Position numbers and translations under genes: made by a program
Assembly: GCF_003634315.1 (NCBI RefSeq)
Contig: NZ_RBXL01000001.1
Span: forward strand, 248,001 to 312,000
DNA from: Thiocapsa rosea
GTDB lineage: Bacteria; Pseudomonadota; Gammaproteobacteria; Chromatiales; Chromatiaceae
Length of the DNA: 64,000 bases
Direction of reading: 5' to 3'
Shown here: positions 1-64,000 of the stretch, piece by piece
Layout: every line of letters begins with the position of its first letter
How positions within the stretch are numbered: the stretch's first letter is position 1
Notes under the pieces: model-generated
The model's input: only the letters and a program-made list of their open reading frames with translations
The model's database searches: none
Told to the model about the DNA's origin: nothing

Positions 1-2718
1 ACGACCATCAACATCCAAAACGAGGTCGCGCGCATCCCGGGCGTCGGCGAGGCCAGCCTCTTCGGCCCGCTCAACTATTCCATGCGCATCTGGCTCGAGC
101 CCGAGCTGATGTCCGCGCTCGGGATCGCTCCCAGCGACGTCATCAGTGCCATCCAAGCCCAGAACCTGCAGGCCGCACTCGGACAGATCGGCGGACCGCC
201 CATCGCGGACGATCAGGTCCTCCAGTACGCGATCGTGACCGAAGGCCAGCTCGTCCAGCCGAGCGAGTTCGAGCAGATCGTGGTGCGTACCGGGGAGGAC
301 GGCGCCATCGTGCGCGTGAAGGACATCGCCCGGGTCGAGCTGGGTGCCGAGGCCTACACCCAGATCTCCTATCTGAACGGCAAGCCCGCCGCCGCGATCG
401 GCATCTACCAATCGCCCCAGGCCAATGCGCTCGACGTCGCCGAGGCGGTCCGCGCCGAGCTCGAAACATTGAAGACCCGTTTCCCGGCCGGTGTGGAGGC
501 CGAGGTCATCTACGACTCGACCCTCTTCGTGAAGGCGTCGATCCAGGAGATCATCTTCACGCTGGGCATCACCTCGGTGATCGTGCTCTTGGTCGTCTTC
601 ATCTTTCTGCAGGACCTGCGCGCGACCATCGTCCCGGCCTTGACCATCCCGGTGTCTCTGATCGGTGTCTTCGTCGTCCTGCTCGCGGCGGGATTCTCGG
701 CCAACACCATCAGTCTCTTCGCGGTGGTCTTAGCCATCGGCTTGGTCGTCGACGACGCCATCGTCGTGGTGGAGAACGTCCAGCGTCTCATGCTCGAAGA
801 AGGGCTCGACCGACGCGCGGCCAGCCTCAAGGCCATGGAGCAGGTCACCGGCCCCATCATCTCCACCACCCTGGTGCTCTTTGCGATCTTCGCGCCGGTC
901 GCCTTCCTGCCCGGCATCTCGGGCGAGATGTTCCGCCAGTTCGCGCTGACCATCTCCGCGGCAGTGGCCATCTCCGCGCTCAACGCGCTGACGCTCTCCC
1001 CGGTCATCTGCTCGCTCGTGCTGCGCAAGCCGAAGGCGGCGAAACGCGGACCCTTCGCCTGGTTCAACACAGGCTTCGACAAGACCCGCGACGGTTATGT
1101 CGGCATCGTCGGCATCTTCGCCCGGCGCGCCCCGATCGCGGGCCTGCTGATCATCCTCATCGGGACCGCGGCAGTGCTGCTCCTCGACCGCCTGCCCACC
1201 GGCTTCATCCCCAACGAAGACCAAGGCGTGCTCTTCGTCGACGTTAGCCTGCCCAGCGGCTCCGCCCTGCCGCGCACCACGGATGTGCTCACCCAAGTCC
1301 AGGAGATCGCCGCGCGCACGCCCGGTGTCGCCAACGTCATGACGGTCTCGGGCTACAGCATGCTCACCAGCGCCCCCTCGTCCAACAGCGGCATGGGCGT
1401 CATCGTCCTGGATCCCTGGGACAAGCGCACCACCCCGGAGCTGCGGATCAAGGGGCTTCTGGAAAGCCTCCAAGGGCAGATGAGCGCCATCCCCGAGGCC
1501 ACGGTGTTCCTCTTCCCGCCGCCGCCCATCCCCGGCCTCGGCCAGGCCAGCGGCTTCACCATGCAGCTCGAGGCCCTCGGCGGGCAGTCCCCGATGGAGC
1601 TGACCCAGACGCTGCAGGGTCTAATCGCCACGGCCCAACAGGACCCGCGCATCGGGCGGGCCTACTCATCCTTCAGCGCCGATGTCCCGCAGCTCTACCT
1701 GGAGCTTGACCGAACCAAGGCGCAGTACATGGACGTGCCGGTCGCCGACGTCTTCAACACCCTCCAGGCCACCTTCGGCAGCACCTACGTCAACAACTTC
1801 ACCTATCAGGGGCAGACTTATCAGGTCAACGTCCAGGCCGACCAAAATGCACGCATGACGGTGGACGATCTGGCAGGCGCCTATGTTCGCTCGACCAGCG
1901 GCGCCATGGTCCCCATCGGCACCTTGGCGACCATCCGCGAGCAGCTGGGAACAGACCTGGTCTTCCGCTACAACGAGTTCCTCACGGCGATGATCAGCGG
2001 CAGTCCAGCCCCCGGACACTCGGCGGGCGACGCCATGGACGCCATGCAGGAGGCCGCCAAGAAGGCCCTCCCCGAGGGGTACGGCTTCGAATGGACCGCC
2101 CTGTCCCTGCAGGAATCCCAACAGAGTGCAGGCGGAGAGATCGCCATCTTCGGCTTGGCCGTCCTCTTCGGGTACCTCTTCCTGGTCGCCCTGTACGAGA
2201 GTTGGTCCATCCCCTTCGCCGTCTTAGCCTCGGTGACCGTCGCCATCCTGGGCGCCGCGGTGACCCTTTGGCTCGCCGGGCTCGACAACGACCTCTACAC
2301 CCAGATCGGCCTGGTCCTCTTGATCGGCCTCGCCGGCAAGAACGCCATCCTCATCGTGGAGTTCGCCAAGGAGCAGCGCGAAGGCGGAAAGAGCCTGCTG
2401 GACGCGGCCCTCATCGCAGCGCACATGCGCTTTCGCGCCGTGCTCATGACCGCGCTCGCCTTCATCATCGGTTTGCTGCCCTTGGTGCTCGCGACCGGCG
2501 CGGGCGCCAACGCCCGTATTCACCTGGGCTCCACCGTGCTCGGCGGCATGCTCTTCGCCGTGATCTTCGGCATCCTGCTCATCCCCGCCCTCTACGTCAT
2601 GTTCCAGTGGCTCGGCGAAAAAGGACAAGCCTGGATCCAGTCGAAACCGGAGGACGCGGATGAAGACCCCGGCCTGCAGCCGACGGCCGAGACCAAGGCC
2701 ACCGAGGCGGGCGGATAG
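1..2718 (+). CDS. RND (HAE1/AcrB-type) multidrug efflux transporter, 3' part
   Basis: Inner-membrane proton-driven drug exporter of the AcrB/MexB family, normally a trimer working with a periplasmic adaptor and an outer-membrane channel. The frame is open from the first base, so the N-terminus lies outside the window; 905 codons remain. The TM4 aspartate pair is visible in [13 protein letters not shown] (about bases 745-783). The TM10 lysine is in [13 protein letters not shown] (about 2326-2364), matching the proton-relay lysine of AcrB. Large periplasmic loops and two blocks of hydrophobic segments fit the family. The C-terminal tail is acidic and ends at TAG 2716-2718. Substrate cannot be told from sequence. 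Confidence 0.95.
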
Positions 2719-2731
2719 GCGGGTCGCCCGA

Positions 2732-2756
2732 TCGCCGACGGATCCACCGTCGGCGA
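2732..2756 (+). terminator. Hairpin after the RND gene
   Basis: A perfect 10-bp stem (TCGCCGACGG at 2732-2741 with its complement at 2747-2756) with a 5-base loop lies 14 bases after the efflux gene stop. There is no T-run behind it, so it may be a Rho-dependent stop site or only an mRNA-stabilising hairpin. Confidence 0.4.
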
Positions 2757-2802
2757 CGGGGTGAAGGCGGGCGTGCCACGCTCGTCGGGAGGATGCCGGA
2801 TC

Positions 2803-2887
2803 TAAACCGCGTCCAGAGTGAAATGCGTCGTTCTCATTCTGTGTCTGGCTTCGGCGACTTCTTCGGCCTCACTGGAGACGCGGTTTA
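2803..2887. repeat. 84-bp-class TAAACCGCG repeat, copy 1
   Basis: An 85-bp unit bounded by TAAACCGCG and CGCGGTTTA. It is a diverged member of the type A subfamily (starts CCAGAG after the terminal repeat). After 23 bp of AT-rich DNA a second, degraded unit starts with TAAACCGAG at 2911. Confidence 0.8.
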
Positions 2888-2991
2888 GAAGTTCTTATTA
2901 TTCAACGCCTTAAACCGAGAAGACTCCGACTCTCGCCGATTCTGCCGCGAGGACGGTAGACTTGACCAAGTTCTTGAACAGGTCTGATGCC

Positions 2992-3258
2992 GTGAAAGTC
3001 GTCGCCTACTCCCATGCGCGCAACGCCCTGAAATCCATGCTGGATGATGTCGTTCGGGATGCGGACGTGACCATTATCAGCCGTCGCGATGCCGAAGGCG
3101 ATGCCGCGGTGATGTCCCTCGACCACTACAACAGCCTGGTGGAGACCCTGAATCTTCCCTCGACACCCGCCAATTCCGAGGCATTGGCCTGCGCGATTCG
3201 GCAGGATCAGGCGTGCGAGGCCCAGCCACGAGCCTTGCTCGACACGGACGGCGGTTGA
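2992..3258 (+). CDS. yefM: YefM/Phd-type antitoxin
   Basis: DNA-binding antitoxin of a type II toxin-antitoxin system; members neutralise the YoeB mRNA interferase and repress their own promoter. The N-terminus from GTG 2992 (VKVVAYSHARNALKSMLDD) matches the Phd/YefM beta-alpha domain, followed by ISRRDAEGDAAVMSLDHYN, the family core. The frame stays open upstream to TTG 2962, but homologues begin at the KVVAYS strand, so GTG 2992 is preferred; 88 aa. The adjacent YoeB gene is truncated, so this is probably an orphan antitoxin. Confidence 0.85.
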   Translation: MKVVAYSHARNALKSMLDDVVRDADVTIISRRDAEGDAAVMSLDHYNSLVETLNLPSTPANSEALACAIRQDQACEAQPRALLDTDGG

Positions 3259-3260
3259 TC

Positions 3261-3332
3261 GTGCGCGGGATCCGTTTCGTCCCCGACGCTTGGGATGCTT
3301 ACATCTACCGCCAGCAACAAGACCGAAGAACG
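3261..3332 (+). pseudogene. YoeB toxin fragment
   Basis: Starting two bases after the yefM stop, GTG 3261 opens a frame reading VRGIRFVPDAWDAYIYRQQQ, which matches the first 25 or so residues of YoeB (aromatic/acidic WD-Y-Y pattern). After about base 3332 the similarity stops, and the catalytic C-terminal half (Glu, Arg, His-Tyr tail) is missing. The break is followed by unrelated sequence and a hexanucleotide array. The toxin is inactive as it stands. Confidence 0.7.
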
Positions 3333-3416
3333 CCCAATAGTCATCCCGGCAGCGAGTGCCTGGAAGGCATCGAGTCCTTGATGCCGCCAGACTTGAGCAA
3401 AGCGTCGCAGAATTTT

Positions 3417-3480
<64 letters not shown>

Positions 3481-3580
3481 GTTCGTCCGGAATCCGATGA
3501 CGACAACGAGGCTTTGGCCATCCTCTCGTCACATGCCTCTTGGGTTCCCCAACCGGACGCAAGACTTCGGCCCCACACCC

Positions 3581-3670
3581 GGGTACGCCGACTTCAGTCG
3601 GCCCCCGGGGAGGCGGACTTCAGTCCGCCGTGCGGGCGTGCTCGGGGGGCCGACTAAAGTCGGCGTACCC
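3581..3670. repeat. Composite palindromic (REP-like) element
   Basis: The outer 22-bp arms at 3581-3602 and 3649-3670 are inverted copies of each other with one mismatch. Each arm also contains its own small palindrome (GCCGACTTCAGTCGGC type). A third palindrome, GGCGGACTTCAGTCCGCC, lies between them at 3612-3629. The same GGCGGACTTCAGTCCGCC core recurs at 10730-10747. Confidence 0.75.
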
Positions 3671-3747
3671 GTGCGGTCGCGGTCGGCGACCTGGACACTG
3701 CCGATGTGGCCGAAACGATGCGTGGAAAGGTCCTCGGGCATAACCGC

Positions 3748-4168
3748 CCTGGTGATTGACCCGCATGGCAAGCTTGCTCTCCAACAATCCGGCCGCGGCG
3801 AGCCAGGCCAAGGCGTTGAGCCGATCCTTGATCAGAACGTCTTCGATCTCCGCCAAACTGCGGGCGGCGATCGTGCGCAAAACGGCGGCGGAGTTCTCTT
3901 GGGCACGCTCCAGGGCGGCGCAGTCGTCGGGCTCCAGGTGCGGGGAGACGACCAGGCGCATGTGTCCGCGCCGAAGTGCCAGGCTCGCGACTCCGCGGGC
4001 CGCGAGGGCGAGCCCGGCGCTGGTGAAGTAGCCCGCCGCGCGGCGGTAGAGCAACGCGGTTTCAAGACAGGGGACGAAGAAGTCGTGCACCAGGTCGTCG
4101 CGACCGGTGCGGTAGGTGAGCTTGAGCGGGATGTGCGTCAGGTTCGGCACCGGGGATCCGCGATGCAT
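3748..4168 (-). pseudogene. N-terminal fragment of a PLD-domain helicase
   Basis: Frame from ATG 4168 reads PLKLTYRTGRDDLVHDFF, LLYRRAAGYFTSAGLALAA and LVVSPHLEPDDCAALE. This matches the phospholipase-D-like N-terminal domain found in front of some large SNF2-type helicases. After about 140 residues (base 3748) the frame runs into palindromic repeat DNA and no helicase motifs follow, so only the N-terminal domain survives. Homology is from memory of the family pattern; the parent gene was probably part of a defence or restriction locus. Confidence 0.5.
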
Positions 4169-4606
4169 TCCGGTGAAGCCATCATGACCCGAGCGCCGAT
4201 GCGGCAGGACGCGCTGAACCCGTCGTCCGCGCCTTCGCTGCCGTCGTGTGACGCAGGATGCGGGGACTGGCCGGGATCGGGTGGCCGCGGGGGTTTCGTT
4301 TTCGGGTCCATCGCAGTTCCATCCGCTTTTGAACAGGCGCCTGCTCGGCTTGGGTCGTTGGGCATTGTGCCAAACTTTCTCGTCGGGTGCAGGCAATTGG
4401 CGCGATCCGGAACGGGCGTTAGGATCATGGGGTGCGGAATGCGTACCGGGTTTGGGTGGGCGCGATCTGTCGCCGCGAGGTCATCGGCGGGCGGCGCCGG
4501 CTTGGCGGCCGGGGAGTCGACTGCAAGTCGACGATCCCAGGGTTGGGAGGCGAACCGCTCGCGGACACGATTTGTAAACGCGGGTTCGGCGCCTTACACT
4601 CGCGCC

Positions 4607-5515
4607 ATGCGCCACCCCATCGATCCCAAAGTCGACTGCGTCTTCAAGGCCCTACTCGGCTCGGAGGACAACCGTGCGCTGTTGATCCACTTTCTCAATG
4701 CCGTGCTGATCGACGATCTGCCCGCTCCGATCATCGAGGTCGAGATCCTCAATCCGTACAACGAGCGCGAGAGCTTCTCGGACAAGCTGACCATCGTCGA
4801 CGTGAAGGCCCGCGATGCGGCGCGGCGACTGTTCCAGATCGAGATCCAGTTGCTGGTCTTCGCGGATCTCGCCTCGCGCATTCTCTACGGCTGGGCCGAT
4901 CTGTACAGCCAACAGCTTCAGAGCGGACAGGACCATCGCGAGCTCAAGCCCACGTATGCGATCTGGATTCTCGATCAATCGCTGCGGCGGGATGATGCCG
5001 CCTATGCGTGCCGCTACCGCATGCGCGACGATCGGGGATACGATCTAATCGACCACGGCAGCATCTGGGTCTTGGAGGTGAACAAATTTGCGGCTGCACA
5101 GGTCGAAACCGAGCGTGAACGTTGGCTAAAATTCTTCAAGGAAGCCGAGCGCTTCGATGAGACCACGCTGCCCGAGTGGATGCACACCACCGAGATGAGG
5201 CAAGCCATGAGTACCTTGAACGCCTTCTCCGAGAAAGAACGCGCCTATCACGCCTATCAGGCGCGTCAGGAATTCCTGCGTCAGCAGCGTGGGATCCAAC
5301 GTGAGCTCGACGAGGCGCGGGCCGCCAAGGAAGCAGAGCGACAGGCTACGGAGGCCGAGCGACGGGCGAAGGAAGCCGCACTCCAGGCAAAGGAGATCGA
5401 ATCCCGGGCCAAGGAAGCCGCGCTCCGGGCAAAGGAGATCGAATCCCAGGCCAAGGAAGCCGCCCTCGCCGAGGTCGAACGCCTCAAAGCGCTGTTGAAA
5501 CAAAAGGATGCCTAG
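4607..5515 (+). CDS. Rpn-family PD-(D/E)XK nuclease (transposase-like)
   Basis: 302-aa member of the Rpn/YhgA-like group of recombination-promoting nucleases. The N-terminus DPKVDCVFKALLGSEDN and the nuclease core (VDVKARD, then FQIEIQL) match the family; D and E-x-Q residues there are the likely metal ligands. From about residue 215 the protein becomes a long charged coiled coil with repeated AKEAALRAKEIES units. ATG 4607 is chosen because the homologous block starts there, although the frame is open much further upstream through repeat DNA. It stands alone, without terminal repeats nearby. Confidence 0.85.
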   Translation: MRHPIDPKVDCVFKALLGSEDNRALLIHFLNAVLIDDLPAPIIEVEILNPYNERESFSDKLTIVDVKARDAARRLFQIEIQLLVFADLASRILYGWADLYSQQLQSGQDHRELKPTYAIWILDQSLRRDDAAYACRYRMRDDRGYDLIDHGSIWVLEVNKFAAAQVETERERWLKFFKEAERFDETTLPEWMHTTEMRQAMSTLNAFSEKERAYHAYQARQEFLRQQRGIQRELDEARAAKEAERQATEAERRAKEAALQAKEIESRAKEAALRAKEIESQAKEAALAEVERLKALLKQKDA

Positions 5516-5657
5516 GGTTCGACTTCGGTCCGAACCGTTGACGCGGCGATCCCGACGTCGATTGGGATTCCGCCCGGTTTGACGACCGGCGGGTCGACTG
5601 CAATTCGACATACCGGCGCGGACCGGCACTGGAATTGCGGGACGCGCCGGGCGCGGT

Positions 5658-8438
5658 TCAACCGGTGACGATCAGGCGTAGCGCGTCCAGTCTCAGATGG
5701 GTCTTCGCCAGGGCCTGGGCGAGCTGTTCGCGTCTGTCTTCGAGCGTGTTGATCTCGTCCGGGCGCACGTTCGGGTTGACCCGCGCTAGGGCGCGCAGAC
5801 GGTCCAGCTCTTCGCCGAGGAGATGTTGCATCCGTGCGGTCGCATCCCGGCGCAGGTCGAACACGGCTTCGCGCGCCAAATGCTCGCCGGTCTCGATCAT
5901 GGAGACCAGCCGTTCGCCCCGCGACTCCAGCAGTGTGCGGGCGAGTTTGTGGTTATGGTTGAGACAATGCCCCTGCAGGTCCTCGTGCGGGATCGTCTCG
6001 GCCAGATCGGCGCCGGACTCGTCGATCAGAAGCCGCAGCAGGGTCGGCGGCAAGAAACGGCCTGCCTCCAGATGGGCCGGGGCCTGACACTCGGCGATAT
6101 AAAGTGCCTCGAGCAGCAGGCTGGCGCGTTTGAAGCGCACGTCACGGACGATCGTCAGGGCGGAGGTCCCGAGGTCGGATGCGCTCAGAAGCTCGATCGC
6201 CGCACGCACCATCGGGTGCTCGCGGGTCATGAATTCCCAGTGCTCGTGCGAGAGTGCGGTCGCGCGGTCGAAGGTGAGGGTTACGCCCTCCTCGGGCAGC
6301 TCGGGGAAGGTCTCCTGGAGCATGTGCGCCCCCGGGCGCACCACCAACGCTTGGCTCGGCGCGGACTCGTGCTCGACGCCGAAACCGTCCCAGAAACGCT
6401 TGAGATAGTCGGCCAAGTCCTCGTCGGCATCGGCATGCTCGATGGCCTCGACCAAGGCGGCGGAGCGCTCGGGACGGTGGGAGTGCAGCTCGAGGAGACG
6501 GTCGCGCCCCGCGGCCAGCTCGGCATTGATGCGTGCACTCAGCGCTCGGGCCTCCGCGATCAAGGCGTCGGTGCCTTGCGGATCCGCCAGCGCCGCCATC
6601 AGGTCCTCGCGCAGCCGCGCGTAGACGGCCGGCGCGGCGGGACAGATGGTCGAGAAGGCGTGCAGGCCCTCGGCATACCACCGGAACAGGACCTCGCCAG
6701 GACCGCCCGCGAGATAGGGGACATGGATCTGCACCCGGCGGGTTTGCCCGATCCGATCGAGCCGACCGATGCGTTGCTCGAGCAGGTCCGGATCCAGCGG
6801 CAGGTCGAACAGCACCAGATGATGGGCAAACTGAAAGTTGCGCCCCTCGCTGCCGATCTCGGAGCAGAGCAGGATCTGGGTCCCGTCATCGATCGACGCG
6901 AAATAGGCCGCCGCCCGGTCGCGCTCGCGGATCTCCATCTCATCGTGGAAGACGGCCGCATGGATGCCGGCACGACGCAACAGCACATCCCGCAGATCCA
7001 GGACCGTGTCGGCCGCGGTGCAGATGAGCAGCAGCTTCGCGGGGCGGAGCCCTCGGAGCAGTTCGATGAGCCAATCGACGCGCGGGTCGACGTCCGACCA
7101 GGCGGATCCGTGCGTGCGCTCGGGTGCGAGCCGTTCGGCCGCGTGGCTCGCAAGCGCCCGGTATGCGGCAGGCTCCGGCAAGGGATAGGGCAGCAGATCG
7201 CGCCCCGGAAACCCCGGGATGGCCGCACGGGTGTTGCGGAACATGACCCGCCCGGTGCCGTGGCGGTCGAGCAGACGCTGGATGATGGTCTCCGCGTCCA
7301 ACCCGTCCAGGTCGCCCAAAAGAGAGGCGATCAGGGCCCGATCGGCGTCGTCGAGCACCCGCCCTTCAAGCAGGTGCGCGGCGGCGGTCGCGACGGGCGC
7401 ATAGCCCGCCTCCTCGGCGAGGAAGGACGGGTAGTCCCGGAAACGCTGCGGATCCAGCAGCCGCAACCGGCCGAAGTGACCCGCACGGCCCAGCTGCTCG
7501 GGTGTTGCCGTCAGGAGCAGTACGCCCGGCGTGCGCTCGGCCAGGTCGGCGACCAGACGATATTCGGGGCTGGCGGCGGCTTCCGACCAATCCAGGTGGT
7601 GTGCCTCGTCGACCACGAGCAGGTCCCATTGACCCTGGACGAGCGCCCGTTTCGCCGCGTCTGACCGGACGATCCAATCGAGGCTGCAGAGGACCTGCTG
7701 ATCGGCGAGAAAGGGGTTGGGCTCGGAGATGGACTCGAAGCGCTCGTGATCGAAGAGCGCGAAGCGCAGGTTGAAGCGGCGCCGCATCTCCACCAGCCAC
7801 TGATGGAGCAAGGGCTCGGGCGTGATCACAAGCACCCGTTGCGCACGCCCGGTCAGCAGCATGCGATGCAGGATCAGCCCGGCCTCGATGGTCTTGCCGA
7901 GCCCGACCTCGTCGGCCAGGAGCACGCGCGGGGCGTCGCGTCGTGCCACCTCGGCGGCGATCTCGAGCTGATGCGGGATCAGCCCGACCCGCGCGCCGAC
8001 CAGACCCCGCACCGGCGAGTCGGCCTCGCGCATCCCCTGTAGCCAGGTCCGCCAGCGCAGATCGAACCAATGATCCGGGTCGAGCCGCCCGGACAGGAGA
8101 CGCTGATGCGGCCGGTTGAACCTGAGCCGGTCGTCCAGCTCGGACTCGGGAAGCGTGATGACAGCGCCCTGGAGATCCTCGCACTCATACGTCATGAGGC
8201 CCGCGTGACTCGCGACCGAGAGGATCGTCAGATCCCGACCCTCTCGATCACGCACATGCTCGCCCGCCGTCAGCTCCAGACGCACCAAGGGCGGATCCGG
8301 CAGGGCATAGATGCGCTCCTCGCCGGTCGCCCGATAGGCGATCTCGACACGACGCCCGTCGACGGCGACTACCTGACCGAGGCCGAGCTCGCCTTGGGTC
8401 TCGCTCAGCCAGCGCTGGCCGGGGACGAAGCGCTGCAT
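5658..8438 (-). CDS. rapA: RNA polymerase-associated protein RapA (SNF2 ATPase)
   Basis: SWI2/SNF2 ATPase that binds RNA polymerase core and helps recycle stalled enzyme. The 926-aa product is close to E. coli RapA (968 aa). The N-terminus FVPGQRWLSETQGELGLG is the RapA Tudor-like domain. Walker A DEVGLGKTIEAG lies near residue 175 and the DEAH box (VVDEAHHLDW) near 275. The C-terminal helicase lobe ends with RIGRLDRIGQ near 555, followed by the RapA-specific C-terminal region. ATG 8438 is chosen at the conserved N-terminus; upstream in-frame codons are unrelated. A small unknown gene ends 5 bases upstream, suggesting one operon. Confidence 0.95.
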   Translation of the reverse strand: MQRFVPGQRWLSETQGELGLGQVVAVDGRRVEIAYRATGEERIYALPDPPLVRLELTAGEHVRDREGRDLTILSVASHAGLMTYECEDLQGAVITLPESELDDRLRFNRPHQRLLSGRLDPDHWFDLRWRTWLQGMREADSPVRGLVGARVGLIPHQLEIAAEVARRDAPRVLLADEVGLGKTIEAGLILHRMLLTGRAQRVLVITPEPLLHQWLVEMRRRFNLRFALFDHERFESISEPNPFLADQQVLCSLDWIVRSDAAKRALVQGQWDLLVVDEAHHLDWSEAAASPEYRLVADLAERTPGVLLLTATPEQLGRAGHFGRLRLLDPQRFRDYPSFLAEEAGYAPVATAAAHLLEGRVLDDADRALIASLLGDLDGLDAETIIQRLLDRHGTGRVMFRNTRAAIPGFPGRDLLPYPLPEPAAYRALASHAAERLAPERTHGSAWSDVDPRVDWLIELLRGLRPAKLLLICTAADTVLDLRDVLLRRAGIHAAVFHDEMEIRERDRAAAYFASIDDGTQILLCSEIGSEGRNFQFAHHLVLFDLPLDPDLLEQRIGRLDRIGQTRRVQIHVPYLAGGPGEVLFRWYAEGLHAFSTICPAAPAVYARLREDLMAALADPQGTDALIAEARALSARINAELAAGRDRLLELHSHRPERSAALVEAIEHADADEDLADYLKRFWDGFGVEHESAPSQALVVRPGAHMLQETFPELPEEGVTLTFDRATALSHEHWEFMTREHPMVRAAIELLSASDLGTSALTIVRDVRFKRASLLLEALYIAECQAPAHLEAGRFLPPTLLRLLIDESGADLAETIPHEDLQGHCLNHNHKLARTLLESRGERLVSMIETGEHLAREAVFDLRRDATARMQHLLGEELDRLRALARVNPNVRPDEINTLEDRREQLAQALAKTHLRLDALRLIVTG

Positions 8439-8443
8439 CGGTG

Positions 8444-8806
8444 CTAGATGCGCCGACGATAGTCGAGGATAACCGACACCCCGTGCCGTTTGCCCTCGGG
8501 CAGCGCCTGCACGATCGCCCGACGCAAGGTCTTGGGCACCCGCTCGCACAAACGCGCCACCGTGTAGGACGGCAGCCCGCCGGCGAGTCGCACCGCCTCG
8601 GAGCGCGGGATATCTCCCAGGAGCTGAACCTGAGAAGGTTCGCGTAAGCGCAGAAACCGCAGACGCGCCGCGTCGTACTCGCCGCGACCGCAGGCGCGAC
8701 GCACCGTCACGGCGACCTGCTCCGCAGACTCGTCGGAACGCGATTCGGACGCCACGGGGGCGGTGAACTGCTGGGAAGGATTCAAGGTGTTGTTCATCAA
8801 CTCCAT
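8444..8806 (-). CDS. Small unknown protein upstream of rapA
   Basis: 120-aa frame ending five bases before the rapA start. ATG 8806 is preceded by GAGGAG at a proper distance; GTG 8809 is an equal alternative. The first third is polar and probably disordered. The rest (about residues 35-120) alternates acidic and hydrophobic residues in short helices (LLGDIPRSEAVRLAGGLPSY, VARLCERVPKTLRRAIVQAL), a pattern faintly like the MgtE-N/FliG-M helical repeats. No family is recognised with confidence. Its tight spacing suggests co-expression with rapA. Confidence 0.6.
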   Translation of the reverse strand: MELMNNTLNPSQQFTAPVASESRSDESAEQVAVTVRRACGRGEYDAARLRFLRLREPSQVQLLGDIPRSEAVRLAGGLPSYTVARLCERVPKTLRRAIVQALPEGKRHGVSVILDYRRRI

Positions 8807-9425
8807 CACCGGATTCTCCTCGACGCTGCAAGGCGCGGTCAGAGGTCCATTGAGCCTGAAAAGGCGACCGTCGACCCTCGGGCGGCTCGACGCGCGCATT
8901 CAGGACAACCAAAGCCGGCTACCGCCGGCACCCAGTCGGATGCTGGAGTCTCGGGTAGAGCAGAGCGAGAGATCGGCGAGCCGGAACGGCTGGCGAGATC
9001 CAACGACCGCTTGCAGCGGAATGCCGGGGTCGATCCTAGTCCGCCGTCTCGGGGCAGGGATCGCTTGGCTTTGGATCCGATGGATGCTCTTCCATCCGTG
9101 CCGGCAAGGTCGCCGCACGTCCGGTCGAGCCGAGTGTCGGGTCAAATGACCGTGTTGGAGGGCTCGTCCGAAAGACGCTGGTGCGACGCGCGCGCCGGGT
9201 CACGACTGACCTTCACGCCTGTCTGCTGTCGACTCCAACTGTCCATACAAAAGCAAGCCTCTGTGGCCGAACACGTGCTCTCGGGACCCTATCGCAATAG
9301 ATCATCGGAGAGCGGCGCGCATTATGCGATTCTTCCGGTCAGGTCGCAAGACCCTCAAGGCAGACTCGACTAGACCGGGCGGGTCGAACGCCCGCCGAAG
9401 GCGCGCCCGTCAGCTCGCGTCGGGG
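8807..9425. other. Intergenic region between alr and the rapA operon
   Basis: No convincing gene is seen on either strand. Short open frames lack ribosome-binding sites and family patterns. It must contain the promoter of the rapA operon (near 8807-8900) and the 3' end of the alr transcript; a 6-bp GC stem at 9378-9396 is the only hairpin close to the alr stop. Confidence 0.5.
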
Positions 9426-10508
9426 CTAGCCGTCCTCGTAGACCAAGGGGACGCGTCTGTTGATGTTGGTGAAGAGTTGATAGGCGATGGTTCCGCTCGC
9501 CTCGGCGACGGCGTTGGCCGAGACCTGTACGCCCCAAAGCTCGACCGGATCGCCGATGGCGGCGTTTTCGATCCCGGTCAAGTCAAGGGTCACGAGATCC
9601 ATGGACACACGGCCGATGATACGGGTCATGCGGCCCCTGACCGCGACCGGCGTCCCGTCCGGGGCGTGACGCGGATAGCCGTCCGCGTAGCCGACCGCAG
9701 CGACCCCGACGCAGGTCGGACGCTTGCAGACGAAGCGTCCGCCGTAGCCGACCGGCTCGCCGGCGTCAAGATCCCGCACCGAGATGAGCGCGGACTCCAG
9801 CGTCATCGCCGGGCGAAGCGTGGCGGCAGAGGGGTGCTCGTCGCCCAGCGGCGAGGCGCCGTAGAGCATGATCCCCGGTCGTGTCCAGTCGCCATGCGCG
9901 CGCGGCCAAGCGAGCACGGCCGCCGAGTTGGAGAGGCTGCGGGGCGCGCGCATGTCTGCGGTCGCCTGCTCGAAGACCCGCATCTGCTGCTCGGTGTAGT
10001 CATGATCTGGCTCGTCGGCGCGGGCGAAATGCGACATCAAAACCAGGCCACGCACATGCGGACAATCCGCAAGCTCGGCATAGGCAGCGGCGAAGTCTTC
10101 CGGCGCAAACCCCATCCGATGCATCCCGGAATCCATCTTGAGCCAGCAATCGAGCGGACGCTTGGGCCGGGCATCGAGCAGCCAGTCCAATTGCAGGCGA
10201 CTGTGGATCACCGGGGTCAGGCCCGCCCGATCCAGGATCGTCATCTCGTCGGGCGAGAAGACCCCGTCCAGCAGCAGGATAGGCGCGCGGATGCCGGATT
10301 CCCGAAGCTCCATCGCCTCCTCGAGATAGGCGACCGCAAAACCGTCGGCCTCATCTGCAAGGGCACGCGCAACCACCACCGCGCCGTGCCCGTACGCGTT
10401 GGCCTTGACCACGGCGAGCGCCTGCGCGCCCGGCGCCAGGGTCTTGGCTTGGCGATAATTGTGGCGGACCGCATCCAGATGAATGCGGGCACGGATCGGA
10501 CGGGGCAT
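9426..10508 (-). CDS. alr: Alanine racemase
   Basis: PLP enzyme converting L- to D-alanine for peptidoglycan; 360 aa, normal length. The PLP lysine lies in VVKANAYGHGA (about residue 34). The substrate-side catalytic tyrosine lies in VGYADGYPR. GGRFVC, GRVSMDL and the C-terminal INRRVPLVY block are also family hallmarks. ATG 10508 directly precedes the conserved PIRARIHLDAVRHN start. It stands alone on the minus strand. Confidence 0.96.
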   Translation of the reverse strand: MPRPIRARIHLDAVRHNYRQAKTLAPGAQALAVVKANAYGHGAVVVARALADEADGFAVAYLEEAMELRESGIRAPILLLDGVFSPDEMTILDRAGLTPVIHSRLQLDWLLDARPKRPLDCWLKMDSGMHRMGFAPEDFAAAYAELADCPHVRGLVLMSHFARADEPDHDYTEQQMRVFEQATADMRAPRSLSNSAAVLAWPRAHGDWTRPGIMLYGASPLGDEHPSAATLRPAMTLESALISVRDLDAGEPVGYGGRFVCKRPTCVGVAAVGYADGYPRHAPDGTPVAVRGRMTRIIGRVSMDLVTLDLTGIENAAIGDPVELWGVQVSANAVAEASGTIAYQLFTNINRRVPLVYEDG

Positions 10509-10700
10509 GGTAGGCTCGGCGTGGGTTGGTGGCGTAGATCGGGTGTCGCGTCAAGCCCGATGGCGCGGACTCCATCTCAGTCTATCGCACCCGAGCGCGG
10601 TCTTCAGCGATTGTCCGGAGTGGGATGCTCGAAGCGGCAGTCGGCATCCCACTCCGACCTTCGATTGCCGTAGGCTGTGCAGCGCCGGGTCCATCTTCGG

Positions 10701-10751
10701 GTTCGCCGGTTTCAACCGGCCCCGGGGCAGGCGGACTTCAGTCCGCCGAAC
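10701..10751. repeat. Double palindrome, REP-like
   Basis: Two adjacent palindromes (GCCGGTTTCAACCGGC and GGCGGACTTCAGTCCGCC) are flanked by GTTCGCCGG and the near-inverted CGCCGAAC. This is the same design as the element at 3581-3670. It sits just before the gene starting at 10780. Confidence 0.7.
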
Positions 10752-10779
10752 TCAAGGCAACGGATACAGAGGTGGATCG

Positions 10780-11205
10780 ATGGACAACAAGACAAAACCC
10801 ACACCAAAAAAACCGCGCTGGCCCGGAGTGCTGATCACCGTGTGCGTGGTCGTCGGTGTGTTGGCACTGCTCGTAACGCAGCTCCCTCGCGGGGCCTTTT
10901 CTACGGATCTGTCGGGCATCGGCCAGGGGACTCCAGCACTGGTGGTAGCCCGTGATAAAAACTATCTCGCAGGCGGCGAGGTGATGGACCTGATCAACAC
11001 CGTTCGGTCTGACTACGAGGGCAGGATCGCGTTTCTTGCGGCCCATCTCGGCCATCCTGATGGGCAGGCATTTGCCAGGAGACATGGCATGGAGGATGCC
11101 GTCGTGGTCGTTTTCGATGCGGATGGTTCGCCGGCGGCAAGATTGGTCATCCCGCAAACCGCCGAGGAATTACGCGCTGCACTTGACATCGTAGACACCC
11201 CTTAA
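10780..11205 (+). CDS. Membrane-anchored thioredoxin-like protein without CXXC
   Basis: 141-aa protein with a positively charged start (MDNKTKPTPKKPRWPG), one transmembrane helix at about residues 14-35 (VLITVCVVVGVLALLVTQL) and a periplasmic domain. The domain resembles a thioredoxin fold: beta strand ending in a reactive-site position (ALVVARDKNYLAGG), then helix, then VVVVFDADGSPAARLVIP where thioredoxins have the cis-Pro side. There is no cysteine pair, so a redox role is doubtful. GAGGTGG 8-14 bases before ATG 10780 supports the start. Confidence 0.65.
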   Translation: MDNKTKPTPKKPRWPGVLITVCVVVGVLALLVTQLPRGAFSTDLSGIGQGTPALVVARDKNYLAGGEVMDLINTVRSDYEGRIAFLAAHLGHPDGQAFARRHGMEDAVVVVFDADGSPAARLVIPQTAEELRAALDIVDTP

Positions 11206-11306
11206 GCATCGCGCTCAAGCTCATGCAGTGAATGACGGCGATTCCTGATCGGCCCCATCCCGAGACGGGCATCGGCTGGTAGGAGGATACTCGAACATAG
11301 GGACAT

Positions 11307-11435
11307 CTCGCGACGGCGAGCCATGCGGTTTATCCGCGCGTCGGGGAGCCCGCAGTACTGATCACCGATCTCCTTCAACGTGGCGCCGCCGCTGGCTGGC
11401 AAAGGCGGCCGCAATCGCCTCGTTGCAGTCCGGGC
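11307..11435 (-). pseudogene. Remnant of a RAYT/REP transposase C-terminus
   Basis: The minus strand shows NEAIAAAFAS in one frame followed by SGGATLKEIGDQYCGLPDAR in another. This is the DnaA-like helix-turn-helix tail seen at the C-terminus of many REP-associated tyrosine transposases. The catalytic HUH domain is missing and the frame is broken. Short similarity, so tentative. It fits the presence of REP-like palindromes in this window. Confidence 0.35.
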
Positions 11436-11532
11436 AAAGCGCGGCTTATCGGCCGCCGGCTTGGCCGACGGCCGGCGCTAAGGGCGCGATTCCGATGGGT
11501 CGAACCGCGTCGCGCGCGCAGCTCGCATCGAC

Positions 11533-11560
11533 GAGGCAAGAGGCAAGAGGCAAGAGGCAA
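11533..11560. repeat. (GAGGCAA)4 heptanucleotide array
   Basis: Four perfect tandem copies of the 7-mer GAGGCAA. It lies where the toxin-like remnant loses similarity. Confidence 0.9.
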
Positions 11561-11589
11561 AACTTGACCCATTTGCCCGATGTTTCGGA

Positions 11590-11622
11590 GCCAGTCTCCT
11601 CTGTCCAGCTTATTTCCGCCAT
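11590..11622 (-). pseudogene. ParE/RelE-like toxin remnant
   Basis: ATG 11622 overlaps the last codons of the antitoxin remnant and reads MAEISWTEE, a typical start of ParE-family toxins. The sequence then diverges into the heptamer array region. Only about ten residues remain, so the call relies on position and overlap as much as similarity. Confidence 0.35.
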
Positions 11623-11796
11623 GCGCCAATCCTTCGCTTCATTTCGTCATTCGAGATCATCTTCTTCTCCCTTGAATCGTTTAATCCCGACGACACCATT
11701 TTCTCAAACGCGAACTCTCTGAGAATTTTTTTCATACCTTGCATCTTCAGGCTGATTCTCGATCACATCAGCCATTCTTTCTTTCGCAGCGGCCAT
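11610..11796 (-). pseudogene. Small antitoxin gene with a one-base frameshift
   Basis: ATG 11796 reads MAAAKERMADVIENQPEDARYEK and then meets a run of seven A (11725-11731 on the plus strand as T). With six A the frame continues as KILREFAFEKMVSSGLND and ends at TAA 11610-11612, giving a 61-residue protein. That pattern matches small ParD-like antitoxins whose N-terminus ends in QPEDA-YEEILRELAF. The insertion makes the gene terminate early at RVRV. Preceded by AGAGGTAAACC. Either inactivated or a slippage-corrected gene. Confidence 0.55.
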
Positions 11797-12274
11797 GGTT
11801 TACCTCTTTGTGTTTCCGGCATTAAGAGAAGAGTCGAGCGACCCGAACCACGCGATGGCGCAACCTAGAGGATACCCGCGGAGCTGTGCGCGCGCTTTTG
11901 GCTCGGTTCCACCTGCCGATTAGTCATTTCTTTCTGTCAGCGATACGAGACCCATATCTTTTTTGCCCTCGCCCGATCAGTAACACCGGCGAGAACGGAC
12001 TGCCGGACAGGATCTCGCCGGCAGCGGCTAGCTCCTGGACCATCGGGGACCGTAGCGGAAACCGTGGTACGTCCCCGGTTGTCCTCTCTTTCAGCCGCTC
12101 GCGAGTCCCACCCTGCGCTTCGGAGAGACAGGATTCGGATTCGATCGGCAGCGAACGCGCGACGGGCGTTCCGCGCCTGGCTATTGACCTCCGCCCCCTC
12201 GCCTAAGTGTGAATGAGTCGATGGCCTGTGAGACCCCATGCGTTTGTTGGAGCGACCAAATTTTCGGGGGGATC
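11797..12274. other. Intergenic region downstream of the DUF262 gene
   Basis: Nothing coding is recognised in about 480 bases. The sequence is of lower GC than its surroundings in places (11930-11980) and contains no listed repeat. It separates the toxin-antitoxin remnant from the end of the defence-like operon. Confidence 0.4.
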
Positions 12275-14145
12275 TCACACTTCATCAGCGTCCGGGCTCG
12301 GCAAGGGAGCGTCGTCGTCTTGATCAACAATACTCGCCCCCGGCTGGGCGGACGCCGGTGGTTGAATTCCCAAGTCGGACATGAAATCCCGCTCCAGACG
12401 GATCATGTCTGCCAAGCGCCGGCTGAGCACCTCATCCATTCTGTCGGGGTTCTTCAGGGCATCGTCCAGGGGATAGGGCAGCAGATGTGATTCGAAAAAC
12501 GCCTGGGGATCAGTTAAATCGATCCGTCGGAAAATGGCGCGGGCCTGACCGCGCTCCTCTCTAAAGACATCGAACATTCGATTGGCAGGGCTGGATCTCA
12601 GCAGTGATTGCGACGAAACCCAAATGGTGCGCATGGCTTCGGGGCCGTTCCGTGCGAAATCGTCGGCGATGGCTCGCGCGTCTTTGCGCGATCCATCCGG
12701 ATACAAAACGCATTTTCTAGCCAGCAGGCAGAGGAGGGTTCTTACCCGGGCGCTGCGTAGGTCATAGCGCTCCGGAAAGGGTTCAGTCCGAGTGTCCCAA
12801 GGAAGATTTCGAAGCTCAGACGGTACTGCCGCCCCTTTCTTGCGCACTTCCCGGGCTCGGTCGCGCAACTCGGCGAGAACCGTGGCGTAGCGGGATGGAT
12901 TCCCCTGACCAAACCAGCTCGCAAATCCGGTGAGCCACAACCATCGTCGGAGCAGGTGCCGGGCCTCGCCACTTGGGTTGGGATCCTCACCAAGCCAGGC
13001 GCTCAGACCCACCAATTGAAGCCCATAGGGCAGCATACGGGCGTTGTGGATGTGCTCATCCCGTAACAGGTCGATCCCGTGCAACAAGCCCTCCCGAGCT
13101 CGGCGCATGGCTTCCGGCAGCCTGCTGGCTACGGTTTCCCGCCGGTCGGTCCCAAGCTTGCTCCAGTCCGTACGATAAGGGTCAAGATCCGCCGCAACGA
13201 GAAATGCCCGCAGGACAAGGACGCGGTCAACCTTGCCGAACCCGGTCTGCTTGATCTCGGCCAGAGTGCTGTCAATCGCGCTGGCGATGTGAAAACGCCC
13301 TCCCTGAGCCCCGGCCTGGTAAGTCAGAGCTGAGAACATCTCGTCCGCGCCGATGGCGACGCCCTTCCGATTCAAGCGGGTAAAGCTCTCCACCGCCAGG
13401 TTCAGATCGTCGGTCACGAATTCCACGATGGGGATTTTGTAAGACTGCAAGGCCCTGGCAACTCCTTGGAGCCGATCGACCAGCGCCTCTTTGCTAACGC
13501 CCGCCTCCGCGAGGGTCGCAGGGTCAGCGTTGTAAATGGCCGCGCCGGCGCGAAAAAGCTCATTGGTATCGCTCAACTGTCAGCGTTGTAAATGGCCGCG
13601 CCGGCGCGAAAAAGCTCATTGGTATCGCTCAACTGATGGAGGGGTACCTGCCATGGCTTGGCCTGGGAGTCGGAGGGTAGGTGCATAAATACCCCCTCGC
13701 GGCTCTTATCCTCTTTCCGCTTCTCGTCCGTCCGGCCGCCACTCGCGTCGAAGTAAATGTTCCATCGCTCTCTATCTTCACCGTCGTCGGACAACTCGGG
13801 AAGCCCGGAACCTCGAAGTAGTACGCCAGCCAGGGTTGTAAGCCGCTGTTGGCCGTCCAACAGCAGCAGCGTTTCCGATGGTTGAGTCTGAGAGAGGTCG
13901 AAAGGGCCGAAGCGGCCCAGCGGCCCGGCTGTCCTCGTGGATGACTTCCAAAACAAAAGAGTGCCGATCGGATAGCGCCGACGCACGGAGTCGAACAGAT
14001 CCAGCATGCTCGTTCGCGACCATACGAAAGAACGTTGAAAGGCGGGCACCCGGATGCGCCCTTGCCTGACCCATTTCACGAGATCGAAAAGAAAGACCAC
14101 GCTCGGATTGATTTCCGGACCATCGTCCTTGTTTAGCTGACTCAT
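12275..14145 (-). pseudogene. DUF262 (GmrSD/ParB-like nuclease) protein, split by a 56-bp duplication
   Basis: DUF262 proteins are ParB-fold nucleotide-hydrolysing components of restriction and anti-phage systems (GmrSD, BrxU, SspE). The 5' frame (14145-13573, 190 aa) has VPAFQRSFVWS at residues 33-43 and the DGQQR motif at 97-101. The 3' frame (13576-12275, 433 aa) continues with FTRLNRKGVAIGADEMF, a typical DUF262 segment, then a long helical region without an obvious HNH nuclease. The frames are separated only by the tandem duplication at 13524-13635; removing one copy yields a single 604-aa protein. It starts 4 bases after the TOPRIM gene stop, so it is the third gene of the operon. Confidence 0.85.
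13524..13635. repeat. Perfect 56-bp tandem duplication inside the DUF262 gene
   Basis: Bases 13524-13579 and 13580-13635 are identical. Since 56 is not a multiple of three, the second copy shifts the frame and creates a stop after NADS. The duplicated protein segment is SDTNELFRAGAAIYNAD. Loss of one copy by slippage or recombination would restore the gene exactly. Confidence 0.95.
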
Positions 14146-14149
14146 GGCG

Positions 14150-15118
14150 CTAGCGCTCCTGGTCGATCAGCTCGATGATAGACATAAGATCGCCCGTATG
14201 GTCCCGGGCGCGCAAATCAGCGGCCATGGCGTTGAGTACTGCTGGCTCACGCTCTTGCCGGACGCGCTGCAACAGGACATCCAAGTGGTACGGACGCTCT
14301 TGGTCGTAGGAGTGAGGAACCTTCTTGTATCGCTATTTTTCCATATCACAGTAATCGCGATCATTTGATGGCATAGATAAGATATCGGTCATTTCCTTGG
14401 CCCATCGCGGATTTCGCGGATCCCTGGCTAACTCCGCATGCCAGTGAAAATCTGGGATGTAATTCTCCGCTTCGTGCTTTGTGAGCGTGAACGGCCTCGC
14501 TCCAAGCTCGCGTGCCTTCTGCTCGATCTCAGCAGCTTTTGAAGATGGTGGCTGTTTTGGGCTGGTCCGGTCGGAATCCACGACGACGATCAACCGAAGC
14601 GGGAGTTCCGCTTCTCGGGCATTGTTCGCCTCTTGCTCCATGAATCCCGGCATGTCGCCCGTGCCGCCAGCATGGAGCACCTCCATGGCTAGCGGTATCG
14701 GGGGAGTTATCCACAACCGTCGAACCGGCTCACGGGCGAGCAGGCGAACGGCCACGTCGAGCAGAGCCCCATCCCGGAGACGGCTTTCGACAAGCACTTT
14801 GAGCGGCGAGTTGGCGATGCGCAACGCCCGTCCGGCCTCCGCGGACGTGGTCACCTGCCAGGTCGTTGTCTCTGCGCGCCCGGAGTCCCAAGCCGACGCA
14901 CGGGCCAGCTCGCATAGCTCCAACAGGCGATCGTGAGCGGTCTGTCGAGCGCCCTGGAACCATTCGCTGTCATCGAGCAAGTCGGCGTCCAGAAGCAGGA
15001 CATCGTGTGCCGCCTCGTCGGCGCGGACGATAAGTCGATCCAGAGTTTGCAGTGCTGTCGTGTCGTTCCAGACCGGTACCGTATCCTCTTCCAGCGGTCT
15101 TTCGATCGCAAATCGCAT
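14150..15118 (-). pseudogene. OLD-like TOPRIM protein with an in-frame amber stop
   Basis: TOPRIM-type nuclease candidate. The glutamate motif is at residues 108-111 (KVLVES), the DxD motif at 181-183 (LIVVVDSDR), and the OLD-type HEAENYIPD at 215-223. The frame from ATG 15118 stops at TAG 14333-14335 after 261 residues. It then continues in the same frame for 60 codons (RYKKVPHSYDQERPY...) to TAG 14150, four bases before the next gene. The full protein would be 322 aa. The ATG shares its A with the stop of the ATPase gene (TGATG), showing translational coupling. The paired ATPase/TOPRIM layout recalls PARIS (AriA/AriB). Confidence 0.75.
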
Positions 15119-16293
15119 CAGTGTTCCTTGAGTCGTTGAGCGCGCCGAAGGGCCTTGACCTCTTCGTACGACTCCAGGAAGACGCCTGGTGGCCAGTAAT
15201 CGACCTCGCCCGTCTCAAGGATGCGGATGCGACGGAGTTCGCTGCCGCCCGGTGCGTCATCGACGTAATAGAGCGCCACGAGATCAGGCGAAATCGCTCC
15301 CTCGGCAATGCGCCGACGTATCCGCAATAGCAGACCCTCGGCATGGGTTTCCACGATGGTGGTTCCGGTCCCTGCACGGGCAACGTCAAGAAAGAGGTCG
15401 CCGAGCATCGGATGAAGTGCATCATGCAGATGCAACTCCGGCTGCTGGACAACATCGATAAAGGGCGTTGGGCTGGGATCGCGATAACGCCACTTGGCGA
15501 GCGTCAGCACCGGAAGCAACTGATGTACGCCGGTACCCACCTGAGTGATCGGAACACTGCGGACAGCCCCGCGCGTTGTCTGCAAGCGCCATAAGTCAAG
15601 GTTCTTCTCCCAGCGAAGTGAGAGGCCAGCATGCAGGGAGAGCCAAGCCGAGACTTCGCCGAAGACCACCGAGTCCTCTGCCAGGAGTTCTATCACCCCC
15701 TCACCTGCCGGTCCGATCAGAGGTGCCAGGGGATCGAATCCCTGCCGGGGTGGAATCTCAGGCACCCCATTGCGCAAAGGACCGAGCCATACACTGGCAT
15801 GTAGTACCCGTTTAGCCTCCTTGCTCACCGTTGTTCGTTCGGGTACATCAGGAATTAGGATGCCATCGAGGGGGGCGTCGGAAACGGGGTAATCGACCCC
15901 ATCCCAGCGAACGCTGCGGGCTCGGGGGCGCGGGTCGTCGTAGAGCAGGCCGGGTAGGTAGAGGATGGTCTCGAGCCGGTGACTGCCACTCGTGCCCTCG
16001 GTCGAGACGGCGAGTTCCAGGAATGCACTTAGGTCCCTCGCATGAAGCAGATCCTGAAAACACTCGGCTACGGGGCGCCCCCCGACGGTCAGGGGTAGTG
16101 CGTCGTTATTGATTCCAGCCAGGCCGCCCAGCGTTTGGTACAGCAGCGTGGCGACGCTCGTCTTGCCCGCGTTGTTCCTCCCGATAAGGAGGGTCAGGGG
16201 TGCGATGTCCAACCTCTGGAAAGGCTGGCTGCGGTCGTACTGGCGACGGCAGGGAAAACCTCTGTAGCCATCGAATTCGAGAGAACGGATCAT
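15118..16293 (-). CDS. AAA ATPase with DUF3696 C-terminus
   Basis: SMC/OLD-like ATPase of 391 aa. Walker A is GRNNAGKTS at residues 38-46. The ABC-like signature is VGTGVHQLLPVL at 252-263, Walker B FIDVVQQPELHLH at 278-290, and the switch histidine ETHAE at 315-319. The C-terminus RIRILETGEVDYWPPGVF is typical of DUF3696. In most relatives the Walker B segment reads IEQPELHLHP; here the first acidic residue appears to be Gln, which could weaken hydrolysis. First gene of the operon with the TOPRIM and DUF262 genes. Such ATPases act as sensors or scaffolds in anti-phage systems. Confidence 0.88.
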   Translation of the reverse strand: MIRSLEFDGYRGFPCRRQYDRSQPFQRLDIAPLTLLIGRNNAGKTSVATLLYQTLGGLAGINNDALPLTVGGRPVAECFQDLLHARDLSAFLELAVSTEGTSGSHRLETILYLPGLLYDDPRPRARSVRWDGVDYPVSDAPLDGILIPDVPERTTVSKEAKRVLHASVWLGPLRNGVPEIPPRQGFDPLAPLIGPAGEGVIELLAEDSVVFGEVSAWLSLHAGLSLRWEKNLDLWRLQTTRGAVRSVPITQVGTGVHQLLPVLTLAKWRYRDPSPTPFIDVVQQPELHLHDALHPMLGDLFLDVARAGTGTTIVETHAEGLLLRIRRRIAEGAISPDLVALYYVDDAPGGSELRRIRILETGEVDYWPPGVFLESYEEVKALRRAQRLKEH

Positions 16294-16539
16294 GAGTGAC
16301 GGGGAACCTGCCTAGGGAGGAAACGCTTGCCAAGTTGTGCCGCCGTTGATTTTGCGGGGCACCAGGGCAGGCGACAAGAGATATATTCAGCCTTAATCAA
16401 GACGTCGGAGTCACCCGCGCTGTCGGTGCATGACCGCTTCCCGATACCTTACTGCCTATGGGCGCCTCAGGCCAAAAGGTCTGTTCCGGGTCGAATCCGA
16501 GCCTTCCCGCCTCGGCTCCTCCACCGATGCTTCAAACGC
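16294..16539. other. Upstream region of the ATPase operon
   Basis: About 250 bases without a gene, between the ATPase start and the XRE remnant. It must hold the promoter of the three-gene operon; no clear -35/-10 pair or operator is seen. Confidence 0.35.
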
Positions 16540-16843
16540 CTAGTCCAACAGTTTGAGCACGACGGTTGCCGCCCCGGTTGGCAAACGCTTGCTGGTTCCC
16601 GATTACGACCATGGTGTCGAGCGGAACATCGACTGACTCGGAGAGCTCCGCCTGGCTGAATCCCAGGCACTTTCGCACTCAAGGTAAGAACTTGGCGGCA
16701 TCCCGCATCGCCCCTGAGCTATCGACCACCTAGTGAGTACGGATCTCGGCTTCAAATGTTCCGTCCACCCGATCCGGGTCGATGCGCCCCTGATAAAGCG
16801 ACTCCGCGATTGCAGGGTCAATCACGACGCAAACTTTCGTCAT
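16540..16843 (-). pseudogene. Degenerate XRE (HigA-like) antitoxin
   Basis: Minus strand from ATG 16843 reads MTKVCVVIDPAIAESLYQGR and stops. Downstream, a different frame gives VRKCLGFSQAELSESVDVP, the first helix-turn-helix half of an XRE antitoxin. A further frame gives KRLPTGAATVVLKLLD, the usual antitoxin C-terminus, ending at TAG 16540. At least two frame breaks separate the pieces, so the gene is dead. Confidence 0.5.
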
Positions 16844-16881
16844 AGGGATGAACCTCACTTCGATTGCCTTTCCGAGCTAAA

Positions 16882-19545
16882 TCATGACGGTGGCGCACGT
16901 CGGCTTTGGACGAGGCGCGGGCAGCTCGGATGTCGCCTTCGGAGCGAGCCCAGACCCGGTATTGACTCGCTCTCAGGTCCCAAAACCATCAATACCCGCG
17001 CCGCCGCAACTGCCGCCTGCCCCAAAGAGAGCCCCCCGTCGTTCGCCGGCACCTGGCGCTGCAACAGCACCCGGAGCCCGGCCGCCTCAAGTCCGCTCGT
17101 GACGGATTCGAGGAGCAGTCGATTCTGGAAGACACCGCCGGATAGCGCGACGGTCGAAATCCCGTGACGGCTCGCCAGATCCAGGGTCAGCGTGCCGAGC
17201 GCCGTTGCGAGTCCAACGTGAAAGGCGGCAGCGATCTCCTCGGGCGGACGGCCGCGGGAGAGGTCCGCGAGCAGGTGTTCCCAGAGCGGGGCCGGGTCCA
17301 GCACCTCGCCGGTCGGCCCCGTCGATCGCCCGAACGGATAGCCGTCGCCGACCCGATCCATGGCGACGGAGGCCAGCGACTCCAGCGCGATGGCGGCCTG
17401 CCCTTCGTAGGTCAGCACCTCGCCGCCGACACCCAGCGCCGAGGCAACCGCATCGAAGAGCCGCCCGGCCGAGCTTGAGAGCGGTGCGTTGAGGCCGCGT
17501 GCGATCAGTGTGCTCAGGATCCCGAGCGGTTTGGCGTCGAGCCGCTCGATCGGCTCGAGCCCGTCGAAGCGCGCACGCCACGCAGCCCATCCGCCCGCGC
17601 TCTCCAGGTGCGCATAGAGGTTGCGCCAGGGCTCCAGGATCGCCCGTGTCCCGCCGGGCATGGCCACCGGCTTGAGATGGGCGATCCGCTTGAAGTCCAG
17701 ATAGTCGCCGAGCAGACACTCGCCGCCCCAGAGTGTGCCGTCGCTGCCGTAGCCGAGTCCGTCGAGCAGGATCCCGAGCACAGGTCCGGCGTCCAAGGGC
17801 CAGCCGTTGTCCGCCAGGGTCGAAGCGAGATGGGCGTGGTGATGCTGCACGCCGATCAGCGGCAGGCCGTCGCGCGCCACCCGGTCGCGCCCGATCAGGC
17901 TAGACCGGTAGTCCGGGTGCAGATCGACGGCGAGCGCCTCGGGGACGACCTGGAAGAGGTCGAGATAGAGGGCGAGGGTTCGCTCGTACTCGCGCGCCGT
18001 CTTGGCATCCTCCAAGTCGCCGAGATGTTGGGAGAGGATCGCCTGACCGTCGCGGACCAGACAGAAGGTATTCTTGAGTTCCCCGCCCAGCGCCAAGAGC
18101 GGCGGCGCGTCCTCGAAACCGGGCGGTAAGGGCAAGGGTGTGGGTGCATAGCCGCGCGCACGCCGGAGCAGGCGCGGCTGCCCCGCCATCACCCGAACCA
18201 CCGAGTCGTCGACCCGATTGATGATCGCCCGGTCGTGCAGCAGCAGAACATCGGCGAGCTGCCCGAGCCGTCCGAGCGCATCGGCGTTGTCGATGCACTG
18301 CGGCTCCTCGCTCAGGTTGCCGCTCGTCATCACCAGGGGCCGATCCCAGTCCGTCAAAAGCAGATGGTGGATCGGGCTGTAAGGCAGCATGACCCCCAAG
18401 GTCGTTTGACCCGGCGCAACATCCGCCGCCAAGGGTCGCAGCGCCCCAGCGCCATCACGTAGGATGGGTAGAGCACAGCGAAACCCATCTTCCCCGCTCG
18501 GATGCTCCAGTCCCAGCTCCGGTAGAGCGCAGCGAAACCCATCCCCCCCGCTCGGATGGCCCGATTCCAGCTTCGGTAGAGCGCAGCGAAACCCATCAAA
18601 CGCCATCGCATCATCCACCGATGTCCCACCCCGATCCGCCCCGCCCCGCTCCAACAGCACAATCGGCGCACCCGGACCCGCAAGCACCGCCGCCTCCCGC
18701 CCCGTTACCCGACAATAGCCCTGGATGACATCCAGGTCGCGCACCATGAGCGCCAGCGGCTTGGCATACCGCCGCTTGCGCCGACGCAGCTCGGCGACCG
18801 CATCGGGGTTGGTCGCATCGCACGCGAGATGAAAACCGCCAATCCCCTTGATCGCAAGGATCCGCCCCTCGGTCAGCAGCCGGCTCGCCGCGGCGATCGC
18901 GTCCTCGGCACCGAACGCCGTTGGATCCAAGAGGTGCCCGGCGGCATCCTGAAGCCAAACCTTGGGGCCACAGACAGGACAGGCGTTGGGCTGGGCATGG
19001 AAACGTCGGTCCGCCGGATCCTTGTACTCTGCCGCACAGTCCGGGCACATGGGAAAGGCCGCCATGCTGGTCCGGGCACGGTCGTAGGGGATCCCGGCGA
19101 CGATGCTCAGACGCGGCCCGCAGTGGGTGCAGTTGGTAAAGGGATAGCGGTAACGCCGATCGGCGGGATCCCGAATCTCGGCGACACAGGCCGCGCAGGT
19201 CGCCGCATCGGCAACGATCCCGGTGTGCACCGCGGTCGCCGCGCTCTCCAGGATGACGAAGTCCTGTCTCTGCGCGAGGTGGGCCAGCTCCTGCACATCC
19301 GCGATCGGACTGCGTTCGATCGAATCGATGCGCGCCAGCGGCGGGCATTCCTCGCGCAGCCGTTCCAGAAATCCGCTCACGCCGGGATCGTCGCCGTCGT
19401 CACTCCGGCACACCCGAATCAGGACGCCCTCGCCGTCATTGCGTACATCGCCGGACAAGCCGCACGCGCGGGCCAGTCGCCAGACGGTGGGCCGAAAGCC
19501 CACGCCTTGGACCAGGCCACGGACACGAATCGACTCGGCGGTCAC
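16882..19545 (-). CDS. hypF: Carbamoyltransferase HypF (NiFe hydrogenase maturation)
   Basis: HypF makes the thiocarboxamide on HypE that supplies the CN ligands of NiFe hydrogenase. 887 aa. Acylphosphatase domain at residues 5-90 (VQGVGFRPTVWRLA). Two zinc-finger pairs follow (CAACVAEI...CTHCGP and CPDCAAEY...CPVCGP, about 110-190). Next come the YrdC-like domain (IKGIGGFHLACDA) and the Kae1-like domain (VQHHHAHLAS, DGLGYGSDGTLWGGE, LSGGVFQNRLL). About 50 residues near 315-360 are extra: three DGFRCALP units encoded by a genomic repeat. A 25-residue C-terminal tail also looks non-native. No hydrogenase genes lie nearby. Confidence 0.95.
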   Translation of the reverse strand: MTAESIRVRGLVQGVGFRPTVWRLARACGLSGDVRNDGEGVLIRVCRSDDGDDPGVSGFLERLREECPPLARIDSIERSPIADVQELAHLAQRQDFVILESAATAVHTGIVADAATCAACVAEIRDPADRRYRYPFTNCTHCGPRLSIVAGIPYDRARTSMAAFPMCPDCAAEYKDPADRRFHAQPNACPVCGPKVWLQDAAGHLLDPTAFGAEDAIAAASRLLTEGRILAIKGIGGFHLACDATNPDAVAELRRRKRRYAKPLALMVRDLDVIQGYCRVTGREAAVLAGPGAPIVLLERGGADRGGTSVDDAMAFDGFRCALPKLESGHPSGGDGFRCALPELGLEHPSGEDGFRCALPILRDGAGALRPLAADVAPGQTTLGVMLPYSPIHHLLLTDWDRPLVMTSGNLSEEPQCIDNADALGRLGQLADVLLLHDRAIINRVDDSVVRVMAGQPRLLRRARGYAPTPLPLPPGFEDAPPLLALGGELKNTFCLVRDGQAILSQHLGDLEDAKTAREYERTLALYLDLFQVVPEALAVDLHPDYRSSLIGRDRVARDGLPLIGVQHHHAHLASTLADNGWPLDAGPVLGILLDGLGYGSDGTLWGGECLLGDYLDFKRIAHLKPVAMPGGTRAILEPWRNLYAHLESAGGWAAWRARFDGLEPIERLDAKPLGILSTLIARGLNAPLSSSAGRLFDAVASALGVGGEVLTYEGQAAIALESLASVAMDRVGDGYPFGRSTGPTGEVLDPAPLWEHLLADLSRGRPPEEIAAAFHVGLATALGTLTLDLASRHGISTVALSGGVFQNRLLLESVTSGLEAAGLRVLLQRQVPANDGGLSLGQAAVAAARVLMVLGPESESIPGLGSLRRRHPSCPRLVQSRRAPPS
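18459..18597. repeat. Three 54-bp repeat units inside hypF
   Basis: Three copies of GTAGAGCGCAGCGAAACCCATC (the first with one change) occur at 54-bp spacing, in frame with hypF. They encode DGFRCALP three times with an 18-residue period. The same core and 54-bp period occur in the intergenic array at 50757-50967. Confidence 0.9.
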
Positions 19546-19602
19546 GCTATTGCAGTCCGATGCTGATCAAGGTGCCGCTCGCCTCGTGCCGATACGCTGG
19601 AC

Positions 19603-19816
19603 TCAAGCCTCGCCGGGATAGAAGGTCCGATCGAGGATCTCGTCGAGCGCATAGGGACAGTCCTGTGTCGAACTCCTCGGCAAGATCCTCTAGATGAAGC
19701 GCGTCGAGCTTGTGTTGGCGTACAAGCTCCGCCGCACGACGGGTCCAGGCATGGAAGTCGGTCTTGTAGAGCTCGGACAAGGCACTCGCGGGTTGGTCGG
19801 GCTGCTTCGTCAACAT
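19603..19816 (-). pseudogene. DUF29 gene with internal deletion
   Basis: ATG 19816 reads LSELYKTDFHAWTRRAAELV and LDALHLEDLAEEFD, the N-terminal half of DUF29. The central part is missing. Immediately after, another frame gives CPYALDEILDRTFYPGEA ending at TGA 19603-19605, which matches the DUF29 C-terminus (CPY-hhhVLD-xFhP). The deletion joined the ends out of frame, so no normal product is made. Confidence 0.65.
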
Positions 19817-20182
19817 CGAAGGGTGCTCCTCGCGTGAGGGTCATGGTCAAGGAGGCTACCCCGGATGAAGCGCAGCGCCAAGGTGCGATTCGGTCGGCCG
19901 TAGTCGGCCAAGGCTGTATCCCCCCGGCGTTTGGACGGGGCAACCGGCGTGGACTGAATGCTATCGGCGGCGTCTTGCTAATCCGCGCGTTCTTGCCGGG
20001 CTGAAGCACGACCCACCAGCGGTGGCTTCGCGGGTATGCGGTTTCCTGGGAGTCGCCTGCCGCAACCCCGGCGAGAGGAACGCGGCATAAGCCTCGGCCC
20101 CGCCGTGCGTCGGACGACGACCAACTGTACCCGAGGCGCCCCCTGCCCTATCCTCGGGCTCCGCCCCACGAGGAGTCGCCTC
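19817..20182. other. Intergenic region upstream of corA
   Basis: No gene is recognised. It contains the corA 5' region with AGGAG at 20171-20175. No known Mg2+ riboswitch pattern could be identified by eye. Confidence 0.4.
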
Positions 20183-21298
20183 ATGGCCCGCAAGAAGCTG
20201 CTCAGAAAGCGTCCGCATCGCAAGATCGGGGCACCGCCCGGGACCCTGGTGCATGTGGGAGAGCCGAGTCAGGAGCCCATCACGTTCGATCTCGTCACCT
20301 ACGATGCCGAGCACTTCTCCGAGGTCACCTTCGGCATCCGTGAGGTCAACCGCTGTTGCGGGTTCGACAAGGGTCGCGCCGTCTCCTGGGCCAACATCAA
20401 CGGGATCCATGCCGTCGGCCACATCGAGACCATCGGTGCCTGCTTCGGCCTTCATCCCTTGGTTCTCGAAGATATCCTCAACAGCGATCACAGGCCGAAA
20501 CTGGAGGACTACGGCGACTACCTGTTTTTGGTGATGAAGATTCCCTTCTACGACAAGGCAGATGGATTCCGGGTCGAGCAGCTGAGTCTGATCCTGGGTC
20601 CGAGCTTCGTTCTCTCGTTTCAAGAGAAGAGCGGTCCCCTGTTCGATGGGATTCGCGAGCGATTGAGGAGCGGTCAGGTTCATGGCCGTGCGATGGGACC
20701 GGATTATCTGGCCTACATGCTGATCGACGCCGTGGTCGACCGCTACTTCACGACGCTGGAGAGCATCGGCGACGACATCGAAGATCTCGAGCAAGAACTC
20801 TTCACGGCTCCCGGTACCAAGACCTTGGAGGCGATCCATCACTTCAAGCGTGAAACGATTCACCTCCGTAAGTCGGTCTGGCCGCTACGCGAGGTGATCG
20901 GCGGTCTGCAGCGCGGGGACTCGAAGCTGATCGGCGAGACCACACGGGTCTTCCTGCGGGATGTCTACGACCATACCGTCCAGGTGGTCGACACGGTCGA
21001 GACCTTTCGCGACATTATCTCGGGGATGCTCGACCTCTATCTCTCGGGCATCAGCTACCGCACCAACGAGGTCATGAAGGTCTTGACCATCACGGCGACC
21101 ATCTTTATCCCGCTGACGTTCTTGGCCGGTATCTACGGCATGAACTTCGAGTACATGCCGGAGCTTAAATGGCACTGGGGCTATTTCGGCCTCTTGGGGC
21201 TGATGCTGATCCTGGCGTTGGGAATGCTGGTGTTCTTTCGCATTAAACGCTGGTTCGGCCTTGATCATCGGTTGGTCCAAAACCGCGTGTTTCGGTAG
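20183..21298 (+). CDS. corA: CorA-family magnesium transporter, C-terminus extended by an insertion
   Basis: Pentameric Mg2+ channel. Start ATG 20183 has GAGGAG eight bases upstream. The cytoplasmic funnel domain occupies residues 1-290. Two C-terminal helices follow: TITATIFIPLTFLAGIYGMN, with the GMN filter motif, and YFGLLGLMLILALGMLVFF. The native protein ended RIKRWF (358 aa) with TAA directly after. An insertion sequence entered there and the frame now runs 13 codons into it (GLDHRLVQNRVFR) to TAG 21296-21298. Function is probably kept because the extension follows the last charged residues. Confidence 0.93.
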   Translation: MARKKLLRKRPHRKIGAPPGTLVHVGEPSQEPITFDLVTYDAEHFSEVTFGIREVNRCCGFDKGRAVSWANINGIHAVGHIETIGACFGLHPLVLEDILNSDHRPKLEDYGDYLFLVMKIPFYDKADGFRVEQLSLILGPSFVLSFQEKSGPLFDGIRERLRSGQVHGRAMGPDYLAYMLIDAVVDRYFTTLESIGDDIEDLEQELFTAPGTKTLEAIHHFKRETIHLRKSVWPLREVIGGLQRGDSKLIGETTRVFLRDVYDHTVQVVDTVETFRDIISGMLDLYLSGISYRTNEVMKVLTITATIFIPLTFLAGIYGMNFEYMPELKWHWGYFGLLGLMLILALGMLVFFRIKRWFGLDHRLVQNRVFR

Positions 21299-23127
21299 GC
21301 GATCAAGCATCCTGAAGGAGTGGCAGGAGCGCCGGGGAGGCGTACCCTTGGAAGTGCAAACTGACCGAGGGAAACGCCGTTGTCCGATGCTCCTGCCTGT
21401 GTCGACTCTAGTGCAGATCGACGCCCCACGCCAATCCACGATCGCTTGGATCGCGCCAAGCACCTGCATGCGGTGGCGCAAGCCCAGCAGGATGGGCAGA
21501 GTCAACGCGCGGCGGTCAGCGGCGCCGGCGTGGCGCGCAGCACCCTGCGTCACTGGAACGCGTCCCCTGCGCCATCGGCGCCGGCGGCGCTGTCGGCCTT
21601 CGTCGAGACGCCCGAGGGCGTGGTGTGGCTGCGCCGGATCCTGGTTGCCGCGCACTGGAGCATCGGCGAGCAGGGCGGCGCGGGCGTGCGCGTGGTCTGC
21701 GATTTTCTCGAGCGCAGTGGGCTGTCGGCATTCATCGGCGCCTCCTACGGTGCGCAGCAGGCGTTCCATGCCGGCTTGGAGGAGCAGATCGTCACCGCCG
21801 CCACCGAACTGCGCGGGACGCTGGCCCAAGCCATGCCCCATCGCACACTGAGCATCGCCGAAGATGAGACGTGGAAAGACGGCATGCGTTTGGTGGGCAT
21901 CGATGCGGTCTCGAACTTCATCCTGCTCGAGCACAGGAGCGATGAGCGCTCGGCGGCGGCCTGGACACGGGCGCTCGAGGGTGGACTCGAGGGGCTGAAT
22001 GTCACGGTGGTGCAAGGCACCAGCGATGAGGCCAAGGGGCTGTTGGCGCATGTCGAGCGTGATCTGGGCGCACACCATGCCACGGACCTGTTTCATCTGC
22101 AGCATGAGGTCAGCCAGGCGATGAGTCTGTCGCTGAAGCGCGCCGAGCAACAGGCCGAGACGGCGGAGACCGAGGCGAAGGCGCGCTGGCAAGACGAATG
22201 CGCCGCCGAGCAGGCCTATCATCGGCGCCGCCACGGCCCCGGGCGCCCGCCGGCGTTCGCCGCGCGCATCGACGAGGCGCTGAGCGCTTACGTCCAAGCC
22301 AGCCTTGCGCGCGAGCAGGCCCACGCGCACCGCGCCGAGGCCAAAGCCCTGATCGGTGCGTTCAGCGAGGTCGATCATCCCTACGAGATCCAACAGGGAC
22401 AGGCGCAAACCCCCGAGCAGTTGGAGGCGCGTCTGGGAACGCTGTTTGCGCGCCTGGAGGCGATCGCCGAGGAAGCGGATCTTTCCGAGCGTCTCTGCGC
22501 ACATCTGGCCAAGGCGAAGCGCCTGACTCAAAGCCTCGTCGCCACGCTGACCTTCTTCTTCATGATGGTCAACACCCGGGTGCAGGCGCTGGACCTGGCA
22601 CCGGCCATCGAGCAGGCGATGCTCGACGATCTGATCCCGGCGCTTTATCTGGAGCGCGTCGCCGCACGCAGCACCCGCGCCGAGCCCCGTCATCGACTCC
22701 GAGCACTGAGTGCGCAGCGTCTCGCCCCGCTGAGGCAGCCCTCGCACCCGATCCAGTCGCTGGATCCGCAGACCCGTCACCATCTCGAGCAGGTCGCCGG
22801 GGAGTGTGCCGATCTGTTCCAGCGCAGCAGCTCCTGTGTCGAGGGACGCAACGGCTTCCTCGCGCTCTATCAGCACGGGCATCACCGACTCAGTCCGCGC
22901 AAGCAGCAGGTCTTGACCGCCCTGCACAACTTTGCGATCAAGCGGCCCGACGGCACCACGGCCGCCGAGCGCTTCTTCGCTCAACCCCACCCATCCTTGT
23001 TCGAGCAGGTGCTCGAGCGCATGCCCTGGCCCGCCCGACCGGCCCGACGACGACCGCGCCCGGCAAGGCAGCCTTACCTCGTTCCTGTGGCGGCTTAGCA
23101 ACAGTGGACCAATCGATGATCAAGGCC
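21257..23127 (+). mobile_element. Complete insertion sequence with DUF6399-type transposase
   Basis: 1871-bp element. Terminal inverted repeats are 23 bp with one mismatch; both ends begin GGCCTTGATCATCG (21257-21279, and the complement of 23105-23127). It is flanked by a perfect 8-bp target duplication, GCTGGTTC, at 21249-21256 and 23128-23135. One gene fills most of it. Removing the element and one target copy restores corA with its TAA stop, which confirms the boundaries. Confidence 0.95.
21380..23098 (+). CDS. DDE transposase of the DUF6399 group
   Basis: 572 aa from TTG 21380, which has GAGGGA about 9 bases upstream. The N-terminus has an HTH-like block (RAAVSGAGVARSTLRHWN). Candidate catalytic residues are D162 (SIAEDETW), D216 (QGTSDEAKG) or D236 (HATDLFHL), and E near 487 in SSCVEGRNG. 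About 230 residues, largely helical and charged, separate the second Asp from the Glu, like the insertion domains of hAT and Tn5-type enzymes. The C-terminal block SSCVEGRNGFLALYQHGHHR...NFAIKRPDGTTAAERFF is the DUF6399 signature as I recall it. Confidence 0.85.
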   Translation: MSDAPACVDSSADRRPTPIHDRLDRAKHLHAVAQAQQDGQSQRAAVSGAGVARSTLRHWNASPAPSAPAALSAFVETPEGVVWLRRILVAAHWSIGEQGGAGVRVVCDFLERSGLSAFIGASYGAQQAFHAGLEEQIVTAATELRGTLAQAMPHRTLSIAEDETWKDGMRLVGIDAVSNFILLEHRSDERSAAAWTRALEGGLEGLNVTVVQGTSDEAKGLLAHVERDLGAHHATDLFHLQHEVSQAMSLSLKRAEQQAETAETEAKARWQDECAAEQAYHRRRHGPGRPPAFAARIDEALSAYVQASLAREQAHAHRAEAKALIGAFSEVDHPYEIQQGQAQTPEQLEARLGTLFARLEAIAEEADLSERLCAHLAKAKRLTQSLVATLTFFFMMVNTRVQALDLAPAIEQAMLDDLIPALYLERVAARSTRAEPRHRLRALSAQRLAPLRQPSHPIQSLDPQTRHHLEQVAGECADLFQRSSSCVEGRNGFLALYQHGHHRLSPRKQQVLTALHNFAIKRPDGTTAAERFFAQPHPSLFEQVLERMPWPARPARRRPRPARQPYLVPVAA

Positions 23128-23135
23128 GCTGGTTC

Positions 23136-23326
23136 TAAACCGCGTCCAGAGCGACATGCGTAATTTTCATTGTTCGTTTGGCTTCGGAGATATCCTTGGT
23201 CTCAGTGAGACGCGGTTTAGAATTTAAGATTTTTAATACTTTAAACCGCGCCGGCTCCGACAGTCGTGGGAGCCGGCGCGGCCAAGCCATCCACCAAATT
23301 ACGCATACCGCACCGAGCGCGGTTTA
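23136..23326. repeat. 84/85-bp TAAACCGCG repeat pair (types A and B)
   Basis: Type A unit 23136-23219 (84 bp) and type B unit 23242-23326 (85 bp) are separated by 22 bp of AT-rich sequence. The first TAA (23136-23138) was the native corA stop before the insertion sequence arrived. The second unit ends 15 bp from the soeC stop, so the pair fills the space between two convergent genes. Confidence 0.9.
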
Positions 23327-23341
23327 AGGCCATTTCCGGCG

Positions 23342-24319
23342 TCAGGAGATGCTCTGATAGTAGAGATTCTGCGGATGTTTAGCCTCGGCAAAGAAGTACC
23401 AGCGCTCGGCGATGAGCCCGATGTACTGGATCACGAAGGCGAGGACGGGGAGCGTCGTCGATTCGATCAGGTAGGCGCCGGAGATCAAGAGGATCGGAAT
23501 CGGGAAGACCAGGACGAGGAAGCTGTTGCGCACGAGTCGAACAGTCTCGGGACTGCGTCCGTGGAAGAACTCGCGCGTGTTGAAGCTGCCGCCCATCGCA
23601 CCTTGCGCCTTCTGGACGACGGCGGTGTGACGCACGCCGATGGCTGTCTGCACGGTACTCTTGTGCTTGAGCCGAGCGTTGCGCCTGAGATGGGCGCCGC
23701 GCGAGAGGAGTGACACCAGGGTCAGCACCACGGCCCAGGTGCCGAAGAAGGACACCAAAGGGTTACCGATGTAGGCCGAATAAGCGGCGGCCAGCATGAA
23801 CCCGGAGGCCAATCCCAGGAGCGTGAAGTTGATGACGGTGAAGGTCGAGTGCCATTCCTCGAGGAATTTAACGCTCGCGTAGATCATGGCGGTCGAGACG
23901 AAGAGCGCGAAGGAGGCGATCGTCCCGAGCAGCCCCAGGATCAGGGTTGCATCCACGTTGAGCGCCTCGCCGATGCGGAACCAGGGCTGCGTCCAATGCA
24001 TCAAGTGCGCCACGCTGTAGGCAAATACCAGCGCCATGAGGATCGGCAGGATGATGACCTCGCGCGACAACCAAGAGGTGCGCCACATGGCGGCGGAGCG
24101 CCAAGCCCGCTCGGGACGTCCGAGATGGAAGAAGGATGCACCGAGTCCGATCACGAGCAAGAGGAGCGCGACCAGGCTTCCGATCGCATAGAACTGGTCC
24201 TCCTGCGCCGGGAGGAACCGAGCGAGCGCATAGAGTTGGCCGGTAAACATGGCCAAAAACAGGCCCTGACCGGCGCCGAGCAGCGTGGTCAGAAAGATAA
24301 CGGAGAATGCGGGGTGCAT
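23342..24319 (-). CDS. soeC: Sulfite dehydrogenase membrane subunit SoeC
   Basis: Membrane anchor of the SoeABC complex, passing electrons from cytoplasmic sulfite oxidation to quinone. 325 aa with eight hydrophobic segments in DmsC/NrfD style; SFFHLGRPERAWRS is a family motif in the loop after TM2, and LASGFMLAAAYSAY lies in a later helix. ATG 24319 (MHPAFSVIFLTTLLGAGQG) is chosen because the first helix starts there. It follows soeB by about 140 bases on the same strand. Confidence 0.9.
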   Translation of the reverse strand: MHPAFSVIFLTTLLGAGQGLFLAMFTGQLYALARFLPAQEDQFYAIGSLVALLLLVIGLGASFFHLGRPERAWRSAAMWRTSWLSREVIILPILMALVFAYSVAHLMHWTQPWFRIGEALNVDATLILGLLGTIASFALFVSTAMIYASVKFLEEWHSTFTVINFTLLGLASGFMLAAAYSAYIGNPLVSFFGTWAVVLTLVSLLSRGAHLRRNARLKHKSTVQTAIGVRHTAVVQKAQGAMGGSFNTREFFHGRSPETVRLVRNSFLVLVFPIPILLISGAYLIESTTLPVLAFVIQYIGLIAERWYFFAEAKHPQNLYYQSIS

Positions 24320-24460
24320 GGGTGGATGCCTTTGTCCTGTAACCAATGTCCTGTAACGAATGTCGCGTCGGCGAGTCGGATTCATCCGGATCGGCTCGCA
24401 GCGCGAAGACGGGTGTCGCTGTACTCGACCCGTCCTGCGCGCTCCGATCCGCGGGCATCC

Positions 24461-25183
24461 CTACCAGGCCACGTCGTCCAAGGTCTCCTCACCCGTGTAG
24501 GTGGTGAGATCCTCTTTGCGTAACGGGTTGTCGACACGCGTCAGCTCGTCCGGACTGATGTAAATCCGGTTCTTCTGGCGCGGCAGATAGTGATTGGCCG
24601 GCTTGGTGCCCCATTCGGGCATCAACTGATAGCCGCCGCGCTCGCGGATCGCCACCGAGACCTCCGAATCCGGGTCGTGGACGTCGCCGTAGAGCCGCGC
24701 ACTGGTCGGGCAGGCGAGCACACAGGCCGGCTGACGGTCGCGATCGGACAGCGTGGCGTCGGTGATGCGGTCGATGCAGAGTGTGCACTTCTTCATCACC
24801 TTCTCTTGCTCGTCCAACTCACGCGCACCGTAGGGACAGGCCCAAGAGCAGTATTTGCAGCCGATGCACTTATCGTAATCGACCAGCACGATGCCGTTGT
24901 CGGCGCGCTTGTGCGAGGCGCCGGTCGGGCAGACCGGGACGCAAGGCGGCTCCTCGCAATGCAGACAGCTCTTCGGGAAATGGACCGTCTCGGTATTCGG
25001 GAAGACACCGACCTCGAAGGTCTGCACCCGATTGAAGAAGGTCCCCGTCGGACTGCCGTCATAGGGGTTCTGGTCCACCATCGGGCCTGCCCAGCCGGAG
25101 GTGTTCCACTCCTTGCAGGATGTCACGCAGGCATGGCAACCGACGCACACGTTCAGGTCGATGACCAGGGCGAGTTGAGTCAT
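24461..25183 (-). CDS. soeB: Sulfite dehydrogenase iron-sulfur subunit SoeB
   Basis: 240-aa four-cluster ferredoxin-like electron-transfer subunit of the DmsB/PsrB type. Cysteine groups are seen in VCVGCHACVTSCKEW, CLHCEEPPCVPVCPTGA, CIGCKYCSWACPYGA and CTLCIDRI...PACVLACP. No signal peptide, consistent with a cytoplasmic site. It lies between soeC and soeA and connects the molybdenum subunit to the membrane anchor. Confidence 0.93.
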   Translation of the reverse strand: MTQLALVIDLNVCVGCHACVTSCKEWNTSGWAGPMVDQNPYDGSPTGTFFNRVQTFEVGVFPNTETVHFPKSCLHCEEPPCVPVCPTGASHKRADNGIVLVDYDKCIGCKYCSWACPYGARELDEQEKVMKKCTLCIDRITDATLSDRDRQPACVLACPTSARLYGDVHDPDSEVSVAIRERGGYQLMPEWGTKPANHYLPRQKNRIYISPDELTRVDNPLRKEDLTTYTGEETLDDVAW

Positions 25184-25290
25184 GTCTAAATCTCTTCGTT
25201 GTCGGCCATCAGCCGCGGGATCGGACGTCGGGTTGCGAGCCCGCGATGCCTCTCATCGCCGGACCCTGGACAAACCGCTGAGCGCCGAAG

Positions 25291-28194
25291 CTACTTCTTC
25301 CCGAACACGCCGGCCATGTAGGCCTGCCACTTGCCGCGCTGCTTCTCCTGTCCGGGCAGTCGCGGCATGGCGTCGAACTGGGGCGAGGACACACGCGGCT
25401 CGTCCGGACCGGCCTTATAGACCCGGACCCGAACATCGAACCACGCGGCCTGACCCGTGACCGGATCCGAGTTGGAGAGATGCTCGCCTGCCGGATTCGG
25501 CGGAAGCTCTTCCGAAATCAGGTGGTTCAACAGGAAGCCCTTGCGCGACTCATCCGCGTTGCTTCCCAGACCCCAGGCACCGTTGGCCTTGCCGATCGCG
25601 TTCCAGGTCCAGACCGTGCCGGGCTCGACCGCCTCGGAGAAGCGGCACATGCAGCGCACCTTGCTCAGCGTGGACTCCACCCAGATCCAGTCACCGTCGG
25701 CGAAGCCGTGCTTCTTGCCGACGAGCGGATTGACGAAGAGATAGTTGTGGCTGTGGATCTGACGCAGCCAGGCGTTTTGGCTGTCCCAACTGTGATACAT
25801 GGCCATCGGACGCTGGGTCAGCGCGTTCAGCGGATAGCGCACCGTGTCGACCAGTTGGTCTTCCAAGGGCCGATGGAAGAAAGGCAAGGGGTCGAAATAG
25901 GTCTCGACGCGCTCGCGCAACCGATCCGGAGGCTGTCGTCCGGGCCACTTGCCCTGCGCCGCCAGGCGGAATTTCTGCAGGACCTCGGAGTAGAGATGGA
26001 TGGTGATGGGCTCGGCATAACGGATCATGCCGTGCGCCCGCGCCCAGTGCAGATAGCCCTTGTTCCAGTTGCGCATGTACTGGTAGCTGGGCGGCAGCTC
26101 GTGATGGAAGACGCAGCCGTTCTTGGCGTACATCTCCCACTGCTTGGGGTTGGGCTCGCCTTTGAGGACCTGATCGCCGTTCTTGCCGCGCCAGCCGGCC
26201 AAAAAGCCGATACCCGAGCCGGGTGAGGTCTCGTAGTTGACGATGAAGTCGGGGTAGTCGCGGAACTTGCGCTCGCCCTCGGCGGTGACGAAAGCCGGCA
26301 GCTTCAGGCGCGATCCCAGCTCGATGAGCACATCCTGGAAGGGTCTGCACTCGCCTTTGGGCGGCAGCACCGGGATGCGCACCGCGTCGACCGGGCCGTC
26401 GAACTCCGAGATCGGGCGGTCAAGCATCGAGAGCGCATCGTGACGCTCCAGATAGCTGGTATCGGGCAGCACCAGATCGGCGAAGGCGACGGTCTCCGAG
26501 GAGAAGGTGTCGCAAACGACGATGAAGGGGATCTTGTATTTGCCCTCGACATCCTTGTCCACCAGCATCTTGCGCGTCTCGCTGGTGTTCATGGAAGAGT
26601 TCCACGCCATGTTGGCCATGAAGAGGAACAGGGTGTCGATCGGATAGGGGTCGCCGCGCCAGGCGTTGGTGATGACGTTGTGCATCAGGCCGTGCACCGA
26701 GAGCGGGTACTCCCAGGAGAAGGCCTTGTCGATGCGCACCGGCCCCCCGTCGGCGTCGACAAACAGATCCTCGGGCTTGGCGGGCCAACCGAGCGGCATG
26801 CCGTCGAGCGGCGTGTTCGGCTGGACGGCCTCGGGTCCATGCGGCGGCTTGGCGCAGGGCGGGATCGGGCGCGGGAAGGGCGCCTTGTGGCGGAAACCGC
26901 CGGGCCGGTCGATGGTGCCGAGCAGGGTCATGAGCACGCCGAGCGCGCGGATGGTCTGGAAGCCGTTGGAGTGGGCGGCCATCCCGCGCATGGCATGGAA
27001 GGCGACCGGGTTGCCGGTGACCGAGGGGTGCTCGACATCCCAGCAATCGGTCCAGGGGATCGGCAGCTCGATCTTCTGGTCGCGCGCGGTGACGCCCATT
27101 TCGTGGGCGAGACGCCGGATGGTGTCGGCCGGGATGCCGGTGATCTCGGCGGCCCACTCGGGTGTGCATGGCTCAAGCCGCTCCTTGAGGAGCTGAAACG
27201 CCGGTTTGACCGGGATCCCGTCGTCCATGTCGAGCTTGTAGCTGCCCATCAGACGCGGATCCGCCCCCGGGGTGTGGGTGCTGATGGGGCCGTCGATGTT
27301 GCGGTCCCACCAGAGCTTGTTCTCCGGATCGAAGCAGCCCTCCTCCACGTGCATCTCGGCGCGATAGAAGAGACCGTGATCGTCGCGCGCCGGATCGTCG
27401 ATGACCAACTCCGCGGAATTGGTATAGCGCACCAGGAAGTCGCGATCGAACAGACCCTGCTTGAGGATCTCGTGGGAGATCGCCATCAGCAACGCTCCAT
27501 CGGTGCCGGGCTTGATCGGCACCCACTCGTCGGCGATTGCCGAGTAGCCGGTGCGGATCGGGTTGACCGAGATGAAGCGGCCGCCGCGTCGTTTGAACTC
27601 GGAGATGGCGATCTTCAGCGGGTTGGAATGGTGATCCTCCGCGGTGCCGATCATCACGAAGAGCTTGGCGCGATCCAGATCCGGCCCGCCGAACTCCCAG
27701 AAGGAGCCGCCGATGGTGTAGATCATGCCCGCGGCCATGTTGACCGAGCAGAAGCCGCCGTGAGCGGCATAGTTCGGAGTGCCGAACTGTTTGGCGAAGA
27801 GACCCGTCAGGGCCTGCATCTGATCGCGGCCGGTGAAGAGGGCGAACTTCTTTGGATCCTCCGCCCGCAACCGCCCGAGGCGCTCCTCGAGCATGTCGAA
27901 TGCCTCGTCCCAAGAGATCGTCTCGAACTCGGACGCGCCACGCTCGGCCCCCGCCTTGCGACGCAACGGCTTGGTGATGCGCCCCGGCGAGTACTGCTTC
28001 ATGATCCCCGAACTGCCCTTTGCGCAGATCACCCCTTTATTTAAGGGGTGATTGGGATTCCCGTCGATATAGCGGACCTCGCCGTCGCGCATGTGAACCC
28101 GGATGCCGCAGCGGCATGCACACATGTAGCAGGTGGTTTCCTTGACCTCGACTCGCCCGACCGTGCTGTCGGAGTGAGCAATGGGATCCTGCAT
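25291..28194 (-). CDS. soeA: Sulfite dehydrogenase molybdopterin subunit SoeA
   Basis: 967-aa molybdopterin-guanine-dinucleotide oxidoreductase of the PSR/PHS group; SoeABC oxidises sulfite to sulfate in the cytoplasm of purple sulfur bacteria. The N-terminal [4Fe-4S] site is CYMCACRCGI with the fourth Cys in GVICAKG. TGRDQMQALTGLFAKQFG and FVMIGTAEDHHSNPLK lie in the Mo-cofactor domains. No Tat signal is present, which separates it from periplasmic thiosulfate and polysulfide reductases. The bases for residues NHPLNKG form a perfect 10-bp hairpin (28028-28052) with unusually AT-rich codons. Confidence 0.93.
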   Translation of the reverse strand: MQDPIAHSDSTVGRVEVKETTCYMCACRCGIRVHMRDGEVRYIDGNPNHPLNKGVICAKGSSGIMKQYSPGRITKPLRRKAGAERGASEFETISWDEAFDMLEERLGRLRAEDPKKFALFTGRDQMQALTGLFAKQFGTPNYAAHGGFCSVNMAAGMIYTIGGSFWEFGGPDLDRAKLFVMIGTAEDHHSNPLKIAISEFKRRGGRFISVNPIRTGYSAIADEWVPIKPGTDGALLMAISHEILKQGLFDRDFLVRYTNSAELVIDDPARDDHGLFYRAEMHVEEGCFDPENKLWWDRNIDGPISTHTPGADPRLMGSYKLDMDDGIPVKPAFQLLKERLEPCTPEWAAEITGIPADTIRRLAHEMGVTARDQKIELPIPWTDCWDVEHPSVTGNPVAFHAMRGMAAHSNGFQTIRALGVLMTLLGTIDRPGGFRHKAPFPRPIPPCAKPPHGPEAVQPNTPLDGMPLGWPAKPEDLFVDADGGPVRIDKAFSWEYPLSVHGLMHNVITNAWRGDPYPIDTLFLFMANMAWNSSMNTSETRKMLVDKDVEGKYKIPFIVVCDTFSSETVAFADLVLPDTSYLERHDALSMLDRPISEFDGPVDAVRIPVLPPKGECRPFQDVLIELGSRLKLPAFVTAEGERKFRDYPDFIVNYETSPGSGIGFLAGWRGKNGDQVLKGEPNPKQWEMYAKNGCVFHHELPPSYQYMRNWNKGYLHWARAHGMIRYAEPITIHLYSEVLQKFRLAAQGKWPGRQPPDRLRERVETYFDPLPFFHRPLEDQLVDTVRYPLNALTQRPMAMYHSWDSQNAWLRQIHSHNYLFVNPLVGKKHGFADGDWIWVESTLSKVRCMCRFSEAVEPGTVWTWNAIGKANGAWGLGSNADESRKGFLLNHLISEELPPNPAGEHLSNSDPVTGQAAWFDVRVRVYKAGPDEPRVSSPQFDAMPRLPGQEKQRGKWQAYMAGVFGKK

Positions 28195-28611
28195 GTGAGC
28201 ACCTTTATGCGAGGTAATAAGCCAGACGATTACCGCATTCTAATATTGCGGATGTCTATGTTTCAAACTTGATGGCGGCCCGGGAAATCGGTGACCACCA
28301 AAGATCGTTGTATGGGGCGCCTGTCGGCGCAGCATCGCGCAGAAACCGGGCCACGTCGCAAATCGGAGCGGTTGAAGACAAGCGGGGCGTCAGGCGGACA
28401 AGCTAGGGAGTCGGGTGGACAAGCGCAGCGCAGTCCACCCTACCGGGGGGCTCATGAAAAACGCTGTCGGCGGGAAACGGCGAGTGGCGAAAGACCCGCC
28501 TTGCTGCCGCGAATGAACTCCCGCATCTCCGGGATAGGCGCCCGAAGATGCGGGTCTTGACGCGTTCCGAGAGGGCCGAGCGCCGGAGCCCGACCCGAAG
28601 GGCGTCGCGGA
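28195..28611. other. Upstream region of soeABC
   Basis: No gene seen in about 420 bases. A palindromic repeat of the GGTGGACAAGCGCAGCGCAG type lies at 28413-28444, related to 54614-54690. AT-rich sequence at 28196-28265 directly before soeA is the likely promoter region. Confidence 0.45.
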
Positions 28612-28887
28612 CTAGGCCGCTTCCGCCAGCGTCATCGGGAGCCACGAAGCCAGGCGCTCGCGCTCTTGGGTGATGTCGATCGCGAAGAAGTGGTTCAGCA
28701 CCTCCAGCGCCTCGTCGAGGTCTTCGCATGGCCACTCGTTGGTGATACTGCGGAAGGTCCAGTCCTCGACGTGAAAGCAGCAGTGCCCGCCCTTGGCCGC
28801 ACCCTCGGCGTCGTAACGCAGCTTGAACCCGGTGTAAGTACTGGGATCCCATTTGTAGCGGATCGTGTTTTCGGTTTGCTCGAACAT
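28612..28887 (-). CDS. Small unknown protein upstream of soeA
   Basis: 91-aa acidic soluble protein from ATG 28887, preceded by AGAAAACC rather than a good Shine-Dalgarno. It begins MFEQTENTIRYKWDPSTYTG, with GGHCCFHVEDWTFRS and EDLDEALEVLNHFFAIDITQ further on. No family is recognised. A paired Cys-Cys and several aromatics in the middle might be functional. It is on the soe strand but 420 bases away. Confidence 0.65.
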   Translation of the reverse strand: MFEQTENTIRYKWDPSTYTGFKLRYDAEGAAKGGHCCFHVEDWTFRSITNEWPCEDLDEALEVLNHFFAIDITQERERLASWLPMTLAEAA

Positions 28888-29379
28888 GGTTTTCTCAGTG
28901 GAATCTGTTGCTTGGACGCCGATAATCCCGCCCGGGAGAGTCGGTTGAGCTGCCCGCTCGGCAACGAAAGGAAACATGCCGACAACAAGCTGTTTCCTTT
29001 TCGTCACACACTGCATCTCATGCGTCAAGTTTAGTATCAAAACGCAACAAACGACAACCAGGCAAACGCTTTTTTTCGCTAAATCGATCACGGGAAGCGA
29101 AAAAAACATCGAGTCGATCAGCGGTACTTTGCAGGACAGAGAGACGCATCTGTTGTCGAGATGCAACGCGGAGGCGGCTTCGACCACTTTTCCTGGTTGC
29201 GGATCTACTTGCGGTGTAGGGGCGAATTCATTCGCCCCTACACCGCGTCTCGCCGGAGTCGAGGACATCTCCGAAGCCAAACGCAACGTGAAAACGACGC
29301 ATGTCGCTCTGGACGCGGTTTAGAGTCCCGACAGGTCTTCCGGGCATGCGCAGTCGGGATGACGATTCCCGGAAATCAC
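28888..29379. other. Intergenic region with hairpin and repeat
   Basis: No gene. A palindrome with 13-bp arms (GTGTAGGGGCGAA) lies at 29215-29244. Next to it, and sharing its last bases, is an inverted type A repeat at 29239-29322 ending CGCGGTTTA. The stretch 28990-29120 is AT-rich and may contain the promoter for the small gene at 28887. Confidence 0.5.
29239..29322 (-). repeat. 84-bp TAAACCGCG repeat, type A, inverted
   Basis: Reads on the minus strand as TAAACCGCGTCCAGAGCGAC and ends GAGACGCGGTGTA. The far end is altered where the neighbouring GTGTAGGGGCGAA palindrome overlaps it. Confidence 0.8.
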
Positions 29380-30465
29380 CTAACCGCGCGGTCGGCGCCA
29401 ACTCAGCGCAAGCGGATCGTCGGGGTCTACATGCGACATGAAGGGAAGCCTGCGGTCGTTGTGGGTGACCTGATAGATGAGCCCCATCCAGTTGCCTAGG
29501 ACGCCTTCGCCGCTGTCGTGCCAGGTGTTGTCGAGCCTGTCGACGATATGCTGCTCGGGGAAGGCCGGCAGATCGCGTCCCTGATCGAGTGCATCGAGGA
29601 TCCGCTCGCGGTGCTCGTCCAAGATGGCGCGTGACTGGACGCCGAAATAGTTCTCGGGGACCGGCGGGTATTGGTCGCGCTCTCCGGCAGCGAAACGGTT
29701 GACCTCGCGCTTGTACTCCTTGAGCAGCGAGATGATGTCGTACTCGGGGTGGCCCTGGAAGAACACCTGCCGGAAGCCGTCCGGGCTGACCGCGAGATGC
29801 ACCCCCGCCTCCTCGCTCTCGGCGAGGATGTGCAGACCTGCCGCCTCGAATTGGTCGCGACCGATCTCGTTGAAACGCGAATGCGGCACGTCGAAAAGCG
29901 TATTGACGCTGCCCACCAAGGGATGGCTGCGGTCGATGACGCGATGCACATAGACCCCCCAGCGCTTCTCGCCCAGCGGACGGCGCCGCTGACCATAGCG
30001 AAACTGCAACACCGCATGGGTCGCCAGACAGGAGCAGAGGGTCGAGCTGACGTTGTGATAGGCCCAGTCCACCACCTCGATCAGCGGCTCCCAGAAGGTC
30101 TGGCCGGCAAGGTCCGGACCCATGACATTGGCCCCGGTGATCACCAAGGCATCCAGCCCCTCCGCGCGGATCTTCTCGAACGGCTCGTAGAAGCGCTCGA
30201 CATACTCGCGGGTGATGGGGCCGCGCTCGAGCGCGTCGAGCGTGAAGGGGTGGACATAGAACTGCGCGATCTGGTTGCTCTGACCGATCAGCCGGAAGAA
30301 CTGCCGCTCGGTCGCGGCAAGTGCGGCATCCGGCATCATGTTCAGCAGGCCGATGTGCAGCTCTCGGATGTCCTGCTGAAGCGCGTGATCGGGCTCGAGG
30401 ATCTTGTGACCCTCCTCGCGCAGACGCTCGAACGTAGGCAGCTCATTGTGGGCGACGATCGGCAT
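29380..30465 (-). CDS. metA: Homoserine O-acyltransferase (MetA/MetAS)
   Basis: Acylates homoserine in methionine synthesis; 361 aa. The catalytic cysteine lies in SSTLCSCLATHAVLQF, the His-Glu pair in FFQGHPEYD. The N-terminal LNMMPDAALAATERQFFRL matches the MetA family. Whether the donor is succinyl- or acetyl-CoA cannot be decided by eye. The P-loop ATPase gene ends 22 bases upstream of the start, so they are probably one operon. Confidence 0.92.
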   Translation of the reverse strand: MPIVAHNELPTFERLREEGHKILEPDHALQQDIRELHIGLLNMMPDAALAATERQFFRLIGQSNQIAQFYVHPFTLDALERGPITREYVERFYEPFEKIRAEGLDALVITGANVMGPDLAGQTFWEPLIEVVDWAYHNVSSTLCSCLATHAVLQFRYGQRRRPLGEKRWGVYVHRVIDRSHPLVGSVNTLFDVPHSRFNEIGRDQFEAAGLHILAESEEAGVHLAVSPDGFRQVFFQGHPEYDIISLLKEYKREVNRFAAGERDQYPPVPENYFGVQSRAILDEHRERILDALDQGRDLPAFPEQHIVDRLDNTWHDSGEGVLGNWMGLIYQVTHNDRRLPFMSHVDPDDPLALSWRRPRG

Positions 30466-30487
30466 GGGGTCGGTCCTGTCGTTCGGG

Positions 30488-31360
30488 TTACTGCATCTCG
30501 GGATCGAAGACCGGCGTCTCGGCCTGTCCGATCGCCGATTCGATCAACTGCAGGAAATCCTGCTCGTCGCGCACCTGCGCGACGTCCTCGGACGAGACCG
30601 TGTAGCCGTAAGGCCGCGCGATCGCCTCGTAGCGCGGCACCCGCGAATGGAACAGACGCGGGAAGACCCAGCGGGTGAAGTCGTCCGGGTCCACTTGCGC
30701 GACATAGTCCAGACCATGCACCGACAAATAGTCCTTCAGCGCGGCACGCAGAAAGTCGGGGCGATAGTAGAGCGGCTTGGGATCGGCCTGTGCGCGTTGG
30801 ATGAGCTTGATCTCGTCCGCCTCCGGCACCCGGATGTAGAGGATCAGGCTGTGCTTGGCGAGCAGGTCGATCACCCGCGGCTCGTCGAGCTCGCAGAGGC
30901 TCCCTCCGACGTCGTTGATCAGATGCGGATAGCTGTAGATCTCCCGGGCCTTTCGCACGAAATCGGGCACGTCCATCATGGCCGCGATCTCGGCCTCGCG
31001 ATACAGGGCCTGGCGACGGCTGAACTCGCCGAGCGGCAGCCCCCCGCGCTCGGGGTTCCCGAGCTTCCCGACGAAGCTCAGCACCGGCCCCAGATCCTTG
31101 ATCTTGATGTTGTTGTGGATGGCGACCCAATCGTGGCGCAGAAGATCGCGCAGGAAGGGATCGCGCATCGCATGCGCCTTGATCAGGTCGAGGATGTGCT
31201 CGTTGAGATAACGGGTCCCGATCCGGTAGTCGCCGGAGTAGTGAAACCAGTCGTTACGACGCAGCATTTCCGAAAGATAGGTCTTGCCGACCCCCGACAT
31301 CCCAAGCAGCGTGATGCACTTGTGCTTCCAGCTTCGGAATTCATCGACCTTGAACTTCAT
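30488..31360 (-). CDS. P-loop ATPase linked to metA
   Basis: 290-aa NTPase with Walker A GMSGVGKTYLSEML at residues 19-32. Further features are VLSFVGKLGNPERGGLPLGE, SYPHLINDVGGSLCELDEP (possible Walker B region) and LILYIRVPEADEIKLIQRA. It resembles kinase-like ATPases found beside metA in purple sulfur bacteria, but the substrate is unknown. ATG 31360 lies only four bases from an 84-bp repeat (31365-31448), which leaves no normal Shine-Dalgarno site. Confidence 0.75.
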   Translation of the reverse strand: MKFKVDEFRSWKHKCITLLGMSGVGKTYLSEMLRRNDWFHYSGDYRIGTRYLNEHILDLIKAHAMRDPFLRDLLRHDWVAIHNNIKIKDLGPVLSFVGKLGNPERGGLPLGEFSRRQALYREAEIAAMMDVPDFVRKAREIYSYPHLINDVGGSLCELDEPRVIDLLAKHSLILYIRVPEADEIKLIQRAQADPKPLYYRPDFLRAALKDYLSVHGLDYVAQVDPDDFTRWVFPRLFHSRVPRYEAIARPYGYTVSSEDVAQVRDEQDFLQLIESAIGQAETPVFDPEMQ

Positions 31361-31364
31361 GGAT

Positions 31365-31448
31365 TGAACCGCGTCCTGAGTGATAACCGATGTTTGGCGG
31401 GAAACGGCCGCGCGAGCACTTGGAGAGCCCCGTGCCTGACGCGGTTCA
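31365..31448. repeat. 84-bp TGAACCGCG repeat, unrelated interior
   Basis: Bounded by TGAACCGCG and CGCGGTTCA, exactly 84 bp. Its interior does not resemble types A or B. It directly abuts the start codon of the ATPase gene. Confidence 0.85.
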
Positions 31449-31613
31449 AATTGTTTAGCATTTCAAGCGTTGAACAGCGCATTGCGCGATGATGGCGGAT
31501 GCGTGCGAGGCCGGACCGACTGCGAAATACCCGTCTGATGCGGAACGCGCGATCAAGCACACCCGGGACGAACGGTGATGTTAGTTCAGGACGCGGACGG
31601 CGACAAACGCGCC

Positions 31614-31641
31614 GTTCAGGGTTCAGGGTTCAGGGTTCAGG
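31614..31641. repeat. (GTTCAGG)4 heptanucleotide array
   Basis: Four perfect tandem copies of GTTCAGG plus three further bases. It lies in the gap between the ATPase gene and uup. Confidence 0.9.
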
Positions 31642-31719
31642 GTTGGTCGAGCCGAGCGGGACCGAGACAACATCCGGCGGTCGTCCCGGCTGCGTGCGTC
31701 GGGCCTCGCTCCCGCCCGA

Positions 31720-33636
31720 TCAGCGCCGCGCCTCGAGCGCCTCCCAGCGCGCATAGACGGTCTCGAGCTCGGACTCCAGCGCCTCCAGACGCCCCTTCAC
31801 CGCAGCCACCTCCTCCGGGGCGGCTTGATAGAAGGCCGGATCGGCCAGGCGTGCGTGCAGCTCGGCTTGCTCGGTTTCCAGCGTCTCGATGCGCGCCGGC
31901 AGCTCGGCAAGCTCGCGCGTCTCTTTGAAGCTCAGCTTCTCGCCCTTGGACGCGGCCTTGGGTTGAGTCGACCCGCCCGCGGGGGCCGACGCCGGTGTCG
32001 CGGAGTCCGCCGGCTTCGTCTTGAACTCGCCCGAGCGCCGCGGATCGCGTTGCCGCACCCAGTCCTCGTAACCGCCGACATACTCGCGGACCCGTCCTTC
32101 GCCCTCGAAGACCAGGGTGCTGGTGGCGACATTGTCGAGCAGTGCCCGGTCGTGAGAGACCAGCAAGAGGGTGCCCTTGAACTCGACCAGCAGGTCTTCG
32201 AGCAGTTCCAGGGTCTCGGTATCCAGGTCGTTGGTCGGCTCGTCGAGCACCAGCAGATTGGCGGGGCGGGTGAAAAGTTTGGCGAGCAGCAGGCGATTGC
32301 GCTCCCCTCCCGAGAGCGCCTTGACCGGCTGGCGCGCGCGCTCCGGGGTAAAGAGAAAGTCCTTCAGATAGGACAGGACGTGCCGACTCTGGCCATCGAC
32401 CTCGATCTTGTCGCTGCCGCCCGCGACATTGTCCTGGACGCTCTTGTCGAGGTCCAATTGGGCACGCAGTTGATCGAAATAGGCCACCTGCAGGTTGGTC
32501 CCGCGTCGGATCTCGCCGACCTGCGGCTCCAAGCCACCGAGCAGCAACTTCAGAAGCGTACTCTTGCCGGCACCGTTCGGGCCGATGATGCCGATCTTAT
32601 CGCCGCGCAGGATCAGGGTACTGAAGTCGCGGATCACCGGGGCATCGCCCCAGGCGAAGCTGATCTCCTCGGCCTCGACCACCAGCTTGCCGGAGCGATC
32701 CGCCTCGCTCAGACGCAGACGCGCCGTGCCCTGCAGCTCGCGCCGCTCGAGCCGTTCGCGGCGCATGGATTCGAGCGCGCGCACGCGGCCTTCGTTGCGG
32801 GTACGTCGCGCCTTGATGCCTTGCCGGATCCAGACCTCTTCCTCGGCGAGCTTGCGGTCGAAGTGCGCTGCGGCCTGGGCCTCGGCATGCAGACGCTCCT
32901 CGCGGCGGCGCAGATAGTTGGCGTAGTCGCCGGGCCAATCCGTGATCCGCCCGCGATCGAGCTCCAGGATCCGGGTCGCGACCCGTTGCAGGAAGCGTCG
33001 ATCGTGGGTGACGAAGAGCAAGGAGCCCGGAAAGTCGATCAAGAAGTCTTCGAGCCAATCGATCGCATCGATGTCCAGATGGTTGGTCGGCTCGTCGAGC
33101 AGCAGCAGATCCGGCTCGGTCACCAAGGCACGGGCAAGCAGCACGCGACGTTGCAGACCGCCCGAGAGCGCCCCGAAGCGGGCCTCGGCGTCGAGCCCGA
33201 GGCGCGAAATGACGCGCTCGGTGCGCTGCTCGATCGCCCAGCCGCCGCCGTCCTCCAATTGCTGCTGAACCCGTGCCAGACGGGTCAGGTCCTCCTCGCT
33301 CGGGTCGCTCCCCAAGCCGTGTGAGAGCTTGAAGTAATCGCTCAGAAGCACCCCGAGATCGCCCAAGCCGGCCGAGACAACCTCGAAAACACTCCCCTCT
33401 TCCCCGCGCGGGATCTCCTGCGTCAGGCGCGCGACCTTCAACCCCGTAGCCGCGCGGATCTGACCGGAGTCGGCCTGGATCTCCCCGTCGATGATCCGCA
33501 GCAAGGTCGATTTGCCGGCGCCGTTGCGGCCGATCAAACAGATCCGCTCCCCTCGCTCGATGCTGAAGGAGACGTCCTCCAAGAGCGGCGGCAGGCCATA
33601 GGAGAGGGCGACGGAGTCGAGGCTGAGCAAGGTCAT
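31720..33636 (-). CDS. uup: ABC-F ATPase Uup
   Basis: Soluble ABC-F protein with two ATPase domains; Uup binds branched DNA and the ribosome and lowers precise transposon excision in E. coli. 638 aa. Walker A GRNGAGKST and GPNGAGKST; signatures LSGGLQRRVLLARAL and LSGGERNRLLLAKLF; Walker B LLLLDEPTNHLD and LLVLDEPTNDLD. The C-terminal coiled coil (ARIETLETEQAELHARLADP) distinguishes Uup from EttA. ATG 33636 begins at the conserved LLSLDSVALSYG. Confidence 0.93.
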   Translation of the reverse strand: MTLLSLDSVALSYGLPPLLEDVSFSIERGERICLIGRNGAGKSTLLRIIDGEIQADSGQIRAATGLKVARLTQEIPRGEEGSVFEVVSAGLGDLGVLLSDYFKLSHGLGSDPSEEDLTRLARVQQQLEDGGGWAIEQRTERVISRLGLDAEARFGALSGGLQRRVLLARALVTEPDLLLLDEPTNHLDIDAIDWLEDFLIDFPGSLLFVTHDRRFLQRVATRILELDRGRITDWPGDYANYLRRREERLHAEAQAAAHFDRKLAEEEVWIRQGIKARRTRNEGRVRALESMRRERLERRELQGTARLRLSEADRSGKLVVEAEEISFAWGDAPVIRDFSTLILRGDKIGIIGPNGAGKSTLLKLLLGGLEPQVGEIRRGTNLQVAYFDQLRAQLDLDKSVQDNVAGGSDKIEVDGQSRHVLSYLKDFLFTPERARQPVKALSGGERNRLLLAKLFTRPANLLVLDEPTNDLDTETLELLEDLLVEFKGTLLLVSHDRALLDNVATSTLVFEGEGRVREYVGGYEDWVRQRDPRRSGEFKTKPADSATPASAPAGGSTQPKAASKGEKLSFKETRELAELPARIETLETEQAELHARLADPAFYQAAPEEVAAVKGRLEALESELETVYARWEALEARR

Positions 33637-33697
33637 CGGGATACCTGGTCGAAGGGAACGTGTAAGTGACGGCGCGCGGCGGACGGGCGAGCAACGA

Positions 33698-33749
33698 TGG
33701 CTCACCTTGGTGGCTCACCTTGGTGGCTCAAGTTGGTGGCTCACGTTAG
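33698..33749. repeat. Four 13-bp tandem repeats upstream of uup
   Basis: Unit TGGCTCACCTTGG occurs four times with increasing change. It lies between uup and the divergent Fnr-like gene. Confidence 0.85.
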
Positions 33750-33866
33750 AGAGGGCGACGACGATGCGCAACCCCGCGCGTGCGAAATGATCTCGTCGGT
33801 TCGATGGGCTACACTGGGGCATCAGGTGCTTTAGGCGCCCCGAACGACGAGATTCAGACGAGCCAA

Positions 33867-34577
33867 ATGGTCAAAAGTGTCACGCTGCGGGAAGCCTGGT
33901 CCGGTGAGGCCGACTGCCTCAACTGCTCGCTTCGCACCTCGGTCCTCTTCGCGGGATTGGCCGAATCGGATTTCGAGCAGATCCACGACCCGATCGACCA
34001 GTACACCTTAAAACCCGGCACCAGCCTCTACCATACGGGCGACGCTGCCGAGCACATGTTCACCGTACGCACCGGTGTCCTGAAATTGGTGCAGTATCTC
34101 CCGGACGGGAGTCAGCGGATCGTGCGGATCGCGCGCACCACCGATGTCCTGGGCCTGGAGGCGATGCTCGAAGGCGGCACCTACCAACACGATGCCATCG
34201 CCCTTCAGCCAACCGAGGTCTGCCGCTTCCCCGCCCGATTGGTCCGCGACCTGGGCAGCAACAACCCGGAGTTGCATCGCGAGCTGATCTCGCGCTGGCA
34301 ACGCGCCTTGAACGAGGCCGACGCCTGGCTGACCGAGCTTTCCACCGGTTCCGCCCGGCAGCGCATCGCCCGGCTCTTGTTGCGCCTGGTCCGCGATCGC
34401 GAGAGCAGTGCGTGCCAATTGTTCAGCCGCGAAGACATGGGCGCCATGCTCGGCATCACCACCGAGACCGCCAGCCGCACCATCGCCGAATTCAAACGCC
34501 AGAGCCTTCTGGTCGAGACCAGCCCCAACCGCTTTCTGCTCGACATCCCCAACCTCAAGCGCATCGCGGAGGGTTGA
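33867..34577 (+). CDS. Crp/Fnr-family regulator with Fnr-type cysteines
   Basis: 236 aa from ATG 33867; the frame is open to GTG 33780, so a longer start is possible. The cyclic-nucleotide-type domain is followed by a helix-turn-helix (SREDMGAMLGITTETASRTI). Glu200, Ser203 and Arg204 match the Fnr recognition residues for TTGAT half-sites. Cys17, Cys20 and Cys119 align with three of the four Fnr cluster ligands, and Val26 stands where the fourth should be, with identical spacing. It could hold a cluster differently or sense something else. Its TGA is the first triplet of an 84-bp repeat. Confidence 0.88.
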   Translation: MVKSVTLREAWSGEADCLNCSLRTSVLFAGLAESDFEQIHDPIDQYTLKPGTSLYHTGDAAEHMFTVRTGVLKLVQYLPDGSQRIVRIARTTDVLGLEAMLEGGTYQHDAIALQPTEVCRFPARLVRDLGSNNPELHRELISRWQRALNEADAWLTELSTGSARQRIARLLLRLVRDRESSACQLFSREDMGAMLGITTETASRTIAEFKRQSLLVETSPNRFLLDIPNLKRIAEG

Positions 34578-34767
34578 AACGCGTCCGGTGCGATATGCCG
34601 TGTTCTCGGCGAGGCTCGACATCGCGCGTACCCGAAAGCGCCGTGGAGACGCGTTTCAAGAAGCTGTTTGATTTTACTATCCTGAACCGCGTCCCTGCAG
34701 ACACATCGGGTGTACTCCATCGCCTTCATCTACAACCCAGGTCGGCACGGAGCGAAGACGCGGTTCA
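34575..34767. repeat. 84/85-bp TGAACCGCG-type repeat pair
   Basis: Units at 34575-34658 (TGAAACGCG ... CGCGTTTCA, 84 bp) and 34683-34767 (TGAACCGCG ... CGCGGTTCA, 85 bp), separated by 24 bp rich in T. Interiors are unrelated to each other and to types A and B. In the first unit both ends carry the same changed base, so the inverted repeat is conserved by compensation. The first triplet is the stop of the Fnr-like gene. Confidence 0.85.
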
Positions 34768-34773
34768 GCCGAG

Positions 34774-34787
34774 TTGACCGATTTCAA
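34774..34787. promoter_or_regulatory. Candidate Fnr/Anr box
   Basis: TTGACCGATTTCAA has the symmetrical TTGA-N6-TCAA core of Fnr-type sites. It lies 82 bases before the DUF6858 start and directly after the gene for an Fnr-like protein whose recognition helix suits such sites. Confidence 0.4.
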
Positions 34788-34869
34788 TGCCCCGAGCACC
34801 CCTCACCCCCAATGATGGCGCATTCCGCGGTGAAACACCGCCGCTTGACCGAGGCCGGGAGTGCAGATC

Positions 34870-35277
34870 ATGAAACAGACCGTGCTGCAGGAGACCTTTC
34901 CGGTCTACGTGCTGGAGATCGACCGCGAGGAGACCCCGCTCGACTCGGTCGATGCCGTCTGCGGTTATTTCAGGGCCTGCATCGAGGCACATCCGTCGGC
35001 CGTCTTCATCGCCGAATTCGATCACCTCCGACACACCCGATCCCTGCCGGACGGACGGATCGGCGAAGGCATCCGCGCCGCAAGGAACCTGGTCTTCTGT
35101 TTCGGCATCACCCTGCCGAACCCGCAGTCACTCGCGATGCGTCCCCGATCGATCGGTATCGCCGAGACCGACGACGGCTTCGTCATCACCTTCATTGAAT
35201 CACCGATGCCGGTGGCGAACGCGGCGATGGAGGACTGGGCGATGCGCCTGCCTCAATCAGAGGCGGCTCCGGCCTGA
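34870..35277 (+). CDS. DUF6858 family protein
   Basis: 135-aa soluble protein of unknown function. Conserved stretches are ETFPVYVLEIDREET, SVDAVCGYFR, FIAEFDHLRHTRSL, ARNLVFCFGITLPNPQ and RPRSIGIAETDDGF, matching the DUF6858 pattern as I recall it. ATG 34870 is preceded by GGGAG. Followed after 96 bases by a NifX-like gene and then cydAB. The context suggests a role under low oxygen or in metal-cofactor handling, but this is inference. Confidence 0.75.
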   Translation: MKQTVLQETFPVYVLEIDREETPLDSVDAVCGYFRACIEAHPSAVFIAEFDHLRHTRSLPDGRIGEGIRAARNLVFCFGITLPNPQSLAMRPRSIGIAETDDGFVITFIESPMPVANAAMEDWAMRLPQSEAAPA

Positions 35278-35373
35278 GTCCTGCGGAAAGACACCCGACT
35301 GAAACACACCTTACGAGATCCGAAATCCATGACCAATCGAAGCGTCTTCGCCGTTTTGAACACGGGGAAATCC

Positions 35374-35757
35374 ATGCGTATCGCCGTGACCAGCCAGAAC
35401 TTTCGAACCATCACCGGACACGCCGGCAAGAGCCGTCGCTTCATCGTCTACGAGGCGGACGCCAACGGCAATCCGACCGAGGTCGATCGACTCGATCTGC
35501 CGATGGAGTTGTCCCTGCATGAGTATCACGGGGAAGATCACCCGCTGTTCGAGCTCAAGCTGAACGGGATCGTGACGCAGGGCGCCGGGAATGGGTTTCT
35601 CCAACGGATGGCCCGCCACGGAATCCAGGTCTACACCACCAGCGCAACGGACCCGCTGCAGGCCGTGTCGGCCATCCTCTCCGGACAACCGCTGCCCGCG
35701 GCGGCTCCGCACACCCATGACCATGGGGCCGGTCACGGCGCACACCATCACGATTGA
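35374..35757 (+). CDS. NifX/NafY-type iron-molybdenum cofactor-binding domain protein
   Basis: 127 aa. Single dinitrogenase iron-molybdenum cofactor domain (MRIAVTSQNFRTITGHAGKS, then LNGIVTQGAGNGFLQRMARH and GIQVYTTSATDPLQAVSAIL), ending in a His-rich tail (HTHDHGAGHGAHHHD) that may bind metal. ATG 35374 has GGGGAAA upstream and matches the usual start; an in-frame ATG at 35329 is less likely. Not a full NifB, as there is no radical-SAM part. It probably handles metal clusters, perhaps for nitrogenase encoded elsewhere. Confidence 0.8.
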   Translation: MRIAVTSQNFRTITGHAGKSRRFIVYEADANGNPTEVDRLDLPMELSLHEYHGEDHPLFELKLNGIVTQGAGNGFLQRMARHGIQVYTTSATDPLQAVSAILSGQPLPAAAPHTHDHGAGHGAHHHD

Positions 35758-36006
35758 CGCTGTCCGCAACCCCTTATTCGCCTCGACAAGGTCGGCGTCG
35801 GCTCCTCCCCCGGCACACAATCGGCCCTGCCGAAAGCAGCTTGCGATTCATCATTTCCGATATCGCCCGACCGGCCTAGCCTAAGTGCTTCCGACCGGCG
35901 GGCCAGCCTGATCCGGACCGTCGGCGATCTCCCGGATCGCCGACACACTGCCCGGCACCCGACGGCCCTCCTTGCGTTCCTGATCTCCGACCTCGGGAAT
36001 ATCGCC

Positions 36007-37626
36007 ATGCTTGACAGCACCATGATCGAGCTTTCGCGGTGGCAGTTCGCCATGACCGCGATGTACCACTTCCTGTTCGTACCTCTCACACTCGGCCTCG
36101 CCTGGATCCTGGTGATCATGGAGAGCGTCTATGTCATGACCGGACGCGAGATCTACCGGGACATGACCAAGTTCTGGGGCAAGCTCTTCGGCATCAACTT
36201 CGCGTTGGGCGTCACCACCGGGCTGACCATGGAGTTCCAGTTCGGGACCAACTGGGCCTATTACAGCCATTATGTCGGTGACGTCTTCGGCGCGCCGCTC
36301 GCCATCGAGGGTCTGATGGCCTTCTTCCTGGAATCGACCTTCATCGGTCTGTTCTTTCTGGGCTGGGAGCGACTCTCCAAACGCCAGCATCTGACCGTCA
36401 CCTTCCTGATGGCGCTGGCGTCCAACCTCTCGGCGCTCTGGATCCTGGTCGCCAACGGCTGGATGCAGAACCCGGTGGGTGCCGAGTTCAGCTACGAGAC
36501 CATGCGCATGGAGATGACCAACTTCATGGACGTCGTGCTCAACCCGGTGGCGCAGGTCAAGTTCGTGCACACAGTGGCCGCCGGCTATGTGACCGCGTCC
36601 ATGTTCGTGCTCGGCATCAGCTCCTGGTACATGCTCAAAGGGCGGGATCTGGCGTTCGCCAAACGCTCCTTCTCGGTCGCGATCGGCTTCGGTTTGGCCG
36701 GGATCCTCTCGGTCATCCTGCTCGGCGACGAGTCCGGCTACGAGGTCGGCGACGTGCAGAAGGTAAAGCTCGCGGCGATCGAGGCCGAGTGGCATTCCGA
36801 GCCCGCGCCGGCCGGCTTTACGATCATCGGCTTCCCGAGCAACGAGGACGAGGAGACGCACGGCGCGATCAAGATCCCCTGGCTCCTGGGGTTGATCGCG
36901 ACGCGATCGCTCGACACCGAGGTGAAGGGACTCAAGGATCTGATGCGTGATCACGAGATCCGCATCCGCAGCGGCATGATCGCCTACGACTATCTGCAGC
37001 GCCTGCGCGGGGATCAAGACACGCCGGAGAACCGCGCGGTCTTCGAGGACCACAAGGACGATCTCGGCTACGGGCTCCTGCTCAAGCGCTATATCGACGA
37101 CCCGAGCCAAGCGAGCGAGGAGCAGATCCGCATGGCGGTCAAGGATTCGATCCCCGAGGTCGCACCGCTCTTCTGGAGCTTCCGGGTGATGGTCGCGGCC
37201 GGGTTCTGGATGCTGGCCCTGATGATCTTGGGGTTCTACTTCAACGCCAAACGCGTCATCCAAGAGAAACGCTGGCTGTTGCGGCTCTTCCTTTGGAGCA
37301 TTCCGGTGCCCTGGATCGCGGCGGAGACGGGCTGGTTCGTCGCCGAGTTCGGCCGTCAGCCTTGGGCGATCGGCGAGGTCCTGCCGACCAGTATTGCGGC
37401 CTCGAGCCTGGCGGCAAGCGACCTCATCATCAGCCTCTCGGCCTTTATCCTCTTCTACACGGTGCTCTTGATCATCGAGATGTATCTGATGTTCAAGTTC
37501 GGGCGACAGGGTCCCAGCTCGCTGCACACGGGCCGCTATCACCACGAGACCGCGGCCACGACGTCGCATCCGCCCACCGCAGGCGGCCCGGCACCCGTGC
37601 TCGCGCCGCATAAACGGCAAGACTAG
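36007..37626 (+). CDS. cydA: Cytochrome bd quinol oxidase subunit I
   Basis: 539-aa haem-bearing subunit of the high-affinity terminal oxidase. The proximal haem b595 histidine is in [13 protein letters not shown] (about residue 21). [12 protein letters not shown], the [11 protein letters not shown] haem region and the [13 protein letters not shown] motif are all present. A long Q-loop of the E. coli type (about residues 255-380) is present, unlike the short loop of CIO oxidases. cydB starts 10 bases downstream. Confidence 0.97.
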
Positions 37627-37636
37627 GGGAGCGATC

Positions 37637-38779
37637 ATGATCATCGACTACGAAGTCCTGAAGTTCATCTGGTGGGTGCTGGTCGGCGTGCTCTTGATCG
37701 GCTTCGCCGTGACCGACGGCATGGACATGGGCGTCGGCGCACTCCTGCCTTTCCTGGGCAAGACCGACGAGGAGCGGCGCGTCATCATCAACACCATCGG
37801 CCCGCACTGGGACGGCAACCAGGTCTGGCTGATCACGGCCGGCGGCGCCATCTTCGCCGCTTGGCCGCTGGTGTATGCGACCGCCTTTTCGGGGTTCTAC
37901 TTTGCGATGCTGCTCGCGCTCTTCGCGCTCTTCTTCCGGCCGGTCGGTTTCGACTACCGCAGCAAGATCGCGGATCCGCGCTGGCGCAGCGCCTGGGATT
38001 GGGGGCTCTTCATCGGCGGGGTGATCCCGGCATTAGTCTTCGGGGTCGCCTTCGGCAATCTGCTGCTCGGCGTGCCCTTTCATCTCGACGATATGCTGAG
38101 ATCCTTCTATACGGGCAGCTTCTTTGGCCTTTTCCATCCGTTTGCGCTCTTGGCGGGCATCCTGAGTGTGACCATGCTGACGATGCACGGCGCCGTCTGG
38201 CTCCAGATCCGGGCGGCCGAGCCTATCGCGTCGCGCGCCAAGGCAGCGGCTCGGATCTTCGCACTCATCAGCATGGCCGTGTTCGCGCTCGCCGGGGTCT
38301 GGCTGATCATCGGTGTCGACGGCTTCAAGGTGGTCTCCATGCCCGCGCTCGATGCGACGCCCAACCCGCTCACCAAGGAGGTCGTTGCGGACTCCTGGGC
38401 CTGGTTGGCCAACTACGGCGCCCATCCGTGGACGTTGCTCTTCCCCGTGCTCGGCTTCGCGGGCCTCTGGGCGACGATGAAGCTCGCCGCCGCCAATCGT
38501 CCGGGCTGGGGTCTGGTGACCGGCAGTCTGGCGATCACCGGCATCATCGTGACCGCCGGGGTGAGCCTCTTCCCCTTCATCCTGCCCTCGCGCACGGATC
38601 CCAACAGCAGCCTGATCGTTTGGGACGCGGTCTCCAGCCATCTGACCCTGACGGTGATGTTCTGGGCGGCGGTGATCTTCATCCCGCTGATCCTGGCCTA
38701 CACCACCTGGACCTATACCAAGATGTGGCGGCGTGTGACGGTGGAGGAGATCCGGGAGCAGGAGCATTTGGCGTACTAA
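37637..38779 (+). CDS. cydB: Cytochrome bd quinol oxidase subunit II
   Basis: 380-aa membrane subunit with family motifs WWVLVGVLLIGFAVTDGMD, GPHWDGNQVWLITAGGAIF and FLFHPF-like SFFGLFHPFALLAG. It pairs with CydA to form bd oxidase. GGGGAGCG upstream of ATG 37637. The TAA stop (38777-38779) is also the first triplet of an 84-bp repeat. Confidence 0.97.
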   Translation: MIIDYEVLKFIWWVLVGVLLIGFAVTDGMDMGVGALLPFLGKTDEERRVIINTIGPHWDGNQVWLITAGGAIFAAWPLVYATAFSGFYFAMLLALFALFFRPVGFDYRSKIADPRWRSAWDWGLFIGGVIPALVFGVAFGNLLLGVPFHLDDMLRSFYTGSFFGLFHPFALLAGILSVTMLTMHGAVWLQIRAAEPIASRAKAAARIFALISMAVFALAGVWLIIGVDGFKVVSMPALDATPNPLTKEVVADSWAWLANYGAHPWTLLFPVLGFAGLWATMKLAAANRPGWGLVTGSLAITGIIVTAGVSLFPFILPSRTDPNSSLIVWDAVSSHLTLTVMFWAAVIFIPLILAYTTWTYTKMWRRVTVEEIREQEHLAY

Positions 38780-38924
38780 ACCGCGTCCAGAGCGACTAGC
38801 GCCGTTTTCATTGTGCGTTTGGCTGCGCAGATATCCTTGATCCCAGTGAGACGCGGTTTAGAATTTAGGATTTGTAACCGCACCGGGTCCGATAAATTGA
38901 GCATACCGCGCCGGGCGCGGTTCA
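38777..38924. repeat. TAAACCGCG repeat pair between cydB and cydX
   Basis: Type A unit 38777-38860 (84 bp), then 14 bp AT-rich, then a shortened type B unit 38875-38924 ending GCGCGGTTCA. The type B copy keeps its two ends and lacks about 35 interior bases. It separates cydX from cydAB. Confidence 0.88.
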
Positions 38925-39009
38925 AGGGGTTTATCGAGAAACGTCGGGGTCCGGGGGTCGCTGGGTGCAACCCCGGACCATGAGCATCGATCACCGAGAG
39001 GAGAATCCC

Positions 39010-39132
39010 ATGTGGTATTTCGCTTGGATCCTCGGCGTGCTGCTGGCACTCGCCTTCGGCATCATCAACGTCATGTGGTACGAATCCGAGGAGTGTTTCA
39101 GACACACCGGGGACGCACGACCGGACAATTAA
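39010..39132 (+). CDS. cydX: Cytochrome bd small subunit CydX
   Basis: 40-aa single-helix subunit that stabilises the haems of bd oxidase. It reads MWYFAWILGVLLALAFGIIN, then VMWYESEEC with the conserved W-Y-E triad. GAGGAGA stands six bases before ATG 39010. It lies 230 bases after cydB, separated by the repeat pair, so it may need its own promoter or read-through. The stop TAA at 39130 opens another 84-bp repeat. Confidence 0.93.
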   Translation: MWYFAWILGVLLALAFGIINVMWYESEECFRHTGDARPDN

Positions 39133-39213
39133 ACTGGGTCCAGCGCGAGATGCTCACTTTCGAGTGAACTCGACGTGCGGTGCATCCACGGACCTTAGCG
39201 GGGACGCGGTTTA
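39130..39213. repeat. 84-bp TAAACTGGG/CGCGGTTTA repeat
   Basis: Exactly 84 bp, first triplet equals the cydX stop. The left end is diverged (TAAACTGGG). It is followed by AT-rich bases up to 39230, but no second unit. Confidence 0.75.
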
Positions 39214-39263
39214 AATTTTATAATTTTTAGCTTCTTGCCCGTGACATGAACGAGGCCCGTGCC

Positions 39264-39788
39264 TCATCGGGCGTTGGAGCCGCGGCCGAGCCGACCCGGC
39301 GAGGTTTGACTGCGGCGCGCCCGGTCTATCTGCATCTGCAGGCGCTGGCTCTGTTGTTGCGCCTCCAACTCCATCAATTGCCCCTGCAACCGCGCCTGAC
39401 CGGCCCGACCGTCCGGCACCGCACCCGCCCCGGTACGGGGCACCAGCCGATCCTGCCGACGTGCCGAGTCGATGGCGCGATTCTGCTGCTGAAGAAGCTC
39501 GCGGTAACGGATCGCCTCGGTCCACTCGCGCGACTGCTGCCGTGCCGCCTCGGGTGGCGACAGCGGGCCGGCCTGCTGTCTCGCCGCACGTTGATCCTGC
39601 TGCAACCTCAACCATCCGGCCGCGGCCCGCTGGGATTGAATCCCCTGCGCGCGCATCGCGTCCGTCTCGGCAGCGACCGGCATGGCCCCCCAGAGTGTTG
39701 CGATGACGACAAAGAAACAGGCCGTTTGTCGCGAATATCGCACCGCATCGGTGCGGAAGGGGCCGTCACGCGTCTGAAACCTGTGCAT
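39264..39788 (-). CDS. Secreted Gln/Arg-rich protein of unknown function
   Basis: 174 aa. Signal-peptide-like hydrophobic stretch at residues 23-41 (TACFFVVIATLWGAMPVAAE) with an Ala-x-Ala cleavage site. The mature part is low-complexity, rich in Gln, Arg and Ala (LQQDQRAARQQ, LMELEAQQQSQRLQMQ), and probably helical. No family recognised. ATG 39788 is chosen; internal starts are possible. Confidence 0.6.
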   Translation of the reverse strand: MHRFQTRDGPFRTDAVRYSRQTACFFVVIATLWGAMPVAAETDAMRAQGIQSQRAAAGWLRLQQDQRAARQQAGPLSPPEAARQQSREWTEAIRYRELLQQQNRAIDSARRQDRLVPRTGAGAVPDGRAGQARLQGQLMELEAQQQSQRLQMQIDRARRSQTSPGRLGRGSNAR

Positions 39789-39885
39789 CGCTAGGCTCTC
39801 ATCATCGGCTTGACCGACTCGCGCCTTCGTAACTCCTTGTTTTGAAGATCACGAGACTCGAAACCGAAAACTGGCATCCGATCTG

Positions 39886-39979
39886 CATAATAGCAATCAA
39901 GACGGACGCTCCCGTTACCCGGTTTCGTTCTCTGACCTCCTCAGTGGTGATTCGCCCCGCGTCAGCGGGGTTTTTTTTT
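39886..39979 (+). ncRNA. Candidate small RNA or leader ending in a strong terminator
   Basis: A -10-like CATAAT at 39886-39891 is followed about 80 bases later by a perfect intrinsic terminator at 39955-39979. No frame with a start signal lies between. It could be a free-standing RNA of about 80 nt or a transcription attenuator in front of the gene at 40072. There is no good -35 hexamer, so the promoter is tentative. Confidence 0.35.
39955..39979 (+). terminator. Intrinsic terminator
   Basis: Stem CCCCGC/GCGGGG (39955-39960 and 39965-39970), loop GTCA, followed directly by nine T. This is the clearest Rho-independent terminator in the window. It lies upstream of, not after, the nearest plus-strand gene. 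Confidence 0.9.
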
Positions 39980-40071
39980 GCCCGGATGAAAATTCACTTT
40001 CGGCTGCCATGTTGGTGTATTCGGGAGCGCGCAGGCGTTTCGCGCTCGCACGTTCAACAGCAGGAGCCGAA

Positions 40072-40368
40072 ATGGAAAAGACCCACGCAATCGATACCGC
40101 GTTGCTGCAACGGCTCAGAAAACTGCTCGGCCATCGCTGCGAGCACGACGGGCAGGTCTGGCGCCTGATCGACATCCTCCCCGGCGAGGGACTCGCGGTG
40201 CTGGAATCGGATCTCGCCCGACCTCCGATCCAGATGGACCAATACGGTCGCGCCAGCCATCGCGCCAACGCGATCCTGCAGGTCCGAATCCTGGACCCGG
40301 TCGCGGGCGAACTCACGCGCGAGATGCAAGATCTCCTGGACTGCCTCCAATCGACGCTACGCGCCTGA
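40072..40368 (+). CDS. Conserved small protein of unknown function
   Basis: 98 aa from ATG 40072 with CAGGAG six bases upstream. Contains LRKLLGHRCEHDGQVWRLID, LPGEGLAVLESDLARPPIQ and YGRASHRANAILQVRILD. The pattern suggests a small beta-rich fold like a regulatory or OB-type domain. No name is assigned. It follows the strong terminator, which may attenuate it. Confidence 0.7.
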   Translation: MEKTHAIDTALLQRLRKLLGHRCEHDGQVWRLIDILPGEGLAVLESDLARPPIQMDQYGRASHRANAILQVRILDPVAGELTREMQDLLDCLQSTLRA

Positions 40369-40400
40369 GTCACGGCGACGAAGCCTGGTCGAGCCACAAT

Positions 40401-40427
40401 GACGCATGTCGCTCCGGACGCGGTTTA
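40401..40427 (-). repeat. Fragment of a type A repeat
   Basis: Only 27 bp: on the minus strand TAAACCGCGTCCGGAGCGAC and a few more bases. Its TAA is the kdsB stop codon. Confidence 0.75.
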
Positions 40428-41225
40428 CGCCAGATGCCGCTCGGCCTTCAACAGATCGGAGGCCGTATCCACACCCGGCCCCGGCTCGGACACGGCGATC
40501 GCCACATGGATACGCTCGCCGTGCCACAGCACGCGCAGCTGCTCCAGAGACTCGGCAACCTCCAGGGGTGACGGCGCCCAAGCCAGATAGCGTTTCAGGA
40601 AGCCGACGCGGTAGGCATAGAGCCCGATGTGGCGAAGGAAGGCGACCGATGTCGGCAGCTCGGGATGATCGGCCAGAAACTCGTCGCGGTGCCAGGGCAT
40701 CGGGGCGCGCGAAAAATACAGGGCGTAGCCCTTCGCGTCCGTGACCACCTTGACGACATGGGGATCGAAGAGGGTCGCCCGCGCGGAGATCGGTGCGGCC
40801 AACGTCGACATGCCGAGATCGGCGATTCCGGCGAGGTCGCTCGCGACCTGATTCAGCAAGGCCGCCGGCATCGCCGGCTCGTCGCCCTGCAGGTTGACCA
40901 CCACCACGTCGTCGTGCCAACCGCGCAGCTCGATCACCTCGGTAATACGCTCGGATCCGCTGCGGTGCTCGCTGCCGGTCATGACCACCTCGGCGCCGAA
41001 ACCCTGACAGACCTCGGCGATGCGTCGGTCATCGGTCGCGACCAGGATCTCCTCGGCGCCGCTCTCGCGCGCACGCTCCACGACATGCTGGATCATCGGC
41101 TTTCCGGCGATCGGTATGAGCGGTTTGCCGGGCAAGCGCGTGGAGCCGTAGCGCGCGGGGATGACGATCTTAAATCCGATGGATTCCTCTGACATCGCTC
41201 GAGAGGACATTTCTCGATCAGACAT
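40425..41225 (-). CDS. kdsB: 3-deoxy-manno-octulosonate cytidylyltransferase
   Basis: Makes CMP-Kdo for lipopolysaccharide. 266 aa. Motifs IPARYGSTRLPGKPL, ATDDRRIAEVC, NLQGDEPAMPA and FLRHIGLYAYR are typical. ATG 41225 overlaps the end of lpxK by 8 bases and has GGAGG nine bases upstream; a later in-frame ATG at 41195 fits homologues equally well. Last gene of the exbB-exbD-msbA-lpxK-kdsB run. Confidence 0.93.
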   Translation of the reverse strand: MSDREMSSRAMSEESIGFKIVIPARYGSTRLPGKPLIPIAGKPMIQHVVERARESGAEEILVATDDRRIAEVCQGFGAEVVMTGSEHRSGSERITEVIELRGWHDDVVVVNLQGDEPAMPAALLNQVASDLAGIADLGMSTLAAPISARATLFDPHVVKVVTDAKGYALYFSRAPMPWHRDEFLADHPELPTSVAFLRHIGLYAYRVGFLKRYLAWAPSPLEVAESLEQLRVLWHGERIHVAIAVSEPGPGVDTASDLLKAERHLA

Positions 41226-42201
41226 GGCTCGGTGCCTCCAGCTTGCGAAAAAATGCCTCGACGAAGGCCGTATCCAGCTCGGCCTGCACGGGCAAAAACC
41301 AATGATCCTCGCCGGCAAAGCGCGCGCACTTCACGGCGTCCTTCTCGGTCATGAGCACCGGGCCTGGCGGCCAGTCTGCAAGATCCGTCGGTGCGAAGGG
41401 ATAGTGATCCGGGTAGGCGAGGCCCTCGACCTCAAGACCCAGAGCGCGCAGCATGGCAAAGAATCGCTCGGGGTTACCGATCGCCGCGACCGCAAAGACG
41501 GGCCGCCCGATGAAGTCGGCGATCGGCTTGGACACGGCGGGGTCGCGGAGATTGACCGCCGCGCCCGGAATCAAACGCATGCGGTATCCATTACCCAAGC
41601 CGTCGCCGTTGGTCAGCACCAGATCGACGTTGGCCAGACGCCCGCGTGGCTCGCGCAACGGCCCGGCGGGCAGACAGCGGCCGTTGCCCAAACCGCGCGC
41701 GCCGTCGACGACTGCGATCTCGATGTCTCGGGCGAGCCGATAGTGCTGGAGCCCGTCGTCGGCGAGCAGGACGTCTACATCGCCCCGAGACAGTGCAAGC
41801 GCACCGGCGGCAACACGATCCCGTCCGGCGACGACGGGGCAGTCGCTGCGACGCGCCAGCAGCACCGGCTCGTCCCCGACATCGGCAGGCTCGCTTTCAG
41901 GAGAGACCCGGCGCGGCGCAACCGGGCCGCCTCCGCCATATCCTCTGGTGATGATTCCTGGACTCCAACCACGCGCCCGCAGCAGCTCAGCGAGCTTAAG
42001 AACGGCCGGGGTCTTGCCGGTCCCGCCGACGGTGAGATTGCCGACCACCACGACAGGTACCGACAGGTGCCGGCTCGCGAGCCAGCCTTTGCGGTAGCCT
42101 AGGCGGCGCAGTTGGACCACCAAACAGTAGAGCCAGGAGAGCGGCGCGAGGATGAGACCGAGCGGATGACGGCCGTACCAGATCGGGTTCGGGTCTATCA
42201 T
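41218..42201 (-). CDS. lpxK: Tetraacyldisaccharide 4'-kinase
   Basis: Phosphorylates the lipid A precursor at the inner membrane. 327 aa. The N-terminal membrane-associated helix (WYGRHPLGLILAPLSWLY) precedes the P-loop VGNLTVGGTGKTP. ITRGYGG and LLADDGLQHYRL are family motifs. ATG 42201 is preceded by the codons of an unrelated extension and starts at the conserved NPIWYG. It is separated from msbA by a repeat pair, although the two usually adjoin. Confidence 0.94.
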   Translation of the reverse strand: MIDPNPIWYGRHPLGLILAPLSWLYCLVVQLRRLGYRKGWLASRHLSVPVVVVGNLTVGGTGKTPAVLKLAELLRARGWSPGIITRGYGGGGPVAPRRVSPESEPADVGDEPVLLARRSDCPVVAGRDRVAAGALALSRGDVDVLLADDGLQHYRLARDIEIAVVDGARGLGNGRCLPAGPLREPRGRLANVDLVLTNGDGLGNGYRMRLIPGAAVNLRDPAVSKPIADFIGRPVFAVAAIGNPERFFAMLRALGLEVEGLAYPDHYPFAPTDLADWPPGPVLMTEKDAVKCARFAGEDHWFLPVQAELDTAFVEAFFRKLEAPSHV

Positions 42202-42290
42202 CCCGGCCCGCCCGCCCTGTCGGCTGCACCGCGACGCGGGAGGCTCGACGCGGCGCCGAGTGGGTTGTGCTTCCTGACGTCGGTATAACC

Positions 42291-42480
42291 TAAACCGCGG
42301 CCAGAGCGACATGCCTCATTTTCGTTTTGCATTTGGCTTTGGAGATGTCCTTGATCTCGGTGAGACGCGGTTTAGATTTAATATTCTTAATCTCTTAAAC
42401 CGCGCCGACTCCAACGCTCGTCACGTTTGCCGGGGCCGATCCCATCCAAAAACATCGCATACCGCACCGGGCGCGGTTTA
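42291..42480. repeat. TAAACCGCG repeat pair between msbA and lpxK
   Basis: Type A unit 42291-42374 (84 bp), 21 bp AT-rich spacer, type B unit 42396-42480 (85 bp). The complement of the last three bases is the msbA stop TAA. This is the best-preserved pair and can serve as the reference copy. Confidence 0.92.
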
Positions 42481-44259
42481 AGACGCGGCCGGGGGCTCGC
42501 CGGCATCGTGGAATTGGAGGCGATGCAGCCGTGCGTAATAGCCGTCCTGCGCCAGCAATTCGCCGTGGGTGCCCTGCTCGACGACGCGTCCGTTGTCCAT
42601 CACCAGGATGCGGTCGGCGTTCTCGATGGTGGAGAGCCGATGGGCGATCATGAGTGTCGTGCGATTCGCCATCAACTCCTGCAGGGCGGCCTGGATATGG
42701 CGCTCGGATTCGGTGTCGAGCGCGGAGGTCGCCTCGTCCAGGATCAAGATCGGGGCGTCTTTGAGCATCGCCCGGGCGATCGCGAGACGCTGGCGCTGCC
42801 CGCCGGAGAGCATGACGCCGCGGTCGCCGATGCGTGTCTCGAAGCCCTCGGGCAGGGCCTGGATGAAATCGAGCGCGTGAGCGTTCACGGCAACACGCTC
42901 GAGCGTCTCGCGGGTCGGCGGCTCGGCCTGACCATAGGCGATGTTGTTGGCGATGCTGTCGTTGAAGAGCACCACATCCTGACTGACCAGCGAGATCTGG
43001 GCGCGCAGACTGGCCAGGGTCAGATCGCGAATCGGGATGCCGTCGATCAGGATCTCGCCCGCACTCGCATCGTAGAAGCGCGGCAGCAGGCTTGCGACCG
43101 TGCTCTTGCCGCTGCCCGAGCGTCCGACCAGCGCGACCCGCTCGCCCGGGGCGATGAGGAGATCGAGATCCTGGATCGCCGGCGGCTTGTCGGGCGAATA
43201 GACATGGGTGACGCCGCGATACTCGACGCGCCCCTCGGCACGCTCCAGGGTCCGCCGTCCTTGATCACGCTCCTCCTCCGCATCCAACAGCTCGAACAGG
43301 CTCTGGGCGGCAATGATGCCGCGTTGTAGATGGGCGTTGACGGAGGTCAGACGCTTCACCGGCGGCAAGAGCAGACCCATGGCGACCACGAAGGACATGA
43401 AGGTGCCGACCGAGATGTCTTCCTTCAGGCCCTGCATGGTTGAGAGATAGACGATGACGGCGATCGCCACGGCCGAGATCAGTTGAACCAGCGGCACGCT
43501 CGCCGCCTCGGTCGCGATCATCTTCATCTGCAGCGAGCGGGTTTTCTCGTTGATGGCGCTGAAACGTTTCGCCTCCAGCGGCTGCCCCCCGAACGCCTTG
43601 ACCACCCGATGGGCCTCGATCGCCTCCTGCGCGACCTGGGTCAGGGCGCCGACCCGGTCCTGGATGCGCCGGCTGTGGCGGCGAAAACGCTTGGTCGCAT
43701 ACTTGACCGCGCCGGCCATGAGCGGACCGATCACCAAGAAGATCGCCGACAGGGCCGCGTTCAGATAGAGCATGTAGGCCATCAGGCCGATGACGGTGAA
43801 GCCGTCGCGGACCAGTGTCGTGATCGCCGAGGTGGCCGCGGTGGCGACGTTCTCCACGTTGTAGGTCAGCTTGGCGAGGATGTGGCCCGAACCCTGATTG
43901 TCGTAATAGCGGGTCGGGGCGCGCAGCAGATGCTCGAACATCTTTTGGCGCAGATCCGCGACCACGCGCCGCCCGACCCAGCTCAAGCAATAGTTGTTGA
44001 TGAATCCGGCGATCCCGCGAAACACGAAGAGCACCACCAGCACGAACGGCATGAGGCGCACGATCTCCTCGTTGCGGTCCACGAAGCTGCCGTCGATGAG
44101 CGGCTGCATCATGGCCGCGAAGAGCGGTTCGGTCGCCGCGAAGGCGATCATGGCGACGATCGAGACGCTGAACATGCGCCAGTAGGGTTTGACGTAGCCC
44201 AGCAGCCGGCGATAGATGGGGCCGGCCTCGACCTCGGAGCGGGACGCGTCGTGGGTCAT
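42478..44259 (-). CDS. msbA: Lipid A export ATP-binding/permease protein MsbA
   Basis: Homodimeric ABC flippase for lipid A. 593 aa. Six N-terminal transmembrane helices, then Walker A GRSGSGKST, signature LSGGQRQRLAIARA, Walker B ILILDEATSALD and H-loop MIAHRLST. ATG 44259 overlaps the exbD stop as ATGA, so the two are translationally coupled. Confidence 0.95.
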   Translation of the reverse strand: MTHDASRSEVEAGPIYRRLLGYVKPYWRMFSVSIVAMIAFAATEPLFAAMMQPLIDGSFVDRNEEIVRLMPFVLVVLFVFRGIAGFINNYCLSWVGRRVVADLRQKMFEHLLRAPTRYYDNQGSGHILAKLTYNVENVATAATSAITTLVRDGFTVIGLMAYMLYLNAALSAIFLVIGPLMAGAVKYATKRFRRHSRRIQDRVGALTQVAQEAIEAHRVVKAFGGQPLEAKRFSAINEKTRSLQMKMIATEAASVPLVQLISAVAIAVIVYLSTMQGLKEDISVGTFMSFVVAMGLLLPPVKRLTSVNAHLQRGIIAAQSLFELLDAEEERDQGRRTLERAEGRVEYRGVTHVYSPDKPPAIQDLDLLIAPGERVALVGRSGSGKSTVASLLPRFYDASAGEILIDGIPIRDLTLASLRAQISLVSQDVVLFNDSIANNIAYGQAEPPTRETLERVAVNAHALDFIQALPEGFETRIGDRGVMLSGGQRQRLAIARAMLKDAPILILDEATSALDTESERHIQAALQELMANRTTLMIAHRLSTIENADRILVMDNGRVVEQGTHGELLAQDGYYARLHRLQFHDAGEPPAAS

Positions 44260-44774
44260 TCGGCGACCTCCCCTGCGGATGGCTGAGCGGGCTGTGGTAG
44301 CGATGGCGGGACGGACGGCCCGGACGCGGGTCGAGTCGGCTCGGCATCCGAATCGACCTGCAGCGCGCGGGTCGCCGCAAAGGCGATCTGCACCAAACCC
44401 GCTTGACTGGCCGCATCGAGCGCCGTCATGACCGCCTGATGCGGCGTCTGTGCATCGGCCTGGATCAACACGGGCAAGGGCTCTCGTTCACCGCGACGTT
44501 CCTTCAAAACCGCGACCAGGGTCTCGGTCTTGCGATCGAGCACGGCCCGATCATCGACATTGAAGGACCCGGTCCGATCGATGACAAGCCGGATCATCTC
44601 GGGCTCTTCGGCCGGGATCTCCTCGCCTTGCGCCTCGGGCAACTGCACGCGCAGCCGCGCCTCGTCCTTGAAGGTGGTCGAGACCATGAAGAAGATCAGC
44701 AGCAGAAAGACGACATCGATCAGCGGGGTGAGATTGATGTCGGCCGGGTCGCGACGGTGCGGACGCAGATTCAC
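44256..44774 (-). CDS. exbD: ExbD/TolR-family biopolymer transport protein
   Basis: 172 aa with one N-terminal transmembrane helix (INLTPLIDVVFLLLIFFMV) holding the proton-path aspartate, and a periplasmic domain. GTG 44774 overlaps the exbB stop (GTGA). A Pro-rich C-terminal tail (GPSVPPSLPQPAQP) follows. In this place upstream of msbA the pair is commonly found in proteobacteria; it energises outer-membrane processes rather than being Tol-Pal itself. Confidence 0.92.
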   Translation of the reverse strand: MNLRPHRRDPADINLTPLIDVVFLLLIFFMVSTTFKDEARLRVQLPEAQGEEIPAEEPEMIRLVIDRTGSFNVDDRAVLDRKTETLVAVLKERRGEREPLPVLIQADAQTPHQAVMTALDAASQAGLVQIAFAATRALQVDSDAEPTRPASGPSVPPSLPQPAQPSAGEVAE

Positions 44775-45397
44775 GCGGAGACCTCGCCGGCCTCGCGCTC
44801 GCCCTTCATCACCTCCACCAGACGCAGCGACTGCTCCTCCATGTCGAGCGCGAGCCGCGCGACCTTGTTGTCGAAGAAGCGATGGAACATCAGCGCCGGG
44901 ATCGCGACCGATAGACCGGCCGCCGTCGTGATCAGCGCCTTGGAGATCCCGCCGGCGAGGATGGCGGCGTTGCCGACACCGGCATCCATGATGACGCCGA
45001 AGACATCGATCATGCCGATCACGGTCCCCAGCAGGCCCAGCAGCGGAGCCACCGAGGCGATCGTCCCCAGGCTGTTCAGAAAACGCTCCAGCTCGGCCAC
45101 CACCTGTCGGCCCGTGTCCTCGATCGCCTCCTTCATGATCTCGCGCGAGTGGTTGCGATTGATGAGTCCGGACGCGAGCAGGCGCCCGAGCGGGGAGCCG
45201 GTGCGGATCTCCTCGATCCGCGCATCCGTCAGCTCGCCCCGACGGTGCCACTCCCAGATCCGGGTCACGAGATTCGCCGGCATGATCCGCGAGCGGCGCA
45301 ACGTCCAGCCACGCTCGATGACGACGGCGGTTGCAATGATCGAGCAGGCGACGATCGGCACCATCAGCCACCCGCCAGCATACATCACTTCAAGCAA
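44771..45397 (-). CDS. exbB: ExbB/TolQ-family proton channel protein
   Basis: 208 aa with three transmembrane helices: MLEVMYAGGWLMVPIVACSI at the start, LGTIASVAPLLGLLGTVIGM, and ALITTAAGLSVAIPALMFH. These are MotA/TolQ/ExbB hallmarks. The start ATG 45397 has GAGGGAAGC upstream and lies 13 bases from an 84-bp repeat. Confidence 0.93.
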   Translation of the reverse strand: MLEVMYAGGWLMVPIVACSIIATAVVIERGWTLRRSRIMPANLVTRIWEWHRRGELTDARIEEIRTGSPLGRLLASGLINRNHSREIMKEAIEDTGRQVVAELERFLNSLGTIASVAPLLGLLGTVIGMIDVFGVIMDAGVGNAAILAGGISKALITTAAGLSVAIPALMFHRFFDNKVARLALDMEEQSLRLVEVMKGEREAGEVSA

Positions 45398-45410
45398 GAG
45401 GGAAGCTCCT

Positions 45411-45494
45411 TAAACCGCGCCCAGTGCGGTCTGCGATAGTTTGGATTGGATCAGCCTCGGCAAAAACAACGGCCGCCGGAACTGGCGCGGTTTA
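45411..45494. repeat. 84-bp TAAACCGCG repeat, unrelated interior
   Basis: Exactly 84 bp between TAAACCGCG and CGCGGTTTA. Interior unlike types A or B. It sits just upstream of exbB within a 376-bp gap to lemA that has no other recognised feature except the lemA promoter region. Confidence 0.85.
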
Positions 45495-45773
45495 AACAAA
45501 GACTCAAAAACAACCGCAACGTGAACCGCGGTGTTCGCCTTTGACGCAAGAACGCAATGGTACTCCCTCGACCCGCATCGGCAACCCGGCGCAAAGCGGC
45601 GGGGTCGGTCCGCCGTGCGCGAGCGGGCTCGACCCCTGCGTGCCCGCCCCTGCTTACCCCGCGGGAGTATGTTAGCCTTCCGGCGCATTGCCGAAGGCCG
45701 CGCGGCCTCGGCCGGACATCGGACCCGGCGACTGCCGGGCTCGGGGGACAATCATCATCGAAGGGGAACACCG

Positions 45774-46355
45774 ATGGGATGGACACTGCTTGGACTGATC
45801 CTGCTGGCCGCGATTCTTGTCGTCGTCATCTACAACCGCTTGGTTGCCGGACGCAATCGCTACAAAAACGCCTTTGCTCAGATCGACGTCCAGCTCACGC
45901 GTCGCTATGACCTCATCCCGAATCTGGTCAAGGTCGCCGAGCGCTACATGACCCACGAGCGCGAGACGCTCGAGGCCGTCATCCAGGCCCGCAACCAGGC
46001 GGTCGGCAGTCTCAAGCAGGTCGCGGCCGATCCAAGCGACGGCGCCGCGGTGGCGATGCTGGCCCAAGCGGAGATGGGCGTGGCCGGCGCGCTAGGTAAG
46101 CTGTTCGCGCTCTCCGAGGCCTACCCCGACCTCAAGGCCAATCAGAACATGATGCAGCTCTCCGAGGAGCTGGTCAGCACCGAGAACCGCGTAGCCTTCG
46201 CGCGCCAGGCCTTCAACGATGCCGTCATGGGCTACAACACCCTGCGCGAGGTCTTCCCGAACAATCTGATTGCGCAGCGCTTCGGGTTTACGGCCGCGCA
46301 GTTGCTGGAGATCGATGCACCGGAGAAACGCGAGGCCGTCACAGTCGCCTTCTGA
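45774..46355 (+). CDS. lemA: LemA family protein
   Basis: 193 aa. One N-terminal membrane helix (LLGLILLAAILVVVIYNRLV) and a helical domain with the family motifs NAFAQIDVQLTRRYDLIPNL and ARQAFNDAVMGYNTLREVFP. Start ATG 45774 has AAGGGG upstream. LemA is often paired with an M48 or TPM-type protein, as here. Its TGA opens an 84-bp-class repeat. Confidence 0.93.
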   Translation: MGWTLLGLILLAAILVVVIYNRLVAGRNRYKNAFAQIDVQLTRRYDLIPNLVKVAERYMTHERETLEAVIQARNQAVGSLKQVAADPSDGAAVAMLAQAEMGVAGALGKLFALSEAYPDLKANQNMMQLSEELVSTENRVAFARQAFNDAVMGYNTLREVFPNNLIAQRFGFTAAQLLEIDAPEKREAVTVAF

Positions 46356-46549
46356 ACCGCGCTCGTGGGTCTTTGGAAGGATTGCGTTCGGGAACGACCT
46401 CCCCCTGATCCAAGAACACGGCGGAGCGCGGTTCAGGATATTTTTTCGATTTTTTAAAACCTTAAACTGCGTCCGCGCCGACGCCGGTTGAGAGCCTCCG
46501 AGGCCGAACCCGAATGAGAACCCCGCATGAACACTAGGGACGCAGTTTA
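46353..46549. repeat. 83/87-bp TGAACCGCG/TAAACTGCG repeat pair
   Basis: Unit 46353-46435 (TGAACCGCG ... CGCGGTTCA, 83 bp), a 27-bp spacer with long T and A runs, and unit 46463-46549 (TAAACTGCG ... CGCAGTTTA, 87 bp). In each unit the two ends match each other. The first triplet is the lemA stop, and the last base is two bases from the start of the peptidase gene. Confidence 0.88.
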
Positions 46550-46550
46550 A

Positions 46551-48467
46551 TTGGACTTCTTCGCGCATCAGGACCGCGCCCGTCGGCGCACGCGTCTGCT
46601 CGTGGTGCTGTTCGTGCTCGCCGTGATCAGCATTGTGGCCGTCGTCGACGTGGTCGCGCTCTCCTTCCTGGGGCTCGGCTCGGATCCGGAGGGGGTCGTG
46701 TTCTCCCCGACGCTTTCGCCGGAGGCAGTCCGCGAGAGCCTCCCGCTGCTCATCTGGGTCTCTGTGCTGACCGCGGGTGCGATCGGTCTCGCCAGCCTGT
46801 TCCGCATCCTCACGCTGCGCAACGGCGGCGGGGGGGTGGCGCGCGGCCTCGGCGGCGTGATGGTCAATGCGGACACCACGGATCCGCAGCTGCAGCGCTT
46901 GCGCAACGTGGTCGAGGAGATGGCCATCGCCGCGGGCGTGCCGGTGCCTCAGATCTACGTGCTCGAGCAGGAAGACGGTATCAATGCCTTCGCCGCCGGC
47001 TATTCCCCGGCCGATGCGGCCATCGCAGTCACCCGGGGCGCGCTGCGGACACTGAACCGCTCCGAGCTGCAGGGCGTCGTCGCACACGAGTTCTCGCACA
47101 TCCTCAACGGCGACATGCGGCTGAACATTCGGCTGATCGGGATCCTATTCGGGATCCTGGTGCTGGCCATCATCGGCCGACTCATGCTCTCGGTGCGGCA
47201 TGGCCGGGCGAGCAAGCACACCGCCGCGATCGCCATGATCGGCCTCGCGCTGGTCGCGACCGGCTATATCGGGCTCTTTTTCGGCCGGCTGATCCGGGCG
47301 TCTGTCTCGCGTCAGCGCGAGTTCCTGGCCGACGCCTCGGCCGTGCAGTTCACCCGCGAGCCGGAAGGGATCGCGGGCGCCCTGAAGAAGATCGGCTCGG
47401 CGCCGGCCGGATCGGCGCTCGCCGCGGACAGCGAGGAGATCGGGCACATGCTGTTCGCTTCGGGGCTCACGCGCCGGCTCTTGGCCACACATCCGCCGAT
47501 CGCCGATCGCATTCGCGCGATCGAGCCGGGTTTCGATCCGGGAGAGCTCGAAACGATGCGGGTGATGCAGACCCCGGCTGCGCCGAGCGAGGCCGGCGTC
47601 GTCGCCTCGATGGACGAAACCCGGCCTGCCGCTGGAGGTCGACCGAGCCCGTCGAGTCTCGATGCCGATCGCATCGTCGAGGCCATCGGCCGACCCGATA
47701 CGGCACGGATCCAGGTCGCGGCTCGTCTGAACCAGGCCATCCCGGAGCCACTCGCACGCGCCGCCCGCTCCACCGAGTGGGTCATGACGCTGGTCTGCTA
47801 TCTTCTGATCGACCCGGATCCCGAGATCCGCGAGCGTCAGCTCTTGATGGTCGCCGAGACACTCGGCAGCGAGGGCGAGCGTCAGGTGAGCACGCTCCTT
47901 TCCGCGGTGCCGAGCCTGGCCGCGGACCTGCGCATCCCCCTGATCGAGATCGCCTTCCCGACCCTGCGCCGTCGTCCGCAGACCGAGCTGACACGCCTGA
48001 TGGCGCTGCTCGATCGGCTGATTCATGCCGACGGGCGCATCGATGCCTTCGAGTATGTCCTGGCACGCCTGCTCGCGCAGCAGATCCAAGACACCATCGC
48101 CCCGACCGATGCACACAGCGCCGGAACCGCGCATCTCTCCGGCTGCGAAGACGCGATCCGCGATCTGCTGGTCATCCTGGCCATGCACGGCAACCCGGAT
48201 CAACGCACCGCACGGACCGCCTTCGCCGCCGGTCTGGCGTCGCTCGGGATGCGTCCGCGCGAATTAGCCCCTATCGGACCGGACGACTGGCCGGATCGTC
48301 TCGATCGTGCGCTCGCCCGGCTCGATCGCCTGCGCATGGCCGACAAGCAGCGCCTGCTCCGTGCCCTGCTCGCGACCGTGCAGCACGCCGGGATCAGCCG
48401 GACGGAGATCGAGCTGTTGCGTGCCGTCGTCGCGGCGCTCCATGTCCCCTTGCCGGTGCTGGACTGA
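46551..48467 (+). CDS. M48 family membrane metallopeptidase with TerB-like C-terminus
   Basis: 638 aa. HtpX-like zinc protease: membrane helices near residues 15-40 and 65-85, zinc motif VVAHEFSHILNGDMR near residue 180, two more helices, then REFLADASAVQFTREPEG with the third ligand. The part after residue 330 is not found in HtpX and contains LMALLDRLIHADGRIDAFEY, which resembles TerB. The first codon is TTG 46551, directly behind a repeat, with no Shine-Dalgarno; a repeat insertion may have replaced an ATG and its leader. The stop overlaps recJ. Confidence 0.88.
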   Translation: MDFFAHQDRARRRTRLLVVLFVLAVISIVAVVDVVALSFLGLGSDPEGVVFSPTLSPEAVRESLPLLIWVSVLTAGAIGLASLFRILTLRNGGGGVARGLGGVMVNADTTDPQLQRLRNVVEEMAIAAGVPVPQIYVLEQEDGINAFAAGYSPADAAIAVTRGALRTLNRSELQGVVAHEFSHILNGDMRLNIRLIGILFGILVLAIIGRLMLSVRHGRASKHTAAIAMIGLALVATGYIGLFFGRLIRASVSRQREFLADASAVQFTREPEGIAGALKKIGSAPAGSALAADSEEIGHMLFASGLTRRLLATHPPIADRIRAIEPGFDPGELETMRVMQTPAAPSEAGVVASMDETRPAAGGRPSPSSLDADRIVEAIGRPDTARIQVAARLNQAIPEPLARAARSTEWVMTLVCYLLIDPDPEIRERQLLMVAETLGSEGERQVSTLLSAVPSLAADLRIPLIEIAFPTLRRRPQTELTRLMALLDRLIHADGRIDAFEYVLARLLAQQIQDTIAPTDAHSAGTAHLSGCEDAIRDLLVILAMHGNPDQRTARTAFAAGLASLGMRPRELAPIGPDDWPDRLDRALARLDRLRMADKQRLLRALLATVQHAGISRTEIELLRAVVAALHVPLPVLD

Positions 48468-50194
48468 TGTCGCGCCCCATGATTCGGCGCGCAGCGAGTG
48501 CCGCAGCGCTCGCCGCCGCCCGCACGCCGGCCGAGCTGCTCTCCAGACTCTATTCGCATCGAGGCTTGGAGGATGCGGAAGAGGCCGCACCCGGACTGTC
48601 GGCGCTCCACCCGGCAAGCGCGCTGCGCGGTATCGACGAGGCGGTCGCGCTGCTGGTACATCACATCCGCGGCGGCGGCCATCTGTTGATCGTCTCGGAC
48701 TACGACGCCGACGGTGCGACCGGCGGCGCCCTGGCGGTCCGGGGTCTGCGCAGCCTGGGCGCAACACAGGTCTCCTATCTGATCCCGAGCCGGTTCGCCT
48801 TCGGCTACGGACTGAGTCCGGCGGTGGTGGACGCCGCAGCACCCCGCCGACCGGATCTGCTGATCACGGTCGACAACGGCATCGCCAGTCTCGCCGGGGT
48901 CGCGCGGGCCGCGGAGCTGGGCATCCCGGTCCTGGTGACGGATCATCATCTGCCCGGCGAGCAGCTCCCGGACGCCGCGGCCATCGTCAACCCGAATCAG
49001 CACGGCTGCAGCTTTCCGAGCAAGCACCTGGCCGGTGTCGGCGTCGTCTTCTATCTCCTGGTCGCCGCGCGTGCCCGGCTGCGCGAGCAGGGCTGGTTCG
49101 GTGCGGGGCGACCCGAGCCCAACCTGGCGGATCTGCTGGATCTGGTCGCCCTGGGCACGGTCGCGGACGTCGTGACCCTGGACCGCAACAACCGGATCCT
49201 GGTCGAGCAGGGTCTCAGACGCATCCGCGCCGGGCGGTGCAGCCCGGGTGTGCGCGCACTGCTGACGATCGGCGGGCGGGACCCGAGCCGGGCCACGGCG
49301 ACCGATCTGGCCTTCGTCGCCGCACCCCGACTCAACGCCGCCGGTCGGATCGAGGACATGTCGGTGGGCGTCGAATGCCTCCTGACCGACGATCCGCAGG
49401 TCGCCGCGGGGCTTGCCGCGCGTCTCGATGCGCTGAACCGCCGACGCCGCGAGATCGAGGGCGAGATGAAGGACGAGGCCGAGTCCTCGCTTGCCGGGCT
49501 CTGCCTGGACGGCGCCACCCTGCCGCCCGGACTTTGTCTCTTCGGCGAGGACTGGCACCAGGGCGTCTCCGGGATCGTCGCGGCGCGGATCCGCGAGCGG
49601 TATCATCGTCCCGTGATCGCCTTTGCGAACGGCGGCGACGGGTTTCTGCGAGGCTCGGCGCGATCGGTCGAAGGGGTCCATGTCCGAGACCTGATCGCGC
49701 TGGTGGATCGCCAGGATCCGGGCTTGGTCGAGCGCTTCGGAGGTCACGCGATGGCCGCAGGCTTGAGCATTCGCCCGGAGGCATTGCCCCGCTTCCGCGA
49801 AGCCTTTGCGGAGGCCGTGCGCTCGGTGGTCGGCGACCGGCCGCCGCAGCCGGAGATCGCATCCGACGGTGCGCTACCGCAGCGGCTCATGACCCTGGAC
49901 ACCGCCGAGACGCTGCGCGTCGCCGGCCCTTGGGGCAAGGGCTTCCCGGAGCCCCGTTTCGACGGCACCTTCGAGGTCTTGAGCGCACGATTGGTGGGCG
50001 AGCGGCATCTGAAGCTCCGTCTTGCCGGACCCGCGGCCGAGGATGGGCCGATCGAGGCCATCGGCTTCAACCTGGGCGAGCAGATCTCGGAGGCCGGCGG
50101 CGCCGTGCGACTCGCCTACCGATTGGACGTCAACGACTACCGAGGCAACCGCTCCGCGCAATTGATCCTCGAGCACCTGGAGCCGGCCGCATGA
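48467..50194 (+). CDS. recJ: Single-stranded-DNA-specific exonuclease RecJ
   Basis: 5'-3' ssDNA exonuclease in recombination and mismatch repair. 575 aa, usual length. DHH motifs: IVSDYDADGATGG, TVDNGIASL, VTDHHLPG and the DHHA1 motif RFGGHAMAAGL. The C-terminal OB-like domain is present. ATG 48467 overlaps the peptidase TGA (TGATG), so it is translationally coupled to it. Confidence 0.95.
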   Translation: MSRPMIRRAASAAALAAARTPAELLSRLYSHRGLEDAEEAAPGLSALHPASALRGIDEAVALLVHHIRGGGHLLIVSDYDADGATGGALAVRGLRSLGATQVSYLIPSRFAFGYGLSPAVVDAAAPRRPDLLITVDNGIASLAGVARAAELGIPVLVTDHHLPGEQLPDAAAIVNPNQHGCSFPSKHLAGVGVVFYLLVAARARLREQGWFGAGRPEPNLADLLDLVALGTVADVVTLDRNNRILVEQGLRRIRAGRCSPGVRALLTIGGRDPSRATATDLAFVAAPRLNAAGRIEDMSVGVECLLTDDPQVAAGLAARLDALNRRRREIEGEMKDEAESSLAGLCLDGATLPPGLCLFGEDWHQGVSGIVAARIRERYHRPVIAFANGGDGFLRGSARSVEGVHVRDLIALVDRQDPGLVERFGGHAMAAGLSIRPEALPRFREAFAEAVRSVVGDRPPQPEIASDGALPQRLMTLDTAETLRVAGPWGKGFPEPRFDGTFEVLSARLVGERHLKLRLAGPAAEDGPIEAIGFNLGEQISEAGGAVRLAYRLDVNDYRGNRSAQLILEHLEPAA

Positions 50195-50225
50195 AGACTG
50201 TCGAACCGCCTATTTGGATTTCGGG

Positions 50226-50759
50226 ATGAACGATACGATCGACGACGACGAAGACGACTTTCAAGAGGAGGAGCGCGGCCCGAGCAAGAGCCAGCTCAAG
50301 CGCGAGAAGCTGGCCCTGCAGGCATTGGCCGAGCGCATGGCCGGGATGCCTCGGGCCGAGCTGGAGCGCCTGAATCTCAGTGCGGCGACCTGGGTGGCCT
50401 TGGACGAGACGCCGAGGATCAAGGATATTCGTGCCCGCGGTCGCCACTGGAAACGCATCGCCAATCTGCTGGAGCGCGAGGACATGGCCGCCGTCCACGC
50501 CTTGGTCGACCAGGCCGAGGAGCGCGAGCGCAAGGCGGCCGCACATCTGCATGCGTTGGAGCGCTGGCGCGAGCGACTCATCGCCGAAGACGAGGGCGCG
50601 CTGAGCGAGTTCATCGACGCATGCCCGGATGTCGACCGCCAGCAGCTGCGCACCCTGATCCGCGCCGCACAGCGCGATCAGGAACGCGGCCGGCCCGAAG
50701 CACCGCGCAAGCTGTTCCGCTTCCTACGCGAGACCCTGGAGTCCAAATCGGGCGCGTAG
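50226..50759 (+). CDS. darP: Ribosome biogenesis protein DarP (YjgA, DUF615)
   Basis: 177 aa, close to E. coli YjgA (183 aa), which helps 50S maturation. An acidic N-terminus is followed by PSKSQLKREKLALQALAERM, then GRHWKRIANLLER, and the C-terminal RKLFRFLRE. ATG 50226 precedes the acidic stretch; upstream codons are untypical. Confidence 0.93.
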   Translation: MNDTIDDDEDDFQEEERGPSKSQLKREKLALQALAERMAGMPRAELERLNLSAATWVALDETPRIKDIRARGRHWKRIANLLEREDMAAVHALVDQAEERERKAAAHLHALERWRERLIAEDEGALSEFIDACPDVDRQQLRTLIRAAQRDQERGRPEAPRKLFRFLRETLESKSGA

Positions 50760-50967
50760 GATGGGTAGAGCGCAGCGAAACCCATCCTCACAGCTCAAAC
50801 GCCAAACCTAGGCTGCGGCGAACGGAGGTGGGTTTCGCTTTGCTCTAACCGTGCCGGGACCGAGACGTCGGAGCGTGGAGGATAGGTTTCGCTGCGCTCT
50901 AACTGTGCCGGGATCGAGACGTCGGAGCGTGGAGGATGGGTTTCGCTGCGCTCTACCCATCCTACGC
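50757..50967. repeat. 54-bp-period GTAGAGCGCAGCGAAACCCATC array
   Basis: One unit on the plus strand (50757-50787) faces three on the minus strand whose TTTCGCT cores start at 50833, 50887 and 50941, exactly 54 bp apart. The whole forms a large inverted structure that starts GCGTAGGATGGGTAGAGCGC and ends with its complement. It begins at the darP stop codon. Confidence 0.92.
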
Positions 50968-51022
50968 GTTTCGGTCTTTTTCATGGCTTCGAGTTTGCTG
51001 GACTTGACCATTTGGAACTCAC

Positions 51023-52093
51023 ATGAACACCTCGATCGAACCGGCGCCTGTGGCGGCGATTCCGACATCGGAAGCATCCATCGTCCCACATGGACAGGCT
51101 CCGACGGACCATCCGTCGCTCTCCGTCGTCATCCCCATGTATCAGGAGATCGACAACGTCGAGCCTATGCTGACGCGGGTCCATGAAGGGCTTGCGGGCT
51201 ACCGGGGCGCATGGGAGCTGATCTGTGTCGACGACGGCAGCCGCGACGGCACAGGCGAACGTTTGCGCAAGGTCGGCGAGCGATTCGGCCCGCATGTGCG
51301 GGTGATCCGGCTGCGGCGTAATTTCGGCCAGACCGCGGCCATGCAGGCCGGCTTCGACGCTGCACGCGGCGAGTTGATCGCAACCTTGGACGGCGATCTG
51401 CAGAACGACCCGGCCGACATCCCGCGCATGATCGAGGAGCTGCTCGCACGCGACCTGGATCTCCTGCAAGGCTGGCGTCGTCAACGCCAGGACGCGCTCG
51501 TCATGCGCAAGCTGCCCTCCAAGGTCGCCAACGCACTGATCGGCAAGGTCACGGGTGTAGCGCTGCACGACTACGGCTGTAGCCTCAAGGTCTATCGCGC
51601 CGAGGTCATCAAGGAGGTCACCCTGCTCGGTGAGATGCACCGCTTCATCCCGGTCTGGGTCGCCGGCGTGACCGCGCCCGAGCGCATCGGCGAGACCGAG
51701 GTCGCCCATCAGGCACGCCGCTTCGGGACCTCCAAGTACGGGATCTCGCGCACCTTCCGGGTGCTGCTCGACCTCCTCTCGGCCTTCTTCTTCCTGCGGT
51801 TCGGTTCGCGACCGGGACACTTCTTCGGCTCCATCGGGATCCTCTTCGGCGTGGTCGGGAGCATCTTGATGGCCGACATGCTCTGGGTGAAGTTCGGGCT
51901 CGGAGAACACATCGGGACACGGCCGATGCTCTTCGTGGCCATCCTCTTCCTGGTCATGTCGATCCAGTTCCTCACCACCGGGGTGCTCGCCGAGCTGATG
52001 ACGCGCACCTTCTATGCCTCGGGCGAGCACACGCACCACCGGATTCGCTGGCAGTCCGATCCGGCGCATGCCGACTGGAGGCGCTCGCAATGA
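51023..52093 (+). CDS. Family 2 glycosyltransferase (DPM1/ArnC-like)
   Basis: 356 aa. The GT-A domain LSVVIPMYQEIDNVEPML, ICVDDGSRDGTGE and LDGDLQNDPADIPRM contains the DxD-type motif. Two C-terminal membrane helices follow (FFGSIGILFGVVGSILMADM and MLFVAILFLVMSIQFLTTGV). Such enzymes load a sugar onto undecaprenyl phosphate. The gene overlaps the GT39 gene by 4 bases (ATGA). Confidence 0.92.
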   Translation: MNTSIEPAPVAAIPTSEASIVPHGQAPTDHPSLSVVIPMYQEIDNVEPMLTRVHEGLAGYRGAWELICVDDGSRDGTGERLRKVGERFGPHVRVIRLRRNFGQTAAMQAGFDAARGELIATLDGDLQNDPADIPRMIEELLARDLDLLQGWRRQRQDALVMRKLPSKVANALIGKVTGVALHDYGCSLKVYRAEVIKEVTLLGEMHRFIPVWVAGVTAPERIGETEVAHQARRFGTSKYGISRTFRVLLDLLSAFFFLRFGSRPGHFFGSIGILFGVVGSILMADMLWVKFGLGEHIGTRPMLFVAILFLVMSIQFLTTGVLAELMTRTFYASGEHTHHRIRWQSDPAHADWRRSQ

Positions 52094-53721
52094 GCCGGAC
52101 CATCGCCGATCGCGACCCGAACGGGATGCTCGGGCGCGTCCTGACCTCTCCATGGGTGCTCGTCGCGGTCGTTCTGCTGAGCTTCTACTGGCAGCTGGGC
52201 GCGGTGCCGCTCTACGATCTGGACGAGGGTGCCTTCACGGAGGCGACCCGCGAGATGCTCGCGAGCGGCAATTTCATCACGCCGCACAAGGACGGGGAGC
52301 CCCGATACGACAAACCGGTGCTCATCTACTGGTTGCAGGCGGCCTCGACGCAGGCGTTCGGATTCAACGAGCTGGCGCTGCGCCTGCCCTCGGCGCTTGC
52401 AGCGACGCTCTGGGTGCTCGCGGTCTGGGGCTTCGTGCGCGAACGGCTGGATCGCGAGAGCGCGGTCGTCGCCGGGCTGGTGATGGCCTTGAGCCTCCAA
52501 GTCTCGGTCATCGCCAAGGGAGCGGTCGCCGATGCAGTGCTCAACCTCTTCATCGCGCTCGCCTTCTTCGAGATCTATCGCTACTACCTGGATCCGAATC
52601 CCGCGACCAACCGCCGCTTCGTGCTGCGCGCCTTCCTCTGGATGGGACTCGGCTTCCTGACGAAGGGGCCGGTAGCCGTCTTCTTCCCGGTGCTGGTCAG
52701 CCTGCTCTTCTTCGGCTCGCAACGTGCGCTGGGGCGCTGGGCGCAGGCGGCTTTCGCACCGAAGGGTTGGCTGGTCTTCGTGGCGGTCGCCCTGCCCTGG
52801 TATCTCGCGGTCTATCTGGACGACGGGCCGGGATTCTTCCGCAGCTTCTTCCTGGAGCACAACGCCGGGCGTTTCGGCGATGCCATGCACGGGCATGCGG
52901 GGTTTCCGGGCTATTACCTGGTGATGCTGCCGATCATCCTGCTGCCCTTCGCCGGCTGGTTCCTGCGGCTGTTGCCGGGGCTGCGTGCCGCCTGGTCGGA
53001 CCCGCTCGAGCGATTCCTCTGGATCTGGTTCCTCACCGTCTTCGTCTTCTTCTCCCTCTCCGGGACCAAGCTGCCGCATTACCTGCTCTACGGGGCCACG
53101 CCGCTCTTTATCCTCATGGCCAAACATCGCGATCTGCTGAAGGGCCGCTGGCTCGCCTTCGCGGCGCCGTTGATCTTCATCGGCCTGCTGGTTGCGCTGC
53201 CCGGGGTCGTCGGCCTGGCCGAATCGCAAGCCGACCGGGCGCACGAGGTTGCCATGTTCCAGGAGGCCCGCGGGGTCCTGGGGCTCGACTATCTGGGCGC
53301 CATGCTCGCCGGACTGGCCGTGATGATCGGTCTGCTCCTCTGGTCCCGTCCGCCACTGTGGCAGCGGCTGATCCTTGCCGGAGTGATCCAAACGCTGGTG
53401 GTCTACGGGGTCCTGGTCCCGCGGGTTTTCGAGGTGATGCAGGCACCGGTGAAGGAGGCCGGTCTGCTGGCGCGCGAGTTGGATCTCCCCACGGTGGTCT
53501 ACCGCACCTCCATGCCGAGCTTCAGCGTCTATCGCGATGCCGTCACGCCGAATCGTCCGCCGCTGCCCGGCGAGCTGGTCTTCCTGCGTGTCGACAAGCT
53601 CGACGCCCTGGCCGCGGATTTCCCCGGCCTGCAGCGCGACCTCGTCTATCGTCGAGGCCCGGTCGCCTTGGTACGCATGGGTGTGGCCGACGACAGGGGC
53701 GCCGTCGGCGTTCAACCCTGA
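52090..53721 (+). CDS. Family 39 glycosyltransferase (ArnT-like)
   Basis: 543-aa multi-spanning membrane enzyme using a lipid-phosphate sugar donor. The catalytic-loop pattern LYDLDEGAFTEATREML with the Asp-Glu pair lies near residue 45; KDGEPRYDKPVLIYWLQAA follows, as in ArnT. About ten more hydrophobic segments follow. Together with the upstream GT2 it probably adds a sugar to lipid A or another envelope lipid. Confidence 0.92.
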   Translation: MSRTIADRDPNGMLGRVLTSPWVLVAVVLLSFYWQLGAVPLYDLDEGAFTEATREMLASGNFITPHKDGEPRYDKPVLIYWLQAASTQAFGFNELALRLPSALAATLWVLAVWGFVRERLDRESAVVAGLVMALSLQVSVIAKGAVADAVLNLFIALAFFEIYRYYLDPNPATNRRFVLRAFLWMGLGFLTKGPVAVFFPVLVSLLFFGSQRALGRWAQAAFAPKGWLVFVAVALPWYLAVYLDDGPGFFRSFFLEHNAGRFGDAMHGHAGFPGYYLVMLPIILLPFAGWFLRLLPGLRAAWSDPLERFLWIWFLTVFVFFSLSGTKLPHYLLYGATPLFILMAKHRDLLKGRWLAFAAPLIFIGLLVALPGVVGLAESQADRAHEVAMFQEARGVLGLDYLGAMLAGLAVMIGLLLWSRPPLWQRLILAGVIQTLVVYGVLVPRVFEVMQAPVKEAGLLARELDLPTVVYRTSMPSFSVYRDAVTPNRPPLPGELVFLRVDKLDALAADFPGLQRDLVYRRGPVALVRMGVADDRGAVGVQP

Positions 53722-53723
53722 CG

Positions 53724-54581
53724 ATGACGATGCACGCCGATTTCAGCGCATTCTGGAAACAGTCCCTTCGCGAGCGCTTGGAGACCGGGGCCGCCCGAAC
53801 GCCGCTCAGGTCACCGAGCGGCGGTACCTGGTTGGCACGCTGGGCCGGCGTTTGCCTGGTCGTCGGTCTGACACTCTATCTCGCCGTCGGGTACGACGCC
53901 GGCTTCATCCGGATCAACGCCGCGGCGGCGGCCTATCCGGACTGGGTCTGGCAGTGTCTGACGGTCCTGGGCGACGAGCGTGTGCCCTTCGCGTTGGCCC
54001 TCCTCTTTGCACTGCGCTATCCGAGGGTCTTCTGGGCGCTGGTGCTCGCGGCTCTGATCGCAGCCGCCTACAGCCGCGGCTTCAAGGCGCTCTTCGACAC
54101 CACGCGTCCGCCGGGCGTGCTCGCAGCCGATGCCTTCAATCTCATCGGGCCGAGCCATACCCGTACAAGCTTTCCGTCCGGCCACAGCGTCACCGCAGCG
54201 GTCTTTTTCGGGGTCTTGATCTACTACACACGCTGGACGGGGCTGCGGGCGCTGTTCCTCGCCCTGGCCGTTCTGGCTGGGCTGAGCCGGGTCGCAGTCG
54301 GCGTGCACTGGCCGGTGGATGTGGCGGCCGGTCTGTTCGGCGGGGCACTCTCGGCGTGGCTCGGCGCCTTACTGGCAGCCCGGTGGCCGGGACCGGCGAC
54401 GAATCTCTGGGTTCATGTCACCGTCGTGATCATGGCCGTGATCCTGGCGGTCACATTGCTTTTCGACGATGCGGGTTACAGCGCGGCGGCAACGCCCTTG
54501 GCCGTCCTTGGCGTTCTCGCGCTGGGGGTCGCGGGGGTGCAGTATCTGCTTCGACCGTGGATCGGATACCGGCGGGGATAA
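53724..54581 (+). CDS. PAP2-family membrane phosphatase
   Basis: 285 aa. Phosphatase motifs KALFDTTRPP, PSGHSVTAAVFFG and SRVAVGVHWPVDVAAG are in order, with six hydrophobic segments. It starts 3 bases after the GT39 stop, so it belongs to the same operon. It may recycle the polyprenyl carrier or trim lipid phosphates. Confidence 0.92.
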   Translation: MTMHADFSAFWKQSLRERLETGAARTPLRSPSGGTWLARWAGVCLVVGLTLYLAVGYDAGFIRINAAAAAYPDWVWQCLTVLGDERVPFALALLFALRYPRVFWALVLAALIAAAYSRGFKALFDTTRPPGVLAADAFNLIGPSHTRTSFPSGHSVTAAVFFGVLIYYTRWTGLRALFLALAVLAGLSRVAVGVHWPVDVAAGLFGGALSAWLGALLAARWPGPATNLWVHVTVVIMAVILAVTLLFDDAGYSAAATPLAVLGVLALGVAGVQYLLRPWIGYRRG

Positions 54582-54613
54582 CCGCCCACACAGCGGGTCT
54601 GATGGACAATCGA

Positions 54614-54690
54614 GTAGGATGGACAAGCGAAGCGCAGTCCACCAGCGTCGGCGCGGGTTCGGTGGACTGCGCTGCACTTGTCCACCCTAC
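54614..54690. repeat. Inverted GTAGGATGGACAAGCG repeat
   Basis: Left arm GTAGGATGGACAAGCGAAGC and right arm ending TTGTCCACCCTAC form an imperfect inverted pair around a short centre. A single-arm relative lies at 28413-28444. Confidence 0.8.
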
Positions 54691-54762
54691 ATGCGCATCC
54701 TCCCTATAGGCTTATCCACCTTCGGCCGCACTCGCAGGAAGGCCGACCCGACGCGCGGAGGA

Positions 54763-55269
54763 TCAGAATTCGCCGGTGGCGCCGGCGGTAATGATGTCGA
54801 GCATCTGCCCGTTGATGCCGAGTGCCAATGCTTGAAGCTCGGGCGGCAGATCATAGGCGCTGATCAGCATATCCAGGTTGAGCATCTGCAACCAGATCCG
54901 GCCGTCGGTGTCCTCGACCAGTGCGATGCTGCACGGCATGTAGGCTGCGAAGATGGTGTTGAATCGCGCCATCTTGACCGCGTCTTCCGGGTTGCAGAAT
55001 TGGAAGATCTCCAGACGCATCGACTCGATGCCGCGACTGCCGACCTCCTGTCCGACGTTCAGATGCGCGACCAGACGCATATTGAGCTCGACCGCCTTGG
55101 AGAGCATGGCCTCGCCCGCCGCATCGGCGGAGACGCCGGGCGCAAGCCCGATCTTGAGCACGGTGTGCTCGACATCCGAGACGCGGATCTCGGGGGCAGC
55201 ATCTTCGGCCGCCATCAGCGACATGGACGCGAGAAGGGTGAACGCAACGACAAGGCTCAGGTGTTTCAT
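54763..55269 (-). CDS. DUF302 family secreted protein
   Basis: 168 aa with a signal peptide (LSLVVAFTLLASMSLMAAED). The DUF302 region has LNMRLVAHLNVGQEV, LEIFQFCNPEDAVKMARFN and the conserved MPCSIALVEDTDGRIWL. The function of DUF302 is not known. It follows the diheme cytochrome gene by 45 bases in the same direction, so it may be co-transcribed and act in the periplasm. Confidence 0.88.
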   Translation of the reverse strand: MKHLSLVVAFTLLASMSLMAAEDAAPEIRVSDVEHTVLKIGLAPGVSADAAGEAMLSKAVELNMRLVAHLNVGQEVGSRGIESMRLEIFQFCNPEDAVKMARFNTIFAAYMPCSIALVEDTDGRIWLQMLNLDMLISAYDLPPELQALALGINGQMLDIITAGATGEF

Positions 55270-55314
55270 TCTTGTATCCTCAAGATATTCTTATGGATGT
55301 GTCCGAATCGGGGC

Positions 55315-55968
55315 TCAGTTCTTGTCGTCGATCGTCGTCAGGAAACCGATGATATCGAGGATGTCCTGGTCGCTGTAGTCCACGAACGTCTCATCGTCCG
55401 GGTCGTTGGCGTGCATTCGCGTGCCGGCCTTGAACTTCTCGATCTGCCGGAAGAGATAGCCGTCGTACTGGCCGGAGAGCTTGGGACTTTCCTTGCGCCT
55501 GTTGCCTTCGGCCGCGCGTCCGTGACAGGTCCTGCAATCGCTGTGATAAATATCCTGGCCGTTCTCGACATCCGCACCTTCCGGTGTCGGGACATTGAGC
55601 GGATGGACAACATCCAGATCGATGCTTGCGATATAGGCGGACAGGCTGGCAAGATCATAGTCCGATAAGGTGCGCAGACCGCCGACCACGGTCATCGCCG
55701 CATGCTCGCGCACGCCGTCGCGATAGTCGGTGAGACTCTTCGTCAAATAATAATCGGGAAGACCGGCAAGGCGTGGATATTTTCCACCCAAGATGCCCTG
55801 CGAGTACTGACCGTGGCAGAGCGCACATTGACGATGCAGGCGTTGACCGAGATCCAAATCCGGTTCTGCCTCCGCATCGGAGGTGCTGGCGAGGACCGAA
55901 GGGGTGACGGCCAAGGTGCCCGAGAAAGCGAGGGAAAGAGCCAGCGCACGCAAAAAGGAAGAGCTCAT
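55315..55968 (-). CDS. Diheme cytochrome c
   Basis: 217 aa. Signal peptide (LRALALSLAFSGTLAVTPSV). Two class I haem sites: CALCHGQYSQG near residue 48 and CRTCHGRAAEG near 150. Methionine ligands are likely in AAMTVVGGL and GTRMHAND. It resembles cytochrome c4 and the FccA subunit of flavocytochrome c, but no FccB is adjacent. ATG 55968 is chosen at the signal peptide. Confidence 0.92.
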   Translation of the reverse strand: MSSSFLRALALSLAFSGTLAVTPSVLASTSDAEAEPDLDLGQRLHRQCALCHGQYSQGILGGKYPRLAGLPDYYLTKSLTDYRDGVREHAAMTVVGGLRTLSDYDLASLSAYIASIDLDVVHPLNVPTPEGADVENGQDIYHSDCRTCHGRAAEGNRRKESPKLSGQYDGYLFRQIEKFKAGTRMHANDPDDETFVDYSDQDILDIIGFLTTIDDKN

Positions 55969-56160
55969 ACTCCAAACTCCAGGTGGATGATTGTTCTCGT
56001 GAGCGGCTACGATAGGAGATCGGCCGCATAGGTGCAACCCATTCAGGATCTTGGGTTTTCTCGCCGACAGAACCCCTTCTTTCGGTAGGGTCGGAACCCG
56101 TCCGGGCAGAGTCCGAGCGCCGCGCGAGGCCCCGACGCGAGCGCGGACGAGATCTGTTCC

Positions 56161-57483
56161 TCAGGGATCCGCCGAGGGTAAACTCCTGGTGCGCGGCCCG
56201 GCATCCGACTGCGCGATCCCATCTCCCGCGCGATTGCCGAGCAGGCTGCTCGCGATCTCCTCCCCCGCACGACGACCGGAATGCAGCGCCCACTGGATCG
56301 AGGGTGCCGATCGGTACTCCCCGCAGGTCCAGAGCCAATCGGATTGACGCAGCCGCACGGCACCCGGATAGACGACAGGCGGCGACTGAACCGGCAAGGC
56401 ATGCGGCAGCCGATACACCGCCAAGCGCGTCCAGGCCAAAACCTGATCGCCGAACCAGCCGATCAGCTCGCGCCGCAAATCCGTTTCGAGCGCATCCGGA
56501 TTGTGCTCCGCGCCGTGCACGTTGACCGCGATGAGGTTCTCGCCCCGCGGGGCATAATGATCCGAGAGATTGCTCGGACAGAGGAGGCTGTTGATCCGCC
56601 CCCGCCCCTCGCCGTTGACGACGAGGTACGGTCCCTCGATCGGCGGCGCGCTCGCCGCGAAATATACGCAGGTGGTTCCCCGACCCGCCACCGCCGCACT
56701 GTGCGATCGACCCAGGAGACGCGCCGTCTCGTTGCCTTCGGTCGCCAGCACGATGGTGCCCGCCCGCAGACGCTCGCCCGTGTCGAGCACGACCTGTTGA
56801 TCCAGGATGCGCTCGACCCGCGCGCCGGTGCGGATGGAGTCGCGCGGCAGCTTCTGCGCGAGCTGTGCCGGAAGCTCGCCCATGCCGCGCGCCGGCAGGG
56901 CCGTATCGCCCAGCGCGAAGGCGCGGAACACGAACTCGAAGGCGCGCGAGGACATACCCAGTCCGGGCTCGAAGAAGACGCCGCTGAAAAACGGCTTGAA
57001 GAAGCGCTCGATCATGCGTGCCGAGAAACCCAGCTCGCGCAGCAAGGTCAAGGCATCGCGCTCCGGACGTGAATAGAGCGCTTGGAGATCGCCCGCAAGA
57101 GCCCGGCGACGCAGTGCGAGGAGCCTCAGCTTGTCGCCGAGGCTGCCCACCGGCGAGACCAGCATCTCGGGGAGCAGCATCGGGCGGCGCCAGATATCGC
57201 TGACGCGATGCAGCTGCCCTTGCGTGTGCACGAGCGCCCCCGGATAGAAGGGACGCAAGTCCAGGCGTGCGTAGTCGAAGAACCGCTGCGCCTCCGGATA
57301 CCAGGTCTGCAGCACCTGGAAACCGCGATCCAGGAGGAAGCCGTCGCGTCGATCGGTGCGCACACGCCCGCCCGGAGCGTCCGAGGCCTCGATCAGCAGG
57401 GGCTCGAAACCCTGCTCGCGAAGGGTGATGGCACAGGCCAGTCCGGAGAGACCGGCACCGATGATGATGACGTCTGTGCTCAT
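56161..57483 (-). CDS. FAD-dependent oxidoreductase (amine oxidase/phytoene desaturase fold)
   Basis: 440 aa. The FAD-binding GAGLSGLACAITLREQG is at residues 8-24, followed by EASDAPGGRVRTDRRDGFLL. The C-terminal second FAD motif is WTCGEYRSAPSIQWALHSGR. Protoporphyrinogen oxidase- and carotenoid-desaturase-like proteins share this fold; the substrate is not known. The start codon lies four bases from an 84-bp repeat at 57487. Confidence 0.85.
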   Translation of the reverse strand: MSTDVIIIGAGLSGLACAITLREQGFEPLLIEASDAPGGRVRTDRRDGFLLDRGFQVLQTWYPEAQRFFDYARLDLRPFYPGALVHTQGQLHRVSDIWRRPMLLPEMLVSPVGSLGDKLRLLALRRRALAGDLQALYSRPERDALTLLRELGFSARMIERFFKPFFSGVFFEPGLGMSSRAFEFVFRAFALGDTALPARGMGELPAQLAQKLPRDSIRTGARVERILDQQVVLDTGERLRAGTIVLATEGNETARLLGRSHSAAVAGRGTTCVYFAASAPPIEGPYLVVNGEGRGRINSLLCPSNLSDHYAPRGENLIAVNVHGAEHNPDALETDLRRELIGWFGDQVLAWTRLAVYRLPHALPVQSPPVVYPGAVRLRQSDWLWTCGEYRSAPSIQWALHSGRRAGEEIASSLLGNRAGDGIAQSDAGPRTRSLPSADP

Positions 57484-57486
57484 GGT

Positions 57487-57570
57487 TAAACCGCGTCTGG
57501 AGTGTTATGGGTTGTGTTCATTTTGGCTTGTTCTCGGGGCCATCTGCATCGACGGTGAAGGCGCGGTTTA
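57487..57570. repeat. 84-bp TAAACCGCG repeat, unrelated interior
   Basis: Exactly 84 bp. It directly abuts the start of the oxidoreductase gene and is followed without gap by the heptamer array. Confidence 0.85.
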
Positions 57571-57647
57571 GGTGATAGGTGTTAGGTGATAGGTGATAGC
57601 TGTTAGCTGTTAGCTGTTAGCTGTTAGCTGTTAGCTGTTAGCTGAAG
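57571..57647. repeat. Heptanucleotide array, 11 units (GGTGATA / GCTGTTA)
   Basis: Eleven 7-bp units: three GGTGATA and one GGTGTTA first, then six GCTGTTA and one GCTGAAG. The change of unit type along the array suggests growth from one end. It lies between the FAD enzyme and photolyase genes. Confidence 0.93.
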
Positions 57648-57667
57648 ACTGACAGCTTGCCCCGCCC

Positions 57668-59236
57668 TCAACCGTTCCCTCCCGACGCCAAATCGCCGCG
57701 AAGCACCTCCGCCTGCCGGCGAATCGCACCGAGGCGCTCGGGTTCCAGCCGCGCGAGATTCCGCCATTGCAGCGCGGTACGCGGATGGTTGGCGAACCGA
57801 TCCCGGTGCCGATCGAGAAAATCCCAGTAAAGCGTCGTGAACGGACAGGCGCTCTCCCCGACGGCCTCCTTCGGATCATAGCGGCAGTGCCGACAATAGT
57901 TGCTCATCCGATTGATGTATTGGCCGGTCGCGACATAGGGTTTGGAGGCCAACAGCCCGCCGTCGGCGTATTGGCTCATCCCGATCACGTTGGGCGCCTC
58001 GACCCATTCGACGGCATCGACGAACATCGCCAGGTACCAGGAATGGACCTCGCGCGGTGCGACCCCGAGCAGCAACACGAAGAGCCCGGTCACCATCAGG
58101 CGTTGGATATGATGGCCGTAACCGTATTCGAGCACCTGTCCGATCGATGCCTCGAGACAAGCGTAGTCGGTCTTTCCGGTCCAGTAAAAATTCGGGAGCG
58201 GACGGTGTGCCTCCAGGGCATTCGACTCCAGATAGACCGGCCCTTCGCGCCAGTAGATCCCGCGCACGTATTCACGCCAGCCGAGGATCTGGCGGACGAA
58301 GCCTTCGACCGAGGCGAGCGGTGCCTGGTTCGCCTCGAAAGCCGAGATCGCGGCGTCGATCGCCGTGCGCGGGTCAAGGAGCTTGAGATTGAGGGCGGCG
58401 GAGATCCGCGCGTGATAGAGATAGGGCTCGCCGGTCCACATGGCGTCTTGCCACGGGCCGAACGCGGCGAGCCGGTTGCGGATGAAGTCCGCGAGCGCCG
58501 CGCGGGCTTGGGCCGCGGTCACCGGCCAGTCGAAGCGCTCGAGGTTGCCTGGCGCGTCGGGGAAACGCCGCTCGATCACCGCGATCAGGTCCCGCGTGAT
58601 GACGTCGGATGGAAAACCGATCGGTTCAGGGACCATGCCCGGACCCTGCCGACCGAAGGACTTGCGGTTCTCTTGGTCCAGGTTCCACTGCCCGCCGACG
58701 GGCTGCGCGGCATCTGACGGCCCTTCCATCAGGATTCCTTCACGCTTGCGCAGATGGCGGTAAAAGTGCTCCAAGCGGAGCCCTTTGCGACCGGCCGCCC
58801 AGCGATCGAACTCGGTGCGAGAGCAGATGAAGTGCGCGTCCGGGCGGATCTCGAGCGGCACCGCGCTGGCCTCGGCGACGCCTTGCAGAGCCGAGAGAAC
58901 GCGATGCTCCCCCGGTTCGGTCAGGATCAAGCGCTCGGGACGCAGGACCCGAATCGCCGCGGCAAGACCGGCAGCGAGCGACGGATCGGCCTCGGCATCC
59001 AGCGCCCGATAATGGACGCTGACGCCCGCCGTCTCCAATGCCTCGCGGAAGTGCCGCATCGCGGACAGAAACAGCAGAATCCGGGCCTTGTGCGAAGGCA
59101 CGTGGGTCGACTCCTCGACCGCCTCGCACATCCAGACCCGATCCCGTGTCGGATCCAGGTCGCGCAAAGCCGGGCCTGCGGCATCGAGCTGATCCCCGAG
59201 CACCAGCACCAGATGTCGACAGCGTCGATCAGCCAT
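57668..59236 (-). CDS. Iron-sulfur bacterial cryptochrome/photolyase (PhrB/CryB type)
   Basis: 522 aa. The N-terminal LVLVLGDQLDAAGPALRDLD is the FeS-BCP antenna domain. GWREYVRGIYW and MVTGLFVLLLGVAPREVHSWYLAMFVDAVEWVE (split here as two motifs) bind FAD. Cysteines in YACLEAS, NYCRHCRYD and SACPFTTLYW match the [4Fe-4S] ligands. The family repairs (6-4) photoproducts or acts as a light sensor. ATG 59236 overlaps the ligase stop by 8 bases. Confidence 0.93.
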   Translation of the reverse strand: MADRRCRHLVLVLGDQLDAAGPALRDLDPTRDRVWMCEAVEESTHVPSHKARILLFLSAMRHFREALETAGVSVHYRALDAEADPSLAAGLAAAIRVLRPERLILTEPGEHRVLSALQGVAEASAVPLEIRPDAHFICSRTEFDRWAAGRKGLRLEHFYRHLRKREGILMEGPSDAAQPVGGQWNLDQENRKSFGRQGPGMVPEPIGFPSDVITRDLIAVIERRFPDAPGNLERFDWPVTAAQARAALADFIRNRLAAFGPWQDAMWTGEPYLYHARISAALNLKLLDPRTAIDAAISAFEANQAPLASVEGFVRQILGWREYVRGIYWREGPVYLESNALEAHRPLPNFYWTGKTDYACLEASIGQVLEYGYGHHIQRLMVTGLFVLLLGVAPREVHSWYLAMFVDAVEWVEAPNVIGMSQYADGGLLASKPYVATGQYINRMSNYCRHCRYDPKEAVGESACPFTTLYWDFLDRHRDRFANHPRTALQWRNLARLEPERLGAIRRQAEVLRGDLASGGNG

Positions 59237-60809
59237 GGCGACCCGAGGCCGAATAGGCGATTTGGCTCCGAAAGAGCGCTTGGACCATCGCGATATCGTC
59301 GGCCTGATCCGCAGTCTTGTCCGGGCGATAGCGTTTCACGCGCGCGAAGCGCAAGGCGAGCCCGCCCGGGTACTGTGGACTTTCTTGAACCTCGTTGAAG
59401 GCGATCTCGACGACCAGCTCGGGCCGAACATGCACCACCGGGCCATCTTGCGCCACCGCGAGCGCGCTCAGACGCTCGGTCTGCCAGGTGAGCATCGCAT
59501 CCGTCAGACCCTTGAAGGTCTTGCCCAGCATGACGAATCCGCCTGCCGGGTCGCGTGCACCCAGATGCAGATTGCTCAGCCAACGGCTGCGCCGGCCGCT
59601 GCCCCGTTCCGCCGCCAGGATCACCAGATCGAGCGTCTGCGTCGGCTTGATCTTGAGCCACTGCCGACCGCGCGCACCGGCCGCATAGGGCGCCGCCGGA
59701 TCCTTGGCCATGATCCCCTCGTGACCGGCGGCGATTGCGCGCGCCAGAAAGGCCCGGGCATCGGCCGCATCAATCGGCTGCAACCTCGGGATGAGCGCGC
59801 GCTCCGGAACCAACTCGGCAAGTGCTGCGAAACGCTCGCGCGCCGGGGCATCGATCAGGAGTGTCCCGTCACATTGGATGCAGTCGAAGAAGAAGACGCT
59901 CAGGGGCAGCTCGGCACGCAGTCTCGCGACGTCGAGTCGCCGACCGAAGCGGCGCATGCTGGTCTGGAACGGGTGCGGTCGCCCGTCCGCACGCAGCGCC
60001 AGCACCTCGCCGTCGAGCACCAGGTCCGCAACGGGAAGCGGTGCGATCAGCTCGGGAATCTCCGGAACTGCCGCGGTGACCTCATGGCCCTGCCGGCTGT
60101 AGACCCGAACCTCATCGCCACGCTTGTGCACCTGCACGCGGGCGCCGTCGAGCTTGAACTCGAGATCGGGCGCTGCGAGTCGGGAGAGCGCGTCGTCGAG
60201 GTCCTCCGCGGGCTGGGCGAGCATTGGGAGAATCGGGCGAAAGAGTTCGAGACCGATCGCGCTTAGCCCCGCGGCACCGGTGTCGAAGGCCGTGCGCGTG
60301 ACCCGCGCCGGATCGCCGCTCAGCATGAGGGCGCGCCGAACCAGTGCGGGATCCAGCCCGGCCGCCCGCGCAACCGCCTCCATCACAAGTGCCTCGACCG
60401 CCCCTTGCCGCAGCTCGCCAAGCATCAAGCGGGCAAGAAATCCCTGCTCCTCGCGTGTGGCCTTCTCGAACAACGCCTGCAGCAGCGCCCGACGCTGTGC
60501 CTGAGCACCGGCACCCTTGACGGCGAGCAGGGCATCGAATGTTCGATCCAGGTCGCCGAGGGTCAAACGGCCCTGCTCGACCGGGACCAGTCCGCGGAGT
60601 GCATCCACCAGCACCGGCCCCACCCCGACGCGACCTTGCGGGATCTGCCCGGCGAGATAGCTCGCCGCAAGTGCAGTCTCCTCCCGATCCAGCCGACCGA
60701 TCACGTCCGCCATCAGACCGATCTTGTCACGCCGCGACGGGCGGGTGGTCACGTCAGCCGAGAGTCGAACCAGCGTTTCGAGCGTTGTCGCAGAGGTATC
60801 CATAGGCAT
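59229..60809 (-). CDS. ATP-dependent DNA ligase
   Basis: 526 aa. Archaeal/eukaryal LigI-like layout: helical DNA-binding domain (residues 1-200), adenylation domain with motif I EFKLDGARVQVHK near residue 218, EGIMAKDP and WLKIKPT, and a C-terminal OB domain. Independent of NAD; the essential NAD ligase must lie elsewhere. No LigD polymerase or nuclease parts. Coupled to the photolyase gene, suggesting a joint role in repair after light damage. Confidence 0.93.
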   Translation of the reverse strand: MPMDTSATTLETLVRLSADVTTRPSRRDKIGLMADVIGRLDREETALAASYLAGQIPQGRVGVGPVLVDALRGLVPVEQGRLTLGDLDRTFDALLAVKGAGAQAQRRALLQALFEKATREEQGFLARLMLGELRQGAVEALVMEAVARAAGLDPALVRRALMLSGDPARVTRTAFDTGAAGLSAIGLELFRPILPMLAQPAEDLDDALSRLAAPDLEFKLDGARVQVHKRGDEVRVYSRQGHEVTAAVPEIPELIAPLPVADLVLDGEVLALRADGRPHPFQTSMRRFGRRLDVARLRAELPLSVFFFDCIQCDGTLLIDAPARERFAALAELVPERALIPRLQPIDAADARAFLARAIAAGHEGIMAKDPAAPYAAGARGRQWLKIKPTQTLDLVILAAERGSGRRSRWLSNLHLGARDPAGGFVMLGKTFKGLTDAMLTWQTERLSALAVAQDGPVVHVRPELVVEIAFNEVQESPQYPGGLALRFARVKRYRPDKTADQADDIAMVQALFRSQIAYSASGRHG

Positions 60810-60856
60810 CCGGCTCGTCGATGCAATCGGTTCCGATCTCCGACTTCCGGATCTCT

Positions 60857-60940
60857 TAACCGCGCCGACTCAAACGGTCGTCAGGTCTGCCGGGCCCGAC
60901 CCCATCCAAAAACATCACATACCGCACCGGGCGCGGTTTA
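60857..60940. repeat. TAAACCGCG repeat, type B, single
   Basis: A type B unit nearly identical to 42396-42480 in its right two thirds (CCATCCAAAAACATC, ATACCGCACCGGGCGCGG). One A is missing at the left end. The complement of its last three bases is the fpr stop. Confidence 0.88.
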
Positions 60941-61681
60941 ATGGTACTGCTCCGTCGTGTATTGACCGGGCGCGTGCCGCTTGTGGCGGGCCAGACCGCG
61001 CTCCTCGAGAATGACCTTCACGTCCTTGATCATCGCCGAGTTCCCGCACAGCATCACGTGGCTGGTGTGAGGGTCGATGACCGCACCCACATGCGCTTCC
61101 AAGCTGCCGCCCGTCAAAAGGTCGGTGATCCGGCCCGAGAGTGCATCCGGGACCGTCTCGCGACTGACCGCCGACACGAACCTGAACCGCTCGCCACGGC
61201 GCTGAGCAATCGCCGCGAGGGTCTCGCCATAGGTCAGATCGGTGGCCTGACGTACGCCGTGCACCAGAACGACGCGCTCGAACAGATCCCAAGGCTCCGG
61301 CGAACGCAGGATCGAGAGATAGACACCGAGTGCGGTGCCGGTTGCGAGCAGCCAGAGTGTCTCGGCGGGCTCGACCGTATCGAGCGTGAAGATCCCGCCC
61401 GGCTTCTCCGAGAGCCAGACCTCGTCGCCGGGATTCAGATCGGACAGACGCGGCGTCAGCGGCCCTTCCGGCACCTCGTTGAAATAGATCTCCACAGGGC
61501 GCTCCTGCGGCGGGTTGACCAACGAATAGGGTCGACCCACGCGATCACCCTCGATATCCAGGGCAACCTTGATGTACTGCCCCGCCTTGAAGTCGGCGAC
61601 CGGACCGTCGAACTGCATGCTGTAGAGTCCGTCCGTCCAGGCATGCTTGCCCGTCACCTTCGCTTTCACCCAGTCGCTCAT
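60938..61681 (-). CDS. fpr: Ferredoxin-NADP reductase
   Basis: 247-aa flavoenzyme exchanging electrons between NADPH and ferredoxin or flavodoxin. FAD-binding RPYSLVNPP near residue 50, NADP-binding LATGTALGVYLSIL near 110 and HVMLCGNSAMIKDV near 210. ATG 61681 (MSDWVKAKVTGKHAWTDGL) is chosen as the conserved start. Stop codon lies inside a type B repeat. Confidence 0.93.
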   Translation of the reverse strand: MSDWVKAKVTGKHAWTDGLYSMQFDGPVADFKAGQYIKVALDIEGDRVGRPYSLVNPPQERPVEIYFNEVPEGPLTPRLSDLNPGDEVWLSEKPGGIFTLDTVEPAETLWLLATGTALGVYLSILRSPEPWDLFERVVLVHGVRQATDLTYGETLAAIAQRRGERFRFVSAVSRETVPDALSGRITDLLTGGSLEAHVGAVIDPHTSHVMLCGNSAMIKDVKVILEERGLARHKRHAPGQYTTEQYH

Positions 61682-61837
61682 ATCCGGTCCTGCTCCTCGT
61701 TGATCCCAAATAAATCCCATCGTCGTTAACGAACGGATGGTCGTGCCGAGGTCCTCGAAGGCACTCGGTACAACATGCATCACAAGGGTTTGCAGGTTGG
61801 TGCCCGCCCCCCGTTTTCAAATCACTCTTATCACATC

Positions 61838-61887
61838 TCCCGTCCTCGGCACGGAGGCGACGCGTCGCCTCCGTGCCGAGGACGGGA
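61838..61887. repeat. Perfect 50-bp palindrome
   Basis: Two 25-bp arms meet with no loop at 61862/61863 (centre GACGCGTC). The left arm starts TCCCGTCCTCGGCACGGAGG. It lies between the divergent fpr and glutathione peroxidase genes, 156 bases upstream of one start and 80 of the other. Confidence 0.97.
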
Positions 61888-61967
61888 TTGTATTCGGCGT
61901 TTTGTGCATTACCTCGCGAAGGACAACTCAGGACGAAGCATGACGAAATTCGGAGAGATCTTCCCCG

Positions 61968-62516
61968 ATGTTGAAGACCACACTATTTGCTTTAGGAATT
62001 GCCGCCATGAGCTCCACAGCAAGCGCCGCCGCCCCACCCTGCTCGCCCTTGCTCGATATCGAGATGCGTCGACTCGCGGGCGAGGAGGTCGTCAACCTCT
62101 GCGAAGCCTATCAGGGTCAGGTGATTCTGATCGTCAACACCGCAAGCAAGTGCGGCTTCACCTCGCAGTACGAGGGACTTGAAGCCCTTTACAGCAAGTA
62201 TAAGGACCAAGGGCTCGTCGTGCTGGGCTTCCCGTCCAACGACTTCGCGAACCAGGAGCCGGGTAGCGAGGAGGAGATCGAGAAGTTCTGCCGGCTGACC
62301 TACTCGGTCGAATTCCCGATGTTTGAGAAGGTCAACGTGAAAAAGGGTGCGGCATCGCCGCTCTTCGAGCGGCTGGCCGTTGCCGGTGCTCCCTACCCGA
62401 AGTGGAATTTTTACAAATACCTCATCGATCGCGACGGTAATCTCGTGGACCATTACGTCAGCTTCACCAAGCCGGATGACCGCAAGGTCGTGAGGGCGAT
62501 CGAAAAGCTGCTGTAA
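61968..62516 (+). CDS. Periplasmic glutathione peroxidase-like protein
   Basis: 182 aa with a signal peptide (LKTTLFALGIAAMSSTASAA). Catalytic Cys in VNTASKCGFTSQYEGLEALY, Gln in FPSNDFANQEPGS and Trp in YPKWNFYKYLIDRDG complete the peroxidase triad. Probably a thioredoxin-dependent peroxidase reducing lipid or other peroxides in the periplasm. ATG 61968 has CGGAGAGA upstream. Confidence 0.92.
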   Translation: MLKTTLFALGIAAMSSTASAAAPPCSPLLDIEMRRLAGEEVVNLCEAYQGQVILIVNTASKCGFTSQYEGLEALYSKYKDQGLVVLGFPSNDFANQEPGSEEEIEKFCRLTYSVEFPMFEKVNVKKGAASPLFERLAVAGAPYPKWNFYKYLIDRDGNLVDHYVSFTKPDDRKVVRAIEKLL

Positions 62517-62777
62517 CCGACCCGGAGTCTACACCGGCTGCCGCTCTGATCGGAGCCGTGGCCGGATTCAGGGTCGAGTCAACGCCGCAGCCGCAGATTC
62601 GGATGCCGCGGGTGACCGGCCGGCCCCGGTATGGTTTGTCTCGACGATGACGTCGATTCGCCCTTTCGATTGGTACGCCGACACCGGCCCGTCTAAAGTG
62701 ATATCGAGCAGGCGCGGGTTTCTCGGGACTCGACGCGCTCGAACGACGGATACCACCGATTCAAGGGAGGTTAGCGT

Positions 62778-64000
62778 ATGGCGACGTCAACGAGCCGGGA
62801 GGGGAGTCTCGAAGCCCCGACCCGTCACCCGCTCGACTGGCAAAGTGCTAATTTCTACGACCAAGCTTCGCTCGATAAGGAGCTGGAGCGTGTCTTCGAT
62901 ATCTGCCACGGCTGCCGCCGCTGCGTCAGCCTCTGTCAATCCTTCCCGACGCTCTTCGATCTGGTAGACGGGTCCGAATCGATGGAGGTCGACGGTGTCG
63001 CTAAGAACGACTATTGGAAGGTGGTCGACCACTGCTATCTGTGCGACCTGTGCTACATGACCAAGTGTCCCTACGTGCCGCCGCACGAATGGAACCTCGA
63101 TTTCCCGCACCTGATGCTGCGCGCCAAGGCCGTCAAGTACCGCCAAGGCAACGTGAAGATGCGTGATCGCATCCTCACCAGTACGGATGCCGTCGGCGCC
63201 CTGGCCGGCATCCCGGTCGTCAACGGGCTGGTCAACGCCGTCAACGCAAACGCGCTCGGACGCCAGGCACTCGAGGCCGTGCTGGGTGTCCACAGAGACG
63301 CGCGCGTGCCGCCCTACGCGAGCGACACCCTGCGCAAAACCGAAAAGGCACGCATGGGACGCTCGGCCCTCGGCGAGGCGGCCGGCCCGACCACAGGCAA
63401 GGTGGCACTCTTCACCACCTGCTACGGCAACTACAACGAGCCCGGCGTGAACGCCGACCTGATCGCCGTCTTCGAGCACTCGGGCATCCCGGTCACGCTG
63501 CCCGAGAAGGAGCAATGCTGCGGCATGCCCAAGCTGGAACTGGGCGACCTGGAGGCCGTCAAGGCCGCGAAGGACGCCAACATCCCGGTGCTCAAGCGTC
63601 TGGTCGAGGAGGGCTGGGACATCGTCGCGATGGTCCCGTCCTGCGTGCTCATGTTCAAACAAGAGCTGCCCTTGATGTTCCCGGAGGACGCGGACGTGCA
63701 GGCGGTCAAGGCGCACATCTTTGACCCCTTCGAATACCTGATGCTCCGGCACAAGCACGGCAAGCTCAACACGGACTTCAAAAAACCGCTGGGTAAGGTC
63801 ATCTATCAAGCGTCCTGTCATCAGCGAGTCCAAAACATCGGGCAGAAGACCCGCGAGGTCCTGGCACTCGTGCCGGACACGACAGTGGAGATCATCGAGC
63901 GTTGCTCGGGCCACGACGGCACCTACGCGGTGAAGAGGGAATATTACGCCTCCGCGATGAAGATCGTGCGCCCGGTTGCGGGCCGCGTCGAGAAGGCGGC
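62778..64000 (+). CDS. Heterodisulfide reductase/GlpC-like Fe-S oxidoreductase, 5' part
   Basis: ATG 62778 has GGGAGG ten bases upstream; the frame is open to the window end (407 codons seen). Two [4Fe-4S] sites are present (CHGCRRCVSLC and CYLCDLCYMTKCP). Two CCG-type domains follow (TTCYGN with EQCCGMP; ASCHQRVQ with ERCSGHDG), the HdrB/GlpC arrangement. Relatives lie with rubrerythrin and DUF3501 genes and are thought to act in oxidative or sulfur metabolism; the downstream genes are out of view. Confidence 0.9.
   Translation, partial: MATSTSREGSLEAPTRHPLDWQSANFYDQASLDKELERVFDICHGCRRCVSLCQSFPTLFDLVDGSESMEVDGVAKNDYWKVVDHCYLCDLCYMTKCPYVPPHEWNLDFPHLMLRAKAVKYRQGNVKMRDRILTSTDAVGALAGIPVVNGLVNAVNANALGRQALEAVLGVHRDARVPPYASDTLRKTEKARMGRSALGEAAGPTTGKVALFTTCYGNYNEPGVNADLIAVFEHSGIPVTLPEKEQCCGMPKLELGDLEAVKAAKDANIPVLKRLVEEGWDIVAMVPSCVLMFKQELPLMFPEDADVQAVKAHIFDPFEYLMLRHKHGKLNTDFKKPLGKVIYQASCHQRVQNIGQKTREVLALVPDTTVEIIERCSGHDGTYAVKREYYASAMKIVRPVAGRVEKA

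Follow-up and report, generated by a model that had tools for sequence, protein, structure and literature searches.

The window, as we call the whole 64-kb stretch of DNA analysed, carries a scattered set of short repeat units (Table 1), for which the original prediction had listed 18 places; a copy or fragment was confirmed at all 18. Fifteen full units of 83-87 bp were found by rule and the copy at 39130-39213 makes a sixteenth, those at 38875 and 40401 being fragments, and the copy at 2803 is also a decayed dimer, since its degenerate partner begins at 2911. The ends TAAACCGCG/CGCGGTTTA, proposed for all full copies, are not on every one of them: the units at 31365, 34575, 34683 and 46353 begin with TGA, and those at 29239, 46463 and 60856 with TACACC, TAAACT and TTAACC. 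Within the window, Rfam gave no match at the gathering score.

Table 1. Repeat units, dimers and fragments in the window, with the called genes whose stop codon they supply.
Feature	Coordinates	Strand	Composition and ends	Stop codon supplied
Family A unit	2803..2887	+	degenerate partner from 2911, past A+T-rich linker	
Dimer	23136..23326	.	A 23136-23219 (IS-like end left), 22-bp A+T linker, B 23242-23326 (IS-like end right)	
Family A unit	29239..29322	-	left end altered to TACACC	
Untyped unit	31365..31448	.	ends TGAACCGCG/CGCGGTTCA, begins TGA	
Untyped dimer	34575..34767	.	34575-34658 (TGAAACGCG/CGCGTTTCA, compensated), 24-bp linker, 34683-34767 (TGAACCGCG/CGCGGTTCA)	first TGA, gene 33780-34577
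A unit, then truncated B-like unit	38777..38924	.	A 38777-38860; B-like unit ends at 38924	TAA of A unit, gene 37637-38779
Family C type unit	39130..39213	+	left end with two changes; family assigned by eye	
Fragment	40401..40427	.	right end of A-type unit, by eye	
Dimer	42291..42480	.	A 42291-42374, 21-bp linker, B 42396-42480	right end, gene 42478-44259 (-)
Family B unit	45411..45494	+		
Untyped dimer	46353..46549	.	46353-46435 (TGAACCGCGCT both arms), 27-bp linker, 46463-46549 (TAAACTGCGTC both arms)	left TGA, gene 45531-46355
Untyped unit	57487..57570	.	ends TAAACCGCG	
Family B unit	60856..60940	-	left end altered to TTAACC	right end, gene 60938-61783 (-)

The exact end pattern matches 590 times in the 6.1-Mb genome of the host, a purple sulfur bacterium, and its reversed control not once, so that a chance origin is excluded, and it occurs at least once in 28 of the 194 genomes of the host's taxonomic family. 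The genome-wide length peak on which the original prediction had been staked is present in a survey of 1.24 Mb, where 231 of 237 units measure 83-87 bp and 134 of the 201 exact-end pairs spanning 30-300 bp have a span of 84, 85 or 86; a second peak at 191-193 corresponds to dimers. We collected 66 of these, with an A+T-rich linker of about 23 bp, and in 50 of them a B unit is paired with an A or C unit, the ATGC ends pointing outward. The interiors had been described as type A, type B and several unrelated sequences, and full alignment upon addition of more copies would have spoken for an ordinary decayed repeat; most of them (172 of 237) do fall into three families (A, B and C), but the other 65 units, called untyped here, have interiors that can no longer be aligned. 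A scan for inverted repeats that was blind to sequence returned no 84-86 peak beyond the known units and only a few doubly compensated ones. Hundreds of hairpin units of 84-86 bp, often paired, are thus scattered through the genome. RNAalifold, run on families A, B and C in both directions, recovered the closing stem and, inside it, a few small helices at the most; one direction of family B lacked even that stem, so that among these families conserved pairing is limited to the terminal arms, 11 bp each, and no conserved inner fold was found. The unit may be a structural RNA or a protein-bound element, as originally suggested.

The outer ends of the units match complete IS630-type insertion sequences (IS) of 1274-1277 bp found in relatives. 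Against bases 12-34 of seven IS copies (five full-length, two shorter), family A matches at 13-20 of 23 positions and families B or C at 12-17 (random mean 5.7, 99.9th percentile 12), with 5-11 matches for the inner ends of the units; in the window, the A unit at 23136-23219 aligns with the transposase-proximal end of one such IS (locus L263) over 51 bp at 80% identity (E 1.4e-4). The two IS proteins examined score above the cut-off of the NCBIfam IS630 model and match Pfam DDE_3. A candidate assignment of B to the IS 3' end, and of A and C to the 5' end, was compared with the seven copies: family A is closer to the 5' end in six of them, and family B has no clear preference. An autonomous partner in the same genome, which is usual for miniature inverted-repeat transposable elements (MITEs) and not required of a relic family, was not found: at E<=1e-30 the close transposase has no match in the host genome or in nine of the ten other genomes of the genus, and the only one with a match carries no exact units. 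The host's own IS630 genes were also considered as partners, and even with one change allowed in the 11-bp ends, none of the seven DDE_3 loci lies between a pair of them.

Mobility is recorded by filled and empty sites in relatives, a comparison that the original prediction had called for. Out of 173 site comparisons, 78 were filled and 25 cleanly empty, the 70 that were neither being left out of the counts; the empty sites cover both whole dimers (15) and single units (10), with one locus counted from two source genomes. The gap is of two bases at 14 of the 25 (TA at eight, CA at four, TC and CG at one each) and of another size at 11, so the TA target is duplicated on insertion, though not at every site, six of the 14 two-base gaps being other than TA. 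Insertion groups share the context YTAR, with Y before the group in 165 of 168 and R after it in 162. In ISY100, the flanking TA is described as target sequence lying outside the element (PMC2170065), and a TG/CA change at the ends of our units should accordingly postdate landing. Because the outer ends match IS630-type IS and 14 of the 25 empty sites have a two-base target, TA at eight of them, and in line with their short length, terminal inverted repeats and lack of room for a transposase, we regard the units as non-autonomous mini-transposons (MITEs) of an IS630-family IS of Chromatiaceae, with a probability of about 0.75. The family had been thought odd for a simple MITE; its fixed length and matched ends do go beyond a plainly decayed MITE, but the IS630-like ends, TA-type target and empty sites assign it to a familiar type of mobile DNA.

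The observation that a changed base at one end is often matched at the other was borne out in the 65 untyped units, where 690 of 715 stem positions form Watson-Crick pairs (mean 614.5 and maximum 633 in 2000 column shuffles). At the second base, 31 of these units read TG/TG, 30 TA/TA, three otherwise and only one is mixed TA/TG, while the two units of a dimer differ in 15 of the 26 dimers of self-consistent units that include a TG unit (orthologs included). Across 64 comparisons of orthologous units, substitutions per site amount to 0.053 in stems, 0.164 in interiors and 0.087 in 40-bp flanks, the stem rates being underestimated by a search that relied on the unit ends, a bias that in the worst case halves the contrast. 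The arms thus tend to stay complementary after insertion, weakly so in the young families and in one subset of sources. Protection of length after landing, on the other hand, is not supported, since indels per substitution are not fewer in interiors (0.12-0.22) than in noncoding flanks (0.126).

It is quite possible, if short of probable, that the units are plain MITE relics without function, their stem conservation stemming from end-based finding and from mobile sources that needed intact ends; transposition by itself selects for the ends. The young families are in line with this, with a divergence of 2-6% in stems and 10-13% in interiors and few compensated pairs (among 2662 stem pairs, 159 one-sided changes versus 10 paired and four unpaired doubles, in a set from which 29 of 271 interior matches were left out because an end was lost or shifted), as are the units from sources other than the host genome, whose contrast is much weaker (stem 0.116, interior 0.175). 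Relics would not, however, be expected to show what orthologous copies of the host's own untyped units do (stem 0.037, interior 0.191), nor TA/TG ends that agree inside units and often differ between the units of a dimer, nor changes from one Watson-Crick pair to another that are roughly five times as common as permutation predicts (5 of 695 stem pairs versus 1.05, P 0.0006). A double change, from G-C to A-T, separates the unit at 46353-46435 from its ortholog in a related genome (G139).

In the host genome, 76 of the 168 insertion groups supply the stop codon of a called gene, compared to about 18 expected from YTAR sites, and in G139 21 of 83 do so, compared to 9.3. Landing on a TAA or TAG stop would be nearly harmless, because the TAA end of the element restores it. 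A link between TGA ends and stop-codon use was considered and no association was found (Fisher P 0.52 for untyped and 0.16 for typed units). This placement, together with stems conserved in place, would also suit transcription terminators or 3'-end RNA stabilisers that were spread by transposition and retained for that role, which we deem unlikely given that stems at stops are not slower than elsewhere (0.042 versus 0.027) and that a terminator scan of positions 28001-47900 of the window, covering short loops only, shows no excess (11 terminators versus 12.7 expected).

Matched arms without function or selection could also come from a mutational process, in which the template is switched from one arm of a quasi-palindrome to the other. 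Such switching predicts common double and rare single changes, but among the 695 orthologous stem pairs 55 changed on one side and eight on both, and the stems are slow as well as matched, which makes this explanation decidedly improbable. Least of all do we expect elements of REP/REPIN type mobilised by a Y1 (RAYT) transposase: although REPINs are likewise described as paired and hairpin-forming with compensatory changes (PMC3116915), a preference for heterodimers is reported for REPs (PMC3733652) and the host genome has nine Y1_Tnp matches, none of these nine loci is flanked on both sides by the 11-bp ends when up to one change is tolerated, and the TA-type target and IS630 end match suit another transposase. 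At one Y1_Tnp locus, 9-base matches with one change lie on both sides, 1.8 kb apart, and are taken as chance.

In the MITE reading that we favour, the basic unit consists of one IS-type outer end that is closed by the first 11 bp of that end repeated in inverted form, which yields a hairpin of 84-86 bp, and a common mobile form is a dimer of two different, outward-facing units with an A+T-rich linker between them. An IS630-family transposase, now lost from the host genome or undetected in it, would have cut at AACCGCG and pasted into TA; on insertion at a TAA or TAG stop, the TAA end renews the stop, and after landing the arms tend to remain complementary and change slowly while the interior drifts. 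Their retention would most likely reflect a mild benefit of a hairpin at the end of a message or between genes, or else that harm is avoided by it. Beyond this, we tentatively propose a transposon-derived module of stop codon plus hairpin, which we hold to be possible but on the doubtful side: the mini-element would land on stop codons and renew them with its own end, and its hairpin arms would then be kept by selection in place. If so, a mobile element whose transposase has since been lost would have spread a shared 3'-end structure to many genes of a bacterial lineage. Independently of this, since a genome holds several hundred natural copies, with many of them orthologous across several species, selection for the hairpin after insertion becomes separable from selection for transposition; the units also provide a case of frequent stop-codon insertion that leaves the protein intact, and tie an orphan repeat family to its likely parent IS.

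An earlier description of these repeats was not found in the open-access literature searched: 'repeats' and 'palindromic' are absent from the main text of the Thiocapsa bogorovii genome paper (PMC10892978), though one 'palindromic repeats' is indexed for it, and the word 'repeat' is absent from PMC8767323. Other MITEs, one with TATA ends, are described in Thiomargarita (PMC4853749). Among known systems, RUP of Streptococcus pneumoniae, a MITE linked to IS630-Spn1, is described as sharing IS630-type inverted ends, insertion at TA and an intergenic location (PMC2229807, PMC3049150); by these descriptions it differs in host and in apparently occurring as single units, of 107 bp and in 108-110 copies, whereas ours measure 84-86 bp, frequently form heterodimers with an A+T linker, reach 590 exact copies and have compensated arms, and a close transposase was not found in their genome. 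ERIC also has inverted repeats, TA at its termini and a target duplication (PMC2229807), with up to 711 copies reported in Photorhabdus (PMC10969869), but is set apart by its described length of 127 bp. The CIR of Caulobacter, described as two long inverted-repeat arms and a linker (PMC2229807), differs in having a GANTC motif, and its mobility is unclear. REPINs and BIMEs resemble our units, by description, in their paired inverted units, compensated hairpin and fixed spacing (PMC3116915), but are tied to RAYT, whereas our units have IS630-type ends and a TA-type target. BOX of S. pneumoniae, reported to supply the stop codon in 36 of 58 overlapping coding sequences (PMC3049150), is modular and has other ends. 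A MITE of IS630 type is a known kind of element; what is additional here is that the arms tend to stay complementary after insertion and that stop codons are frequently supplied.

The repeats are an IS630-type MITE family, whose units are hairpins with complementary 11-bp arms (the stem) around an interior. A copy or fragment was present at all 18 places listed in the original prediction, and by rule the window holds 15 full units of 83–87 bp, plus one with a damaged end. A search of the whole 6.1-Mb genome with both constant ends at set spacing (the exact pattern) gave 590 matches against 0 for the reversed pattern, and 689 when the ends were relaxed to T[AG]A. The 1.24 Mb that we read contain 237 units, 231 of them 83–87 bp long, and the near-constant length first noticed in the window holds there as well: among 201 pairs of exact ends spanning 30–300 bp, 134 span 84–86 bp, with a second peak at 191–193. 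Within the genus, the exact pattern occurs in 8/11 genomes (9/11 with T[AG]A ends), and in the family in 28 of the 194 genomes drawn, own included, many with just 1–3 copies; among the matches listed, which may omit the own genome, its strict form was found in Thiocapsa, Thiocystis, Thiobaca, Lamprocystis, Thiorhodococcus and a Chromatiaceae MAG.

Interior similarity places 172 of the 237 units in families A (44), B (92) and C (36), whose asymmetric outer end, with ATGC near base 21, is common to all three. The other 65 are singletons, with best interior matches of 0.40–0.62 (>0.5 in 51/65 vs 0/60 shuffled interiors) and, in 19/65, a weak resemblance to the IS-like end that exceeds the shuffles' 95th percentile. 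Besides 106 single units in the 1.24 Mb, we found 66 adjoining pairs, or dimers, separated by 19–31 bp (exactly 23 in 31/66) of 81% A+T. In 50 of these, B is joined to A or C and the ATGC ends face outward; 11 combine two untyped units (5 clearly outward, 2 in the same direction, 4 unclear), and 5 are other combinations. Of the family B singles in this segment, 30 share one orientation on the + strand and 11 have the opposite one. A 44-bp palindrome is apparently a B unit shrunk to its inner hairpin. Other repeats also occur (see table), including TCGTTG tracts, some of which adjoin or sit within broken units, and GTAGGGTGGAC-type inverted repeats, which we take to resemble GTAG-tagged REPs (a label partly from PMC3733652), in a genome with 9 Y1_Tnp matches.

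Coordinates of individual features in the window, the own genome (G000, contig C1) and a locus in relatives
Feature	Window	G000:C1	Relative locus
Segment read (1.24 Mb)		1-1240000	
Unit with damaged end	39130		
Unit with a double-changed Watson-Crick pair	46353		
44-bp near-perfect palindrome with unit ends		1213323-1213366	
Second repeat family, GTACGCCGACTTCAGTCGGCGTAC-type inverted repeats	about 3583-3666	86331, 996584, 493786	
TCGTTG tracts	about 3428	724275, 833137, 1131091, 469045, 845919, 935648	
GTAGGGTGGAC-type inverted repeats		130614, 1107265, 1155977	
398-bp stretch, IS-type ends, little transposase remaining			L305:1371-1768

Mobility of the units is borne out by relatives. With 300-bp flanks, 173 comparisons among the own genome, 0.8 Mb of a relative's genome (G139) and 120 named relative loci classed 78 sites as filled, 25 as empty and 70 as unclear. 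The empty sites correspond to 15 dimers and 10 single units, one dimer locus being counted from two source genomes; 14 show a 2-base gap (TA 8, CA 4, TC 1, CG 1) and in the remaining 11 the gap ranges between -1 and 8. Three of the four CA targets are TGA stop codons on the opposite strand. Across 168 insertions, single or dimeric (groups), Y precedes in 165 and R follows in 162. For ISY100, an IS630-family member, work in PMC2170065 assigns the flanking TA to the target, not the element.

IS630-type genes collected from the genus gave 48 matches in 9/11 genomes, with 30 loci given. One of 26 new loci, L263 in G175, is a 1277-bp element bracketed by unit ends with at most one change, and its transposase fragment, used as a query, has relatives in 12/194 family genomes. 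Two transposase proteins match the NCBIfam IS630 model and Pfam DDE_3. In all 19 loci inspected of the 30, one end or both begin with TAAACC and resemble the A-type end at 21–29/33 bases. In seven IS copies with two ends, bases 12–34, outside the arms, match family A at 13–20/23 positions and B or C at 12–17/23, where 12 matches mark the 99.9th percentile for random sequence; the units' inner ends show no resemblance to the IS over these bases (5–11 matches). The own genome has no match to the IS transposase at E<=1e-30, and none of its 7 DDE_3 and 9 Y1_Tnp loci has the 11-bp ends on both sides when one change is allowed. Another relative, G107, holds three IS copies (L286, L295, L300) with the same 405-residue open frame, and only 2 exact short units. 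The stretch at L305 is possibly an intermediate step between IS and mini-element.

The arms tend to be kept after insertion. Watson-Crick pairing in the 237 units reaches 96–99% at the first nine pairs and 88 and 85% at the next two, and the matched end changes noted earlier are seen as covariation in untyped units (57 paired positions off consensus vs 19.6 in shuffles, maximum 28). At the second base, the 65 untyped units read TG/TG in 31, TA/TA in 30, mixed TA/TG in 1 and other in 3. In 26 dimers of two self-consistent units including a TG unit, a count spanning several species' sequences with some loci entered from more than one, the units agree in 11 and disagree in 15; end agreement is thus a property of the unit, not the dimer. 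Across 64 comparisons of orthologous units, change was 0.053 in the stem (biased low, as units are detected by their ends), 0.164 in the interior and 0.087 in 40-bp flanks. Stem and interior differ in own untyped (0.037 vs 0.191) and typed units (0.039 vs 0.115), and weakly in other source genomes (0.116 vs 0.175); a second analysis of 35 sites gave 0.032–0.050, 0.129–0.167 and, for noncoding flanks, 0.113. Changes from one Watson-Crick pair to another affected 5/695 pairs vs 1.05 expected by permutation (P 0.0006). Young families, collected by interior-based search, diverge from consensus by 3.5% in the stem vs 10–13% in the interior, with 159 one-sided stem changes vs 14 double, and an end is missing or displaced in 29/271 matches. 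The arms of old units are likely, though not certainly, kept by selection in place; against it stand the end-based detection and the one-sided changes that dominate young families.

In 76/168 groups the terminal T.A serves a called gene as stop codon (876 genes from a simple custom ORF caller), where about 18 are expected from the YTAR sites lying outside units, of which 1051 are noncoding and 128 fall at stops; 80 gene ends fall at that single offset vs at most 9 at any other from -30 to 59. In the G139 part, 21/83 groups do so vs 9.3 expected. The relative's empty target was already a stop closing a frame of at least 170 codons in 11/23 comparisons (one locus twice), these frames running stop to stop, capped at 500, in G+C-rich DNA, which gives long chance frames. 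Since just 2 of 9 IS copies lie at the end of an open frame of >400 codons (two more end frames of 109–112), the bias may reflect selection among insertions rather than targeting.

Our searches of open-access papers gave no description of this family. It has three uncommon traits: its dimers mostly join unlike units, facing outward, through a linker rich in A+T; its hairpin arms tend to be retained once a unit has inserted; and its ends often serve as stop codons. Each of the three, taken singly, has known analogues. The BOX elements of pneumococcus likewise supply genes with their stop codons (PMC3049150).
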